DNA of 64,000 nucleotides. Origin: Mesostigma viride. Taxonomy: Eukaryota > Streptophyta > Mesostigmatophyceae > Mesostigmatales > Mesostigmataceae. The notes under the pieces are model-generated. The model was not told where the DNA came from and searched no databases. It saw only the letters and a program-made list of their open reading frames with translations. The translations under genes and the position numbers were made by a program. This document shows positions 1-64,000 of the stretch, one piece after another. Position 1 is the stretch's first letter. Every line of letters starts with the position of its first letter. Where the stretch lies: assembly GCA_009746045.1 (NCBI GenBank), contig RPFO01000082.1:4461241-4525240 (forward strand), read 5' to 3'.

Positions 1-191
1 ACACACCCGACCCTGTGGGCAAGCCACCTCCCCCCAAGCGGAGGAGGCGTTTTGATGAGTAGTGTAGTTAGACTTTTCTAGATAGAGTTAGGATAGTTCG
101 ATCACGCGGCTTCCTCCACCCCATACATCATGGAATATGTGCTACATGACCCCCCCACGGAGGCATGTTATAATTTAATTTAATTTTTTAA
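1..191 (+). mobile_element. 3' end of an RT-type LINE (5' part lies outside the window)
   Basis: Codons 3-62 read as the C-terminal tail of a LINE ORF2: a Pro-rich stretch, then a basic run ending RRRRFDE and a TAG stop. A 3' UTR of about 125 bases follows and ends in a short hairpin and an AT tail of TTTAA-type units. The same tail and UTR recur at 57195-57453 (minus) and 58690-58918 (plus), so this is a repeat family and not a host gene. The rest of the ORF is to the left of the window. Confidence 0.75.
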
Positions 192-303
192 GATAATGGC
201 AGGCTCGAGCTACCATGGTCCGGATTCTCCCGATTTCTGGCCTGCGCTGGTTGTCTCCTTGATATGCTAACATCACTTTAAATTCATTTGCACCATTGTC
301 CCC
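192..303. repeat. Short dispersed repeat, otherwise unassigned spacer
   Basis: Bases about 196-250 recur, inverted, at about 8581-8640 and 57574-57640, always next to LINE ends. No coding potential is seen. It may be the 5' end of another retroelement family. Confidence 0.4.
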
Positions 304-2298
304 TATACGATCATGTGTGCCTACGGTCACGAGCCACGAGCCACGAGGTAGCCATGGCTGTCGGAGCTCATAACTTTCACGTTTGAGCGCCGAATTCAGC
401 TGTGAATATCACAATCGCTTCGTCTTTCTTAGACGCACATGCTGATATAATTTTCCGAAGCTATAACGCACTATACGATGAGCAAACGCCTCTCGACGCA
501 ACGCAGCCTGGCGGCTGCGCTTAGCAATGAAAATACGTCTGCAGCCCCGGCCGCAGCTTCGCCAACCGGCCCAGAAGGCAGCGGCGCCACTAGCCAAGCT
601 CTAGTGGTCGCCCAGCCCCCTGCTGCGCCCGCATCGCCAGCAGCGTCGCCCGAACCCAAGCGCAGTCGCCCTGACGGGCTGCTGGATGAGTACGACTTTG
701 ACGCCAGCCAGCCCGGCTATTTTGGCTATTTTGACAAGCTTACACCCGATCGCATCCTGGGCCATGTGTTTTTCGGGACGCATGCCTCTCTTCTAGAACT
801 GTGCAAGCAGCTTTCCCACCAAGATCGCCTTGTCAATGCCCGCCTCCAGAGGCGCAATTTCGGCAAAGACGTCCTCAACGCACGCCGCCCCCACCTCCAG
901 CAATTCGCCCTCTTTTCCCTCCTTGGACGCTCCATCGAGGAGCTTTGGCCCCCAAAGCCCCTCACCACCGAATCCTCCATCCGCTCACTCCTCAAGGAGG
1001 CCCTCGAGCAGCACGTGGCCCCCATCGCTGCAGATGTGGCGGCCATGGGCAGCACGCTGGCTGCCGAGCTCCCCCTCCTCTCCACCATCTCCACCTCCAC
1101 CTCCACTCTCCTCGCCTCCTCCACCGCCACCACCCCCACCTCCGCCGCCATCACCGCCCAGCTCCGTGACATCGACCAGCGTCTTAAGGACAACGCCATC
1201 GCTATCGAGGTCCTGCAGAACACCGCCGGCCTCACCGCCCAGGCGGTGAAGGACATTGCCGCCAAGCCAGCCCCTGCTGGCCTGGCCGGCGATGCTCCTC
1301 CCCTCACGACCTGGGCGGACATGCTTAAGCAGCACACCACCTCCACCACCTCCGCCGTCGCAGCACAGCTCCAGCGGCAGACGCTTGACCTCCGCGAGGA
1401 GGCCGAGCTCGCCAAGCGCAGCCTCAACGTCATTGTCAAGAATCTCAAGATGGAGGAAGGTGAGAATTCCGAGAAGCTTGCGCGTGCTTTTGAGAGAGAA
1501 ATCCTTGATCGCATGGGCCTTACTGGTGAGATCGAGCTGGCCGCCCACCGCCTTCCCCGCGCGCGGGGTAAGGCAGGGCCGCCCCCGCTCCTTCTCACCT
1601 TTAAGACCCCGGCGGACAAGATTTCTTTTCTCAGACGCCGCAAGCGGCTCGAGAAGACTCTCTTCACCCTTGATGACGACTTGACCCTGGCGCAGCAACA
1701 ACGGCGACGGGAGCTATGGCCGACCTACCTCCAGCTCCGGCAGACCAAGGCGGGGCAGCCGGTGTACTGGAAGGGGGCGGCCATCTACGTCGGCCACAAG
1801 CCCTGGCAGGCGACCCCCGCGGCCCCAGCGACTCCAGACGCCCCAGCTTAGGGGAATACAGCAGTAGTAGTGTAGAATAGATAGACCGTGGCCATGTACA
1901 TGTACGCCTCCTAGAGGCCCTATTCCAGCTAAGCCACGCGCTTTATTTAATCATGTACATGTGTGCCTATGATGAGCCCCACTCCAGACGATGCCTAGTT
2001 TTATTTAGTAATGCTGTGCCCATGCAGAGAGCTGCTCTCTGCTGAGATGCCACGCTCTAGTTTTTGTATAGCCATGATGATCTTCCCCATCACAGGCATG
2101 CTCCCCCCTTACCCGGGCATAGCGTGATAGACCATGAGGGTGCGGGTGCCCTGGTGCACCTAGAGCAGGGGTAGCTTACATTCCCACCCTTGCATGAAGT
2201 AGCCTAGAATGTATTAAAAGCCATATGCCCCTTCTCAGGGCTATGTGCTACATCTACTCCCAACGGAGTGATGTTGATAATTAATTAATTAATTAATG
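304..2298 (+). mobile_element. ORF1-only LINE-like retroelement, copy A
   Basis: The 5' UTR begins around GAGCCACGAGCCACGAGG (334-351) and is followed by one long ORF (478-1851) and a 3' UTR of about 430 bases. The element closes with a CTCC-CAAC-GGAG hairpin and a TTAA-repeat tail (2277-2298). The same architecture recurs at 5776-7763 and 49884-52150. No endonuclease or RT frame lies between ORF1 and the tail. The exact 5' border is uncertain. An imperfect TSD (about 293-303 versus 2294-2305) is possible but weak. Confidence 0.7.
478..1851 (+). CDS. ORF1p-like protein of the ORF1-only retroelement (intact, 457 aa)
   Basis: The ORF is intact and starts at the ATG shared in position with the other copies; a conserved RLSTQRSLAAAL opening follows it. 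The layout resembles L1-type ORF1 proteins. An Ala/Ser/Pro-rich N-terminus comes first. A predicted coiled coil lies at about residues 220-265 (heptad-like AQLRDIDQRLKDNAIAIEVL). An RRM-like segment starts near residue 315 (RSLNVIVKNL). A basic C-terminal domain follows, with LDDDLTLAQQQRRRELWPTY and VYWKGAAIYV. In L1 elements this protein binds the element RNA and chaperones target-primed reverse transcription; that role is inferred here from layout only. The long antisense frames across it are GC-rich shadows. It is one of two copies without a break, so the family may be young. Confidence 0.7.
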   Translation: MSKRLSTQRSLAAALSNENTSAAPAAASPTGPEGSGATSQALVVAQPPAAPASPAASPEPKRSRPDGLLDEYDFDASQPGYFGYFDKLTPDRILGHVFFGTHASLLELCKQLSHQDRLVNARLQRRNFGKDVLNARRPHLQQFALFSLLGRSIEELWPPKPLTTESSIRSLLKEALEQHVAPIAADVAAMGSTLAAELPLLSTISTSTSTLLASSTATTPTSAAITAQLRDIDQRLKDNAIAIEVLQNTAGLTAQAVKDIAAKPAPAGLAGDAPPLTTWADMLKQHTTSTTSAVAAQLQRQTLDLREEAELAKRSLNVIVKNLKMEEGENSEKLARAFEREILDRMGLTGEIELAAHRLPRARGKAGPPPLLLTFKTPADKISFLRRRKRLEKTLFTLDDDLTLAQQQRRRELWPTYLQLRQTKAGQPVYWKGAAIYVGHKPWQATPAAPATPDAPA

Positions 2299-2400
2299 TT
2301 CCCCTCCCACTGAGGACTTATGCTCACGTGACGCCGTCACGTGTCTATTAATTAATTAATTAATTAATTAATTAATTTAATTAATTAATTCATATGCACA
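2299..2400 (+). repeat. 3' tail of a further retroelement family (palindromic hairpin plus TTAA tail)
   Basis: A perfect inverted pair CACGTGAC/GTCACGTG lies at 2324-2343, followed by a TTAA-repeat tail to about 2390. The same hairpin-plus-tail recurs at 5350-5400 (inverted) and about 56110-56165. Confidence 0.5.
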
Positions 2401-2509
2401 ATGCTTAATTATGATTGGGGGCACTAAGTAACATCTCCAGTGAGTTGTCCATGCACTTGTTGGGGGTACTACCCCCATGTATATGCCAATATTACGGTGT
2501 TATGCCAAT

Positions 2510-3800
2510 ATTACGGTGTTATGCTGCTCCTCCGGGACATCTGCAACCGCCTTCTGCTGTCGTCGCAACCGCCTCCAGCGGCCTGGCAACACAGTTTTCG
2601 CACGATGCTGTACAAGAACAAGGGGTCGCCAACCGACCCCGGCAACTACAGAGGGGTGTGCATTCAAAGCGCCCCCCTCAAGCTTCTTATGCGGCTCATC
2701 CTGAACCGCCTGCGCACGGCCCTGGACGGTCACCTCAGCGAGACTCAGCACGGCTTCCGTTCAGGTCGCAACACAGTACAGGCGCTCTTCGCTACTCGCC
2801 GACTTGTGGAGGAACTGCAACGCCTTCAGCCTGGTGAGTCCCCTCTGCACCTTGTGCTGGTAGACTTCATCAACGCCTTCGATTCGGTTTTCTGGCCTGC
2901 GCTTTGGGACATCCTAGCTCGAGCTGTTCCGGATCCCCCGCCCCCTTATTGCTGTCATCCGCAACCTGTATGAAGGGTCCACCACTTCGGCGCACTTCTT
3001 ACGGGACCACGCCACCATGCCCTTAACAGAAGGGCCGGGGTGTGGCAGGGCTGCGTGCTGTCGCCCTACCTGTTCATTATTGTGGTCGAATACGTAATGA
3101 TTCAGGCGCGCAAGCGATTTGCCCACATCGTGGGTAGGGAACCAGGGGTGCAGGTTGCTAACCACTTCTGGCATGGCGGCACGGAAACGGAGATTCGGCT
3201 GGCGGACATCATCTACGCAGACGACACCACCCTCTTTGAGTACACTGGGCACGTTCAGACATAGCTTGACTGCCTAGCTATTGAAGCCCGTGCAGTGGGG
3301 CTTGAGGTCAGCAAGAAGACAGATGCCCTGGCGGTTGGGCTCACCCACTCACCGCCACCCCTCTATCTCCTCGACGGCTCTCGAGTCCTGTATCGGGACC
3401 GCGTCAAGCTGCTGGGCAGCCTGCTTCCCAGCTCAGTGCGAGGCTGATGTGGACCATCACATCTCCCTCGCCTGGCACGCTTTATGCCATTACCGGGCCC
3501 TGTGGCGCAAGCCCCTTGGCAAGATCGAGAAACAGGACCTGTTCAAGGTCCTCGTCCTTCCCATGTTCTCACATCTGGGGCCGAGACGCGGACCCTCACC
3601 GCTGACCTGGCTCGCAAGCTGGACGGCGCGGTCACCAACATGCTGCGATCCATTTTCACTGAGTAGGATATGTTGCTCATGTTCGCAATATGAGGACATT
3701 TACCTGGACATGCCATATATAACCAGCACCATTAAGCAGCGGCGCCTGAGCTGGGTGGGCTGCATGGGCAGCGATGGTGGTGCAATCAATAAATAATCTC
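2510..3800 (+). pseudogene. Decayed non-LTR retrotransposon reverse transcriptase
   Basis: The RT core is read across several frames. DPGNYRGV and QHGFRSGRNTVQ are followed by LVDFINAFDSVF near 2865-2890. After a frame change comes WQGCVLSPYLFII (3040-3080), then the catalytic box YADDTTLFE (3214-3240). The C-terminal LINE segment (TADLARKLDGAVTNMLRSIF, ending 3665) follows in another frame. In-frame stops at 3262 and 3664 and at least two frameshifts make it non-functional. No endonuclease domain is present. A roughly 20-base unit (ATGCCAATATTACGGTGTT) is duplicated just upstream, at 2482-2521. Related fragments lie at 8470-8582 and 58232-58918. Confidence 0.85.
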
Positions 3801-4480
3801 CAGGGCCTGCGCGGTCAGCTAGGGCCTCGGTTTGGGCGGTGATGGCGTCGAGCTTCTTGACAAGCAGGCCGCGCCATTGCCCTCCACCTGGTTTAGGCGA
3901 GCTCAGCCTAGAAAAGTTCTAGACCGGCATGCGCCTCGGAAGCCAGGCTGCGCCGCTGTCTGCAGAGCTGTGAGCCGGGGTTCCATGGAGTTTGTACATG
4001 TGGGCGACCTAGCTAGTGGTTTCTGGCTGTATTGGAGACCAGGGCCTCCTCCGTGTTGAGCGATGTGGTCAGCGAGGTCAGCTTCTCGATCGGTCAGCGG
4101 CCAGGCCACGTCTAGCCTTGAGCACTGCGAGGAGGTCGTCCTTGCAGAGGGAGGGAGCCGGTACGTGCGGCTGCTGGCGCGGGGACTGCCCGGCCAGGTA
4201 GGGTAGCAAGCTAGGATGAGACGAGGTCTGCGCTTCGTTGAGCTGAAAGTAGCTTGTCAGGATCAGCATATGCACATGGGAGCTGCTCTCCCGAGTTGAG
4301 AAGCAACTGCACTTGGTTCTCGTCGTCGTGGTCGTTCGAAATCCTTTCCGTCAGGCATAACAATCCATGATGCATGCATTCCTGACCACGCGTGCAGGTA
4401 CCGGACGACCTGGGCTCACTGTCCCTTTGCCAGACGTATAGCCAATTGGATTGATTAATCGAATTTAAGGAGGACCCTTC
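3801..4480. other. No gene recognised; GC-rich repeat remnant
   Basis: Short frames only. Parts of 3805-4200 resemble, on the minus strand, the coiled-coil-encoding part of the ORF1-only elements (recurring GTCGAG and GCGGTGATGG words), but too loosely to call. Confidence 0.25.
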
Positions 4481-4494
4481 GTTGCCGGCTTAAA

Positions 4495-4550
4495 ATAAAT
4501 TAATTAATTAGACTCGTGCTCCCGTTGGGGAGTCACGGAGCATTAACCCC
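4495..4550 (-). repeat. 3' tail of a third retroelement type (inverted)
   Basis: A TTAA tail is followed by the hairpin CTCCC-GTTG-GGGAG (minus strand CTCCC-CAAC-GGGAG). The same block is at 57481-57530. A GATG tetranucleotide run (4551-4566) follows. Confidence 0.45.
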
Positions 4551-4758
4551 GATGGATGGATGGATGGGTGCAAACAGTCCTGCCGGCTTAAAAGCGGCTC
4601 CATTGGTGGCCATGGCAAGGTTTCTTAGCTAGGCTCGATCAGCTAGGCGAGGCGCTTGATGGGACCACACCATTGTGGCGGTCTCAGTGGCACATCTCAT
4701 TTTTGAACTGCTTGCTGGAGCTCTATACAAGTAGATGCATGCGTACGTATCATCATGC

Positions 4759-4810
4759 GGACCGGCACTGAACGCAAATGGTTTTCACCTTTGCGGCGTG
4801 CCAAATCAGA
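4759..4810 (+). mobile_element. SINE-like element, 5'-truncated 3' end
   Basis: Matches the last 50 bases of the element at 4890-5212, ending at the same CAAATCAGA terminus. Confidence 0.5.
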
Positions 4811-4889
4811 ATATACGCTTGGCTGATTTCGATAGTACCGGCTACGCCCCCTTCTCAAGAAGGTTCCAGCCGTGCTCAGCCCGTCTCAC

Positions 4890-5212
4890 GGTTCGAGACT
4901 GAACAAGACTCAAGTGCAGACACGTGTGTAGTACTCCTACACACAGATCTCGAATGATTTATCTAGTACCAAATCCGAAATTAAGGCTTGCATCACTCCC
5001 CGGAAAGGAGAACTTTTGCGGATGACTGTAGGTGTCAGTTGGCGATGCCCTAGGATCCGGAGACGTCCGTCCTATAGTCAGCAAAATTGGTGCGAGAGGT
5101 CCCCAGTTCGATTCCGGCCTGGATTCATTTGCAGATCGCGTTTTTCCGCGTTTTCCGCGGCCCGGCACTGAACGCAAATGGTTTTCACCTTTGCGGCGTG
5201 CCGCAAATCAGA
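4890..5212 (+). mobile_element. SINE-like retroposon with tRNA-like promoter boxes (full-length copy)
   Basis: About 323 bp. It contains a B-box-like AGTTCGATTCC (about 5104-5116) and an A-box-like TAGGTGTCAGTTGG (5028-5041) on the same strand, the arrangement of a tRNA-derived RNA polymerase III promoter. A stem TAGGA/TCCTA with an inner CGGA/TCCG pair lies between the boxes. At least four other copies are present. Three of the five share the 3' end but are truncated at the 5' end, as expected of retroposition. Confidence 0.6.
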
Positions 5213-5349
5213 GTATAATCAGTTTTGTTGTCACTTTATGATCTGAAGGTACGTTGATTGGAGACCTACAATCATGCAAGTGCTCAGGTAGTCCTAGAGA
5301 TAGCCATGCCGGCGCCTAGCTAGCACGATATGCATGTGCATGTGGTTCA

Positions 5350-5575
5350 TATGTATTAGTTATAATTAATTGATAAGCACGTGACTGCGTCACGTGGGTG
5401 CCAATACAGAGTAAAGGAACCTTCAACCCTATGTACACAGCGAGAAGGAGGGAGGGCGCGCCCTAGCTTCTCTCACTGCCGCAAGTGGGCAGGCCACAGA
5501 GCGCTCTCTCCACGGCATGGTGCATCACGCCGGGGCGCAACACTATGGGTGCAATACAACCAGTGCAATACCGAC
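5350..5575 (-). mobile_element. Fragment of a further retroelement family (inverted)
   Basis: Starts with an AT-rich tail and the CACGTGAC/GTCACGTG hairpin, then about 170 bases. Part of this (5402-5490) recurs at about 33838-33920 inside an alpha-adaptin intron. Confidence 0.45.
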
Positions 5576-5775
5576 CATAGGGGGCGGTCATCCACGTTGA
5601 CCACCAGCCCTGGCAGCCCCCTCGACCTGCCACCTCAGACTAGGAATATATACCAGTAGCTAGTGTAGATTAGTAGTCAGGCTTAGCCTAGCATGTGGCC
5701 TACGCGCATGTGCGCCCATAATGACCCCCATGGATGATGCCTTCATTCAGCATTTAGCCAAGCCATGTCTATAAT

Positions 5776-7763
5776 TATATAAAGCCATTGTTTGGCCAAC
5801 GGTGAGCCACGAGGAAGCCATGGCTGTCGGAGCTCATAACTTTCACGTTTGAGCCCCGAATTCAGCTGTGAATATCACAATCGCTTCGTCTTTCTTAGAC
5901 GCACATGATGCTATAATTTTCCAAAGCTATAACGCACTATATGGCGAATAAACGCGCCTCGACGCAACGCAGCCTGGCGGCTGCGCTCGGCAATGAAAAT
6001 ACGTCTGCAGCCCCGGCAGCAGACTCGCCCTCAAGCCCGGACGGCAATGGTGACACTAGGATCGTGCACTGGTGGTTGCCCAGCCCCCTCACGGACTTGC
6101 CTCGCCCTCTGCATCGCCAGAGCCTAAACGCAGCCGCCCTGAGCATCCGCCCCCTGACGAGCCGGACTGGAAAGAAATAGACTTTGACGTCAAATCAGCT
6201 ACATGGTGGACACAAGGCCGCGCAAATCCCATCCAGTTTATGAACGCCGTGTTCTTTGGGTCGCGCGCCTCGCTTCTTGCCCTGGGCAAGCACTTTTACG
6301 TCCAAGGCCGCATCATTATGCCTACCCGCATGGATTCCCCGTCGGATCTGTCCAGCTACTCCCGCCCCCGCCTTCAGCTTCTCGCCCTCTGCTGCCTCCT
6401 CGGGCGCTCTGTCGCCGACATCTGGGCCCCCCCCTCCACCTCCAAAATTCGCTCCATCATCAACAACGCCATCGAACAGCACGTGACACCCCTGGCCGCA
6501 GATGTGGCGGCCATGGGCGGCACGTTGGCTGCCGAGCTTCCCATCCTCTCCTCCACCACCACCGCCACCTCCAAGCTCCTCGCCTCCACCTCCACCACAA
6601 CCGACGCCCTCACGGCCCAGCTTCTCGCCATCGACAAGCGCCTGCAGGACAATGCCATAGCCATCGAATGCTTGCAGAACACCGCCGGCATCACTGCTCA
6701 GGCGGTGAAGGACATCGCCGCTCGGCCAGCCCCTGCTGGCCCTGCCGGCGATGCTCCTCCCATCACCACCTGGGCGGACATGCTTAAGCAACACGCCACC
6801 TCCACCACCTCCGCCGTCGCCGCCCAGCTTCAGCAGCAGACGCTGGACCTCCGCGAGGAGGCCGAGCTTGCCAAGCGCAGCCTTAACGTCATAGTCAAGC
6901 ACTTCGACCCGCTGCAGGACGAGACCTCCGAGACCCTTGCCCTGGCGTTTGAGAACAAAATCCTTGTCCCCATGGCTATCACTGGTAAGGGCAAGCCGCG
7001 GGGGGTGACCCGCCTTCCCCGCTCGCGGGGTAAGGCCGGCCCCTCCCCCTTGCTCCTCACCTTTGACACCATGGCGGATAAGATGGAGTTCCTCAAGTGT
7101 CGCAAGCGGCTTGGGGGGACCGCCTACACGCTGGACGACGACTTGACCTTGACGCAGCAACAACGGCGACGGGAGTTATGGCCGACCTACCTCCAGCTTC
7201 GGCAGACGGCGGGGCAGAAGCCGGTCTACTGGAAGGGGGCGGACATCTACGTCGCCCACAAGCCCTGGCAGGCGACCCCTGCAACCCCAGCCACCGCAGC
7301 CACCACCCCAGCCTAGGGAATATATAGCAGTAGTGTAGACTAGAAAGCTTAGCTCGTTAGTGACGTGGCCATGTATGCCTGCGTGATGGGCCCACACCCG
7401 CCCTTGCAATAGCCGTAGCAATGTCGAGTCATGCTTTGCCCATGCAGGGAGTTACTCCCTGCTGAGAGGCCATGTGTACCCTAGCTATAGCCTAGCCACA
7501 TACCTTCCACCCCATATGTCATGCAGGCCTTCTAGGCCCTCTCCTCAAGCCCCCCAGGGCTGGGTGCCTGTGCTTGTTTAGGAGGCATGAACCATCATGG
7601 AGGTGCAGGTGCACCTAGTGCACCCAGAGCAGGTGATAGTTGTACATCCTACACCTGCAGGTTGTCGCCCTGATTGTATTACAAACCCATAGATGCCCCT
7701 TTCTCAGGGCTATTATGTGTTACATATGCTCCCCACGGAGCTATGATTTTAATTAATTAATTT
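5776..7763 (+). mobile_element. ORF1-only retroelement, copy B, with 11-bp target-site duplication
   Basis: Flanked by ATGTCTATAAT at 5765-5775 and 7764-7774. The inner order is 5' UTR, ORF1, 3' UTR, CTCC..GGAG hairpin and TTAA tail. The direct repeat lies inside the 3' UTR of another element of the same family, whose sequence resumes exactly after it, so both borders are well defined. Confidence 0.85.
5941..7316 (+). pseudogene. ORF1p-like gene of copy B, frameshifted near the start
   Basis: It begins with an ATG and the shared RASTQRSLAAAL opening. Near 6058-6064 it carries two extra bases relative to the copy at 50625-51983, which throws it out of frame after about 40 codons. The remaining frame is open to the stop at 7314-7316 and keeps the coiled coil, the RRM-like segment and LDDDLTLTQQQRRRELWPTY. 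A downstream start within the long frame (6072) could still give about 414 aa lacking the conserved N-terminus. Confidence 0.75.
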
Positions 7764-8038
7764 ATGTCTATAATGGGACCCCCATGGATGTTGCATTACG
7801 AATTTAGCCATGCTATGCCTATGCAGAGAGATGCTCTCTGTTGAGAAGCCATGCCCTAGCTCTTGTATAGCCATGATGATCTTCCTCCCCCGTGCCCGTG
7901 CCCGGGATCCCCTTAGTTGGGTTGAACCCGAGCTAGACAGCATGGTGGCCGGTGCCGGTGCCCTTGAGGCACCTAGAGCAAGTGTTGCTTACATTCCACT
8001 CTTGCAAGAAGTAGCCCAGAATGTATTAAAAGCCATAT

Positions 8039-8360
8039 TCTGATCAGGCACTCCGCAAAGGTGAAAACCATTTGCGTTCAGTGCCGGGCCGCGGAAAACG
8101 CGGAAAAACGCGATCTGCAAATGAATCCGACCAGAATCGAACTGGGGACCCCTCGCACCAATTTTGCTGACTATAGGACGGACGTCTCCGGTTACCATGG
8201 CATCGCCAACTTACACCTACAGTCATACGCAAAAGTTCTCCTGTCCGGGGAGTGATGCAAGCCTTTCGGATTTGGTACTAGATAAATCACTCGAGATCTG
8301 TGTGTAGGAGTACTACACACGTGTCTGCACGCGAGACTTGTTCAGTCTCGCACCTTGTTC
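8039..8360 (-). mobile_element. SINE-like retroposon with 8-bp target-site duplication
   Basis: Full-length 322-bp copy, inverted relative to 4890-5212. It is flanked by AGCCATAT at 8031-8038 and 8361-8368 and interrupts an ORF1-only 3' UTR. Its B-box-like motif lies on the minus strand around 8138-8150. Confidence 0.75.
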
Positions 8361-8469
8361 AGCCATATGCCCCTTCTCCGGGATATGTGCTACATGTACT
8401 CCCAGTTGACGGAGTTATGCTTCTAATTAATTAATTAATTAATACCATAGGTAGGCTGACGGCATAGCT

Positions 8470-8640
8470 TACGCTTTACGCCAATACTGGGCCCTGTGGC
8501 ACAAGCCCCTTGGCAAGATCGAGAAACAGGACCTGTTTAAGGTCCTCGTCCTTCCTGTTCTTACGTATGGGGCCGAGACGTGGAATCGGGAGAATCCGGA
8601 CCATGCATGGTAGCTCGAGCCTGCCGTTATCTTTGCCATT
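8470..8640 (+). mobile_element. LINE RT C-terminal fragment plus short dispersed repeat
   Basis: 8470-8582 matches the LINE segment at 3480-3590 closely (same lysine/arginine-rich reading KPLGKIEKQDLFKVLVLP). 8583-8640 is the inverted copy of the short repeat at 196-250. Confidence 0.6.
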
Positions 8641-8643
8641 ATC

Positions 8644-8958
8644 TATTAATTAATTAATTAATTAATTAATTAATTAATTAATTAATTAATTAAAATCATA
8701 GCTCCGTTGGGAGCATATGTAACACATAGCCCTGAGAAAGGGGCATCTATGGGTTTGTAATACAATCAGGGCTACAACCTGCAGGTGGAGGATGTACAAC
8801 TGTCACCTGCTCTGGGTGCACAAGGTGCACCTGCACCGCCATGATGGTTCATGCCTCCTTAACAAGCACAGGCACCCAGGGGGGGCTTGAGGAGAGGGCC
8901 TAGAAGGCCTGCATGACATATGGGGCCGGTGGAGGGTATGTGGCTAGGCTATAGCTGG
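8644..8958 (-). mobile_element. ORF1-only element, inverted 3' UTR fragment
   Basis: A TTAA tail on the left (about 8644-8692) is followed by the hairpin and a 3' UTR close to that of copy B (7490-7745), reversed. Confidence 0.7.
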
Positions 8959-9093
8959 TGTTTCCATTATCTATATTTAATTGCATGAGAATTCGATAAT
9001 TAAAATACGGAGATGAGGTCTGGATGCAACAGCAGTCCTGAAAGCCAGAAAAATTACGAAGGACTGTAAAGAAAAGAATCCCCATGGCAGGCA

Positions 9094-9206
9094 AGGAAGT
9101 AGCTTAGGATGTATGATAGGCCATATGCCCCCTCTCAAGGGCTATGTGCTACATATACTCCCAACGGAGTTATGTTACAATTCAATTCAATTCAATTCAA
9201 TTCAAT
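9094..9206 (+). mobile_element. ORF1-only element, 3'-terminal fragment with AATTC tail
   Basis: Shares the last 100 bases of the family, including the CTCC-CAAC-GGAG hairpin. Its tail is a run of AATTC/ATTCA units instead of TTAA. Confidence 0.6.
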
Positions 9207-10074
9207 GGCAGGCAAGGAGCAAGCCAACACTACTATCATCTAGCTGTAAACCAGCCAGCTAGGGATGGAAAGCTCGTAGACGATATTTGTAATTTCGTTT
9301 TATTATTTTCTAATGAGATTGGCAAAGTACTCTGTAGGATACCCATGCACATGACACGTGCGCAAGTACTTAAACTCACTTGTAACTTACTTGCTTACTT
9401 ATGGAACTCATGGAAGATAGCTAACTATGCCATTTGTACCCCATGCATTATTTTAACCGCCCAAAAGGGAACCTTCTCGATTCGTGGCTCGTGAGTGCAT
9501 TCAAGTTCTGTTGATATGGGATGACCTGGCCATGAGCCAGGTCAACAATGGTTTCAGGCCTGCTATACATCTCACCGACATATCTAGCATCTAAGGGTGA
9601 GCTGTAAGGGGCATAATCTTACCAAGGCAATTCTCATAATGGGAGGCATGCCTCCACAGCTAGGTCAGACGATCGCCTGTAGCCAAGGCCCAAGAAATGT
9701 AGAGGTTGAATCGGGAGACCTTATACTCTGCCCAGCACCCTGCCCCCATCTTGCTGAGCATCAACCAGGGACATGCCAGGTACCTACTGAAAGTTGGCAC
9801 CCCTTGACACTCCCAACGGAGGCGCGTGGATGGATGCATTCATGAGTGAATGCCCAGCACACTCTACTGTATTCATTACTGAACCCACTTTCTCTCACGT
9901 ACTAGCCCATTACTGGTAGCCACTGCAAACAACAGAATGCCGGGGGCGTTGCGGGTAGTCACTGCAAGCAATGGCATGCAGGGGGCTTAGGCAACTGCCA
10001 AGTGCAGCACAGGAGTGTGCGGCAGTTGGGGTAGGCATTGAGTGGACGCCAGCATCTGTACCGCTGTAGATCGG
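9207..10074. other. No gene recognised; 3' flank of APC10
   Basis: Only short frames. The right part would be the 3' UTR of the minus-strand APC10 gene. Confidence 0.4.
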
Positions 10075-13000
10075 TCATCGAATGGTCTCTACCATGCGGA
10101 ATTCTGGCGACGTGGCTTGCAGTGGAAGGCCCATGGCCTTGCCAAAATCCCTGCGTACGGCAAGGCAGGAGAGTCCAGTGAAAGATTACAGAAATATTAT
10201 TACCTAGGAATCAATCAGATATGGTGACAAGCCAGAGAAGCATCAAGCGACGATACCATGATAACTAGGCAGTAGCCATGCATGCTCACACAAAGCAAGT
10301 GCATGGGCTTGTGTGTGTTTGGGAGGGGGTGAAGACGGAGGACAGCGGCAGCAAGCAAAGCCAAGGGACAGCACGAAAAGTAAACTCCTGCATTCACTGT
10401 CTGGCAGGCAGCCTTACTGATTAGCACCCTTGCAAGAGAGACATCGCCGTCATGGCAGGATATAACACCGTCGTCATCATCGCACACACATTGCAATTAC
10501 TAACCACCTCTAGCCACTAGCATCCACGCAGGAGGAACTAGAGGCATGAGAAGCACTAGAGACATCAAAGGCACTAGAGGCGCTGGAGACTGTAAGAGGC
10601 ACTACTTGAGGGGCTACTAGAGACATAAAAGGCACTAGAGGTGCTGGAGAGACTTCTTGAGGCACCCAAGGCACTGGAGGCGCTGGGGACTTATAGGGGC
10701 AATAGACTACTAGAGGCACCAGGGCCTACCAGACACGAGAGAGGCGCTAGATAGACAACTAGACGCACTAGAGACTAGCGGAAGCACTCACTGGCGCGGC
10801 CCGTAGACCTTGATCTGCCGTATGTGGGTGTCGCGCCCGTTCTGGTGGTTGGATAGTATGGCCAGCTGAAGGAAGAAGGCCCGGAATGACTCGCTGGTGC
10901 ACAAGCACAAGCACCAGAGTATGGCCAGGACAAAAACAGACGAAAATAGACACACCAACACACCACGGCAAAGGCATAACGATGAAATAAACTCAGACTA
11001 CAGACTCAGCAATGCCAATACCATGGGCATGCATGTTGGGAAGGTGCATGCTAGGACTATGCGGTGGGACCAGATGCTTACTTCTTAAATGTTTACAGTT
11101 TACTACATACGATGTAGTAGTGTCACTTGTCTAACTGGAATGCCGTGCCCTCTACCCATGGCACCCTTGGCCACGCAAGACAAGACATGATAACAAAGAA
11201 TTGTACGTTAATGATACAAGAAATGTTAGATACAACACCGGCACTGGCAGCGGCGATGGCTGTGTGAGGCCATGTGACGACGCTCGGAAAAGCCACAGCA
11301 CCAGATGCAAGCGAGGTGGCCATATCTGCAACGATTGAGGAATCCTCTATACAGGGGCTAGGGACGAGCAGGCTTGTTGACACTTGACAGATTACAAAAA
11401 CAGGTATGCTTGTGCACATCCATGCATGGTTTTACACCACACACCGTCCGGCTGGCCATCCACCCAACGGTGAAACGATACTCCCAGGATTTGAAAAAAG
11501 ATACCGCAGGTGGCCGTAAACCAGCACCGAAGTTGGGGGATGAAGCAACCACAACAGAGGGGTTCAATGGCACGGCCTGGGGGTGTTGGCGGGCCATGCC
11601 ATGCATGTTCCCACCCATGCGGGCGCTCGCCATCTCCATGCAGGGTTTGCAGGTAGCATGATGGGTGGCACGATGAAAGGCAGGTGTGAACCTGCCACTG
11701 CTTTGTGCCCGCCAGGATTATGAGTAAGCTGGCTAACGTGGACTCCTCAGTACCCCCTACACCCACTACACCTAAGCGCATGGATTGTGCATGGACCCAT
11801 GGTGGCCTACGTGGACTCGTTGTGCCAATATCTATGGATTCAAATATACTAACATATATTGATTCACACATAATAGTCTATATATTATCTCCTTTATAAA
11901 CAACGTGGCTCACACAGACTTTTGTTGCCCAGAATAGGTAAACATATGAGCCTATATATAGCTTCCATACAAACAACGTGGCTCGCGTGGACTTGTTGTT
12001 GCCCAGAATAGGTAAACATATGAGCCTATAAATAGCTTCCATACAAACAACGTGGCTCACGTGGACTTGTTGTTGCCCAGAATAGGTAAACATATGAGCC
12101 TATATATAGCTTCCATACAAACAACGTGGCTCACGTGGAATCGTTGGGCGCGAGCGGGATCTCGATCCACCCCACGGGCTGCTCCACCTCCACCAGCTTG
12201 ATCTCCTGCAGGGTCCCAGCACCGAGACGTGCCGGGGGGTCCAACACGTGGGGCCCAACCGGTGGTCCCCGCACCAGGGTGTGCCGGTGGTTGGTGTGAC
12301 GCACACGAAAACGGCATTCACGCGATCAGCACCAAACAGACCACGCTAATGAGAAGGCGTCGAGCATACGCGCTGTCATGAGCGGGCACAGGGGGGAGGC
12401 CAGGCACCCTGTGCCGTCCCCCCACCAGGACCAGCACGCTGAGCACAGTACATGCAAACGAGCAGCACAGTACAGTAAGTGCAGACTAGCCTACTGGGCC
12501 GACACCGTGTCAGGGCAGTCATGTGCGGCCACAGTGTGTACGGTTCCTGTGCGGTCAAGCCATGCCTTGTTGGAATATCGTGAGAACAAGGCAAACGGTG
12601 TAGATAAACTGTGAGGCCAAGCAACCAAGTATTTGGCGCTCTAGTAAACAAGAAACGGATAATCAGCAACAACGCCTCGTGCATTTGTCTGGCGCTTAAC
12701 TCATCCACCCTACCTCCGGGTGACGGTTGCTTAGCAAGGACTTTGCCATAACAAGTTGCAGTCTGAGGTACACCCTGCCAGGCAGACCTTATTACAGCCT
12801 GCATCAAACAACAATCATGACAACCCATTCCAGAAACCACCATAACCCTTAATCAAACGCACTATCCCTGGCAGGGGTGCCAAAAGCAGCCGTCTATGAA
12901 CACAAACTGCAAACCATTCGTGAAAAGCTGCCAACCTTCTTTCGACCACCTAACTGTTCAGAAAATGAATCAGGCCCACATTTACAGGACAACTGCTGAG

Positions 13001-15946
13001 AGCCCTTGCCACCCGAACACTAGCATAACAACTGGACAGGGCCCCCATTGCTCATGTGGTCACCTGCGCATCCGGCTTACCCACGTCATCCTTGGCGTAC
13101 CAGCTCATATGCTTTCTGGCTTTTTTGCTTGCCCCCCGCCTTGCTGATTTGCTTGTTTACTTACTCGCCTGCTTGCTTACCCCCTTCTGTGCTGAACCCC
13201 TCCCGCGCTTACCCCCCCGTTTGCTTGCCTGCTCGTATGCGTACTGGCACGCTTGCTTACCCGCACACTCGCTTACCCCCTGCGTCCCCTACCCACAAGA
13301 CTTCAAGTTTCAATGTGGCATGGCTTACCCGCAGGTCGACCAGGCTGTTCCCCCCCCGGATGGAGATCTTGCTGGGCGTGTAGCTCTCGTCCTTCTTGTA
13401 GTCGGCGTACACCGAGATCTCCTGGCGTTGCGCGTGGCAGTATAAATGACATATATGGCACACGCATGCGGCCAGACCATTACAGCTTGGTGATGGGTAG
13501 ACAGAGATCTCCTGATGTTGCGCGTGGCAGTGCAATAATGGCCCACACATGCGGCCAGCATTATGCTGCCTACTATTAATTACTAATCCATGATCAGTTA
13601 CCAAGCCATTACTAGGCCATTACTAAGCAACCTGTGGGGCGAAGGCAAGTATATATTATAAATCCAAGTGGCAGAACATGGTGAACGGATACACGCAGCA
13701 GGCGTGTGGCTGCAAGTAGACCAGCAAGCAGGCGTGTGGCTGCAAGTAGACCAGCAAGTGCGGATGCATCGGTGGCAAGACACAGGTGGCAGAATTGAGA
13801 ACATCTTACCGGGCCTGGGACGACGACGCACGAGCCATGTGCAATGTGCCAGACCGCCCTTAACATTTCCAACTGGCGCATCAGTAGCCTACCAGAGGTA
13901 TACGCTTGGACACCCACGAAATGTACATGAAGTCGTCAAGATGAACCGTTATGGTTAACCCGTCCATTAAACCGCCAATTACCCCGTCAATTAACCCACC
14001 AATAAACCCGTCAACTAACCCGTCAACTAACCCGTCAATGAACCCGTCAATGAACCCTTCTAGGATAGAATCGAACACATTGATGGGTGGACTAGCAATC
14101 AAGGAAGAGTACGGCATGGAACATGCGCTGCACGATGCAAGCACACTTTGGACCCAATGAACGATCTCGCGAGTTTGGGAGGCCATTGCATACGTGGACA
14201 TGGGCTCCACACGTGCCAACCACCTTGTGAACGCAGACCTTGCGCTGCATGGGGGTGACATCCCTTATGCACCGAGCATGCAGCCATCCCTCATCCACCC
14301 CAAACACAGCCATCCCTCAGCCACCTCACACGCAGCCATCCCTCATCCCCCCCAAACACAGCCATCCCTCATCCACCCCACAAACATGGAACCGTGCCGC
14401 CTGCCATTCGTCATCCACCCCACAACTCCCCCAAGTTGCCAACCCGTACCGTGATGCAGACCTTGCGCTGGAACTGGATGTTCACCAAGTGCGGCTGGGC
14501 ACCGTCTGACCTGCGAAGGGGGGCGGTGGGTGGGGGAACGGGTTCACGCCCATGCAGCATGCAGGGGGCCATGAAGGCAGCACCATCACCAAGGTAAAAG
14601 AGCAGGGAGGAGTAACTTTGAGGACTTCTTGCCTGGTTTATGCAACCTGCATGTCATGGGGGGCATAATGCAGGCGGGATTAAGCAGGGGAGATAATGCA
14701 GGGGATATAATGCAGGGGAGATAATGCAGGGGAGATAATGCAGGGGAGATATTGCAGGGGAGATAATGCAGGGGAGATAATGCAGGGGAGATAATGCAGG
14801 GGAGATATTGCAGGGGAGATATTGCAGGGGAGATAATGCAGGGGAGATAATGCAGGGGAGATAATGCAGGGGAGATATTGCAGGGGAGATAATGCAGGGG
14901 AGATATTGCAGGGGAGATATCGCAGGGGAGATAATGCAGGGGAGATATTGCAGGGGAAGTAGTGCAGGGAAGATTATGCAGGACAGAAATGCAGTGGGGT
15001 TGGACAGGCCAGTTTCAGCACAGCATGGGGTAGACATGGCCCACACGATTATTATTTGAGTGCAGCAGGTTTATAGGGTGTCATAACAATAAAAGCGCTA
15101 TGAACTAAAGAAAGGTGTCTGGTGTTTACATCAAACATTCTGCCAGGAGCACATGCCACCAAAACAGTCCTACTAAAAGGCATCAGCATATTAAGAAAGG
15201 CACGGCGTATTTCCTAGCAACACGTAGCAGCTTGCCATGGCCCTTGCCCATGGGGTATTTCCTAGCCGCACGTAGCCGCTTGCCATGTCCTTGCCTATGG
15301 TTTCTTGGCCCCTAATGGCGTGGCTCACAGCCTGTTTTCCGTACCCGTGCAGGCACGTGTGCGCGGCACAACACACCACTAGCATCTGCAACAGGGCGTG
15401 TGGGTGCTCAGGCGAGCATTTGCTTCTATAGTACGATGAATCCAGTAGTGGGATCAGATGAGCATGCCTACCCGACCGTCTCACCAATACAATAGCCTGA
15501 TCAAACGTTTAACAAGCATGGCTAAGGAAGATAAACATGCCTGCGACGCTGTTTCAGTTGCTTTGGCATGTTCTTCTGGTCAGCATGTCTGCATGTTACC
15601 TCCAGGTCCAGTCCTGAATTAACAAGCCGTGGGATGATGACGTGTCACGTACTGCCAATACGTGTCCACATTCCCGTCTCGAAGCAGCTCCACCCCGTTT
15701 CCAGGCTTGGCGCTGGTCACGCTCCAAACGGCCAAACCGCCAATTTCCCGCCTATCTGGGCTTTCCACCTCTTTCTGCGAAAATCATCGGCGATTTGGCG
15801 GCATCATTTCCCCCAATCCGCATGAAATGCGATACGTATAAGCAAATGGATCTATCGACAGCAAAACATGAGGCATTTGGCAAACCATGGACCTTTGACC
15901 AGTAATTATCTGCTCGGCAAGGTCATACCTGCAAAACCTTCACCAT
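10075..15946 (-). CDS. APC10: Anaphase-promoting complex subunit 10 (DOC1), seven exons
   Basis: Minus-strand exons: 15946-15929, 15774-15653, 14510-14450, 13421-13329, 12205-12135, 10893-10792, 10150-10075. All junctions are GT-AG and phases match, giving 180 aa (human APC10 is 185). The DOC-domain signatures are clear: [19 protein letters not shown] and [18 protein letters not shown], then [12 protein letters not shown], then [10 protein letters not shown], then [21 protein letters not shown]. The last exon ends in TIR, the Ile-Arg tail that docks APC10 on CDC27-type subunits. APC10 is a substrate-receptor subunit of the nuclear ubiquitin ligase that degrades cyclins and securin. The start is an ATG in a six-codon first exon in good context (CCGCCATGG); this exon is the least certain part. 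Without the last exon the frame would stop 24 residues early. Confidence 0.9.
10510..10760. repeat. Degenerate GGCACTAGAG-type repeat in the last APC10 intron
   Basis: Irregular copies of a roughly 15-20 base unit (AGGCACTAGAGGCGCTGG and variants) just downstream of exon 6. Confidence 0.5.
11893..12134 (-). repeat. 74-bp tandem repeat carrying copies of the APC10 exon-5 donor site
   Basis: Three units with 74-bp spacing lie directly downstream of APC10 exon 5 on the minus strand. Each contains a CCAC-GTGAGCC-like copy of the exon end and donor. The CAACGTGG word recurs at 11901, 11974, 12048 and 12122. Confidence 0.8.
13400..13565 (-). repeat. Duplication of the APC10 exon-4 acceptor region
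   Basis: 13402-13484 (exon start, acceptor and upstream intron) is repeated with changes at 13496-13562. Both copies share GAGATCTCCTG and GTTGCGCGTGGCAGT. Confidence 0.75.
13958..14060. repeat. 11-13 bp tandem repeat in APC10 intron
   Basis: Repeated AACCCGTCAAYTA-type units, about nine copies. Confidence 0.7.
14280..14390. repeat. Tandem repeat of about 27 bp in APC10 intron
   Basis: About four copies of a unit containing CAGCCATCCCTCATCC. A decayed copy of the exon-3 tail (GCAGACCTTGCGCTG) lies just to the left at 14233-14247. Confidence 0.6.
14676..14958. repeat. 15-bp minisatellite in APC10 intron
   Basis: About 18 copies of GAGATAATGCAGGGG with an AT/TT variant, between exons 3 and 2. 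Confidence 0.9.
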
Positions 15947-17194
15947 GGCGGAACCGACAGCTAGTTTTCGGAATCAAACGTGTACCCCCCCATTGTAACT
16001 ATGCTGCAATTTGAGAATGAATGCTTTATCCCAAACTTTCCCAGAGCGTAGAAGTTCACGTAGCACTCAAATTAGCACCGTTGCCTCCTAGCGATGGCCT
16101 TACAACGCCGAAACCATGGTCCTCGTCTAGAAAAGGCATGTACGCTGCAGCCATTAACAAGAAGGACGCAGTCAGACAACCCAGTGGGAGACGGGCTGTC
16201 GAGCTCGACGCCTTTGCGTTTAGTTAGAGCTACGCATGCAGCAGGAAGCTACGCTAATTAATGGGATTTCCACTTTTCCACCCAATTTGAGCATGTACCG
16301 GTCCCAGCACGCCAGCCAACCTATTTCCCAAGGCCTGCAACAACAATTTGCAAAACCTGAATGACACTGCATGCACCGGGGTTGAAACTTGAAAACTTGA
16401 AATAGGATTTTTCCCGCCACATTAAGTAGGTAAATTACCTACGGGATATGTACCGTCTACCGGGGTATGTACCGGAGAAAGGAATCGACCCATCCATCGA
16501 GCCCTAGGGCATAGGCTGATGATCGTCGATCGACATGGCCGGAATGGTCGAATGGCAAGGTCAGTAATTGTTGTTGTTGTTGATTCCCAACAACAAGGTG
16601 AGTGGCAACAAGCTGATACCTGGCTTACCGTCTGGATTCGTCGCGATACTAAGTGTATAGAAGCTCCGGGATCATTGATTAGAATTCCGGAGTACCTTTC
16701 CATACGGATGGCGAGTATACCGTATCCCGACTTCGGCGAGCTTCGGGCGGGCACTGCAACAGTTCAAGTTTGGCACCTGCAGGGTTGCACAACGACCGTA
16801 TGCAGTGCCAACGTCAAAAGAATGAAGGGAAACGAGTCTAATCAGCCATGGCGATAGAATGACGAGCATTGTCCCGTCTCGTCATTAGCGTAGAAAGTTA
16901 TTCTGCAATTTTGGCCCCTGTTACATTTGTGGCTGTCGAGGGCGCGCGTAATTCCTACAGTTCTTATTACAATAAGGGTGTTGGGGCCCGCCATTGACGA
17001 GTGGTGCCGTCCCTCTTGTGCACATTTCGGGCTAGCGCGTCCGCATATTAGGGATTTGGTCCAGATTACGCTGTGCAGAAGGAATTCTATAGGGTGTTCG
17101 TTAGGCGCAGACCGGGGAAGATGCCTAGCTGATTGCTGTCACCGTGCACGCTGCAGTTTTTCTGCAACTGTCCCGGTCGTAGAATCTCGTAGCC
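15947..17194. promoter_or_regulatory. Divergent intergenic region between APC10 and AP2A
   Basis: 1,248 bp separate the two start codons, which point away from each other. It must hold both promoters and 5' UTRs. No TATA box or other element can be assigned with confidence. A 112-codon frame at 16519-16857 resembles nothing I recognise and is probably fortuitous. Confidence 0.45.
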
Positions 17195-20100
17195 ATGGCG
17201 ACACAGTCAATGCGTGGGTTGACTGTTTTTATCACCGACGTCCGTAATTGCTCCAATAAAGAGCAAGAGCGCGCGCGGGTTGATAAGGAGCTTGCAAATA
17301 TTCGTACTAAATTCAAGAATGACCGGGTATGTGTAGCACTTTGTCGCTCGGGGAACTGATGGTTCGCACAAAGAATGTCGTGGACCTCGTAAGAATAGGC
17401 GGTGACCTCATCGTTTACTTGGCTTATACGTTTAAGCATCTCCTCAGTTCGTTTAATCATTTCCCCCTGAAAGCCTAAGTAGTAATACGTGTGCTTAGCT
17501 AAGCTGCTGTTTGGTCCCACTTCACGCAGGGACTCACGCCGTACGAGCGCAAAAAGTACGTTTGGAAGCTGCTGTACATTTACATGCTCGGGTACGACGT
17601 CGAGTTCGGGCACATGGAGGCGCTGGGGCTGATTTCGGCGCAGAAATATGCCGATAAACAGGTACGACTCTTGTTTGATGGAGTTGAATGTATGTATTAC
17701 ATTTCCGTAGAGGTGCCGCTTTTCTCCCTCTCTGGGGCATGTTATATTCTTGTGGTGGTAATTGACGCCCACCCTAGGCCCTCCCTGGCCATATCGATTG
17801 TTGCCCAATTGCTGCGGTGCGCTTGGGTGTGTTGTGGGTACCCACCTTTCTCGAAAATTCGGCGCTCACGCACTTGTCCCACCCAAATTCCAGACACAAG
17901 AACGCTCGCATGGCTCACTGTGACGTTGCTCATATATGACCAGGTGATACCCGGCTACTGGCTCGCCCGCTGCTGCCAACGCCAGTGGGCAAGCCAGTAG
18001 CAGTGCCAACGCCAGCCTGTGCGAGGTCGGATCGCGATGCCTTGCGTGTGCGTCCCGAGTCGCAAAAGATCTGTGATGACTCGTGTGTGGCTTGGCCGGT
18101 GTTGCCTTGGCCCACTCTGTCCAGGAGGGCACGTACCTGGGGTCCTCCCGGCTGCCACCCGGTGGTGGAGCCTCGATTCAGTACAGTAGATAGCTGGTGT
18201 AAAGCTGGGTGGGGATGTCAAGTCAGCATGCCCCTTACGTCCTGGGCGACACATGTGCTACCATGGTACCTAGTCAGCGCTGCAGCCGGGCGTGGTCCCT
18301 TGGGTCATGCGTGTGCAAGCGACATGCGTGCTCACCGAGCAGGGGTCGGCAGTGAGTAGCGATATCTGCAGGGAGGCGTAGTGCTGGAACAAAATCAGTA
18401 CATGATGGTCATCTTGGATGAAGCGCTAGAGTTCTAATTCCAAGTGGTCACAGGCAGCCAAGTCTCGCCCATCCTTCAGGCACTGTGCATGGCATTCCCT
18501 GGTCACTGTGCGTTGCGTCTACGGGTCACTCTGCAAGCCGGGTGACATGGTGGCTGATTGAACCCGAGCAATCGTCGGTGCATGCCTATTTTAAGCGAGG
18601 CGCAGGGAAACTCTCCTATCGCGCTTCCTCAGTCATGCCTGCCTTCACCCACCGCATCTCACGGATCATATGCTGGCCAGGAGCGACCGGATGTGTGATG
18701 GATTCGAGCGACCGGATGTGTGTGATGGATTTGAGCGACCGGATGTGTGATGGATTAGAGCGACCGGATGTGTGATGGATTAGAGCGACCGGATGTGTGA
18801 TGGATTAGAGCGACCGGATGTGTGATGGATTAGAGCGACCGGATGTGTGTGATGGATTAGAGCGACCGGATGTGTGATGGATTAGAGCGACCGGATGTGT
18901 GATGGATTAGAGCGACCGGATGTGTGATGGATTAGAGCGACCGGATGTGTGTGATGGATTAGAGCGACCGGATGTGTGATGGATTAGAGCGACCGGATGT
19001 GTAATGGATTAGAGCTACCGGATGTGTGATGGATTAGAGCGACCGGATGTGTGATGGATTAGAGCGACCGGATGTGTGATGGATTAGAGCGACCGGATGT
19101 GTGTGATGGATTAGAGCGACCGGATGTGTGTGATGGATTGTGTGTATGTTAGTGCTAGGATTATGTGGTTACTAAAGCAGTGCAGACAGGGTGAGTCGCG
19201 AATGAGAAGGGATGCGGATTGGGGGGCGAGCCGCTGACAAAGGCCGTAAGGCCACGCTTGCACCCATTGCAGCACCGCCAGCTAACCAAGCAACTCCCCA
19301 ACCCCCACGCCCCCTGCCATGTTGTTGCCCTACCCTTCCCCCCCGCCCCCCCCCCCTCGGTCAGGTGGGCTACGTGGTCACCTCGGTGCTCCTGAACGAG
19401 AGCCGGGACTTCCTTCGCCTGGTCATCAACAGCATTCGCAACGACCTCATTTCCCGGAACGAGACGTTCCAGTGCCTGGCGCTCACCATGGTGCGCTGTA
19501 TAAGATGGATAGTTTGAATTGCTTTCTGACGCCAGTATAGTTTATTTATGAGTAGTTATATATAGTATACCACACAGGGATGGGTCTATGTGCACGCGCG
19601 CACGTAGGCTCGAGTATTGTGAAATGTCATCCCAAAGCCCTGCGCGCACCATGGCGCGCTGGAAGTACATGCACAGGCATCTCTGTGCATGCACGCATGT
19701 GGTATCATTTCCCGGCTATCAAGAGCTATGGGCGGATCATAAGCCCCTAGTATCGCATGTGGTATCATTTCCCTGCTGTCAAGGGCTATGTGCGGATCAT
19801 AAGCCCCTAGTTCTTAGTTCTTGCTGTTTGCAGTCCTTGCTGCGCAGTGTTCGCAGACCCTTCCCAACATCTCCTGGGTCGGCACGGTGTCCCCAATGTC
19901 GGCTGCTTCCTTTTTTTTACTCACCAGTGGCGACGCAGTTGCCCTGGCTGTCGTTTGTCCCTGCCCCGCCCCCCCCCCCCCCCCCTGCAACCCACCAGGT
20001 GGGCAACATCGGAGGCAAAGAGTTTGCCGAGGCTCTCTCGCAAGATGTGCAGAAGCTACTGGTGCGTGCGACATTTGTTGAAGCAACGATCTCGAAACCC

Positions 20101-23100
20101 TACGCAGGAGTGTCGCGCATTAACCCCCCCCCCCCTGGACTTTGTCTCCCAGCCCGCCATGCGTATGGGCTCTATTTAAAAATTATTATTCTTTGAGTCG
20201 AGGTGATCCGCAGTCTCGATGGCAATCGATGCAGTAATCAGTCTTTGCTGTCCTGTCTTTTCTTCATTTCTTACTTTCCTTACTCCCTTGTCCCCATGTT
20301 GGTGTTGTCGATGTGTTATGTTCCGTTTGGGCGCACACGCTATGCACTGGAATGCCTGGTCCATAGTTTTCTTTTGGCAAGCAACTTTCATCGCCTGGGG
20401 GAACAGACTGTGCCGCCTTGGTTGCCCCCTTCTCATCAGATTGTGCTTGCACTTGCGTCCTCACCAGGCGTGAACAGGTCACATTTGCCGTGTGCGGCCA
20501 CCCCAACGTGGTCTTGTCATTTTACCCCGCCACCTGGTCAAACTGGTTGATTGCCTTAATATAATATAGAAGGCAACCAACTACCCTCTAGTTGCCTTCT
20601 TAACGCCTGTCCCCCTGCACGCCACCTGTGCGCGACTTTGTGTGCCACTCATGTGCCACTCATGCGCCACTCATGCGCCACTCATAGCCGCTCATGTGCC
20701 ACATGCATGCCATACTTCGCGCCGCCTGTGCACTCCCCCCCCCCCCCGCACATCGTGGACCCCCGGCAGCTGTCGAGTACGGCACGCCCCATCGTGCGCA
20801 AGAAGGCGGCGCTGTGCCTGCTCCGCTTGTTCCGCAAGAACAGCGACATCCTCATCGCCGACACCTGGTGGGTGGCGAGATAGTTTAGAAGGATCGAATA
20901 CTATTCTGATCGAATACTATGTTTATTTATGGGAATGGTACACCATGCGCTATGTTTATTTATGGGAATGGTACACCATGCGCTATGTTTATTTATGGGA
21001 ATGGTACACCATGCGCTATGTTTATTTATGGGAATGGTACACCATGCGCTATGTTTATTTATGGGAATGGTACACCATGCGCTATGTTTATTTATGGGAA
21101 TGGTACACCATGCGCTATGTTTATTTATGGGAATGGTACACCATGCGCTATGTTTATTTATGGGAATGGTACACCATGCGCTATGTTTATTTATGGGAAT
21201 GGTACACCATGCGCGGCACTGTGGCTTCTCTGCTTGTTCCGCGAAACCAGCAACATCCTCATCGCGGACACCTGGAGCGCCACGTTAGCCTGATAGCAAT
21301 AATTCCAGGTGGTGCCAGGGATAAAAGTATACTGGTACTAGTACACGGTCTCATTGATACATGTGCCTTCCATTTTGATGCGAGAAAGATTTTGCTTGGT
21401 CTTTGAAGTTCTGCCTGCGTGTGTCTGCTGCTCACCCATTGCAGCGGCCCTGACGCCATCCGCTGCCCGCGCGCGGTTGCCTTTGTCCTTGTTTCCGGCA
21501 TGCATCACATTCGCGTGCTGATGCTGGCGTCCGCAGGAGCGACCAGATGACCCTGCTGATGATGGAGAAGGACCTGGGCGTGCTGCTGGGCGTGATGAAC
21601 CTCATGATCGGCATCGCCACCGCGGGCTGCGCGGGCTACGAGGGTTGCGTGCCCAAGGCGGTGGCCGTGCTCGAGCGCCTCGTCCGGGGCATCGACATAC
21701 GGCCCGACTACACCTACTACGGGATACCCTCACCCTGGCTGCAGGCAAGCGGGCATAGGATAGGACATCCAAGAAGGATTGGTGCTAGTCTAGCAGGTCA
21801 GTTCTACAGGTACTGGGGGGTGCCCTCGTCCTGGCTGCAGGCAAGCGGGCATAGGATAGGACATCCAAGAAGGGTTGGTGCTAGTCTAGCAGGTCAGTTC
21901 TACATCTACTAGGGGGTGCCCTCGTCCTGGCTGCAGGCAAGCATACCCGCTATAGGACATTCTGGAGGTTCTTGTGTAAATCTAGGGCATCAAGGGCATC
22001 AAGGGCATCAAGGGGAATGCCACGTGGCATGGGATGCCATCTCCCTGCAGCAGGCAAGCGCGCCCAAATTAGAACATGCTTGGAGCTTGGGGGGGGGGGG
22101 GGGGGGGGCATGTAACGTGTCATGCAGCGGTCCACTTCTTGCGGGTTGCTCTGAATGGGGAACGTGAAGGGGCGAAAGAGTATGCTATGAATGGAAACAA
22201 GGAAAACCGTGAACCTCTCCTTGCTCCCAGGCAATGCCATCACCCCCGCGGCGGCTGCCCTGCTACCTGCGCTCATACTTTGGCCACAATGGCAGTGGTG
22301 GCTTGTGAGCCAGGTTGTGCGGGAGAGAGGAGCATGTCCAGGGGGCCAGTTTGTGAGCCGCATGTCTTGCATGAGCGGCCACTGTGTGTGAGGTCTGCCG
22401 CTGTCTTGGGCAGGCTTGCCCTGCGGTGATACGATCATGCTGGTTCTTTGCGGCACCTAGCTCCTGGTATGTGAGCGTGTTCTGGCCATGCCTGGGTGCT
22501 CGTGCCCCTCTCTGCTGGACCCCTGCCTTGTGCTAAATGGGTTCTCTCCATCTGCATGTTTGGAAGTCAAACCTGACCTGTGCAGTGCCTTGTGTGTTTT
22601 CTTGCTTAATGTGCGATCGTCCTTGGTTAACACTAGGGCCTCTCATGCTCGTGTCAACAATCATGCCATTGTGTTCCAATTATCCCCCCCCCCTTCCCCC
22701 CCCCCCCCCCCCTCCTCCCCCCCTACTTTTCCTCCTACTTGTCCAGGTGGCCACCATGCGTGTGTTGCAGCTCTTCCCCGTGCCTGAGGACTCGAAGACA
22801 CGCCGCACGCTCAACGAGGTAGGCTTTGCCACTCGCATGTGCCGCCCATGTGTAGTGGTTCCGGATGGTGGGCCAAAGGCTGTGGCTGTGGCTTGAAAAA
22901 TGCTCGGTGCAGAGTTAAGGGTGTAGGGTTCAGGGTTTCCCAGCTCAGGTGCGTTGGCATGCGCTCAAACATTAGTTGGCTTGTCATGGTTGTGCTGCCC
23001 TGGCCATGGTTGATCCCATAATGCATTCCAATCCCGCCCCCACACATCACGCTTCTCTTTGCCAGTCACTGATTCTTTTGTTTGCTTACTGTCTCCCCTT

Positions 23101-26100
23101 TCTTCTGGCTCGCGCCCAAGCTTGTCCTATTCTTTTGTTTGCTTACTGTCTCCCCCTTCTTCTGGCTCGCGCCCAAGCTTGTCCTATTCTTTTGTTTGCT
23201 TACTGTCTCCCCCTTCTTCTGGCTCGCGCCCAAGCTTGTCCTATTCTTTTGTTTGCTTACTGTCTCCCCCTTCTTCTGGCTCGCGCCCAAGCTTGTCCTC
23301 TTCTTTTGTTTGCTTACTGTCTCCCCCTTCTTCTGGCTCGCGCCCAAGCTTGTCCTATTCTTTTGTTTGCTTACTGTCTCCCCCTTCTTCTGGCTCGCGC
23401 CCAAGCTTGTCCTATTCTTTTGTTTGCTTACTGTCTCCCCCTTCTTCTGGCTCGCGCCCAAGCTTGTCCTATTCTTTTGTTTGCTTACTGTCTCCCCTTC
23501 TTCTGGCTCGCGCCCAAGCTTGTCCTATTCTTTTGTTTGCTCACTGTCTCCCCCTTCTTCTGGCTCGCGCCCAAGCTTGTCCTATTCTTTTGTTTGCTTA
23601 CTGTCTCCCCTTCTTCTGGCTCGCGCCCAAGCTTGTCCTATTCTTTTGTTTGCTTACTGTCTCCCCTTCTTCTGGCTCGCGCCCAAGCTTGTCCTATTCT
23701 TTTGTTTGCTTACTGTCTCCCCTTCTTCTGGCTCGCGCCCAAGCTTGTCCTATTCTTTTGTTTGCTTACTGTCTCCCCCTTCTTCTGGCTCGCGCCCAAG
23801 CTTGTCCTATTCTTTTGTTTGCTTACTGTCTCCCCCTTCTTCTGGCTCGCGCCCAAGCTTGTCCTATTCTTTTGTTTGCTTACTGTCTCCCCTTCTTCTG
23901 GCTCGCGCCCAAGCTTGTCCTATTCTTTTGTTTGCTTACTGTCTCCCCCTTCTTCTGGCTCGCGCCCAAGCTTGTCCTATTCTTTTGTTTGCTTACTGTC
24001 TCCCCCTTCTTCTGGCTCGCGCCCAAGCTTGTCCTATTCTTTTGTTTGCTTACTGTCTCCCCTTCTTCTGGCTCGCGCCCAAGCTTGTCCTATTCTTTTG
24101 TTTGCTTACTGTCTCCCCCTTCTTCTGGCTCGCGCCCAAGCTTGTCCTATTCTTTTGTTTGCTTACTGTCTCCCCCTTCTTCTGGCTCGCGCCCAAGCTT
24201 GTCCTATTCTTTTGTTTGCTTACTGTCTCCCCCTTCTTCTGGCTCGCGCCCAAGCTTGTCCTATTCTTTTGTTTGCTTACTGTCTCCCCCTTCTTCTGGC
24301 TCGCGCCCAAGCTTGTCCTATTCTTTTGTTTGCTTACTGTCTCCCCCTTCTTCTGGCTCGCGCCCAAGCTTGTCCTATTCTTTTGTTTGCTTACTGTCTC
24401 CCCTTCTTCTGGCTCGCGCCCAAGCTTGTCCTATTCTTTTGTTTGCTTACTGTCTCCCCCTTCTTCTGGCTCGCGCCCAAGCTTGTCCTATTCTTTTGTT
24501 TGCTTACTGTCTCCCCTTCTTCTGGCTCGCGCCCAAGCTTGTCCTATTCTTTTGTTTGCTTACTGTCTCCCCCTTCTTCTGGCTCGCGCCCAAGCTTGTC
24601 CTATTCTTTTGTTTGCTTACTGTCTCCCCCTTCTTCTGGCTCGCGCCCAAGCTTGTCCTATTCTTTTGTTTGCTTACTGTCTCCCCCTTCTTCTGGCTCG
24701 CGCCCAAGCTTGTCCTATTCTTTTGTTTGCTTACTGTCTCCCCCTTCTTCTGGCTCGCGCCCAAGCTTGTCCTATTCTTTTGTTTGCTTACTGTCTCCCC
24801 CTTCTTCTGGCTCGCGCCCAAGCTTGTCCTATTCTTTTGTTTGCTTACTGTCTCCCCCTTCTTCTGGCTCGCGCCCAAGCTTGTCCTATTCTTTTGTTTG
24901 CTTACTGTCTCCCCCTTCTTCTGGCTCGCGCCCAAGCTTGTCCTATTCTTTTGTTTGCTTACTGTCTCCCCTTCTTCTGGCTCGCGCCCAAGCTTGTCCT
25001 ATTCTTTTGTTTGCTTACTGTCTCCCCCTTCTTCTGGCTCGCGCCCAAGCTTGTCCTATTCTTTTGTTTGCTTACTGTCTCCCCCTTCTTCTGGCTCGCG
25101 CCCAAGCTTGTCCTATTCTTTTGTTTGCTTACTGTCTCCCCTTCTTCTGGCTCGCGCCCAAGCTTGTCCTATTCTTTTGTTTGCTTACTGTCTCCCCCTT
25201 CTTCTGGCTCGCGCCCAAGCTTGTCCTATTCTTTTGTTTGCTTACTGTCTCCCCCTTTCTTGGCTCGCGCCCAAGCTTGTCCTATTCTTTTGTTTGCTTA
25301 CTGTCTCCCCTTCTTCTGGCTCGCGCCCAAGCTTGTCCTATTCTTTTGTTTGCTTACTGTCTCCCCCTTCTTCTGGCTCGCGCCCAAGCTTGTCCTATTC
25401 TTTTGTTTGCTTACTGTCTCCCCCTTCTTCTGGCTCGCGCCCAAGCTTGTCCTATTCTTTTGTTTGCTTACTGTCTCCCCCTTCTTCTGGCTCGCGCCCA
25501 AGCTTGTCCTATTCTTTTGTTTGCTTACTGTCTCCCCCTTCTTCTGGCTCGCGCCCAAGCTTGTCCTATTCTTTTGTTTGCTTACTGTCTCCCCCTTCTT
25601 CTGGCTCGCGCCCAAGCTTGTCCTATTCTTTTGTTTGCTTACTGTCTCCCCCTTCTTCTGGCTCGCGCCCAAGCTTGTCCTATTCTTTTGTTTGCTTACT
25701 GTCTCCCCCTTCTTCTGGCTCGCGCCCAAGCTTGTCCTATTCTTTTGTTTGCTTACTGTCTCCCCCTTCTTCTGGCTCGCGCCCAAGCTTGTCCTATTCT
25801 TTTGTTTGCTTACTGTCTCCCCCTTCTTCTGGCTCGCGCCCAAGCTTGTCCTATTCTTTTGTTTGCTTACTGTCTCCCCCTTCTTCTGGCTCGCGCCCAA
25901 GCTTGTCCTATTCTTTTGTTTGCTTACTGTCTCCCCCTTCTTCTGGCTCGCGCCCAAGCTTGTCCTATTCTTTTGTTTGCTTACTGTCTCCCCTTCTTCT
26001 GGCTCGCGCCCAAGCTTGTCCTATTCTTTTGTTTGCTTACTGTCTCCCCCTTCTTCTGGCTCGCGCCCAAGCTTGTCCTATTCTTTTGTTTGCTTACTGT

Positions 26101-29100
26101 CTCCCCCTTCTTCTGGCTCGCGCCCAAGCTTGTCCTATTCTTTTGTTTGCTTACTGTCTCCCCCTTCTTCTGGCTCGCGCCCAAGCTTGTCCTATTCTTT
26201 TGTTTGCTTACTGTCTCCCCCTTCTTCTGGCTCGCGCCCAAGCTTGTCCTATTCTTTTGTTTGCTTACTGTCTCCCCCTTCTTCTGGCTCGCGCCCAAGC
26301 TTGTCCTATTCTTTTGTTTGCTTACTGTCTCCCCCTTCTTCTGGCTCGCGCCCAAGCTTGTCCTATTCTTTTGTTTGCTTACTGTCTCCCCCTTCTTCTG
26401 GCTCGCGCCCAAGCTTGTGCTGTTCCTCTCGTCCCTCCCCCCCACACACCTGCCTCTCCCCCTCGTTATTCACAGATCCTCAAGCGCATTGATTCGTGTT
26501 GTGTTGCATGTGTTTCCCCTTGCCTTGGCGGCCACAGATCCTCAAGCGCATCCTGCTGAGCACCGAACCTGTCAAGAACGTGAACAAGAACAATGCCTTC
26601 CACGCCATCCTGTTTGAGGCGCTCAGCCTGGTATGGGAAATGATAGTGATAACAATAATAATGCCAATAACGAACGATAATGTACAGTAGTACATAAAAG
26701 CAGTAGTAAAACAAGAGCAACACCTTTCTGTAGTAGGAAAACAAGAGTGACACCTTTCATGCCATCCTGTTCGAGGCGCTCAGCCTGGTATCAGGGGAAA
26801 GGCCACATTCTGCTTTTTGCCAGGATGATGGAGATCCAAAGGCACTCCACCTGGTATCGGGGCAAGCATAGAACGGAGCGTGTGTCTTTGAGCTGTTTGT
26901 GCAAGGCTAGGTTGGGATGGCGCTGAGCCTGATTTGGAGAAAGGCTGGGACGTTCCTGTTGTGTGTCGTAGGGTATAACATTCTGCTTGTCTTTGTTACA
27001 AGCGCGTAAGGAGAAAGGAAAAAGCGATGTTTCCTGTTTAGCATTGGTCTGCCGCCAGACCCTGCTTCCCCAGAGAGCTGGCAGGCAATTGGCGTTTTTT
27101 ATAGTCCTGTCTCATCCTGCAGTCCTTGATTAGCTGTAGGGTTACAAGGGCCACCTGTACGAGGTCACCGCCTCTTGGGCCCCCAAGCCTGATTCTTAGA
27201 AGGTGAGAATAGCAATGCTAACAAGGTGGTGGGCTTCCTGTGCTGGGCGACATGGGTGACATGCTCCAGGTCATGCACCTCGACTCGGACCCGGATCTGT
27301 TCAAGCAGTGTGTGCTGCTGCTGGGCAAGTTCATCTCGGCGCGGGAGCCAAACATCCGCTACCTGGGCCTGGTACGTGGCCGCTTGTAGAACCTGAGCCC
27401 TTGTCACAAGGTATCGCTAGTAGCCACGGAACATCCAATATTAACAAGATTAAAAAATTATGATAATAAACATGATTATCGTGTGCGGAAGTAGCAATAA
27501 TAGTAGTAATTTTGTTGCCGACTCGGGTACTGTGATAATGGGCCATGGGTTTGTGAATAGGACAGATGACTGTGTGTCTGCCAGAAGCTGTGAATCCACA
27601 TCATCACTATCAAATGTTGATTCATCGCCACAAGGCAGAGAGGATGAATGAAAGGGTGTTGGGTGGGCCAGACGCAATGGGATAAGTGCAGGTTTCCGTC
27701 CTTAAATAAGCAATAGCACCTCCCCTGTTTCATCGCCGTTTTTTTCCCTCCTCTCATTCATGTTTTCTCACCATTCCGTCCCCCGCGCGCTCTTGTTGTT
27801 TCCCTTCCCATCACCCTGCCGCTGCCCATGCCATTGCTGGTGCCCACCATGCCTCCGCTGCGGTCGCCGTAACCGCGCTGCTGTTGCCGTAACCGCGCTG
27901 CTGTTGCCACTGGCATTGCCAGGAGTACATGGGCCAGCTGGCACTGGTGCCCGACATGCTGGACAACATCAAGAAGCACGAGGCGCAGGTGGTGTCCACA
28001 CTCAGGGACCCGGACATCAGGTGGGTGACGGGTGGCAGTCATCAAGATGGCTTATCATATCAGGTGGTCCGATTGGCGTACCGTACACGCTTGTCATGTC
28101 ATGGGATGCTATCGAGTGATCGATGCGATGACCCGATTGGCGTACCGTACACGCTTGTCATGTCATGGGATGCTATCGAGTGATCGATCCGATGACCCGA
28201 TTGGCGTACCGTACACGCTTGTCATGTCATGGGATGCTATCGAGTGATCGATCCGATGACCCGATTGGCGTACCGTACACGCTTGTCATGTCATGGGATG
28301 CTATCGAGTGATCGATCCAATGACCCGATTGGCGTACCGTACACTCTTGTCATGTCATGGGATGCTATCAAGTGATCGATCCGATGACCTGATTGGCGTA
28401 CCGTACACGCTTGTCATGTCATGGGATGCTATCGAGTGATCGATCCGATGGCCCTATTGGCGTACCGTACACGCTTGTCATGTCAGATGACCCTATTGGC
28501 GTATCAGGTAATCAGATCAGGTGGTGGTTCCTGGGACTGAAAATTACCACTGTAGCAGCCGTGGGGGGGAATTTCGGGTGGCAGAAGGTGGGGTGTTGGA
28601 GGGGCAGAAGGTGAGGTGTTGACCAAGCTTTCAAAAGGTTGACAACTCCGCCTGTCGTTTGTCGCCTGTGTTGCTTGTTGGCGTGTAGGTGCCTGTTGCC
28701 CACGTTCATTTCGGCTCGTTGCCTGCGTGCATGCCACTGACATGGGCCAATTTTGTCCAAGGATCCCCTTGCCTGCACACCTCTTGTGCGCAGCTGTGGT
28801 TTTCCGTGTTCAACCCCTTGCCTGTTTGGCTCGCACTGCATACATTCCTTTGTTGTGTGCTCACTTGGCACGTTTGTTCTGTTCTTACACGGTGGATTGT
28901 TGTTTGTTGTTTGCTCACCTCTCATTCTCCTTCTGCTCTCACCCTGCGCATTGTCTCTTGTCCTTGGCTGCGTGTGCCAGCATCCGGCGGCGCGCGCTCG
29001 ACCTGCTGTACACCATGTGTGACGGCTCCAACGCGCGCGGCATCGTGGAGCAGCTGCTCTCGGTGAGCGCGCGAACACACATCTTTTTTTTGGTTGTGGG

Positions 29101-32100
29101 GTTCTATTTGAAATTTCAGTTATAGGGATGTGAAAAGAGCCCTGATCATCTTGGACCAGCTGCTTTCGGTGAGCGCGCAAATAGGTTGTCATGTGTGTGC
29201 TTGTTCTTTCGTGCATGAAAAAGCAAGGACCAAGGACCCAGGTTGCCGCTGTACGCTGCTTAAGGTGCTAGCGTACCGTGCTTGGTTGCATTTTGTGGCT
29301 ATCTTAGGGTCGACTTGGCATGGCAAGCAGAGCATCCTTTCAATAGCGGCAAGCAGAGCATCCTTTCAAGAAGCATAGGCTTTATGTTTTGTTGCTGCAA
29401 CTGCGGCGAACTCGGTACCTGTGTAGGGAACCCTCTGTATGCTCAGCTTATTTGTAATCCTGTGTTTTCCCGCAACTGTCTTGCGTGCCCTCTGTTCCAT
29501 CTACCTCGTTCTTGCCACCCTCCCTGGCTGCCAGTATCTGACCATCGCCGACTACACCATTCGGGAGGAGCTGGCGCTCAAGGTGGCCATCCTCGCTGAG
29601 AAGTTCGCCACCGACCTGTCATGGTACGGGCTTTCAAATACTTGGACTAGTGTCTTTATATGGCCAAGAGGTTTGCCGCCGACCTGTCATGGTACGGGCT
29701 TTCAAATACTTGGACTAGTGTCTTTATATGGCCAAGAGGTTTGCCAGCGACCTGTCATGGTACGGGCTTTCAAATACTTGGACTAGTGTCTTTATATGGC
29801 CAAGAGGTTCGCCGCCGACCTGTCATGGTATGGCCCCTTTTTTTAACTATGGCCGTTTTGTAAATTTGGTGATAATTATGGTGATACAATATGGTGATAA
29901 TTTAGCAAACATAGTATCTTAGCTGGATGTGTGTGTTAATGTTGTGCACTGGGGGTGCTTTTCTGTGTGTGTCCGGGTGGTGGGCCTGGCAAGGGTTGTT
30001 AGATTCGCGATGAAGACGGCCTGGAGTATCCGGTAGCCAGCTATGGCGGTTTATGGGAGCACGCTTTGTTGGATTTTCCATGGGTGGGCGTCGATGCCAA
30101 GCCGTGCTATATTTAGTCTGACCACTGACCACTGACCACTGACCACTGACCACTGACCACTGACCACTGACCACTGACCACTGACCACTGACCACTGACC
30201 ACTGACCACTGACCACTGACCACTGACCACTGACCACTGACCACTGACCACTGACCACTGACCACTGACCACTGACCACTGACCACTGACCACTGACCAC
30301 TGACCACTGACCACTGACCACTGACCACTGACCACTGACCACTGACCACTGACCACTGGCCGCTGGCCGCTCCCTTCCCTCCCCCCCCCACCCTGCCAGG
30401 TACATCGATGCGGTTCTGTCGCTGATCGAGAAGGCGGGCGAGCACGTGAGCGACGAGATCTGGCACCGCATCGTGGTGATCGTGACAAACCACGAGGAGC
30501 TTCAGGTGGGTGGATGCTGGGTTTGTCCTGCGCTCGTGGTCAAAGCATGCGTGTAAGACAACCCCCCCGGGGAGTTGCAGGTGGGTTGTCAAGGAATGTG
30601 TTGAACCCATGTGCGTTATTTGTGTGGCAGCATGTGCGGCAGTTCTTGGGTTCAGTGCTTGTGTAAGTCCTTGATGGTTGTATCTTGTGTATAATAACAG
30701 CCATGAGGAGCTGCAGGTGGATCGTGCAGGGCTCCGCGACTCCACCACGAACTGCGTGACTTACTAAGTACCGCAGTGCTTGACATGTGCTGCCCTTGTG
30801 TAAAGCGCTTGTGTCAAACTAACTGTGAGGAGTCGCGGATGGGTGGGGGAGGGATGTAAAGGTTTGAAAAAGGGGGAAAGAAGGTGGGAAGGCGTAATGC
30901 ATGAATGCGTTCAGCTTGTTTCAGCTTGCGTCTAAACATCCCAAAAGAAAAGTTCTAATTAATCACTTGTATGTTCTAATCCCCCAAATGGTTGTGGATC
31001 ACTTTTGTTGTTCCCGGATGCGCTGCCCCCCGGAACGCCCATTCTACCAGTCCCTGTTTCTAATCTCCGCTTCTCTATCGCATCGTTTCACGGGCGTGAT
31101 TGTTTCCCTTGACCATGATGTTTCCCGCCCCCCCCCCCCCCCCCCCCCACATGGTGTATGTTTATTCCATGGTGTGTGTGGGCAGGAGTACGCCGCCTCC
31201 AAGGTGCTCGCGCTGCTGCTCAGCGGCGCCGTGCACGAGACCATGGTCAAGGTGAGCCCTTGTGAACGCGTTAACGATGTGGTATAGGCAAGAGTGGAAC
31301 AGCATTGGACACGTGCATATGGCCGTAGTTAAGGTGAGATTGGAAGTATGGTTTGTCAGATTGGTAGGAACATGTCAAAGTGAGTGTTGTTAGACGCAAA
31401 GTTTTAGGGTCGGCGTGAGACTGCGACTGTGTTTGTGGTGTATTTTTTTCTTGTGGTCGCGGTGATCCCCAGTGAATAGCTTGATGGTTAATGTCACCGT
31501 CCACATATGCACGTATGCACATGTGCACATATGACCATGGTCATGATGACCTCTAATTTTAGCATTAGCGTTTGGTAAACTTGAGCGCCAATGGAAGCCA
31601 TTAGCTTAATGGTCAATGCAGCCCTGGTCGAAGCATAAATTAAGGACTACGGTGCGCTTCAGGAGTTGCCTTGACCCTCCTGTCCCGTGGATACCATCTT
31701 GGTCAATAAGAGCCCCGACGGGAGCGTTTATCAGAGACAAGTTCATCCGCGTACGCATTAAACACAACTGGGTGTTAGTACCAAGCTCCCAGCTGTTTTC
31801 CTTTCTTTTCCTTTTCTTTTTCTTTTCTTTTCTTTTCTTTTCTTTTTTGCGGCGGTGGTGGCCATAGCTCAGCATTTAAGATGCACCCCTGGCCACCTTT
31901 CGTCACCTGCCACCCCCCCCCCACCACCACCACCTCCAGATCTCTGGCTACATCCTGGGAGAGTTTGGCCACCTGCTGCAGGGCCAGTCGCACGGCATCC
32001 ACCGGCAGATCTTCACTGCGATGCACAACAACTTTGCGGCCTCCAGGTCAGGGGAAGGGTGGGCCAGGGTGCCTTTTGAGTAGGGAGCGTGGTGCCCTTT

Positions 32101-35100
32101 GCCCCTTTGTTGTTTGAGTAGGGTGCCATCGTCCCTTGTGGGCCTGCTGTGTAAGCCTCATGTCCTTTCCCCTTGTGGGCCTGCTGTGTAAGCCTCGCGT
32201 CCCTTCCCCTTGCGGGCCTGCTATATAAGCCTCGCGTCCCTTCCCCTTGTGGGCCTGCTGTGTAAGCCTCGCGTCCCTTCCCCTTGTTGGCCTGCTGTGT
32301 AAGCCTCGCGTCCCTTCCCCTTGTGGGCCTGCTGTGTAAGCCTCGCGTCCCTGCCCCTTGTGGGCCTGCTGTGTAAGCCTCGCGTCCCTTCCCCTTGTGG
32401 GCCTGCTGTGTAAGCCTCGCGTCCCTTCCCCTTGTGGGCCTGCTGTGTAAGCCTCGCGTCCCTTCCCCTTGTGGGCCTGCTGTGTAAGCCTCGCGTCCCT
32501 TCCCCTTGTGGGCCTGCTGTGTAAGCCTCGCGTCCCTTCCCCTTGTGGGCCTGCTATATAAGCCTCGCATCCCTTCCCCTTGTGGGCCTGCTATATAAGC
32601 CTCGCGTCCCTTCCCCTTGTGGGCCTGCTGTGTAGGTTTGGTGCCCCCAGCTCAACATAAAGCTCGACATCATGCTGTCGTAAATGTGAATTGTGTTGTC
32701 CTTTCAACTGTACGTCCATAGCCATGCAATGTGTAGTCAGGTCATGATGCAGCTTGGTCATTTTCTGCCAACCGCGTGCTTGCAAGTATGCAGGTCATGT
32801 CACGGATCCATCAATGCACTTGTACATGTTGTTGTCATCGTATGTTCTACCCTTGGGGGAACCAAGCAAAAGCTCGCGCTATGACAATCTGATTAGTTGG
32901 TTTCTCTGTTTTGCTAATGTTGGTCATGGTTCACCCCCCGCCCCCCCGCTCTCCCCCTTCCCGTGGTGGCGACAATAGCCCTGGATCGTGTGGGCAAAGT
33001 GACGTGAAGGACCCATGACCTGGTGGCCCCATCGCCAAAGTGTTGTTGAATGTTCTTTGGGCCAAATTCAGTCTATGCTGAAGTTAGTTATAGACCGAAG
33101 TCAGTTATAGTCAGTCATAGATAGCTAAATGATTCAAAAAGAAAACATATATATATTAGCTTTTGTGACGTTGTTTTCCATTTCCGTAGTATTAGCAAAT
33201 GGTTCTTCCCCTTGCTTCTACGGGGCATCGCAGCCACTTCCCGCGGATCAACCTGTGCTCACATGTGGCCGTGGTTGCGTTGTGTGTGCGGGCTCATGGC
33301 GAACATGATGGTGCACAGCCCGACCACCAAGGCGATGCTGCTGTCGTCGTACATCAAGCTGATGATGCGGGCGCCACAGGACCCTGAGTGGGAGCAGCAG
33401 GTGCTCGCCGTGTTCAAGCGGTGAGTTCCTCAATGGGACGAGGGGGTTCCTGCTGTCTGTAAAGTGTAGCCTGTGTAGGTAGGCAAGAGGGAGGGAGCAG
33501 CAGGTGCGCGCCGTGTTCAAGCGGTGAGTTCCTCGATGGGACGAGGGGGGTCCTGTTGTCTGTAAAGTGTAGCCCGTGTAGGTAGGCAAGAGGGAGGAAG
33601 CAGCAGGTGCGCGCTTGTTTGAAGTGGTGAATTTTTTACTATTGAGTAGGAGGGTTTCCATCGTTAGGGGAGTTGTAAGGTTGATGCAGAAGGGTTGGGC
33701 ACATGACGGAGCCGCAGGTGCTTACGGTGTTGGAGCGGTTGATTGTCCTTACTGGATGATGGCAGTGAGGGGCCTATGAGGGGGTTTGTTGATTAATTCA
33801 TTCATTGATTAAATGCACAAAGACTGTGTCATGCTGGCACCAGTAAAGAAACCTTCACCCCTATGCACAATGAGAAGGGCTGGGTGCGGCGCCCTGGCTT
33901 CTTTCACTGCCGCGAGTGTTGTGGATACATGACAAGGTGGACGGGAGCAGCAAGGGCTTGTCGTGCCCGAGCGGTGCGTGCCATGATGGAATGGGAGGGC
34001 TGTACTGGGGAGTGGTAGCAAATTGCGGGGCAGGTGTGTAAATACAAGAGGTGGGCCAGCGAGACAGCAGCAGGTGCTGGTTGTCTCCCATGGATGGGTT
34101 CGTTGTCTTCCTCACAACGTGGTCACTATAGCGAGTGTCGCTGTTATAACCGCGTTGTGAGGGAGTGGGTGTCTGATGAGGTAGAAAGGAATAAGGTTGA
34201 GTTCAAATCAGGGTGAGCTTCAACAGTATTTATCTTTTGTGAGGAAATACTCTTTTCTAACGCAAAGAAGAAACACCGACATAGGTTTGCGCACAACCGT
34301 TGATGTGGCGTGCTTTGAAGTAGGTGCCATGATCGGAGTCGTATCCGCCATTGATGTGGCATGCCTTGTAAATGATATGCCTTTTATAGACCACACACAC
34401 CAGGGCACCGCTAGCCAGCACGACCCACAATCTGCCATTATACTATCCATTATACATTGTATCCATAATATACCACTCATACCATGGTATATTATGGTAT
34501 ATGAACCATGTATGCATAGTGGTCTATGAACCGTGTATGGTATATGAACCGGCTGTTGTATGTAAACCGTACACACCAACTGCGCCATATATACCCTGCG
34601 AATGGATGTCCATGCTGTGGTGTTGCCAGGTACGAGCAGTATGCGGATGCTGAGATCCAGCAGCGCGCCGTGGAGTATGAGGAGATTGCGCGCATGCGGG
34701 GCAGCCACGCGAGCATGGCGGAGGTGATGGCGGAGATGCCCAAGTTTCCCGAGAGGGAGGTGCGTGCGGGGAACAAATAGTAGCTGTAGTTGATCAATCA
34801 ATCAATTCATTAATTACATCACATGGCTGCGCGCGGTGCCTGAGAGGACGCCCGGGCACCCTTGAGTCGGGGCTTGCTGATGAGATGCTGAAATTCGGAG
34901 GCTTGCCACCACAATGCCGGCAGCAGCTGCGCACGGGGCCTACGTTGGTGGCAGTCAGGCTCAGTCTGCAGCACTGGAATCAGATGGCCATTGTGGAAAT
35001 CTGTCGCCTAGGCAAGCCATCGTCGCATGCACTGGGTGCTTGTGATGAATGGGCCGTGTTGTGGTAAATTATTTTGTGCGTGCGTCATTTGGTGCTAATG

Positions 35101-38100
35101 ACAGCGCATGTTCCTAGCTCTGACAAATGTCTCATGGAGTCCCAGCCATTGGCTGCTTCTGGGGCGTCCCTCGTCCACCGTGGGAAGCCCAGCTGAGGGG
35201 GCGGCTGCTCGTTTCCGTCCATCCATTTCCCCCCGTCTCCCACCCCCAGCTGCCTTCCCCCCGTCTTGTCTCTGTCTACTTAATTTGAAGGTTCATGTGC
35301 CGTGCGCATGCAGGTTGGTGGGCTGGCAGCGATGGGCGTTTGTGCGTGGGTGTCCATGCTTTTCGCGCTGAAAGGAACACAGGGGTGGGGGGAGCGTGGG
35401 TGGAGGGGGGGGCGGGAAGACCAGGGAGTGGTGGATCTAAGAGTCTTGGGTACTGTCCAGAAAACTTGATCTTGGTTTAATTAGGCAATTTACTCTGCTT
35501 TGCTTCCTCTTTGGGGCCCTTTTCCTTTTTTTGGTCCTTTACTTTCCTTGGTTTCTTTAATGCTGTCATATGACGCACCGATCAGGGGATAGCAAACCAG
35601 CTCTCTCTCTTTTGGTGATTCTTAGCAGTTTCGTTGCCGAATCTCACTTGCACCTGTGCAGTAACTTGGTCTATGCCTGCTTGTGAATCATGGAGCTATC
35701 CTCGTGAGTGAGCACGGAAGCGTCTAGAAATCGGTAGCAAAATCTGGGAATCCTGCCCTCAACACTGCCCGCCCCTGCCCTCATGCTGCCCTCAACACTG
35801 CCCGCCCCTGCCCTCACGCTGCCCTCAACACTGCCCACCCCTGCCCTCACGCTGCCCTCAACACTGCCCGCCTCTGCCCTCACGCTGCCCTCAACACTGC
35901 CCGCCCCTGCCCTCACCCTGCCCACCCATGTGCAATGGTCGTGGTTTTGTCTGACACGGCTGCGCTCCTGGTTCTCCTTCCCTTGGCCCCTTGGACCCTT
36001 GGACCCTTGGACCCTTGGACCCTTGGACCCTTGGACCCTTGGACCCTTGGACCCTTGGACCCTTGGACCCTTGGACCCTTGGACCCTTGGACCCTTGGAC
36101 CCTTGGACCCTTGGACCCTTGGACCCTTGGACCCTTGGACCCTTGGACCCTTGGACCCTTGGACCCTTGGACCCTTGGACCCTTGGACCCTTGGACCCTT
36201 GGACCCTTGGACCCTCGGACCCTTGGACCCTTGGACCCTTGGACCCTTGGACCCTTGGACCCTTGGACCCTTGGACCCTTGGACCCTTGGACCCTTGGAC
36301 CCTTGGACCCTTGGACCCTTGGACCCTTGGACCCTTGGACCCTTGGACCCTTGGACCCTTGGACCCTTGGACCCTTGGACCCTTGGACCCTTGGACCCTT
36401 GGACCCTTGGACCCTTGGACCCTTGGACCCTTGGACCCTTGGACCCTTGGACCCTTGGACCCTTGGACCCTTGGACCCTTGGACCCTTGGACCCTTGGAC
36501 CCTTGGACCCTTGGACCCTTGGACCCTTGGACCCTTGGACCCTTGGACCCTTGGACCCTTGGACCCTTGGACCCTTGGACCCTTGGACCCTTGGACCCTT
36601 GGACCCTTGGACCCTTGGACCCTTGGACCCTTGGACCCTTGGACCCTTGGACCCTTGGACCCTTGGACCCTTGGACCCTTGGACCCTTGGACCCTTGGAC
36701 CCTTGGACCCTTGGACCCTTGGACCCTTGGACCCTTGGACCCTTGGACCCTTGGACCCTTGGACCCTTGGACCCTTGGACCCTTGGACCCTTGGACCCTT
36801 GGACCCTTGGACCCTTGGACCCTTGGACCCTTGGACCCTTGGACCCTTGGACCCTTGGACCCTTGGACCCTTGGACCCTTGGACCCTTGGACCCTTGGAC
36901 CCTTGGACCCTTGGACCCTTGGACCCTTGGACCCTTGGACCCTTGGACCCTTGGACCCTTGGACCCTTGGACCCTTGGACCCTTGGACCCTTGGACCCTT
37001 GGACCCTTGGACCCTTGGACCCTTGGACCCTTGGACCCTTGGACCCTTGGACCCTTGGACCCTTGGACCCTTGGACCCTTGGACCCTTGGACCCTTGGAC
37101 CCTTGGACCCTTGGACCCTTGGACCCTTGGACCCTTGGACCCTTGGACCCTTGGACCCTTGGACCCTTGGACCCTTGGACCCTTGGACCCTTGGACCCTT
37201 GGACCCTTGGACCCTTGGACCCTTGGACCCTTGGACCCTTGGACCCTTGGACCCTTGGACCCTTGGACCCTTGGACCCTTGGACCCTTGGACCCTTGGAC
37301 CCTTGGACCCTTGGACCCTTGGACCCTTGGACCCTTGGACCCTTGGACCCTTGGACCCTTGGACCCTTGGACCCTTGGACCCTTGGACCCTTGGACCCTT
37401 GGACCCTTGGACCCTTGGACCCTTGGACCCTTGGACCCTTGGACCCTTGGACCCTTGGACCCTTGGACCCTTGGACCCTTGGACCCTTGGACCCTTGGAC
37501 CCTTGGACCCTTGGACCCTTGGACCCTTGGACCCTTGGACCCTTGGACCCTTGGACCCTTGGACCCTTGGACCCTTGGACCCTTGGACCCTTGGACCCTT
37601 GGACCCTTGGACCCTTGGACCCTTGGACCCTTGGACCCTTGGACCCTTGGACCCTTGGACCCTTGGACCCTTGGACCCTTGGACCCTTGGACCCTTGGAC
37701 CCTTGGACCATACAAACGAATTCTGATCGACGCCCCCAGTCGGCGCTGGTCAAAAAGATGGAGCAGCAGGAGCCGACACTTGGCGATGCCACGAGCACCG
37801 CCCGCATGCGTGCGGAGAAGGCGTCCTACCGGGACACGTTCCCCTCCGAGGAGTTCAAGGTGGAGCCCGCTCCGGCGCCCGCACCACTGGTAGGTCAGGC
37901 TGGCTGTTGGTTGGAACAGCCGCCGGTTGTTTGCGACCGCTTTGCGAGGCCTGATGGGCGGGCTGTTGGCTTGGATGCATGTGGCTCGTTTGCATGGCTT
38001 CCTGACTCGTGGCTGGGTTGTAAGGATGCGTTTCGAGTGAGCCAAATCTGGTATGCACAGCTGCCTGGGATGTGCTGGTTAAAGAAAGGTTTTCGTAGGG

Positions 38101-41100
38101 GGGAGGGTTCTGGGAGGGCTGTTAAGGTTGCCATGCAGTTCCCAAAAGCGTTCAGTCTTTAGCTGTCATGTTCCACCTTAAGCCAGCAGCCATCTTGTTT
38201 TCATTTTTGTGCCTCTAATTTGTAGGGGTCCCTGGTCTGTGTCCTTTCTCGGTCCCTGCCCTGCCGTCAGGCTCTGTGCGTTTGGCTCTGGCCCTGTGTA
38301 TTAGCCCTTGCTTTTAGCCCGTCCTGAGCCCTATCCAGAGCCGAGAGCATTGCTGACTATATTGTAGCAGTCAGCGAGGCCGGCCACAACACAGGAGCAT
38401 ACCCCAGTCCATCGATCTCATCCGCCGCCGGTGTTGGAACCCATGCCTTCTTCCCCTCCCAATGGGTAGGACGTGCCCAAGCAGCCGACCCAAGTCTTTT
38501 GCACGCTTGAGACTTGTGCACGGTTGCTGTTCGCTGCCAGCCATGTTTTTTCTCACTACTGCCTCCACTTCCCAACTGCCAACTTCCAAACCTTCCGATC
38601 ATGCCTCCCCCCCCCCCGGTCCCCCCAGGACACCTTCATCGACCTCTCCGACGGTCAGCCACCCCCGCCACCCCTGCAACAAGGACCACTGGCCCCGGAC
38701 GCTGCTCCCCCGCCCCCCGCGTCGAGCAACCCGATGGACCTGCTGGGAGACCTGCTGTCGGCTGCCCCCGATGCGGCCGTCAGCGCGCCGACGCCCGCCG
38801 CGGTGGTGGACCCGTTTGCGCAAGCGAGCTCCCTGGATCCTTTCATGTCGGACCAGGGGGTGGGTGGAACTCTCAACACTCGGCGGGGGGGGGGGGGGGG
38901 GGGGGGAGGGGGTCATTCTGTTGAATCACGTTATGTATTCCAGCTTATAGGGCGGCAGGCCTGTGCATTGTTTTTGCTGGCTCATCGTTATGGGCGTGGG
39001 TGTTGGGGTATCTCCAGCAGGATGGGCTCGTTTATGTCAACGGGGTGGGCCAAGCCGGGAGCGTCCCCAGAGGCGGGGCAATGTGGAATGGTTGACAAAA
39101 TACTAATAGTTACGGGGGGAAATAGCCAATGAATATTTGAGTTTGTGTGTGTGTGTGTGTGTGTGTCGTGCCTTGGCGCATCCTTTTTTGCACCATGGAG
39201 ATGGTCGCATCGACCCCATGTGTCCATGTCCTGTCACCTGCCGTCTCCATGTCTCAATCAAGACGAGGATGTGCAGATACATGGGACCGATCCATCTATC
39301 TCTCGATCAGGACCAGGATGTGGTGAGACATGGGACCGGTCCATCAATGTCTCAATCGGGCGGTAGGCGCGCGCAGGCGGACTCGCCTACCCATGTCGCA
39401 CCTGTGACGATGCCAGCTGGCAAAGACTACAGCAAGTGCATGAGTAGCCGCATATGGGCATCGCTGTGGCTTTTCGATGCTCGTGGAAAGCAGCCGATGA
39501 GGCATGTCTCTTGGCTGCTGGATCAGCCGATGATGCTTGCACCGTTCTTGCACTCCTAAGATCTAAAACGGCTCGCTGGCACCGTTCTTGCACTCCTAAG
39601 ATCCAAAATGCCTCGCTTCTATCACCGTAGATGTAGGCGTCTTGTGATACCTCCCGCCTCGTGTGGGTGAGCGTCCCTGACGGACACCTCACCGCACTCC
39701 CCTGGGTCCCTGGGCGTGATCCCTCCCTCGCTGTTTTCGGCATCCAGGCAATCGAGCCCATCGGCAGCGTCGCGCAGTGGTTCACCAAGCTGTGCATGCA
39801 CGACATGGGCGTGCTGTATGAGGACCCCTACATACAGGTGCGTGGATAGGAGTAGGTGGTGCATGAAGACCCCTACATGCAGGTGCGTGGATAGGAGTAG
39901 GTGGTGCATGAAGACCCCAGCATGCAGGTGCGTGGATAGGAGTAGGTGGTGCATGAAGACCCCTACATACAGGTGCGTGGATAGGAGTAGGTGGTGCATG
40001 AGGACCCCTGCATACAGGTGCGTGGATAGGAGTAGGTGGTGCATGAGGACCCCTACATACAGGTGCGTGGATAGGAGTAGGTGGTGCATGAAGACCCCTG
40101 CATGCAGGTGCGTGGATAGGAGTAGGTGGTGCATGAAGACCCCTACATGCAGGTGCGTGGATAGGAGTAGGTGGTGCATGAAGACCCCTACATGCAGGTG
40201 CGTGGATAGGAGTAGGTGGTGCATGAAGACCCCTACATGCAGGTGCGTGGATAGGAGTAGGTGGTGCATGAAGACCCCTACATGCAGGTGCGTGGATAGG
40301 AGTAGGTGGTGCATGAAGACCCCTACATGCAGGTGCGTGGATAGGAGTAGGTGGTGCATGAGGACCCCTGCATGCAGGTGCGTGGATAGGAGTAGGTGGT
40401 GCATGAAGACCCCTACATGCAGGTGCGTGGATAGGAGTAGGTGGTGCATGAGGACCCCTGCATGCAGGTGCGTGGATAGGAGTAGGTGGTGCATGAAGAC
40501 CCCTACATGCAGGTGCGTGGATAGGAGTAGGTGGTGCATGAGGACCCCTACATGCAGGTGCGTGGATAGGAGTAGGTGGTGCATGAAGACCCCTACATGC
40601 AGGTGCGTGGATAGGAGTAGGTGGTGCATGAAGACCCCTACATGCAGGTGCGTGGATAGGAGTAGGTGGTGCATGAGGACCCCTGCATGCAGGTGCGTGG
40701 ATAGGAGTAGGTGGTGCATGAAGACCCCTACATACAGGTGCGTGGATAGGAGTAGGTGGTGCATGAGGACCCCTGCATGCAGGTGCGTGGATAGGAGTAG
40801 GTGGTGCATGAAGACCCCTGCATGCAGGTGCGTGGATAGGAGTAGGTGGTGCATGAAGACCCCTACATACAGGTGCGTGGATAGGAGTAGGTGGTGCATG
40901 AAGACCCCTACATGCAGGTGCGTGGATAGGAGTAGGTGGTGCATGAAGACCCCTACATGCAGGTGCGTGGATAGGAGTAGGTGGTGCATGAGGACCCCTA
41001 CATGCAGGTGCGTGGATAGGAGTAGGTGGTGCATGAAGACCCCTACATGCAGGTGCGTGGATAGGAGTAGGTGGTGCATGAGGACCCCTACATGCAGGTG

Positions 41101-44100
41101 CGTGGATAGGAGTAGGTGGTGCATGAGGACCCCTACATGCAGGTGCGTGGATAGGAGTAGGTGGTGCATGAGGACCCCTGCATGCAGGTGTGTGGATAGG
41201 AGTAGGTGGTGCATGAAGACCCCTGCATGCAGGTGCGTGAATAGGAGTAGGTGGTGCATGAAGACCCCTACATACAGGTGCGTGGATAGGAGTAGGTGGT
41301 GCATGAGGACCCCTACATACAGGTGCGTGGATAGGAGTAGGTGGTGCATGAGGACCCCTGCATGCAGGTGCGTGGATAGGAGTAGGTGGTGCATGAAGAC
41401 CCCTGCATGCAGGTGCGTGGATAGGAGTAGGTGGTGCATGAGGACCCCTGCATGCAGGTGCGTGGATAGGAGTAGGTGGTGCATGAGGACCCCTGCATGC
41501 AGGTGCGTGGATAGGAGTAGGTGGTGCATGAAGACCCCTACATGCAGGTGCGTGGATAGGAGTAGGTGGTGCATGAAGACCCCTACATACAGGTGCGTGG
41601 ATAGGAGTAGGTGGTGCATGAGGACCCCTACATACAGGTGCGTGGATAGGAGTAGGTGGTGCATGAAGACCCCTGCATGCAGGTGCGTGGATAGGAGTAG
41701 GTGGTGCATGAGGACCCCTGCATGCAGGTGCGTGGATAGGAGTAGGTGGTGCATGAGGACCCCTGCATGCAGGTGCGTGGATAGGAGTAGGTGGTGCATG
41801 AGGACCCCTGCATGCAGGTGCGTGGATAGGAGTAGGTGGTGCATGAAGACCCCTACATGCAGGTGCGTGGATAGGAGTAGGTGGTGCATGAGGACCCCTG
41901 CATGCAGGTGCGTGGATAGGAGTAGGTGGTGCATGAGGACCCCTGCATGCAGGTGCGTGGATAGGAGTAGGTGGTGCATGAAGACCCCTACATGCAGGTG
42001 CGTGGATAGGAGTAGGTGGTGCATGAGGACCCCTGCATGCAGGTGTGCATGGAGCTCGTTCGCTTATTTGTTCTGCGACCCTGACGGTCATCATGTGGTA
42101 CATCCGCCGCTTATCCTCGTTGCATCCTCATACTTGTCATGCAGCCTCGTTCCTCCATTGTTTGTGTCTTTCCCTCATCTCCCTCTCCCCCTCCTCTGAA
42201 CCGGCGTCTTCTTCCCCCGCTCTTTCCTTTCCTTCCCCTCCTTCCCCTCTTTCCCCTCCTGCCCCTCTTTTCCCTCGTCTGCCTCTTCCGCCTCTTCCGC
42301 CTCTTCCGCCTCTTCCGCCTCTTCCGCCTCTTCCGCCTCTTCCGCCTCTTCCGCCTCTTCCCTCTCTTCCCTCTCTTCCCTCTCTTCCCTCTCTTCCCTC
42401 TCTTCCCTCTCTTCCCTCTCTTCCCTCTCTTCCCTCTCTTCCCTCTCTTCCCTCTCTTCCCTCTCTTCCCTCTCTTCCCTCTCTTCCCTCTCTTCCCTCT
42501 CTTCCCTCTCTTCCCTCTCTTCCCTCTCTTCCCTCTCTTCCCTCTCTTCCCTCTCTTCCCTCTCTTCCCTCTCTTCCCTCTCTTCCCTCTCTTCCCTCTC
42601 TTCCCTCTGTAGGGGTTGCCATGCATGGCGATAGCATTCTCCTCGTGTGCCAACTTTCCGCCTTCTTTCTACCCCCATTCCTCCCTCCCCTCCCCCATCC
42701 CCCCCTCCTTCCCCCTTTTCCAGATCGGCCTCAAGTCGGAGTATGCTGGCAGCCGCGGGCGCCTGACGCTCTACTTTGGCAACAAGTGCAGCACGTCGCC
42801 CATCGACGTCGCCAGCTCATCGATCGCCCCCGTCCCTGGTCTTTCTGTGCAGCTGGGGCCGGTGCCGCGCCAGTTCCCCGCGCAGGCGCAGGTATTGGCA
42901 TGCGCACTCTCGTGGGCATCGTGAGGACTAGAGAATGGGGGTGTGAGGGAAGAATTTCCGTTTTGCCCTAGGGAAGAATTGCCGTTATACCCTAGGGAAG
43001 AACGCATAATATTATTCCCCTCTAACCAAATTTTATCAACCCAATGATTCGAGAGATTGGATTCAACCAACCAGATTGTATCAACCCAACTAGTTGAGGG
43101 ATTGGATTCAACCTACAAAATTGTATCAACCCAAGACGTCGAGGGATTCAAGCGTTAGAGGGTAGCTTCTCCCGATGGTCACAGGATGGAGAGTCGCCTC
43201 GCTGCAGTGCTGCTGGGGTGGGCCAGGACTGGAGGGTGGGTGACAGGGTTGAGTGGGAGGGTGGATTGGAGGATGGGACGCTGGGCCAGAGGTTAAGTAA
43301 ACGGGGCCAGGGGCAGGTACGGCACGCAGATGGAGAGCCTTCGGTGGCCTGCCTGCTCGTGGCAGTGAGAGAAGCTAGGGTGCCCTCCCTCCTCGTTTTG
43401 TGTAGAGGCTGATGGTACCCATGTGACGCAGTCTATGGCTTTTAATCGATCAATTCATGGCACCAGGCGCAGGTATGTCGCGCGGTCGCCATGTTCTGCT
43501 CCTATCTGTTCTGTCATCATCGCTTATACGCCTGTTACTGCTTTGTCCTGGTACTGTCCTCCACCGGGGGCTGCGCAGCTCAAGGTCCCCCTGGAGGTCA
43601 CCTGCGTGCAGCCGTACATCAACCTGCCCAGCCTCGTCCTCAAGTACTCGGTGGAGGGCAAGACGGTAAGTTTTTTTTCTACTGTAAAATACATTCACGG
43701 GCAGGCCGTGTGCTGTGTCCAAGGCTTTGCGCTGCCATGACGCATTAATGCCTTACAGGCGCCTTTTCATTGTGCTAGAAACTAGTCTTCTTCCTGGACA
43801 CCGAGTCGGTGTTGGGTGCCAGCATTGTCGCCAGTGTCAGGGGGGGGTCTCCATATGCTGGACTTGAACGCATTCTTGGGCTCTGCGCGCCTCACCTTGT
43901 TTTGGACATGGGCTGCACTTTTGGGTTACAGAGTGGTTGATTCTTCAGTCTTCCTTGAGTCTAGTTTGGGTGTGGAATGCCATAGTGTCCAGCGTGTGGA
44001 ATCGGTGCGGGCGCGGACACCTTCCCTGGGTGCCACATTTTTGCCCCTTTCAGGTTTGGAACGTCTTTTGCAAGACAGCTTTTGATTCTTTTCATGTGCA

Positions 44101-45967
44101 GCAGCATTTGCTGAGAGTGTGCTGGTTTTTTGCACATGACGTCACCGCCTCTGCACATTTCCTACGCTGACCATCCTATGGCTGATGCCACCCTGCCTCC
44201 CCTGCATGAGAGGATATACTGGCCCCACCTATCATGTGCACAACCTACGGCCCACACTGGACTAATTTGTTCTCCACCACTGCTCTAGTCCTCACGCGAC
44301 GTTGGACCACCGGGAATAGTTGTCTCACTTAATAGTAGCCTTTCATCTGCCCCACCTGTCATCCTTACTGGTAGCCTTTCATCTGCCCCACCTGTCATCA
44401 ATATGCGCCCCCCCCCGCCCCCCCACCCCCATTGTGCAGGCCAACCTGTGTCTTCTGCTGCCCATCGTCTCCTCCGTGTTCATGGTCCCCGTGTCCATGG
44501 CCTCGAGCGAGTTCTTCGGGCGGTGGAAAGCGGCCGCGGGCCCCCCGCTGAAGCTGCAGGAGACGCTGCGGGGCACCAAGCCGATGCCGGTGCCGTCGCT
44601 CAAGCAGCTGCTGAGCAAGCTGCGGCTCGGGTTCATCCCCGGGCTGGACCCCAACCCGAACAATCTGGTCGCTGCCAGCCGCGCGATCAGTGAGACCGGT
44701 GGGGAGAACTTTGTGCTGGTGGGTGGTAGTGACATTTGCCAGAAGTGTCTATTTTGCCAAATGTTTTGGGGCTTTGTGTTGGTAAGCGATTGGGCGATGA
44801 TGGCTTAAGGGAGTAGCTTGTTGCCAGGAAACGTGTGGGGCTTTGCTAGAATGGGGCAAAGCCACCCCTTCTGTGAGGGGTGACCCCCACGAAGCCTGGT
44901 ATAATGGTCACGGTCACTAACATGGTGGCTGTAATGGTCACCATCAGACGAGGGGTGGCCCTCCCGTGTTGGTGAGTGTTTGGGAGGTGGCGGGGGTGGG
45001 ACTGTGTTGGTAAGTGTGGGACGTTGTGCTGGGGAGTGTCGGGGCGGCGATGATAGCCAGGAAAGGCGGTGATATCGCAAAGATTGTAAATATAATCTGG
45101 AAGTGATGTGGGCTGGTGACCTTCGCCGGAAGTGAGTAGGCGGTGGTGTCCACTTCATGAGGTCAGGTGGTTTGCATCCCTCCCGTTTCAAAATAGGCTT
45201 CGCATTCATTCCGAAGAAGGGGTTTCCGTTTGCCTTGGAGTCGCGTGAAGGAATGCGCGTGCCCTGGCTTTGTCAATAGGGGTGCTTGCCCTACGAATAG
45301 CATCGGTGCACCTGTGGGTCCACTTGTGATGCGGTGGTGGATCTCTCAGTGTTTGTTGGCTTCATAAGGAAGGAAGAAAGCAAGTAAGTAGGCAGTTTTG
45401 GTTACTTTTTCCTGGTGCGACCTTCAGTTTGCCCCTGTCTGGCTCGTTCTGTTACCAGGTTCATCCATCTCCCCGTATTTGTCTGTTTGCCACGGATGGG
45501 TATGAGCCTGGCTGTGCCTTCGCAGTTGGCAACAACCTCTGTGTGTATCCGCCAGACTGTCCTTGAAACTTTGAGGACCTGCTCTTTAGAGTGATGCCGT
45601 ACATCCGCTAATTCACAGAGCTGATGGCCACTTTTGGAAACTATATCTTATGATTGTGCACTGATTTCTTGAACATCCTCTGGGCATGGCCCGCCGCCTC
45701 CAGGTGCGCATCGAGACCGATCCGACCAATGACACGCAGCTCCGCTTCACGGTGCTGACCGACCACCAGTACACGAGCCTAGGGCTAAAGGATGTGCTGC
45801 TTGACCAGCTGATGCCCAGCGGCTACATCACCGGCCACTACGCGCCAAAGATCAGCCGGTCGGCCACAGGGTCGAGTAGCACCGTGGCGGCCCCCATGGC
45901 TAGCACGGTCAGCCAGTCGCCATCCCTCCCGGCCCTGCCGGATGGCTATGGCAACCCATTCTTGTGA
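17195..45967 (+). CDS. AP2A: AP-2 complex subunit alpha (alpha-adaptin), 24 exons
   Basis: Exons: 17195-17326, 17530-17661, 19365-19490, 19999-20061, 20770-20867, 21537-21744, 22747-22818, 26538-26630, 27270-27371, 27923-28020, 28981-29062, 29535-29623, 30400-30505, 31186-31251, 31940-32046, 33319-33420, 34630-34759, 37740-37889, 38629-38859, 39748-39837, 42724-42891, 43579-43665, 44440-44718, 45704-45967. Together they give 1,024 aa in one frame, close to the family's usual length. The trunk (1-602) opens [14 protein letters not shown] and has the basic patch RKKYVWK (51-57; a PIP2-contact region in animals) and [11 protein letters not shown]. The hinge (603-729) holds a clathrin-box-like LLGDLL and two DPF motifs (713-715, 722-724). 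The ear (730-1024) keeps [11 protein letters not shown]. The protein ends NPFL, an EH-domain-type NPF motif. AP-2 selects cargo for clathrin-coated pits at the plasma membrane. Intron 6 is GC-AG; all others are GT-AG. Coding is 11% of the span. Confidence 0.95.
18685..19140 (+). repeat. 25-bp minisatellite in AP2A intron 2
   Basis: About 18 copies of a unit built on GAGCGACCGGATGTGTGATG, with 27-bp variants carrying one extra TG. Confidence 0.9.
19695..19815 (+). repeat. Two-copy repeat in AP2A intron 3
   Basis: Two copies of about 56 bp (both with GTGGTATCATTTCCC and GCGGATCATAAGCCCCTAG). Just upstream, 19638-19662 echoes the exon-3 tail and donor (CACCATGG-GCGC). Confidence 0.7.
20918..21214 (+). 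repeat. 33-bp minisatellite, nine perfect copies, in AP2A intron 5
   Basis: Exactly 9 x 33 bp, each containing TTTATTTATGGGAATGG. Because 33 is a multiple of three it gives spurious long ORFs. Confidence 0.95.
21214..21275 (+). pseudogene. Degenerate copy of AP2A exon 5 (3' half) inside intron 5
   Basis: Aligns with 20808-20869: both contain CTGCTYxGCTTGTTCCGC followed by AACATCCTCATCGC/GACATCCTCATCGC and GACACCTGG. The copy has lost the donor (CTGGAGCG instead of CTGGTGGG). Confidence 0.8.
21722..21945 (+). repeat. Tandem copies of the AP2A exon-6 end plus its GC donor
   Basis: The exon tail CCCTGGCTGCAG and the donor GCAAGC recur at about 21833 and 21929 within near-identical blocks of about 105 bp, with a further decayed CTGCAGCAGGCAAGC at 22042-22056. 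Confidence 0.85.
23068..26417 (+). repeat. 57/58-bp satellite array, about 58 copies, in AP2A intron 7
   Basis: Near-identical pyrimidine-rich units (TTTGTTTGCTTACTGTCTCC, then GGCTCGCGCCCAAGCTTGTC). They differ mainly by four versus five C in one run, which sets 57 or 58 bp. Long repetitive frames of more than 1,100 codons run through it in all plus frames; none is a gene. Confidence 0.97.
26471..26490 (+). repeat. Duplicated acceptor and start of AP2A exon 8
   Basis: CACAG-ATCCTCAAGCGCAT occurs here and, as the true exon start, at 26533-26551. Confidence 0.85.
26756..26795 (+). repeat. Duplicated tail and donor of AP2A exon 8 in intron 8
   Basis: Copies 26602-26640 with three changes (GCGCTCAGCCTG-GTAT retained). 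Weaker copies follow at about 26846 (CACCTGGTATC) and 26919 (GGCGCTGAGCCTGAT). Confidence 0.85.
28057..28505 (+). repeat. 64-bp minisatellite in AP2A intron 10
   Basis: Six to seven copies; each has GATTGGCGTACCGTACAC and GTCATGTCATGGGATGC. Confidence 0.9.
29601..29830 (+). repeat. 68-bp tandem repeat spanning the AP2A exon-12/intron-12 border
   Basis: Four copies of the exon end GACCTGTCATG and donor GTACGGG, with donors after 29623, 29691, 29759 and 29827. The first copy gives the conserved reading (LSWYIDAVL) with exon 13. Confidence 0.9.
30118..30357 (+). repeat. 7-bp microsatellite (TGACCAC)n in AP2A intron 12
   Basis: About 34 essentially perfect copies, ending 42 bp before the exon-13 acceptor. 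Confidence 0.95.
32115..32637 (+). repeat. 37-bp minisatellite in AP2A intron 15
   Basis: About 14 copies built on CCCCTTGTGGGCCTGCTGTG plus TAAGCCTCGCGTCCCTT, with scattered substitutions. Confidence 0.9.
33390..34085 (+). repeat. Graded series of AP2A exon-16 tail copies in intron 16
   Basis: The true exon end (GAGCAGCAGGTGCTCGCCG, TTCAAGCG, donor GTGAGT) is followed by copies at 33494-33540, 33595-33635, 33708-33745, 33943-33985 and 34065-34085, each less similar than the one before. Confidence 0.85.
33793..33920 (-). mobile_element. Retroelement fragment in AP2A intron 16
   Basis: Shares AAACCTTCACCC..ATG and GGCTTCT.TCACTGCCGC with the inverted fragment at 5402-5490, preceded on the left by an AT-rich tail. 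Confidence 0.5.
35758..35925 (+). repeat. 33-bp repeat in AP2A intron 17
   Basis: Five copies of a unit with CCCTCAACACTGCCCGCC and CCTGCCCTCACGCTG. Confidence 0.9.
35991..37709 (+). repeat. 8-bp satellite (TTGGACCC)n, about 215 copies, in AP2A intron 17
   Basis: 1,719 bp with a single substitution visible (36216, T to C). As 8 is not a multiple of three, every plus frame reads the same octapeptide DPWTLGPL and the minus frames read GSKGPRVQ. The array ends 30 bp before the exon-18 acceptor. Confidence 0.98.
39838..42042 (+). repeat. 45-bp satellite, 49 copies, each with the AP2A exon-20 tail and donor
   Basis: Exactly 49 x 45 bp. The last 27 bases of each unit match the last 27 of exon 20 (GAGGACCCCTACATACAG and variants), and the next unit begins GTGCGTGG like the true donor. 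In the exon frame every unit carries two TAG stops. Variants: GAAGAC/GAGGAC, TACATG/TACATA/TGCATG/TGCATA/AGCATG. Confidence 0.98.
42275..42608 (+). repeat. 9-bp pyrimidine repeats in AP2A intron 20
   Basis: About nine CTTCCGCCT units, then about 27 CTTCCCTCT units, ending about 115 bp before the exon-21 acceptor. Confidence 0.95.
43300..43480 (+). repeat. Scattered copies of the AP2A exon-21 tail and donor in intron 21
   Basis: True border GCGCAGGCGCAG-GTATTGG (42880-42898). Look-alikes: GGCCAGGGGCAG-GTACGGC at 43304-43322 and CACCAGGCGCAG-GTATGTC at 43461-43479. Confidence 0.65.
44760..45045 (+). repeat. Scattered copies of the AP2A exon-23 tail and donor in intron 23
   Basis: True border TTTGTGCTG-GTGGGT (44710-44724). 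Copies: TTTGTGTTG-GTAAGC (44773), CCCGTGTTG-GTGAGT (44963), ACTGTGTTG-GTAAGT (45001), GTTGTGCTG-GGGAGT (45023). Confidence 0.7.
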
Positions 45968-46008
45968 GCAGCCCTACATACCTGGTGCAGTCTGAATTCT
46001 TTTCCAAT

Positions 46009-46013
46009 TGTAA
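46009..46013 (+). terminator. Possible polyadenylation signal of AP2A
   Basis: TGTAA, the motif used by many chlorophytes, 42 bases after the AP2A stop codon. Position only; no cDNA support. Confidence 0.3.
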
Positions 46014-47090
46014 GTGTGGACAAGAAGGCTCTTGCCGAGGGAAAAGCCTGGTGTGACGTTCGCGGGCAGGCCTTTTACCCTTACCGGGGTGCTGACCTGG
46101 CTCAAGTTTTGCACAGGCTTTTCCTGAGGACATATGCCTCATAATGAAGAAGCAAAATAGCTTTGTGGATATGTTCGCAGCTCTATATATAGGCGTGTAT
46201 GCGTCAGGCACCATGTGACGTTTGCTGACGCAACTTGACTCGATGCAATACCCATGTTTTTTTACAACGCGATACATCACGTTGTAGGGTTAGAACGCGA
46301 TGTATCGCGTTGTAATCTGACACGTGGCAAACCCACTAGACATGAGATTTTTGGTCTGCAAATCGGTACGGAGGTCACATACATCCTAGAGAATCTCAGA
46401 AAAAATTGGTGCCTTCTTGCAATTTTTTATGTGACGGCCCAGGGACGGCCGTATACAAGAATCTACCACTGAACTTTGTGTCAGCGCGGGTGAAGGAGTT
46501 GGTACGGATGCATCATGGTTTCTGGGTGTGCCACGTGTCACCTTGCACCCCAATGTATCGCGTTATCAAGCCTCGGGTCAAGTATATACATCGCGATGTG
46601 AAGAGTAAACGCGTTAAAAACCCAGCACCTCCCTCTTCGTGAGCTAGGCACGGACGCAACAAGTTGTAAGAATTCATTATGCTTTGGCTATAATTAGTCG
46701 GCCAAACGGTTTGGAGTTGTGATGGGTCGGGCAGACGACCTCGCCCACGACACGATGGGCTCAAGCTTCGCATCTGCCGGCGCCAATAAAGAAGCGCAGA
46801 TCAGGCGAGGTGAGCAAGCTAGAGGGCCCAGAATCGTTGCTAATGCAAGGCAGCTTCTGAAAGGGTAGAGAGCTGGATTATTAAGACTTTCTCAAGGGCA
46901 TTGTGCTGTGATCATTGCCACCTTGTTCAGATATTTACCCTTGCCTTTCTAGTTTAAAGACTGCTTTAAAGAGGGATAGGAGAACGTTGTTTGAACGTTG
47001 GCTCATTCATTTCTGCGAAGAAAGAGCCTTTTCAGTTGTTCACAACAAGATGGAAACTGCCACATGCAAATTACCCTGGCAATGCAAGTG
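46014..47090. other. No gene recognised; contains a 17-bp inverted repeat
   Basis: TTACAACGCGATACATC (46262-46278) is exactly complementary to 46299-46315. Related words recur at 46552-46605. No coding potential is supported. Confidence 0.45.
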
Positions 47091-48450
47091 ACGCAAGGTG
47101 AGGTCATTCATGGCTAAGATTGCCTTCATGCGCGAGTTGGGCAGCCAGGTGGCTGGCTGGGCATGCACTGGCTGGCTAGGTGAGTGGAGCGTGTATGGGG
47201 GGTGCGTGTATGGTGCAGACGTGCAAGCGCGAACGGGCGGGCACATGCCTAGTTGGTTTGGGTGTTGGGTGGTTAGGTGGTTAGGTGATTGGGTGGTTAA
47301 GGCCGGTGGTGGGTGCAGGTTAGGTGGTTGTGTGGAGCTGGGTGGTTGGTTAGTTGTTTAGTTGGTTGCCCAGGGAGTCTTGAGTGGGTGGCTCAGGCTA
47401 GATGCTTCAATGAATGCCTGGCTAGAGGTGCGTGGGTTGGGCAGGTGGCTGGCTTAAGGTGAATGCCTAGGTAAGTGGCTGGCCAAGTAGCTAGGAGCTC
47501 AGGCAGTTGGAGAGGGTGGGTGGGTGCAGGGTGTTTGGGTGGCTGGTTATGGTGGGTGGATGAGTGCAAGGGTGGTTGGTATAGGTGGATGGCCAGGTGG
47601 CTGGGTGATTGACAGGCTTTGAGGACTTCTCTAAATGGTCAACTTGTTGATCTTCTAAGTGCGTGACTGAAACACTTGCATGGGTTTGAGGGTGGTGGGC
47701 TAGTTAGTGGTTAATATGATGGTTAGGGATGCGGGTGGGTGGGTGGGTGGGTGGGTGGGTGGGTGGGTGGGTGGGTGGTGGGCCATCGGTGGACTCGGTG
47801 GCGGTGGATGCGTAGGTGACTAGAAGTTCGTGTGTGGGCGAACGGGTGGGTAGATGGGTGGGTGGGCGCGCATATATGAATGCGTGGATTGGTTTGTGGT
47901 TGGAATTGACTCACGTATCGCGAAGGAAGGGCTGTGCAGGTTGGGGGTGAGGTGTGTGTATGGCTGGCTGAAAGAATGCATGTGTCGGTGGGTGAGTGGG
48001 TGGGTCAGTGGGTATAAGGGTGTGGGGGGAGGGAGTGGTTGAGTGGGTTAATTAATGTGAGTGGGTGGGTCAAGAGTGGGAGGCCAGGTAGCGCACATTG
48101 GGCCAGCTGGCTGGGCGGTCAGGTGGTTGGGTGGCTGGCTATAATGGATGGGTGATTGCCTCCTTATTACCTACCAGTACTAGTTTGGGTGGGTTGCGCA
48201 GGTGGCTAGCTCGGTGGGTGGATGTCCCAGTGGGTTGGTATAGGTGGCTCCGCGCCCGGGTGCACGAGTGGTAAGATAGGGTGGGTTAGTAAGGGCATGG
48301 CTGGCTGGGTGGGTGGGTCAGTGGGTGGGTGGACGAGTGGGTGGCTGGGTGCCCAGGCGCGTGAGTGTATTAACTAGTCTTGTGGGTGGGTAGGTGTTCA
48401 GGTGTATGGCTCTTGGCTGCATGGGTGGGTGACTCCATGGGTGGGAAACA
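47091..48450 (+). repeat. Degenerate G/T-rich low-complexity region
   Basis: Loose repeats of GGTGGGTGG, TGGCTGG and GGTTAG words, with a clean (GGGT)n run at about 47730-47776. The G runs could form quadruplexes. No gene seen. Confidence 0.6.
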
Positions 48451-48589
48451 CAAAAGATGTAGAACTGGGATATGCCGATGTCATGGCGTTAGCGTACATG
48501 GATGCCAGGTGACATGTGCCAGCCTGTCACTGGTGTATTGCACCTTGTTGTTCGCTCGGCAGTTTATGTAAAAAAAGCGGTCATTTCAA

Positions 48590-49215
48590 GGTGATGTGTT
48601 TATGGCTTGATGACATGGCTCATATCCAAAGTTGGTGGACATGCTAAACATGATGCATTTGGGTTGCACACATGTTTGCAGCCCAGTTCATAAACGTAAA
48701 TGGCATGATAATGTGTAAACACTCTGAAATTTACCCTTTTTTCTGCTTGCAAACGTCACTAACTTGTGGATGAATGACATGGGATCATGTCCAAAGTTGG
48801 TGGACATGCTGAACATGATGTATTTGGGTGGCATGCATGTTTGCAGCCCTATCTCAAACTTTACACGTGAAGTAAATGGCATGATACTATGTAAAAACCG
48901 TGATTATTTGTCACCTTTTTCTGCTTGCAAACGTCACTGTTTTATGGATAAATAACATGGGACCCCATCCAAAGTTGGTGGACATGCTGAACATGATGTA
49001 TTTGGGTGGCATGCATGTTTGCAGCCCCGTTGCGCACTGTAATCTGAAGTACATGGCATGATAATCTGAAAAAAACATTATTTTCACCCTTTTCTGCTTG
49101 CAAACGTCACTGTTTATGGCTGAATGACATGGCATCATATCCAAACTTGGTGGACATGCTGAACATGACGTATTTGGGTGGCATGCATGTTTGCAGCGCC
49201 ACCACACTTCATTTG
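48590..49215 (+). repeat. Four-copy tandem repeat of about 170 bp
   Basis: Copies begin near 48598, 48764, 48940 and 49110. Each contains GGTGGACATGCTRAACATGA, a TTTGGGTKGCA.RCATGTTTGCAG block and TTCTGCTTGCAAACGTCACT. No conserved frame. Confidence 0.8.
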
Positions 49216-50360
49216 GAGATGATATTGGAGTCACACTGCCAATAGGTAGTTTAAAATGCTATTTTTAGCAACTTTGGCACCCTGGCAGGGGGGTCGAACG
49301 TCCATACTTTTGCAAAGTCAGGTTAAGGGCATGAAGCTGGGCCTACTGCCTACCTTCAGTCCAAGTTTCAGGTTGAAATGATGTTTGGAGCTCAAGATAC
49401 TGAGTTTATGGAATGGGGGAGACATCCCCACACCGCCACCGCCTGTCAGTGCCCACGCGGCTGGTGTCCGGCCAACAGCGTCCGGCCGGCAGTGTAAAAT
49501 CATACGCAATACGCTATCGTACGCGGCCCAGGTGTATAATGTATAATACGCTTCATACGGTGTATTATACGCTAATCGTACGCTAACCTCTTAAAAGTCT
49601 GTTTTTGCATGGTTTTGATGATCATTCATCAATCTGACCAACCCAACATGTTCTCCAGCATCACAAGTTTGGCTTTATATGCCACATTATCACATGGCCT
49701 TGCCAATGTCGTCACTACCTAGAACAACAAGCGCTGTCCCTAATGAATAGTTACTCAATAAAAGCACGACAAAACGTCAAGTTTATATTCAACTAGGGGT
49801 ACTGAATAATAAGACATTTTGCCAGAAATAAGACACATTGCCTACTCATCGTAGGCCGGCCATTACTAATGGTTCTGCATGAATTAATTAATTAATTAAT
49901 TAATTAATTAATTAATTAATTAATTAATTAATTATCAACATCACTCCGTTGGGAGTAGATGTAGCACATAGCCCTGAGAAGGGGCATATGGCTTTTAATA
50001 CATTCTAGGCTACTTCATGCAAGGGTGGGAATGTAAGCTACCCCTGCTCTAGGTGCACCAAGGCACCTGCACCCTCATGGTCTATCACGCTATGCCCGGG
50101 TAAGGGGGGAGCATGCCTGTGAGGGAGGAAGATCATCATGGCTATACAAGAGCTAGGACATGGCTTCTCGACAGAGAGCATCTCTCTGCATGGCATAGCA
50201 TGGCTAAATTCTTAATGCAACATCCATGGGGGTCCCATTATAGACAAAGCATGGCTAAATGTTGAAGGCATCATCCATGGGGGCCATTATGGGCGCACAT
50301 GCGCGTGGGCCACATGCTAGGCTAAGCCTTACTAATCTACACTACTGGTATATATATTCC

Positions 50361-50614
50361 GTCGGCGCGGACCTGGACGTCATATTGGCGTCAGCGCTTG
50401 TCGGTGGCGCTGACTCGGGCCATGGCTGACATCATGCTCCGCCGTACGCGGGCTGATTTTGCGGTGCAGCAGGGCTATTAGGTTCCTCCCGTTAGGCGTT
50501 TCCATTGGTCTTATCGTAGTATAGAGCTTTGACATGGCTCTGTATATAGGTTTATAGCTGGGCGTTTGCTTTGGTTTGAGTGATTTCACTCTGCTGTAAG
50601 TAATTATATTTTTA
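50361..50614 (+). mobile_element. Unclassified 254-bp insertion with 11-bp TSD
   Basis: Bounded by ATATATATTCC at 50350-50360 and 50615-50625. Removing it and one repeat restores the 3' UTR seen in the fragment at 5576-5775. The right end is AT-rich (TAATTATATTTTTAA), suggesting a retroposon with an A/T tail in plus orientation. No tRNA-like box was recognised. Confidence 0.75.
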
Positions 50615-50624
50615 ATATATATTC

Positions 50625-51983
50625 CTAGTCTGAGGTGGCAGGAGGGGGCTGCCAGGGCTTGTGGTCAACGTGGATGACCGCCCCCCTCCAGTATACCGGC
50701 TTCCCCCTTGCGCTCTGCCGGAGCTGAAGGTAGGTCGGCCATAGCTCGCGTCGCCGTTGTTGCTGGGCCAGGGTCAAGTCGTCGTCCAGCGTGAAGCGAG
50801 TCTCCGAGAGCTTCTTGCGGCATTTAAGGAACGCCAGCTTGTCCGCCATGTACTTAAAGGTGAGGAGCACGGGTGCCGGGCCAGCCTTCCCCCGCGCGCG
50901 GGGGAGGCGGACAGCCGACATGTCCAGCTCACCAGTGAGTAACATGGGGGCAAGAATGGCGCGCTTAAATGCCTCAAGAAGGCTCGTGGAGGTCTCACCT
51001 GCCTGCTGGTCGAAGTGCTTGACGATGACATTGTGGCTGCGCCGCGCGATGTCGGCTTCCACGCGAAGGTCGAGGGCTTGTTGCTTGAGTTGTGCCGAGA
51101 TGGTGGAGGTGGTGGAGGTGGTGTGCTGCTTAAGCAAGTCCGCCCAGGTGGAGGGAGCATCGCCGGCCGAGCCAGCAGACGCCGGCTGGGCGGCGATGTC
51201 CTTGACCGCCTGGGCGGTGAGGCCGGCGGTGTCATGCAAGCTCTCAAGGGCGTTGGCGGTGGCTTGAAGGCGGTGGTCGAGGTCGAGGAGCTGGGCTTTG
51301 ATGTCGGCAGTGGAGGCGGAAATGGCAGTGGAGGTGGAGGCGGCGGCGGTGGAAATGTGAGGAAGTTCAGCAGTCAGCGTGCCGCCGATTGCTGCTATGT
51401 CGGCAGCAAGGGGGGTCACGTGCTGCTGAAAGGCTTCCGTGAGGATGGAACGGAATGCGGGGGCGGAGATGGATGGAGCCCAGATCTCGCCGTCAGACTT
51501 CTGGAGAAGAGAGTTGAGGACGGCGTGTTGGAGTTGGGGGCGGGGACAACCGAACATCTGGCTGATGTTGTGCCAGCGTCGGCCGTCGTCGACGAGGAGG
51601 CGTCCAGTGGCGTGGAGATGGAGGCACAGGTCGTAAAGCGAGGCGTAGTCCCCGAAGAAGATGTGATGCATAGCTTCACTCGGAGAAATGGTGGTCCAGT
51701 CGTAATCATCGACCTGGAAAGGTTGGGGCCGAAAGCGCGGTTCCGAGAAGCGTGTTTCCGCCCAGCGTGGCCCTCCAGTTTTGTCGGCGGGGCGGGCGCG
51801 TTTAGGGTCAGGCGATGCCGATGGCGAGGCATTGAGGCCGGGAGGTTGCTGGGCGACCACCAGTGCACGACTAGTGTCACCGCTGCCTGCCGGATCTGGC
51901 GAAGCGGCAGCCTCAGCTGCCGCATTGTTGAAGGCGAGCGCATCCGCCAAACTGCGTTGCGTCGACGGGCGTTTGCTCGTCAT
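50625..51983 (-). CDS. ORF1p-like protein of copy C (intact, 452 aa)
   Basis: Intact frame starting with ATG and KRPSTQRSLADAL. Same order as 478-1851: Ala/Ser/Pro-rich start, coiled coil with IKAQLLDLDHRLQATANALESL, then the RRM-like segment (RRSHNVIVKHFD), then LDDDLTLAQQQRRRELWPTYLQ and VYWRGAVIHV. It differs from copy A throughout the N-terminal third but is strongly conserved over the last 140 residues, a pattern suggesting selection on the nucleic-acid-binding part. The stop falls just beside the 254-bp insertion, which leaves the coding region untouched. Confidence 0.7.
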   Translation of the reverse strand: MTSKRPSTQRSLADALAFNNAAAEAAASPDPAGSGDTSRALVVAQQPPGLNASPSASPDPKRARPADKTGGPRWAETRFSEPRFRPQPFQVDDYDWTTISPSEAMHHIFFGDYASLYDLCLHLHATGRLLVDDGRRWHNISQMFGCPRPQLQHAVLNSLLQKSDGEIWAPSISAPAFRSILTEAFQQHVTPLAADIAAIGGTLTAELPHISTAAASTSTAISASTADIKAQLLDLDHRLQATANALESLHDTAGLTAQAVKDIAAQPASAGSAGDAPSTWADLLKQHTTSTTSTISAQLKQQALDLRVEADIARRSHNVIVKHFDQQAGETSTSLLEAFKRAILAPMLLTGELDMSAVRLPRARGKAGPAPVLLTFKYMADKLAFLKCRKKLSETRFTLDDDLTLAQQQRRRELWPTYLQLRQSARGKPVYWRGAVIHVDHKPWQPPPATSD

Positions 51984-52387
51984 ATATTGCGTTTTAGATT
52001 CGGAAAATTATATCAGCATGTGCGTCTTAGAAAGACGAAGCGATAGTGATTTTCACGACTAAATTCGGTGCTCAAACGTGAAAGTTATGAGCTCCGACAG
52101 CCATGGCTACCTCGTGGCTCGTGGCTCAGGGTTTAGATGTGCGGAGACACTCTGCATGAAGCAAGGATACAAAAGGCTTTTATGGCTGGCATGCAGGCTA
52201 ACAAAGTCATTCATGCAACCTGCATGCCCTATTGCTGGCACTTCCGTGAAAACTGATCACATGTGGTAAGGTGGCCAAGTGCTGACTGGCTGCATTGACC
52301 TGCATGGCCTAATAAAGCACTAGTGCATCGTGCTTCACATCACGAAACAGCTGCAATAACCGTCACCGCATGTCGGGCAAGGGTCCT

Positions 52388-52906
52388 TTAGTCATCATAC
52401 GCAAGATGAGCCTTGATCTTGTTCAGGGCACGCAGGTTGTGGCAGACATAGACCATCTTGTTTAGGTTCTCATCAGTCATCCTGTTGCGTAGTGAGGGAC
52501 TTGAGCCACCCAGCCGTGCTGTTCACCCGCTCCACGGCTGAATTGGATGCTGGCTGGGCCAGCACCCTGACAGCCACGCGCTGCAACTCATGAACATTCC
52601 CCCCCCAGGTAAGCCACCACTGGTAGGGCTCCATCTTGAAAATTACCCCCGGTTGGTCCTCGACTTCATTGTCGCACAACTTGGCTGGCCTCTGGGCACC
52701 CTCGTCGTCAAAGTCGCCCTGCTTGCCGAGGTACATTTCCAGCTGTTATTTGTCTGCTGCCCATCCTTGAAGACACGCTCTTTGCTAACATATGTCCAAA
52801 CATCCTCAGAATCAGCCTCTAACTCGTCGGCCCAATCATCATCATGGTCCATCTCCTCACTCTCCGTAGCCATGGCGCCTGTTGATATGCTACGATAGGT
52901 GACCAC
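52388..52906 (-). pseudogene. hAT transposase C-terminal (dimerisation) fragment
   Basis: Minus-strand reading in three frames. An acidic stretch (52850-52780) comes first. Next is YQWWLTWGG..ELQRVAVRVLAQPASNSAVERVNST, the hAT C-terminal signature of WW, then P-A-S-x-x-x-x-E-R. A second frame then reads NLNKMVYVCHNLR and stops at 52388. Frame changes near 52735 and 52490 make it non-functional as it stands, unless short introns are present. Catalytic N-terminal parts are missing. Confidence 0.75.
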
Positions 52907-53278
52907 CGCGATCTTGCTGGCAGACGAATTATCTTGGCACTGTCATTTTGTCTTCTAGAACGGTGCCTTCCTGTCCTGCCAATACACGCAGCCATATGCA
53001 TTGATCTTGGCCAAGTGGCACCTTGCTGCTCACTTGTTTCTACTACTCGGCGCGCCGCAGCCTAGTCTAGAAACTTCCGCTTCACCCGAGCTGTAAACTG
53101 ATGCCGGAGCCAAAAATACGCAAAAAATACGCAAAAAAATGCGCAATACGCAAGAAATACCCTAAAAATACGCGGCGCGTACGAAAGTACCCCGTTTTCG
53201 TACGCGCTGCTCGCGTATCGCGTATAATACGCGCGATACGGCGTATAATACGGCGTATGATTTTACACTGCCGGCCGG

Positions 53279-53771
53279 CGGCACTGGGTCGCCATGGAGA
53301 TCGCGGCTGCTTCAACTATGGAGCGTTATCCTCATGACGTCCTAGCTTGTCGTCCAGCACGGTGTTCGCTGGAGCGCCCGGCCACCCTGCAGCAATCGGT
53401 CGGTCCGGCGCAGTCCGTGCCATTCAGCAGGTGATCGAGCGTCACACCCGGTGTAGCTGCATTTTCCCTTTTTCACGATGCCGCTGTCAGGGGGCCTTGT
53501 CTCGACAGTAGGAGTGCCGCAGTCGCAGATCCTGCTGCCTCTCACATATGGGCCATAGGTGAGCACCTCACTGCCGCGCAACGCAAGGCTATGGAGCACT
53601 AGCTGCTGGTTGCATTCTGCACGCTCAGTTTTCGCTTTCAGCAGTGAAGAACTAGGGTGCTACAACGGGGGCTGCATGGGGGTGACTCCCACTAGATACG
53701 GATCAGCCCTTATTATATTCAGGCGGCAGCATAGGCTGAGCTTGGCTGAGCTGGAATTCGTAGATGCTAAC
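53279..53771. other. No gene recognised
   Basis: Short frames only; right flank of the hAT insertion. Confidence 0.4.
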
Positions 53772-53925
53772 AGTTGTACAAGCTAGTGCTTATACTTTTT
53801 ATGCGTAAACCTTTTATAACCAAGGTTAACGCATATTCTTACATCCTGCGCAGGATGTAATACTATGCGTTAACCTTAGCTAAAAGGTTTGCGCATAAAA
53901 AGTATAAGCACTAGCTTGTACAACT
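53772..53925. mobile_element. Foldback element (MITE-like), copy 1
   Basis: A 154-bp near-perfect palindrome with ends AGTTGTACAAGCTAGTGC/GCACTAGCTTGTACAACT and centre TTACATCCTGCGCAGGATGTAA in two halves around 53844-53865. It could form one long hairpin. A 3-bp TSD (TAA) is possible. Confidence 0.8.
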
Positions 53926-54170
53926 TAAAACCTTTGCGCGTTGGGGCGGAATATTAAGCGGCTCCCTAACTAGGGTTTACTTCCGCATCGAATTACTAAT
54001 TCAATATCGAATTACTGATTCGATATTAATCCCGGGAAGGTCCGATATCTACCTCGCTAGGCGATTAATTAGGTCCGACCGGTGCCCCGGCGGATCCTCC
54101 CAAATAATCCCTACTCGGCACTGTCCCCACGAGTTTTCGAACCCATGACTTCCGCGCCGCACCGGTTCTA
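53926..54170. other. Spacer between the two foldback elements
   Basis: Contains paired TCGAATTACT words and, on the minus strand, a tRNA-like GGGTTCGAAAACTC (about 54129-54142). No gene. Confidence 0.35.
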
Positions 54171-54325
54171 AGTTGTACAAGCTAGTGCTTATACTTTTTA
54201 TGCGCAAACCTTTTAACCAAGGTTAACGCATATTCTTACATCCTGCGCAGGATGTAATAATATGCGTTAATAACCTTAGCTAAAAGGTTTGCGCATAAAA
54301 AGTATAAGCACTAGCTTGTACAACT
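54171..54325. mobile_element. Foldback element (MITE-like), copy 2
   Basis: 155 bp, nearly identical to 53772-53925 and in the same orientation. CTA on both sides may be its TSD. Confidence 0.8.
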
Positions 54326-54344
54326 CTAACTGTCGAGAGCTAGA

Positions 54345-55980
54345 TGCAGCTGGGATCATCCGCGCTTCATCCTCCAGTTATGCAGCTGCCACGGTGGTTG
54401 CACCCAAGAAGGATACCATCACAGCTAGGCGCGAGTGGACATGCAGGTATGCGCATGGCCACTGACCTGCGTAGCTGAACGCGCACACTCCTGTTGATAG
54501 GTACCCCATGCCTCGGGTCGATGATGTTTTGGATAAAATATCTCCCCAGGTCAAGTATGTGTCGTCGCTAGATTTGCGTAGCGGCTTCCATCAGATCAAG
54601 GTCGTAGAGGCAGATCAGCGCAATTAAGCTGGCCTTTTGGGGTGGGACCCGTCTGTACGAGTGGGTTCGCATGCCATTCGGACATCGCAACGCTAGTGCG
54701 GTGTTCCAACGTGCCATGGACCAGGTGCTGGCAGGGCTGCCATTTGCAGCCTGCTACATAGACGATGTCATTGTCTTTAGCGAGACGTTTGACCAGCACT
54801 TAGCTCATGCATCTCGATCAGGTTCGGATCGCCCTAGATAAGGCCAACCTGCGGCTGCACCCTGAAAAGTGCAAGTTCGCACAACAGCTAGACCATAGGG
54901 TTTCTTGGCCATCAGATTGTACCAGTTGGCCGGACCCCTGAGGCAGCCAAAGTGGAAGCCATCAGCAACGCCGCAGTGCCCATCGACATCTCGGGGGTGC
55001 GCGCGTATCTCGGGCTAGCTGGCTATTATGGAGGATATATTCAGAATTTCAGCACCAAAGTCAAACCCCTGACTGAGTTGTTGAAGAAGGGCAATGTCTG
55101 GGCGTGGGGTCCGGCTCCGGACAGCAGCGAGCCATCGATACCATCAAACAGGAACTGACTGCCGCTCCTATCCTACGCGCCCCCGACTACTATGCTCTGC
55201 CCTTCATACTTTACACCGATTGGTCCAAGGTAGGCCTAGGGGCTGTGCTAGCACAAAAGGACGATGCGGGGCGCGAGTATGTTATCGCGTACGCTAGTCG
55301 GAGTAACAACTCTGCCGAGAGTCGGTACTCTTCCTACGAGGGGGAAGCGTTAGCCGTTGTGTGGGCCATCAAGCACTTCAGGCCATATATCTCTTTGGGC
55401 GGGTGTTCACACTTGTCACTGATCACCAGCCCCTATTGTGGTTGATGACCAGCGACAAACTCACGGGTAAGCTGGCCCGGTGGGCAATGATCATTCAGGT
55501 CAAAGGCCAGGTTCAATGTGGACCACGATGCGAAAGAATTGATGAGCCTACCCATCAGAGGGCTCTTCTACCGCTGGCACGTAGACCTGTGTGGGCCCTT
55601 TGATGAAAGTGCAGATGGCCACAAATATGTCATGGTGTGTGTCGAAAGTTTTAGCAAGTGGCCGGGTCGAGCTCATCCCCCTTGCTGACAAGCAGGCCGC
55701 CACAACCGCCAAGCACTTCGCCGACATCATCAGATGATCGCCAGGTTTGGCGCCCCCGCGGAGGTGGTCACCGACCAGGGCGGGGAGTTTCGGGGGGAAT
55801 TTCAGGAATTGTTGGATGCATGTCTCATATATATTGATCACCGTCGCACTTCTCGGGAGCATCCTCAGGCCAATGGTTTGGCTGAGAGATTGGTGCAGGT
55901 AGGAATCATGGTGGGACAGGTCCTCGCCCACCCCACAGGGCATGCAGTTAAGGCAGGCACGTCAGCTCAGCTCATATGGG
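54345..55980 (+). pseudogene. Ty3/gypsy-type retrotransposon pol remnant (RT, RNase H, integrase)
   Basis: Read across frames. RT: VDRYPMPRVDDVL, SLDLRSGFHQIKV, then the catalytic CYIDDVIVF near 54752-54778. Next come LAGYYGGYIQNFSTKVKPL, then RNase H (LYTDWSKVGLGAVLAQ, SYEGEALAVVWAIKHFRPYI). Integrase core: WHVDLCGPF, FGAPAEVVTDQGGEF, HPQANGLAERLV. Frameshifts (for example near 54625, 54900, 55130, 55400 and 55670) and a stop after the RT start make it dead. No LTR, gag or protease was found nearby. It starts just after foldback copy 2. Confidence 0.85.
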
Positions 55981-56171
55981 GTTAATTTACCAAAGCTGAG
56001 TGGCCAGCCGCCATGGTGGCGCCGGAGATTGTGGCACGCAGACACGACAACCACTGCCTGCCGGACCTGATGGCGAAGCTGCAGCCGGAGCTGCAGACGT
56101 ATTTTCATGGCCGTATTTTCATTGACGCAGTCACGTGTCTATTAATTAATTAATGAATTAATTAATTTCAT
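55981..56171. other. Unassigned spacer with a retroelement 3' tail
   Basis: 56120-56168 holds the GACGCAGTCACGTG half-hairpin and a TTAA tail like that at 2324-2390. The rest is unrecognised. Confidence 0.35.
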
Positions 56172-56372
56172 GGCCGAGCGCAGCCGCCAGGCTGTGTTGC
56201 GTCGAGGAGCGTTTGCTCGTCATATATTGCGTATTAGCTTCGGAAAATTATATCAGCATGTGCGTCTTAGAAAGACGAAGCGATAGTGATGTTCACAGCC
56301 GAATTCGGTGCTCAAACGTGAAAGTTATGAGCGCCGCCGTCAGCCATGGCTACCTCGTGGCTCGTGGCTGTA
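56172..56372 (-). mobile_element. ORF1-only element, 5'-end fragment
   Basis: Minus strand: 5' UTR as at 340-477, then the start ATG (56223-56221) and about 17 codons of ORF1 before it breaks off at an AT-rich junction. Confidence 0.7.
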
Positions 56373-56385
56373 TTGTGACCATTGA

Positions 56386-56509
56386 AAAGTTGGTGCGAGA
56401 GGTCCCCAGTTCGATTCCGGCCTGGATTCATTTGCAGATCGCGTTTTAATTCCGCGGACCGGTACTGAACGCAAATATGGTTTTCACCTTTGCGGCGTGC
56501 CAAATCAGA
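56386..56509 (+). mobile_element. SINE-like element, 5'-truncated
   Basis: Begins within the tRNA-like part (GTTGGTGCGAGAGGTCCCC, then the B box) and ends at the family terminus CAAATCAGA. Confidence 0.6.
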
Positions 56510-56532
56510 AAATTGCGAGTCATGGTCAAGAT

Positions 56533-57182
56533 TAATTAATTAATTAAGTAATTAGGAACATAACTCCGTTGGGAGTATATGTAGCACATAGCCCAGAGAA
56601 GGGGCATATGGGCCTATAATACATTCTAAGCTACTTCCTGCAAGGGTGGGAACTCTCTTCACCCTTGATGACGACCTGACCCTGGCGCAGCAACAACGGC
56701 GACGGGAGCTATGGCCGACCTACCTCCAGCTCCGGCAGACCAAGGCGGGGCAGCCGGTGTACTGGAAGGGGGCGGCCATCTACGTCGGCCACAAGCCCTG
56801 GCAGGCGACACCCCCCCCCCCCCCGCGGCCCCAGCGACTCCAGACGCCCCAGCTTAGGGGAATACAGCAGTAGTAGTGCAGAATAGATAGACCGTGGCCA
56901 TGTACATGTAAGCCTCCTACAGGCTCTATACCAGCTGACTCACGAGTTTCCTTTAGCCATGTACATGTGTGCCTATGATGTGCCACACCCCAGATGATGC
57001 CTAGCTTTATCTAGTTATGCTGTGCCCATGCAGGGAGTCACTCTCTGCTGAGAAGCCATGCCATAGCTCTTGTATAGCCATGATGATCTTCCCCCACATG
57101 CCACGCTCCCCCTTAGATGGGCATAGCGCGATACATCATGAGGGTGCAGGTGCCTTGGTGCACCTAGAGCAAGTGTTGTTTA
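56533..57182 (-). mobile_element. ORF1-only element with internal inversion (twin-priming structure)
   Basis: 56533-56652 is an inverted 3' end (tail, hairpin, UTR). 56653-57182 is the ORF1 C-terminus (LDDDLTLAQQQRRRELWPTY) plus 3' UTR in the opposite orientation. Direct repeats CATGGTCAAGATTAA flank the whole (56521-56535 and 57183-57197). The ORF1 piece is frameshifted in a C run near 56811-56824. Confidence 0.75.
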
Positions 57183-57194
57183 CATGGTCAAGAT

Positions 57195-57453
57195 TAAAAA
57201 AATTAAATTAAATTATAACATGCCTCCGTGGGGGGGTCATGTAGCACATATTCCATGATGTATGGGGTGGAGGAAGCCGCGTGATCGAACTATCCTAACT
57301 CTAAGCTATCTAGAAAATCCTAACTACACTACTCATCAAAACGCCTCCTCCGCTTGGGGGGAGGTGGCTTGCCCACAGGGTCGGGCGTGTGTGCCTTGAC
57401 AATCTTCTTCCACCGCGTCTTGTCCTGCATGGCAGTCCAAAGACGGGAGAGAG
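57195..57453 (-). mobile_element. RT-type LINE, 5'-truncated 3' end with 11-bp TSD
   Basis: Inverted copy of the 3' end at 1-191, including the ORF2 tail (KRRRRFDE, stop). Flanked by ATGGTCAAGAT at 57184-57194 and 57454-57464. Confidence 0.8.
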
Positions 57454-57474
57454 ATGGTCAAGATGTCATGCCCT

Positions 57475-57640
57475 AATTAATTGATTAATTAACATGTGCT
57501 CCCGTTGGGGAGTCACAGAGCACCGGAGTGCTTTTAAACACATGCAGGTTGCACAATAACCGGGAGACAACCGGTGCAGGCCAGAAATCGGGAGAATCCG
57601 GACCATGGTAGCATGAGCCAGCCGTTATCTTTTCCGCGTT
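57475..57640 (-). mobile_element. Third-type retroelement 3' end plus short dispersed repeat
   Basis: TTAA tail and CTCCC..GGGAG hairpin (57496-57519), as at 4495-4550. 57574-57640 matches the short repeat at 196-250, inverted. Confidence 0.5.
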
Positions 57641-57835
57641 TTCGAGTCGTTCAGGATGATGAATATGAATTGAGATGAAAATGTGTAGCCTTGTGCATTG
57701 AAATTATGGCTGGCTTACGTGTAGAGCGATTAGATGACCTAGACGGAAACAGCTTGCTTAATCAGGGCGTGTGTTTCGAGCCTAACTGGCCGGGAGTGTC
57801 TAGTGGTTGCACAATAGGACTATATTCTGATTTGG

Positions 57836-58048
57836 CACGCCGCAAAGGTGAAAACCATTTGCGTTGAGTGCCGGTCGGCGGAAAACGCGATCTGCAAATG
57901 AATCCAGGCCGGAATCGAACTGGGGACCTCTCGCACCAACTTTTGCTGACCATAGGACGGACGTCTCCGGATCCTAGGGCATCGCCAACTGACACCTACA
58001 GCCTTCCGCAAAAGTTCTCAGGACTTTCCGGGGAGTGATGCAAGCCTC
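57836..58048 (-). mobile_element. SINE-like element, 5'-truncated, with 11-bp TSD
   Basis: Flanked by TAGGACTATAT at 57825-57835 and 58049-58059. Keeps the B-box-like motif and the common 3' end but lacks the first 100 bases. Confidence 0.75.
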
Positions 58049-58231
58049 TAGGACTATATCCTAGGACTACATCCTCGAATCCTCTGTGCATGCCTCGGTT
58101 CACTTTGTGGTAAGAAAGGCACCCGAACTTGCTTTTTACAGGTAAATTAACTATCCTTAAACATATCTGTAAAGGACACTTGTTCTCGTGCCTTCTTATC
58201 GAAAGGCCTGGGCTAGCACTGGCAAGCGCAT

Positions 58232-58918
58232 GCAGTCTTCAAGGTCCTCGTCCTCACGGTGCTTACGTATGGCGCCGAGGCCTGTACACTCACGGACACA
58301 CTGGTGGCTAAGCTAGACGGCACGGTTTACAGGATGCTCCGACAGGTCCTGAATGTAGGGTTTTCCGAGCATAGGTGATTAGAGTCTTTGTATCAGGGTA
58401 TGCCTCGTATTTCGGACGAGATTAGGCAGCGTAGGATAGCATTTGTAGGATCGACATCTTGCTCGCACCAGCCAGGTCGACACCGCCCTTGGTCTGGCCG
58501 GCCCCCAGTGGCTTGGCCAACCAGGGCGGCATATCTAGTCCTGTCCTGGCCCCAAGGACATTCCCAGGAAGCTAGGTAAACCTGCCATTAACTACACTCA
58601 GATGTTGCTGGCCGACCTAGTGGTCCCAGCTCAGTTTGAACACCGCATTCACTCCCTCTCTCTTCTTTGGACTGCCATGCAGAACAAGAAGCGGTGGCAG
58701 AAGATTGTCCAGGCTCACACGCCAGCACCTGTGGGCAAGCCCCCCCCCCCCCCAAGAGGAAGGGGCGTTTTGCTGAGTAGTGTAGGTAGGATTTTTCTAG
58801 ACTAGATAGCTTAGAGTTAGGTTCGTTCGATTACGCGGCTCCGCCCACCTCCATCCATCCAGCAAGGAATATGTGCTACATGATCTCCCAACGGAGACAT
58901 GGTATAATTTAATTTAAT
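58232..58918 (+). pseudogene. RT-type LINE, C-terminal ORF2 part and 3' end
   Basis: Starts in VFKVLVLTVLTYGAEACTL, continues LVAKLDGTVYRMLRQVLN and GMPRISDEIRQRRIAFVG, and ends with a basic tail, a 3' UTR, the CTCCC-AACGGAG hairpin and a TTTAA-type tail. At least one stop (near 58377) and frame changes. It covers the part missing from the RT copy at 2510-3800. Confidence 0.75.
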
Positions 58919-60667
58919 TTTTAATGCACAGAGGATATGAGGCAGACTTAGAGACACACTATTTTGTGCTGTGCAAAGTCCATGGCGGCTGCCACAACAT
59001 ATTCCCCAAGAACAAACACAACAAAACAAATACAAAAGGAGATGACGAAAGAAAAGGAGGGTGGGTGGGGAAAACCGATAAAAGGCTCTCCACCATATAA
59101 AGTTGTTGCCTTGCACGCAGGTGCATGGCGGCTACCAGCGCAGGCCCCTAGCGCCGCGCCAGAAGTCAATTCTGACTACGCGGCACTTGTGAACTAGTTT
59201 TGGCCACTTTTACCTAGCCCACAGGATACCACCTTTGCTTGTACTTATAATAGCCAGGTCAAGATAGTAGTCCTCCTCTCACGCCGCTCCCCTCAGCAAA
59301 ACAGGGAATCCAGATTGGGGAGATCAACCACAATTTATAAGCAAAGGTGACTGAATTGGGCAGTTCACGTGCCCAAAAGAACTAGTTGCATGAAGACCAA
59401 GCTGTAAACAATATTAGTTTCGACACTATGCTCGACTGGCGTGGATAGCGAAGATAAATGATGAGAGGTAAAATCGCACGAGAAAACATAGGCCTGGCCA
59501 AGGCGGGTAACGGCGAAAACGACAGTAAGAGGGCTACCTAGAGTTTGCTCAAATTACCTGGGATTAACCATGGAAACACTCTAAAGCAAATCCCGGACGT
59601 AACTAAGGCATACATGCAAACAAAATACAACACGTCGTTTAATAGACCACCTTCACACTGGAAAAAATCCCAAACATTCGCGCCTTCTGACTCGTCGCCG
59701 TACAACATGCACCACCTCACGTCCTCGGGCCCACCCAAGCAACCGCGGCCTCCCATATATTAGCGCGCGTGTCCGAAAAGCATAGGAAACCGATGCCGGG
59801 AGAGGTTATGCCATGGCCCAATCAATAATCCAGCCTGTCCTGTCGGAACGACAACTTGACACATTTTAGTCGAGCATGCCACACGAGTTATTTCTATCAT
59901 CGTTCCCGTGGAATAACAGGTTTCCCGGCATTATCATACAGGAAACCCTGAGGTACCTGACTACCGTGAAGGCAGATGAGGGATTTTCTATCGCGCAGTG
60001 CCACAATGAAAGTACCAGTCACAAATGCCGACATCAAGAATGCATGCAAAAGAGAAAAAAAGCGCATAGCAAAACAGGCCACAATTTGCCATGATATGTG
60101 CGTGCATGATATGTGCGTGCAACAGGCATAAGTGGCTGTAGCAAACTAAGTGTGATCCGCATCGTCCAGCCACGCCCATCGACAAACGGAACGCGGCGCC
60201 AGGCTGGTCCCATGTCCGAGCTCTTGGCTGGCTTTTGCAGCTCACCGTTACCTTTGCCTGTCCAATACGGCCAAGATACGGACATACGGATGTGCTAGCG
60301 ACCTACTAGCGACTGCGTAGAACTCGTCCTGAAATGCCGCGACCGCAAAACATGGCAGGGGCTTTTACAATGGATCTCCGAAGTGGCGACCGTTTACTGA
60401 GCATTGCCACCGCGTACCAAGTCATGGCGCTTTCCACGACGATCATGCACATTTCGGACATTCCTGCAAAAACATGCAGTAACAAACGCGCACCACCAAG
60501 GCTTGTCGATGCTGCGCACAGGCCGCACCGTGGCGTTGCCAATGAATTTAGCATGAGCATTATTATGCAGATTATTTAGTTCAACAGATGCGTTTTTTAG
60601 CCATATGATTGGCAGTGGTTTTCAATAATTAGTTAGGGAGGCCGGTGCCTCTGGGAAAGTTGAGGCC
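58919..60667. other. No gene recognised; upstream region of MON2
   Basis: Short frames without recognisable domains. It should include the MON2 promoter and 5' UTR near 60668. Confidence 0.4.
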
Positions 60668-62867
60668 ATGCCAACCACAACCATGGATGGCTTCCTGGCT
60701 ATGCTAGAAGATGATCTCCGTATGTTGTCAACAGAGACTCGGAGAAAATATCCTCTAGTAAAGGAGGCTGCCGAAAGAGGTCTCTTAAAGGTATGGGTTG
60801 ACCTCAAGCACTGTAACGAATATTACGACTTGACATCGGGGGAAGGCTATGCCCTTCCTGTGTTTGGGTGTTACTGAATAGATTGTTTGCGTAGTGTAGA
60901 AATATAGCATTCAATCTGTGGAGCTCGCAGCGGCATTTTCCTGATCGGCAGCTTTTGTCGACTACATTTGTTGTGTTTCTTGTGGACCAGTTGCGCGCCC
61001 TGCCTGATGTAAATGCCATCAAGGACTGCGAGGACGTCCTGCGTCCTTTTCTTCTAGCCTGCGATACCAAGAATTCCAAGCTGAGTGCAGCCGGCTTGAA
61101 TTGCTTGCAACGACTCATCGCCCACAATGCCATCGCGCCATATTCAGTGGGCGCCATTCTCGCAACGTTGCGGCAGGTAAAACCGCTGTTTTGTGAAACG
61201 TGGCACGTGTCAATCCCCCATTTTCGTTACCGCGTAGATTTTGCTACCAGTAGATTTTGCCACGTTGCATCAGGTGTGTGTGCGTTGCAGTTCTTCTTCC
61301 AATGGCGTTATTCTTTGTAAAGGCCATGTTAGTTGGCCTGTTTGATGGATGACAATACTTTGCATGTAGTACAATGCTTCGCGTTGCTTACGGCACTGCT
61401 CCAGAACGGTACATCTGAAATGCTCTGTCGGCAATGGCAGCTACTCGTGGTAGCAGTTTCTGGGTTTGGATATAGGCCACACAAGCGAGATAGGCCAAAC
61501 AAACACAGAGAGGTTTGGCAAATAGTGTATAATAGAGCCATCCATTTGGCTGGATATGATAGGATGAGTCCAGCTCATTGATTGTACGCCCCACGTACTT
61601 TGCCATGTGATGAGTCCTGCATCCCTGCCTCGATTTTCTGAACTGTAATCGTGACGCTGTGTCAGCTGTACAGCACACTAGCGTGCGTGTTAACATGTTA
61701 ACATCGTAGCACGCTCTGTTCCATTCTATTGCGATCTTATTGCAATTTTGTAGCACGGCACCAGTGTTTAGGTGGCCGGATGCCAGGGCAACAGCTAGCC
61801 ACCTAGGCCACTGAGGGCATCCATTTCCCCCCTGTTCTGTAAATATTCTGACCACGTGGCACTGAGGTGCTTCCAGCAGGCACCACAGGGGCATCCCTAA
61901 GCATGCTCCTGAGCATATCGAGTTTGACGAGGCTCGGTATATAGAAGCTTCTTGTCAACGGGTTGCTTGGTGTCCACCTTGGCGGACCTCCCCCCCATTT
62001 GCTATCATTTGAGGGGGCAGGGGAGGGGGGGCAGAGCAGGGAATGAGAGGGGAGGAAAGGGAGGAAGGGGAAGGGGTATGACAAGAGGTTTGTACTGGGG
62101 AAGGGGCAATGCGGATTACGCGCAGATTGGATGCAGCCTTGAACCATGCTGTTACTCAGGCTAGCTTGTGTGGGCTGCCAGGAAGAGCCTCTTGATACAA
62201 CCATGGGCGCAGGATCTCGAGGCCGCTTCCAGAGGAGGTGGAGCCTCGCTAGCAGAGGAGGTGGAACCCTTTGTGCAAAACTGGAACTATATGGTCCCAG
62301 TACGAGGCCTTCAGCCCCTTTTGTGGCCTCGCGGCAGCCCACCGCATGGCGTCGTGTTCCTACAAACACCATCCCAATTACCATGTTGTTTCCAATATCA
62401 TTCCCAAGACATGCCTAGTTGGTCTCTCTTGCAGGCCGCCATGGTGAAGCTCCCTTTCTTCCATCCACAACGAGGGTTTGCTGCTGACACCTTCGTGCCA
62501 CGCCACTCCACTCCACGCCCGCTCCCACCCAACCCCTCCCTCTCGACTCCCTCCCTCCCCACACCAAGTGACCCCCCCCAAATATCCCATTATCGAATCA
62601 CCTCACATCAAATGACCCCGCACCAAGTGACCTAACACCAAGCGCCCCCAAATCAACTGGCCCCACATGAACCCCACACGCACACCAAATGGCCTCGCAC
62701 TTAATGCCCCCCCCCGCGCCCCCCCCGCCCCATCCAGCATGCCGAGTCCGGCGATGACGGCGCCAAGCTCAAGACACTGCCCACCATCCTCACGTTGCTG
62801 CAGTCATCCGCGCACCCGACCGACCCGGTAGGGATGCAGGCCCTGGACTTTCTGGGGGCGGGCCCTG
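60668..62867 (+). CDS. MON2: MON2 homologue, N-terminal exons (gene continues beyond the window)
   Basis: Three exons: 60668-60790, 60991-61176 and 62738 to 62867 (a donor at 62828 is an alternative end). The frame is continuous. The product opens with MLEDDLRMLSTETRRKYP, VKEAAERGLLK, then FLLACDTKNSKLSAAGLNCL and KLKTLPTILTLLQSSAHP, the order and spacing of the DCB region at the start of MON2/SF21-type proteins. MON2 is a large Golgi/endosome scaffold of HEAT repeats related to the BIG/GBF Arf-GEFs but lacking the Sec7 catalytic domain. It works with flippase and retromer pathways in endosome-to-Golgi traffic. Family members are about 1,600-1,700 aa, so more than 90% lies to the right. The ATG at 60668 is chosen as the first in frame; the second Met (60683) is possible. 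Confidence 0.75.
61255..61285 (+). repeat. Degenerate copy of the MON2 exon-2 tail and donor
   Basis: GCCACGTTGCATCAG-GTGTGT here against GCAACGTTGCGGCAG-GTAAAA at the true border (61162-61182). Confidence 0.55.
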
Positions 62868-63262
62868 GTGAGGTTTGATATCTTCAGTTTTAGCATCGGC
62901 TTTGAGCGAGTCCCTTGCTGTCATGGCCTTGGCCGTTCTATTGATCACGCACCTTGGATGGGAATGGGTGACCTGTCGCTGTTGTTGGATGGAGAGGCCA
63001 CACACGGTTCCCTGCATGAAAGTAAGTATTTTTTTGATTACTTCTGGATGTTTCTAGTTTCGGAACCGCATTCCGAGGGTGATATTCAAGGCATGCGTGC
63101 CACACATGAACGCAGGGCTATGCCTCGCTTCGACTCTATGGTGATGTTTATTTGGTGAAACGTTTTGACATGAAGGCCGCGTTGAGACAGTTTTGTGCGT
63201 TTACCCCTTGCTGTTTGGCCCTGTCTTTGAAAGGATACTTGTGTGTGCGCTTCCTACGGTGT

Positions 63263-63345
63263 CTTGGCATGGTGGGGCAGGGTGGGGCAGGGTGGGGCAG
63301 GGTGGGGCATGGTGGGGCATGGTGGGGCATGGTGGAGCATACACC
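63263..63345 (+). repeat. 10-bp repeat (GGTGGGGCAK)n
   Basis: About seven to eight copies with CAG or CAT endings. Confidence 0.9.
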
Positions 63346-63477
63346 GTCCCTGACTGGACAGAGTAGTGGCACGTGTGGACGGTAGAAATGCCTTTCTGAT
63401 TCGTTGCTGTCGTTACATTGTTTGGGCCAGGGCGTCGTTTTCAGGTTTCTGGGTCCTCAAGCCAGTGCTTCTGCTAA

Positions 63478-63600
63478 GGGTTTTTGTCATTCGTCAACTT
63501 GTTGACTATTTGCCTCGGCACTTCGTCAAGTGGTTGACTATTTGCCTCAGCAATTCGTCAAACTGGTTGACTATTTGCCTTGGCGCTTCGTCAACCCTGG
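63478..63600 (+). repeat. Repeat of about 36 bp, three copies
   Basis: Each copy has TTCGTCAA.TKGTTGACTATTTGCCT. A G-run follows at 63599-63613. Confidence 0.85.
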
Positions 63601-63796
63601 GGGGGGGGGGGGAAGGAGGAAGCTTTATTTCTTCATAATTAACTACTGAAGGTCGCTCACGCCTCACACACGCATGTAATGCATGTGGATAAAACATAAT
63701 ATCACATAGTGGTTGTTGACAACTGCATAAACTACAGAATAATTACTAGTATCGTTCACAGCTAGGCCTGAGTCAAGTGTGCACAGCACGAGGCCA

Positions 63797-64000
63797 TCAA
63801 ACAACCATTACATCCTCCTCGCTGCTATCAACAGGCACTACTGGCACAGTTTTGTCCGAGCTTGGCCCTGCCCCTGCGCGCTGCGCGCGCCTGTCCACTG
63901 GCTGTACTCCTGTCTCTGCCTTTTCGCTGCTGGCTTTCTCTTGCCCTTCTTCTTCCCCTTCTTCCCTGGCTCAGAGCTGCCGTCATCATCGGCCTTGCTC
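63797..64000 (-). CDS. Possible C-terminal end of a minus-strand gene (partial)
   Basis: Two overlapping minus frames could be a 3' exon. One, open to the window edge, is Lys/Arg-rich (GKKGKKKGKRKPAAKRQRQ) and stops at 63838. The other ends in an acidic tail (VPVVPVDSSEEDVMVV) with its stop at 63797. I recognise neither, and cannot tell which, if any, is used. If real, it would be convergent with, or lie within an intron of, MON2. Confidence 0.25.

Follow-up and report, generated by a model that had tools for sequence, protein, structure and literature searches.

Decaying copies of preceding exon ends are common at the starts of introns in sampled genes of Mesostigma viride

Introns normally erase their own history, and a neighboring coding exon offers a nearly fixed ruler against which their growth could be read. 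A 64-kb stretch of the 440-Mb genome of Mesostigma viride (2,243 contigs), hereafter the window, raises the question of whether such a reading is possible. The original prediction described exon tails that recur, together with their 5′ splice sites, in the following introns of three genes, which we take to be AP2A, APC10, and MON2, following the labels in that prediction. Do these copies exceed chance, do they extend past the window, and is the exon/intron border itself what produces them?

Most of the copies in the window sit in AP2A (17195..45967, forward strand), whose 24 exons, once joined, translate cleanly to the stop codon. For each of its 23 donors, a 52-base query (the last 40 bases of the exon and the first 12 of the intron) was compared with the remainder of the exon's own intron and with the 22 other AP2A introns by alignment, giving a background of 506 mismatched pairs. 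Nine of the 23 donors score above the mismatched maximum of 26, and the summed own-intron score is 745, compared to a permuted mean of 385 (standard deviation, 28; maximum, 581; 20,000 permutations).

The copies, all on the forward strand, range from arrayed units to decayed remnants. The tail and donor of exon 16 (score of 79) belong to a 103-bp array of 2.2 copies at 33390..33614, those of exon 12 (59) to a 68-bp array of 3.4 copies at 29599..29830, and those of exon 6 (58), whose donor is GC, to a 96-bp array of 2.4 copies at 21708..21942, in which the scoring copy occupies 21804-21852. After exon 20 (68), a 45-bp minisatellite of 49.7 copies spans 39811..42045, and its unit consists of the last 27 bases of the exon and 18 bases of the intron. 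In each of these arrays, the copy is an adjacent unit. Copies of tail and donor also follow exon 8 (26715..26800; score of 66), exon 11 (29147..29178; 49), exon 13 (30701..30720; 30), and, in decayed form, exon 3 (19639..19661; 31). Exon 13 has a second, weaker copy closer to its donor. The 63-base copy of the exon 5 tail (21213..21275; 57) ends 1 base past the exon and is absent from the original list. Among the eight AP2A cases listed there as clear, those of exons 6, 8, 11, 12, 13, 16, and 20 stand, while exon 23 scores only 21; of the three described as weaker, exon 3 holds up, while exons 14 (25) and 21 (26) merely reach the top of the background.

Controls in AP2A gave no match for the reverse complement (0/23) or for exon ends aligned to the preceding intron (0/22), and a single match for mid-exon queries (1/23; exon 5, whose copy is long). 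One of the 23 acceptors exceeds the corresponding mismatched maximum: the intron end and the head of exon 8 recur upstream of the real acceptor at 26471..26489 (forward strand; score of 38). The introns are repeat-rich in general, as a downstream copy scoring at least 27 exists for 115 of 460 randomly placed intron 52-mers. Most of AP2A intron 7 is occupied by a 57-bp array of 59 copies (23072-26425), which closely precedes the acceptor-side copy just described, and intron 17 contains an 8-bp array of 216 copies (35980-37709).

APC10, on the reverse strand, bears out both of the copies originally reported for it, at two of three tested donors (the third scores 22). The tail of the exon at 14510-14450 recurs with its donor region at 14215..14247 (score of 34), and a 74-bp array of 3.4 copies at 11898..12146 includes the tail and donor of the exon ending at 12135 (score of 38), with a similar flank. 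One of three APC10 acceptors also has a copy, at 13497..13523 (exon 13421-13329; score of 34), and its upstream flank is similar as well. Like the acceptor-side copy of AP2A exon 8, it had not been predicted. The copy claimed for MON2 exon 2 scores 19, which is background, and neither of the two MON2 donors stands out (exon 1 scores 11). Elsewhere in the window, 400-8700 and 50400-58900 presumably hold non-LTR retroelement fragments flanked by ATTA-type repeats, as judged by eye, and near 54500-55600 there is a putative gypsy-like reverse transcriptase fragment. No Rfam family matched the 64-kb window at gathering thresholds, and no Pfam family matched two short exons.

Two further gene families were sampled outside the window, with kinesins found by Pfam PF00225 and CCT genes by PF00118. 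The kinesin sample comprises 20 analyzed loci from 40 listed kinesin stretches, with motor domains modeled by spliced alignment to a profile derived from kinesins of the same genome. The models contain 136 introns, and 89 remained after the removal of those that had doubtful junctions (a hand-made list), were shorter than 120 nt, or neighbored exons shorter than 40 nt. Three CCT loci provided 12 usable neighboring exon pairs out of 17, and the splice-site model for both families was trained on AP2A. GC stands in place of GT at 1 of 23 AP2A donors (exon 6, at 21745) and at 5 of the 89 donors in the kinesin set (L032-L051).

At the kinesin threshold, a score of at least 27, copies are found at 24 of 89 donors, compared to 25 of 7,832 mismatched pairs, and at 9 of 89 acceptors, compared to 14 of 7,832; the reverse-complement and mid-exon controls gave 0/89 and 3/89, respectively. 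Two kinesin paralogs, L041 and L044, carry the same unit and are not independent. The mismatched kinesin pairs indicate that the copies resemble their own exon and not the introns of other genes, and the similarity shared between introns of different genes that marks introner-like elements reaches the threshold in only those 25 of the 7,832 donor pairs. CCT genes have copies at 3 of 12 donors and 1 of 12 acceptors. An excess over random exon-intron pairs, which the original prediction had named as its test, is thus present in the sampled AP2A, kinesin, and CCT genes. In one kinesin locus (L038), a single intron repeats the 67-base exon before it in full, along with 6 acceptor and 8 donor bases, and also holds, on its acceptor side, a copy of the head of the following exon.

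Pooling AP2A, the kinesins, and CCT, with APC10 and MON2 left out, gives 124 introns with copies at 36 donors versus 11 acceptors (Fisher P of ∼7.5e-5). Donor copies start a median of 72 nt past the donor, 7% into the intron, and are unevenly spread along it (Kolmogorov-Smirnov [KS] P = 1.2e-13); acceptor copies likewise lie close to their own acceptor (median, 82 nt; KS P = 0.0015). About 3 in 10 introns in the sampled genes therefore start with a decaying copy of the preceding exon's end. Given the kinesin, CCT, and pooled counts, the pattern is common in sampled genes, extends past the window, and is biased toward donors without being confined to them.

The geometry of the copies indicates how some of them arose. 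Nine of 33 are exactly adjacent units across the donor, without a spacer and at shifts of 44 to 225 bases (the largest being five 45-base units), and these are therefore simple tandem duplications. Five arrays in the window include an exon tail and are minisatellites, with head-to-tail units of about 10 to 100 bases, and most copies outside these five arrays are not arrayed. Together with the position of the copies near the donor and the retention of the source donor dinucleotide in 24 of 33, these observations agree with the recurrent tandem duplication across donors that had been proposed. The proposed link to intron gain fares less well and is one of analogy only, as no new intron position was seen. 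The copies sit within existing introns with acceptors elsewhere, and the joined AP2A exons translate without them.

We consider the best explanation, with a probability of roughly 0.65, to be ordinary short tandem duplication in introns, seen through a fixed exon and splice signal and filtered by splicing. Introns would often undergo tandem duplication of short units, tens to a few hundred bases long, and a unit straddling the 5′ splice site would give the intron an additional exon tail and donor a short way past the real ones. Provided that the outer, first-transcribed donor is still usable, the event would be nearly neutral and the intron would grow; both the continued use of that donor and the neutrality are probable rather than observed. 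The intronic copy would then decay freely while selection holds the parent exon and donor, and because only the latter are constrained, old copies would remain recognizable chiefly along their exon-derived part and the splice signal, which would give the appearance of a decay series. When a unit straddles the acceptor instead, the additional acceptor would come to lie before the real one and would tend to be chosen by splicing. Most such events would therefore be purged, and this putative filter is the simplest account of the donor/acceptor asymmetry. Some units would expand into minisatellites. The observations behind this explanation are the mismatched-pair excess in three gene families, the donor/acceptor asymmetry, the adjacent young units, the noncoding decay, and the lack of a donor hotspot among young duplications. 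A sharp loss of similarity past the donor, the ends of the longest exon-tail copies close to the donor, a shortfall of simulations, and a hint of homogenization in L041 and L044, all described below, count against it.

The original prediction held that duplication is anchored at exon/intron borders, such that the 5′ splice site would promote breakage or copying and copied segments would end at the splice signal. We think this unlikely, in part from an equal-window comparison in which the ±30 nt around a position were used and a copy was sought within 400 nt, with 20 random positions in each of 106 introns as the control. At a score of at least 50, copies are found at 18 of 112 donors, compared to 12.4% of random intron positions (95% interval, 8.3 to 16.7%), and at 2 of 112 acceptors, compared to 13.3% of random positions searched upstream. 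At a score of 60, the corresponding values are 11 of 112 for donors, 11.3% for random positions, and 1 of 112 for acceptors. In a separate count, none of 111 exon-internal positions has a downstream copy in the same exon. The rate of young duplications at donors is thus close to that at random intron positions, with a deficit at acceptors. The comparison gives no evidence that duplication is favored at the border, and a donor hotspot as the main cause is unsupported by it. At a score of 30, which admits old copies, copies are found at 31 of 112 donors, above the random value of 17.4%; a donor excess at low thresholds only is expected if the exon side is fixed while intron-intron pairs diverge on both sides.

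The similarity edge at the splice signal speaks more in favor of anchoring. Past the donor, the copies form two groups, with 13 of 38 keeping similarity and 25 of 38 losing it no more than about 15 nt past the donor signal. In the latter group, the exon part is 83% identical, and identity drops from 0.51 at +7 to +11 to 0.32 at +12 to +16 and then to 0.20 to 0.29. The longest exon-tail copies, several of which measure 44 to 73 bases, all stop between +1 and +11. Simulations of plain duplication and decay do not fully reproduce the loss of similarity: background flanks are observed in 18 of 26 copies of a comparable subset (69%), compared to 27 to 60% under seven settings, and an earlier simulation predicted intron similarity in 65 to 76%, compared to 13 of 32 observed. 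However, settings with very frequent large indels (60%) or short units (53%) come close, and copies that appear to stop at the splice signal are to be expected where constraint ends. Acceptor copies behave alike. Against pyrimidine-matched controls, their upstream flank is above the 95th percentile in 4 of 12 and not above it in 8 of 12, and the loss is therefore not donor specific, which, in these small numbers, favors a boundary of constraint.

Across three simulations, pure decay against a fixed exon accounts for much, and not all, of the lost intron similarity. The lost similarity does not by itself exclude decay, since in the simulations the choice of copies that can still be detected inflates their apparent identity. 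A sharp similarity edge at splice signals is nevertheless not fully explained by duplication and decay. Our tentative and rather doubtful alternative is that the splice site itself sets the copy boundary, with duplication broken or templated at the 5′ splice-site edge or with the exon tail and intronic copy evolving in concert. An origin from spliced message was also considered and was dropped because most copies carry the donor. The AP2A exon 5 copy runs on, by eye, with about 5 bases resembling the start of the next exon.

Concerted evolution in its own right, in which slippage, unequal exchange, or gene conversion would homogenize the exon tail and its copies so that the exon part looks young and the flanks old, seems to us quite unlikely. 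It finds support in the paralogs L041 and L044, which share a 69- to 70-bp unit across the same donor (after the third modeled exon in L041 and the second in L044). The first two copies agree within each gene but differ between the genes at 7 sites, one of them in the exon tail, and the reverse pattern occurs at 0 sites; the unit has 4 other variable and 57 invariant sites. Judging from these aligned units, the pair hints at either homogenization or a separate re-amplification including the exon end. Separate re-amplification in each paralog explains this single gene pair equally well, and the identity of about 83% across the core of old copies argues against frequent conversion. Were the concerted reading true, synonymous sites near exon ends would be partly written by intronic repeats.

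The copies could instead be functional, maintained as decoy donors or pseudo-exons that regulate splicing, and the 24 kept donor dinucleotides might be taken as a sign of this. We find it very unlikely, as the dinucleotide is kept no better than its neighbors (25 of 31 for the second base; mostly 26 to 31 of 30 to 33 for the adjoining exon bases). Mismatches between exon and copy amount to 48 of 374, 50 of 383, and 80 of 382 at the three codon positions (12.8%, 13.1%, and 20.9%; P = 0.002), and 22 of 25 indels have a length not divisible by three. The equal mismatch at codon positions 1 and 2 and the frame-shifting indels indicate that the copies drift without visible coding constraint, and changes in the parent exon seem to have been mostly synonymous. 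That the copies reflect chance or an assembly error is scarcely credible: AP2A exons 14, 21, and 23 and MON2 do lie at or near background, but the strong AP2A cases exceed every mismatched pair and the permutation maximum, such cases recur in three gene families, the mismatched-pair controls in AP2A and the kinesins rule out chance for the strong ones, and the copies have diverged, whereas a collapse or join error would give identical ones.

If ordinary tandem duplication filtered by splicing is the correct reading, then the near fixity of the neighboring exon makes duplication events countable and roughly datable one by one. How well splicing tolerates extra donors, as opposed to extra acceptors, becomes readable from sequence alone. 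The same process offers a concrete route for intron lengthening, the birth of minisatellites, and the appearance of candidate decoy splice sites. A genome-wide test needs little beyond an annotation.

The accessible parts of the open-access literature yielded neither copies of neighboring exon ends as a general feature of introns nor a donor/acceptor difference in such copies, which is weak evidence of absence, as most subscription journals fall outside this scope. Internal gene duplication, treated by Gao and Lynch in 2009, can reportedly cross exon/intron borders and is said to be longer and able to alter gene structure; compared to those duplications, the copies here are mostly partial exon ends that die in introns. 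In green algae and plants, intronic minisatellites and other tandem repeats are reported to be commoner toward intron ends (PMC3887541), and the introns described here are similarly rich in tandem repeats. That survey, in its accessible parts, concerns repeat density and neither traces the units to the neighboring exon nor compares the donor side with the acceptor side. Tandem duplication in genes is also a known route to intron gain (PMC3443670, PMC2891723, and PMC4974935). According to the accessible parts of these reports, duplication of an exon segment yields two AGGT sites that delimit a new intron, and, as in M. viride, extra copies of splice sites arise and part of the original comes to lie within an intron. 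Unlike in those systems, the unit here straddles an existing donor, no new intron is made, and the copy decays within a lengthened intron.
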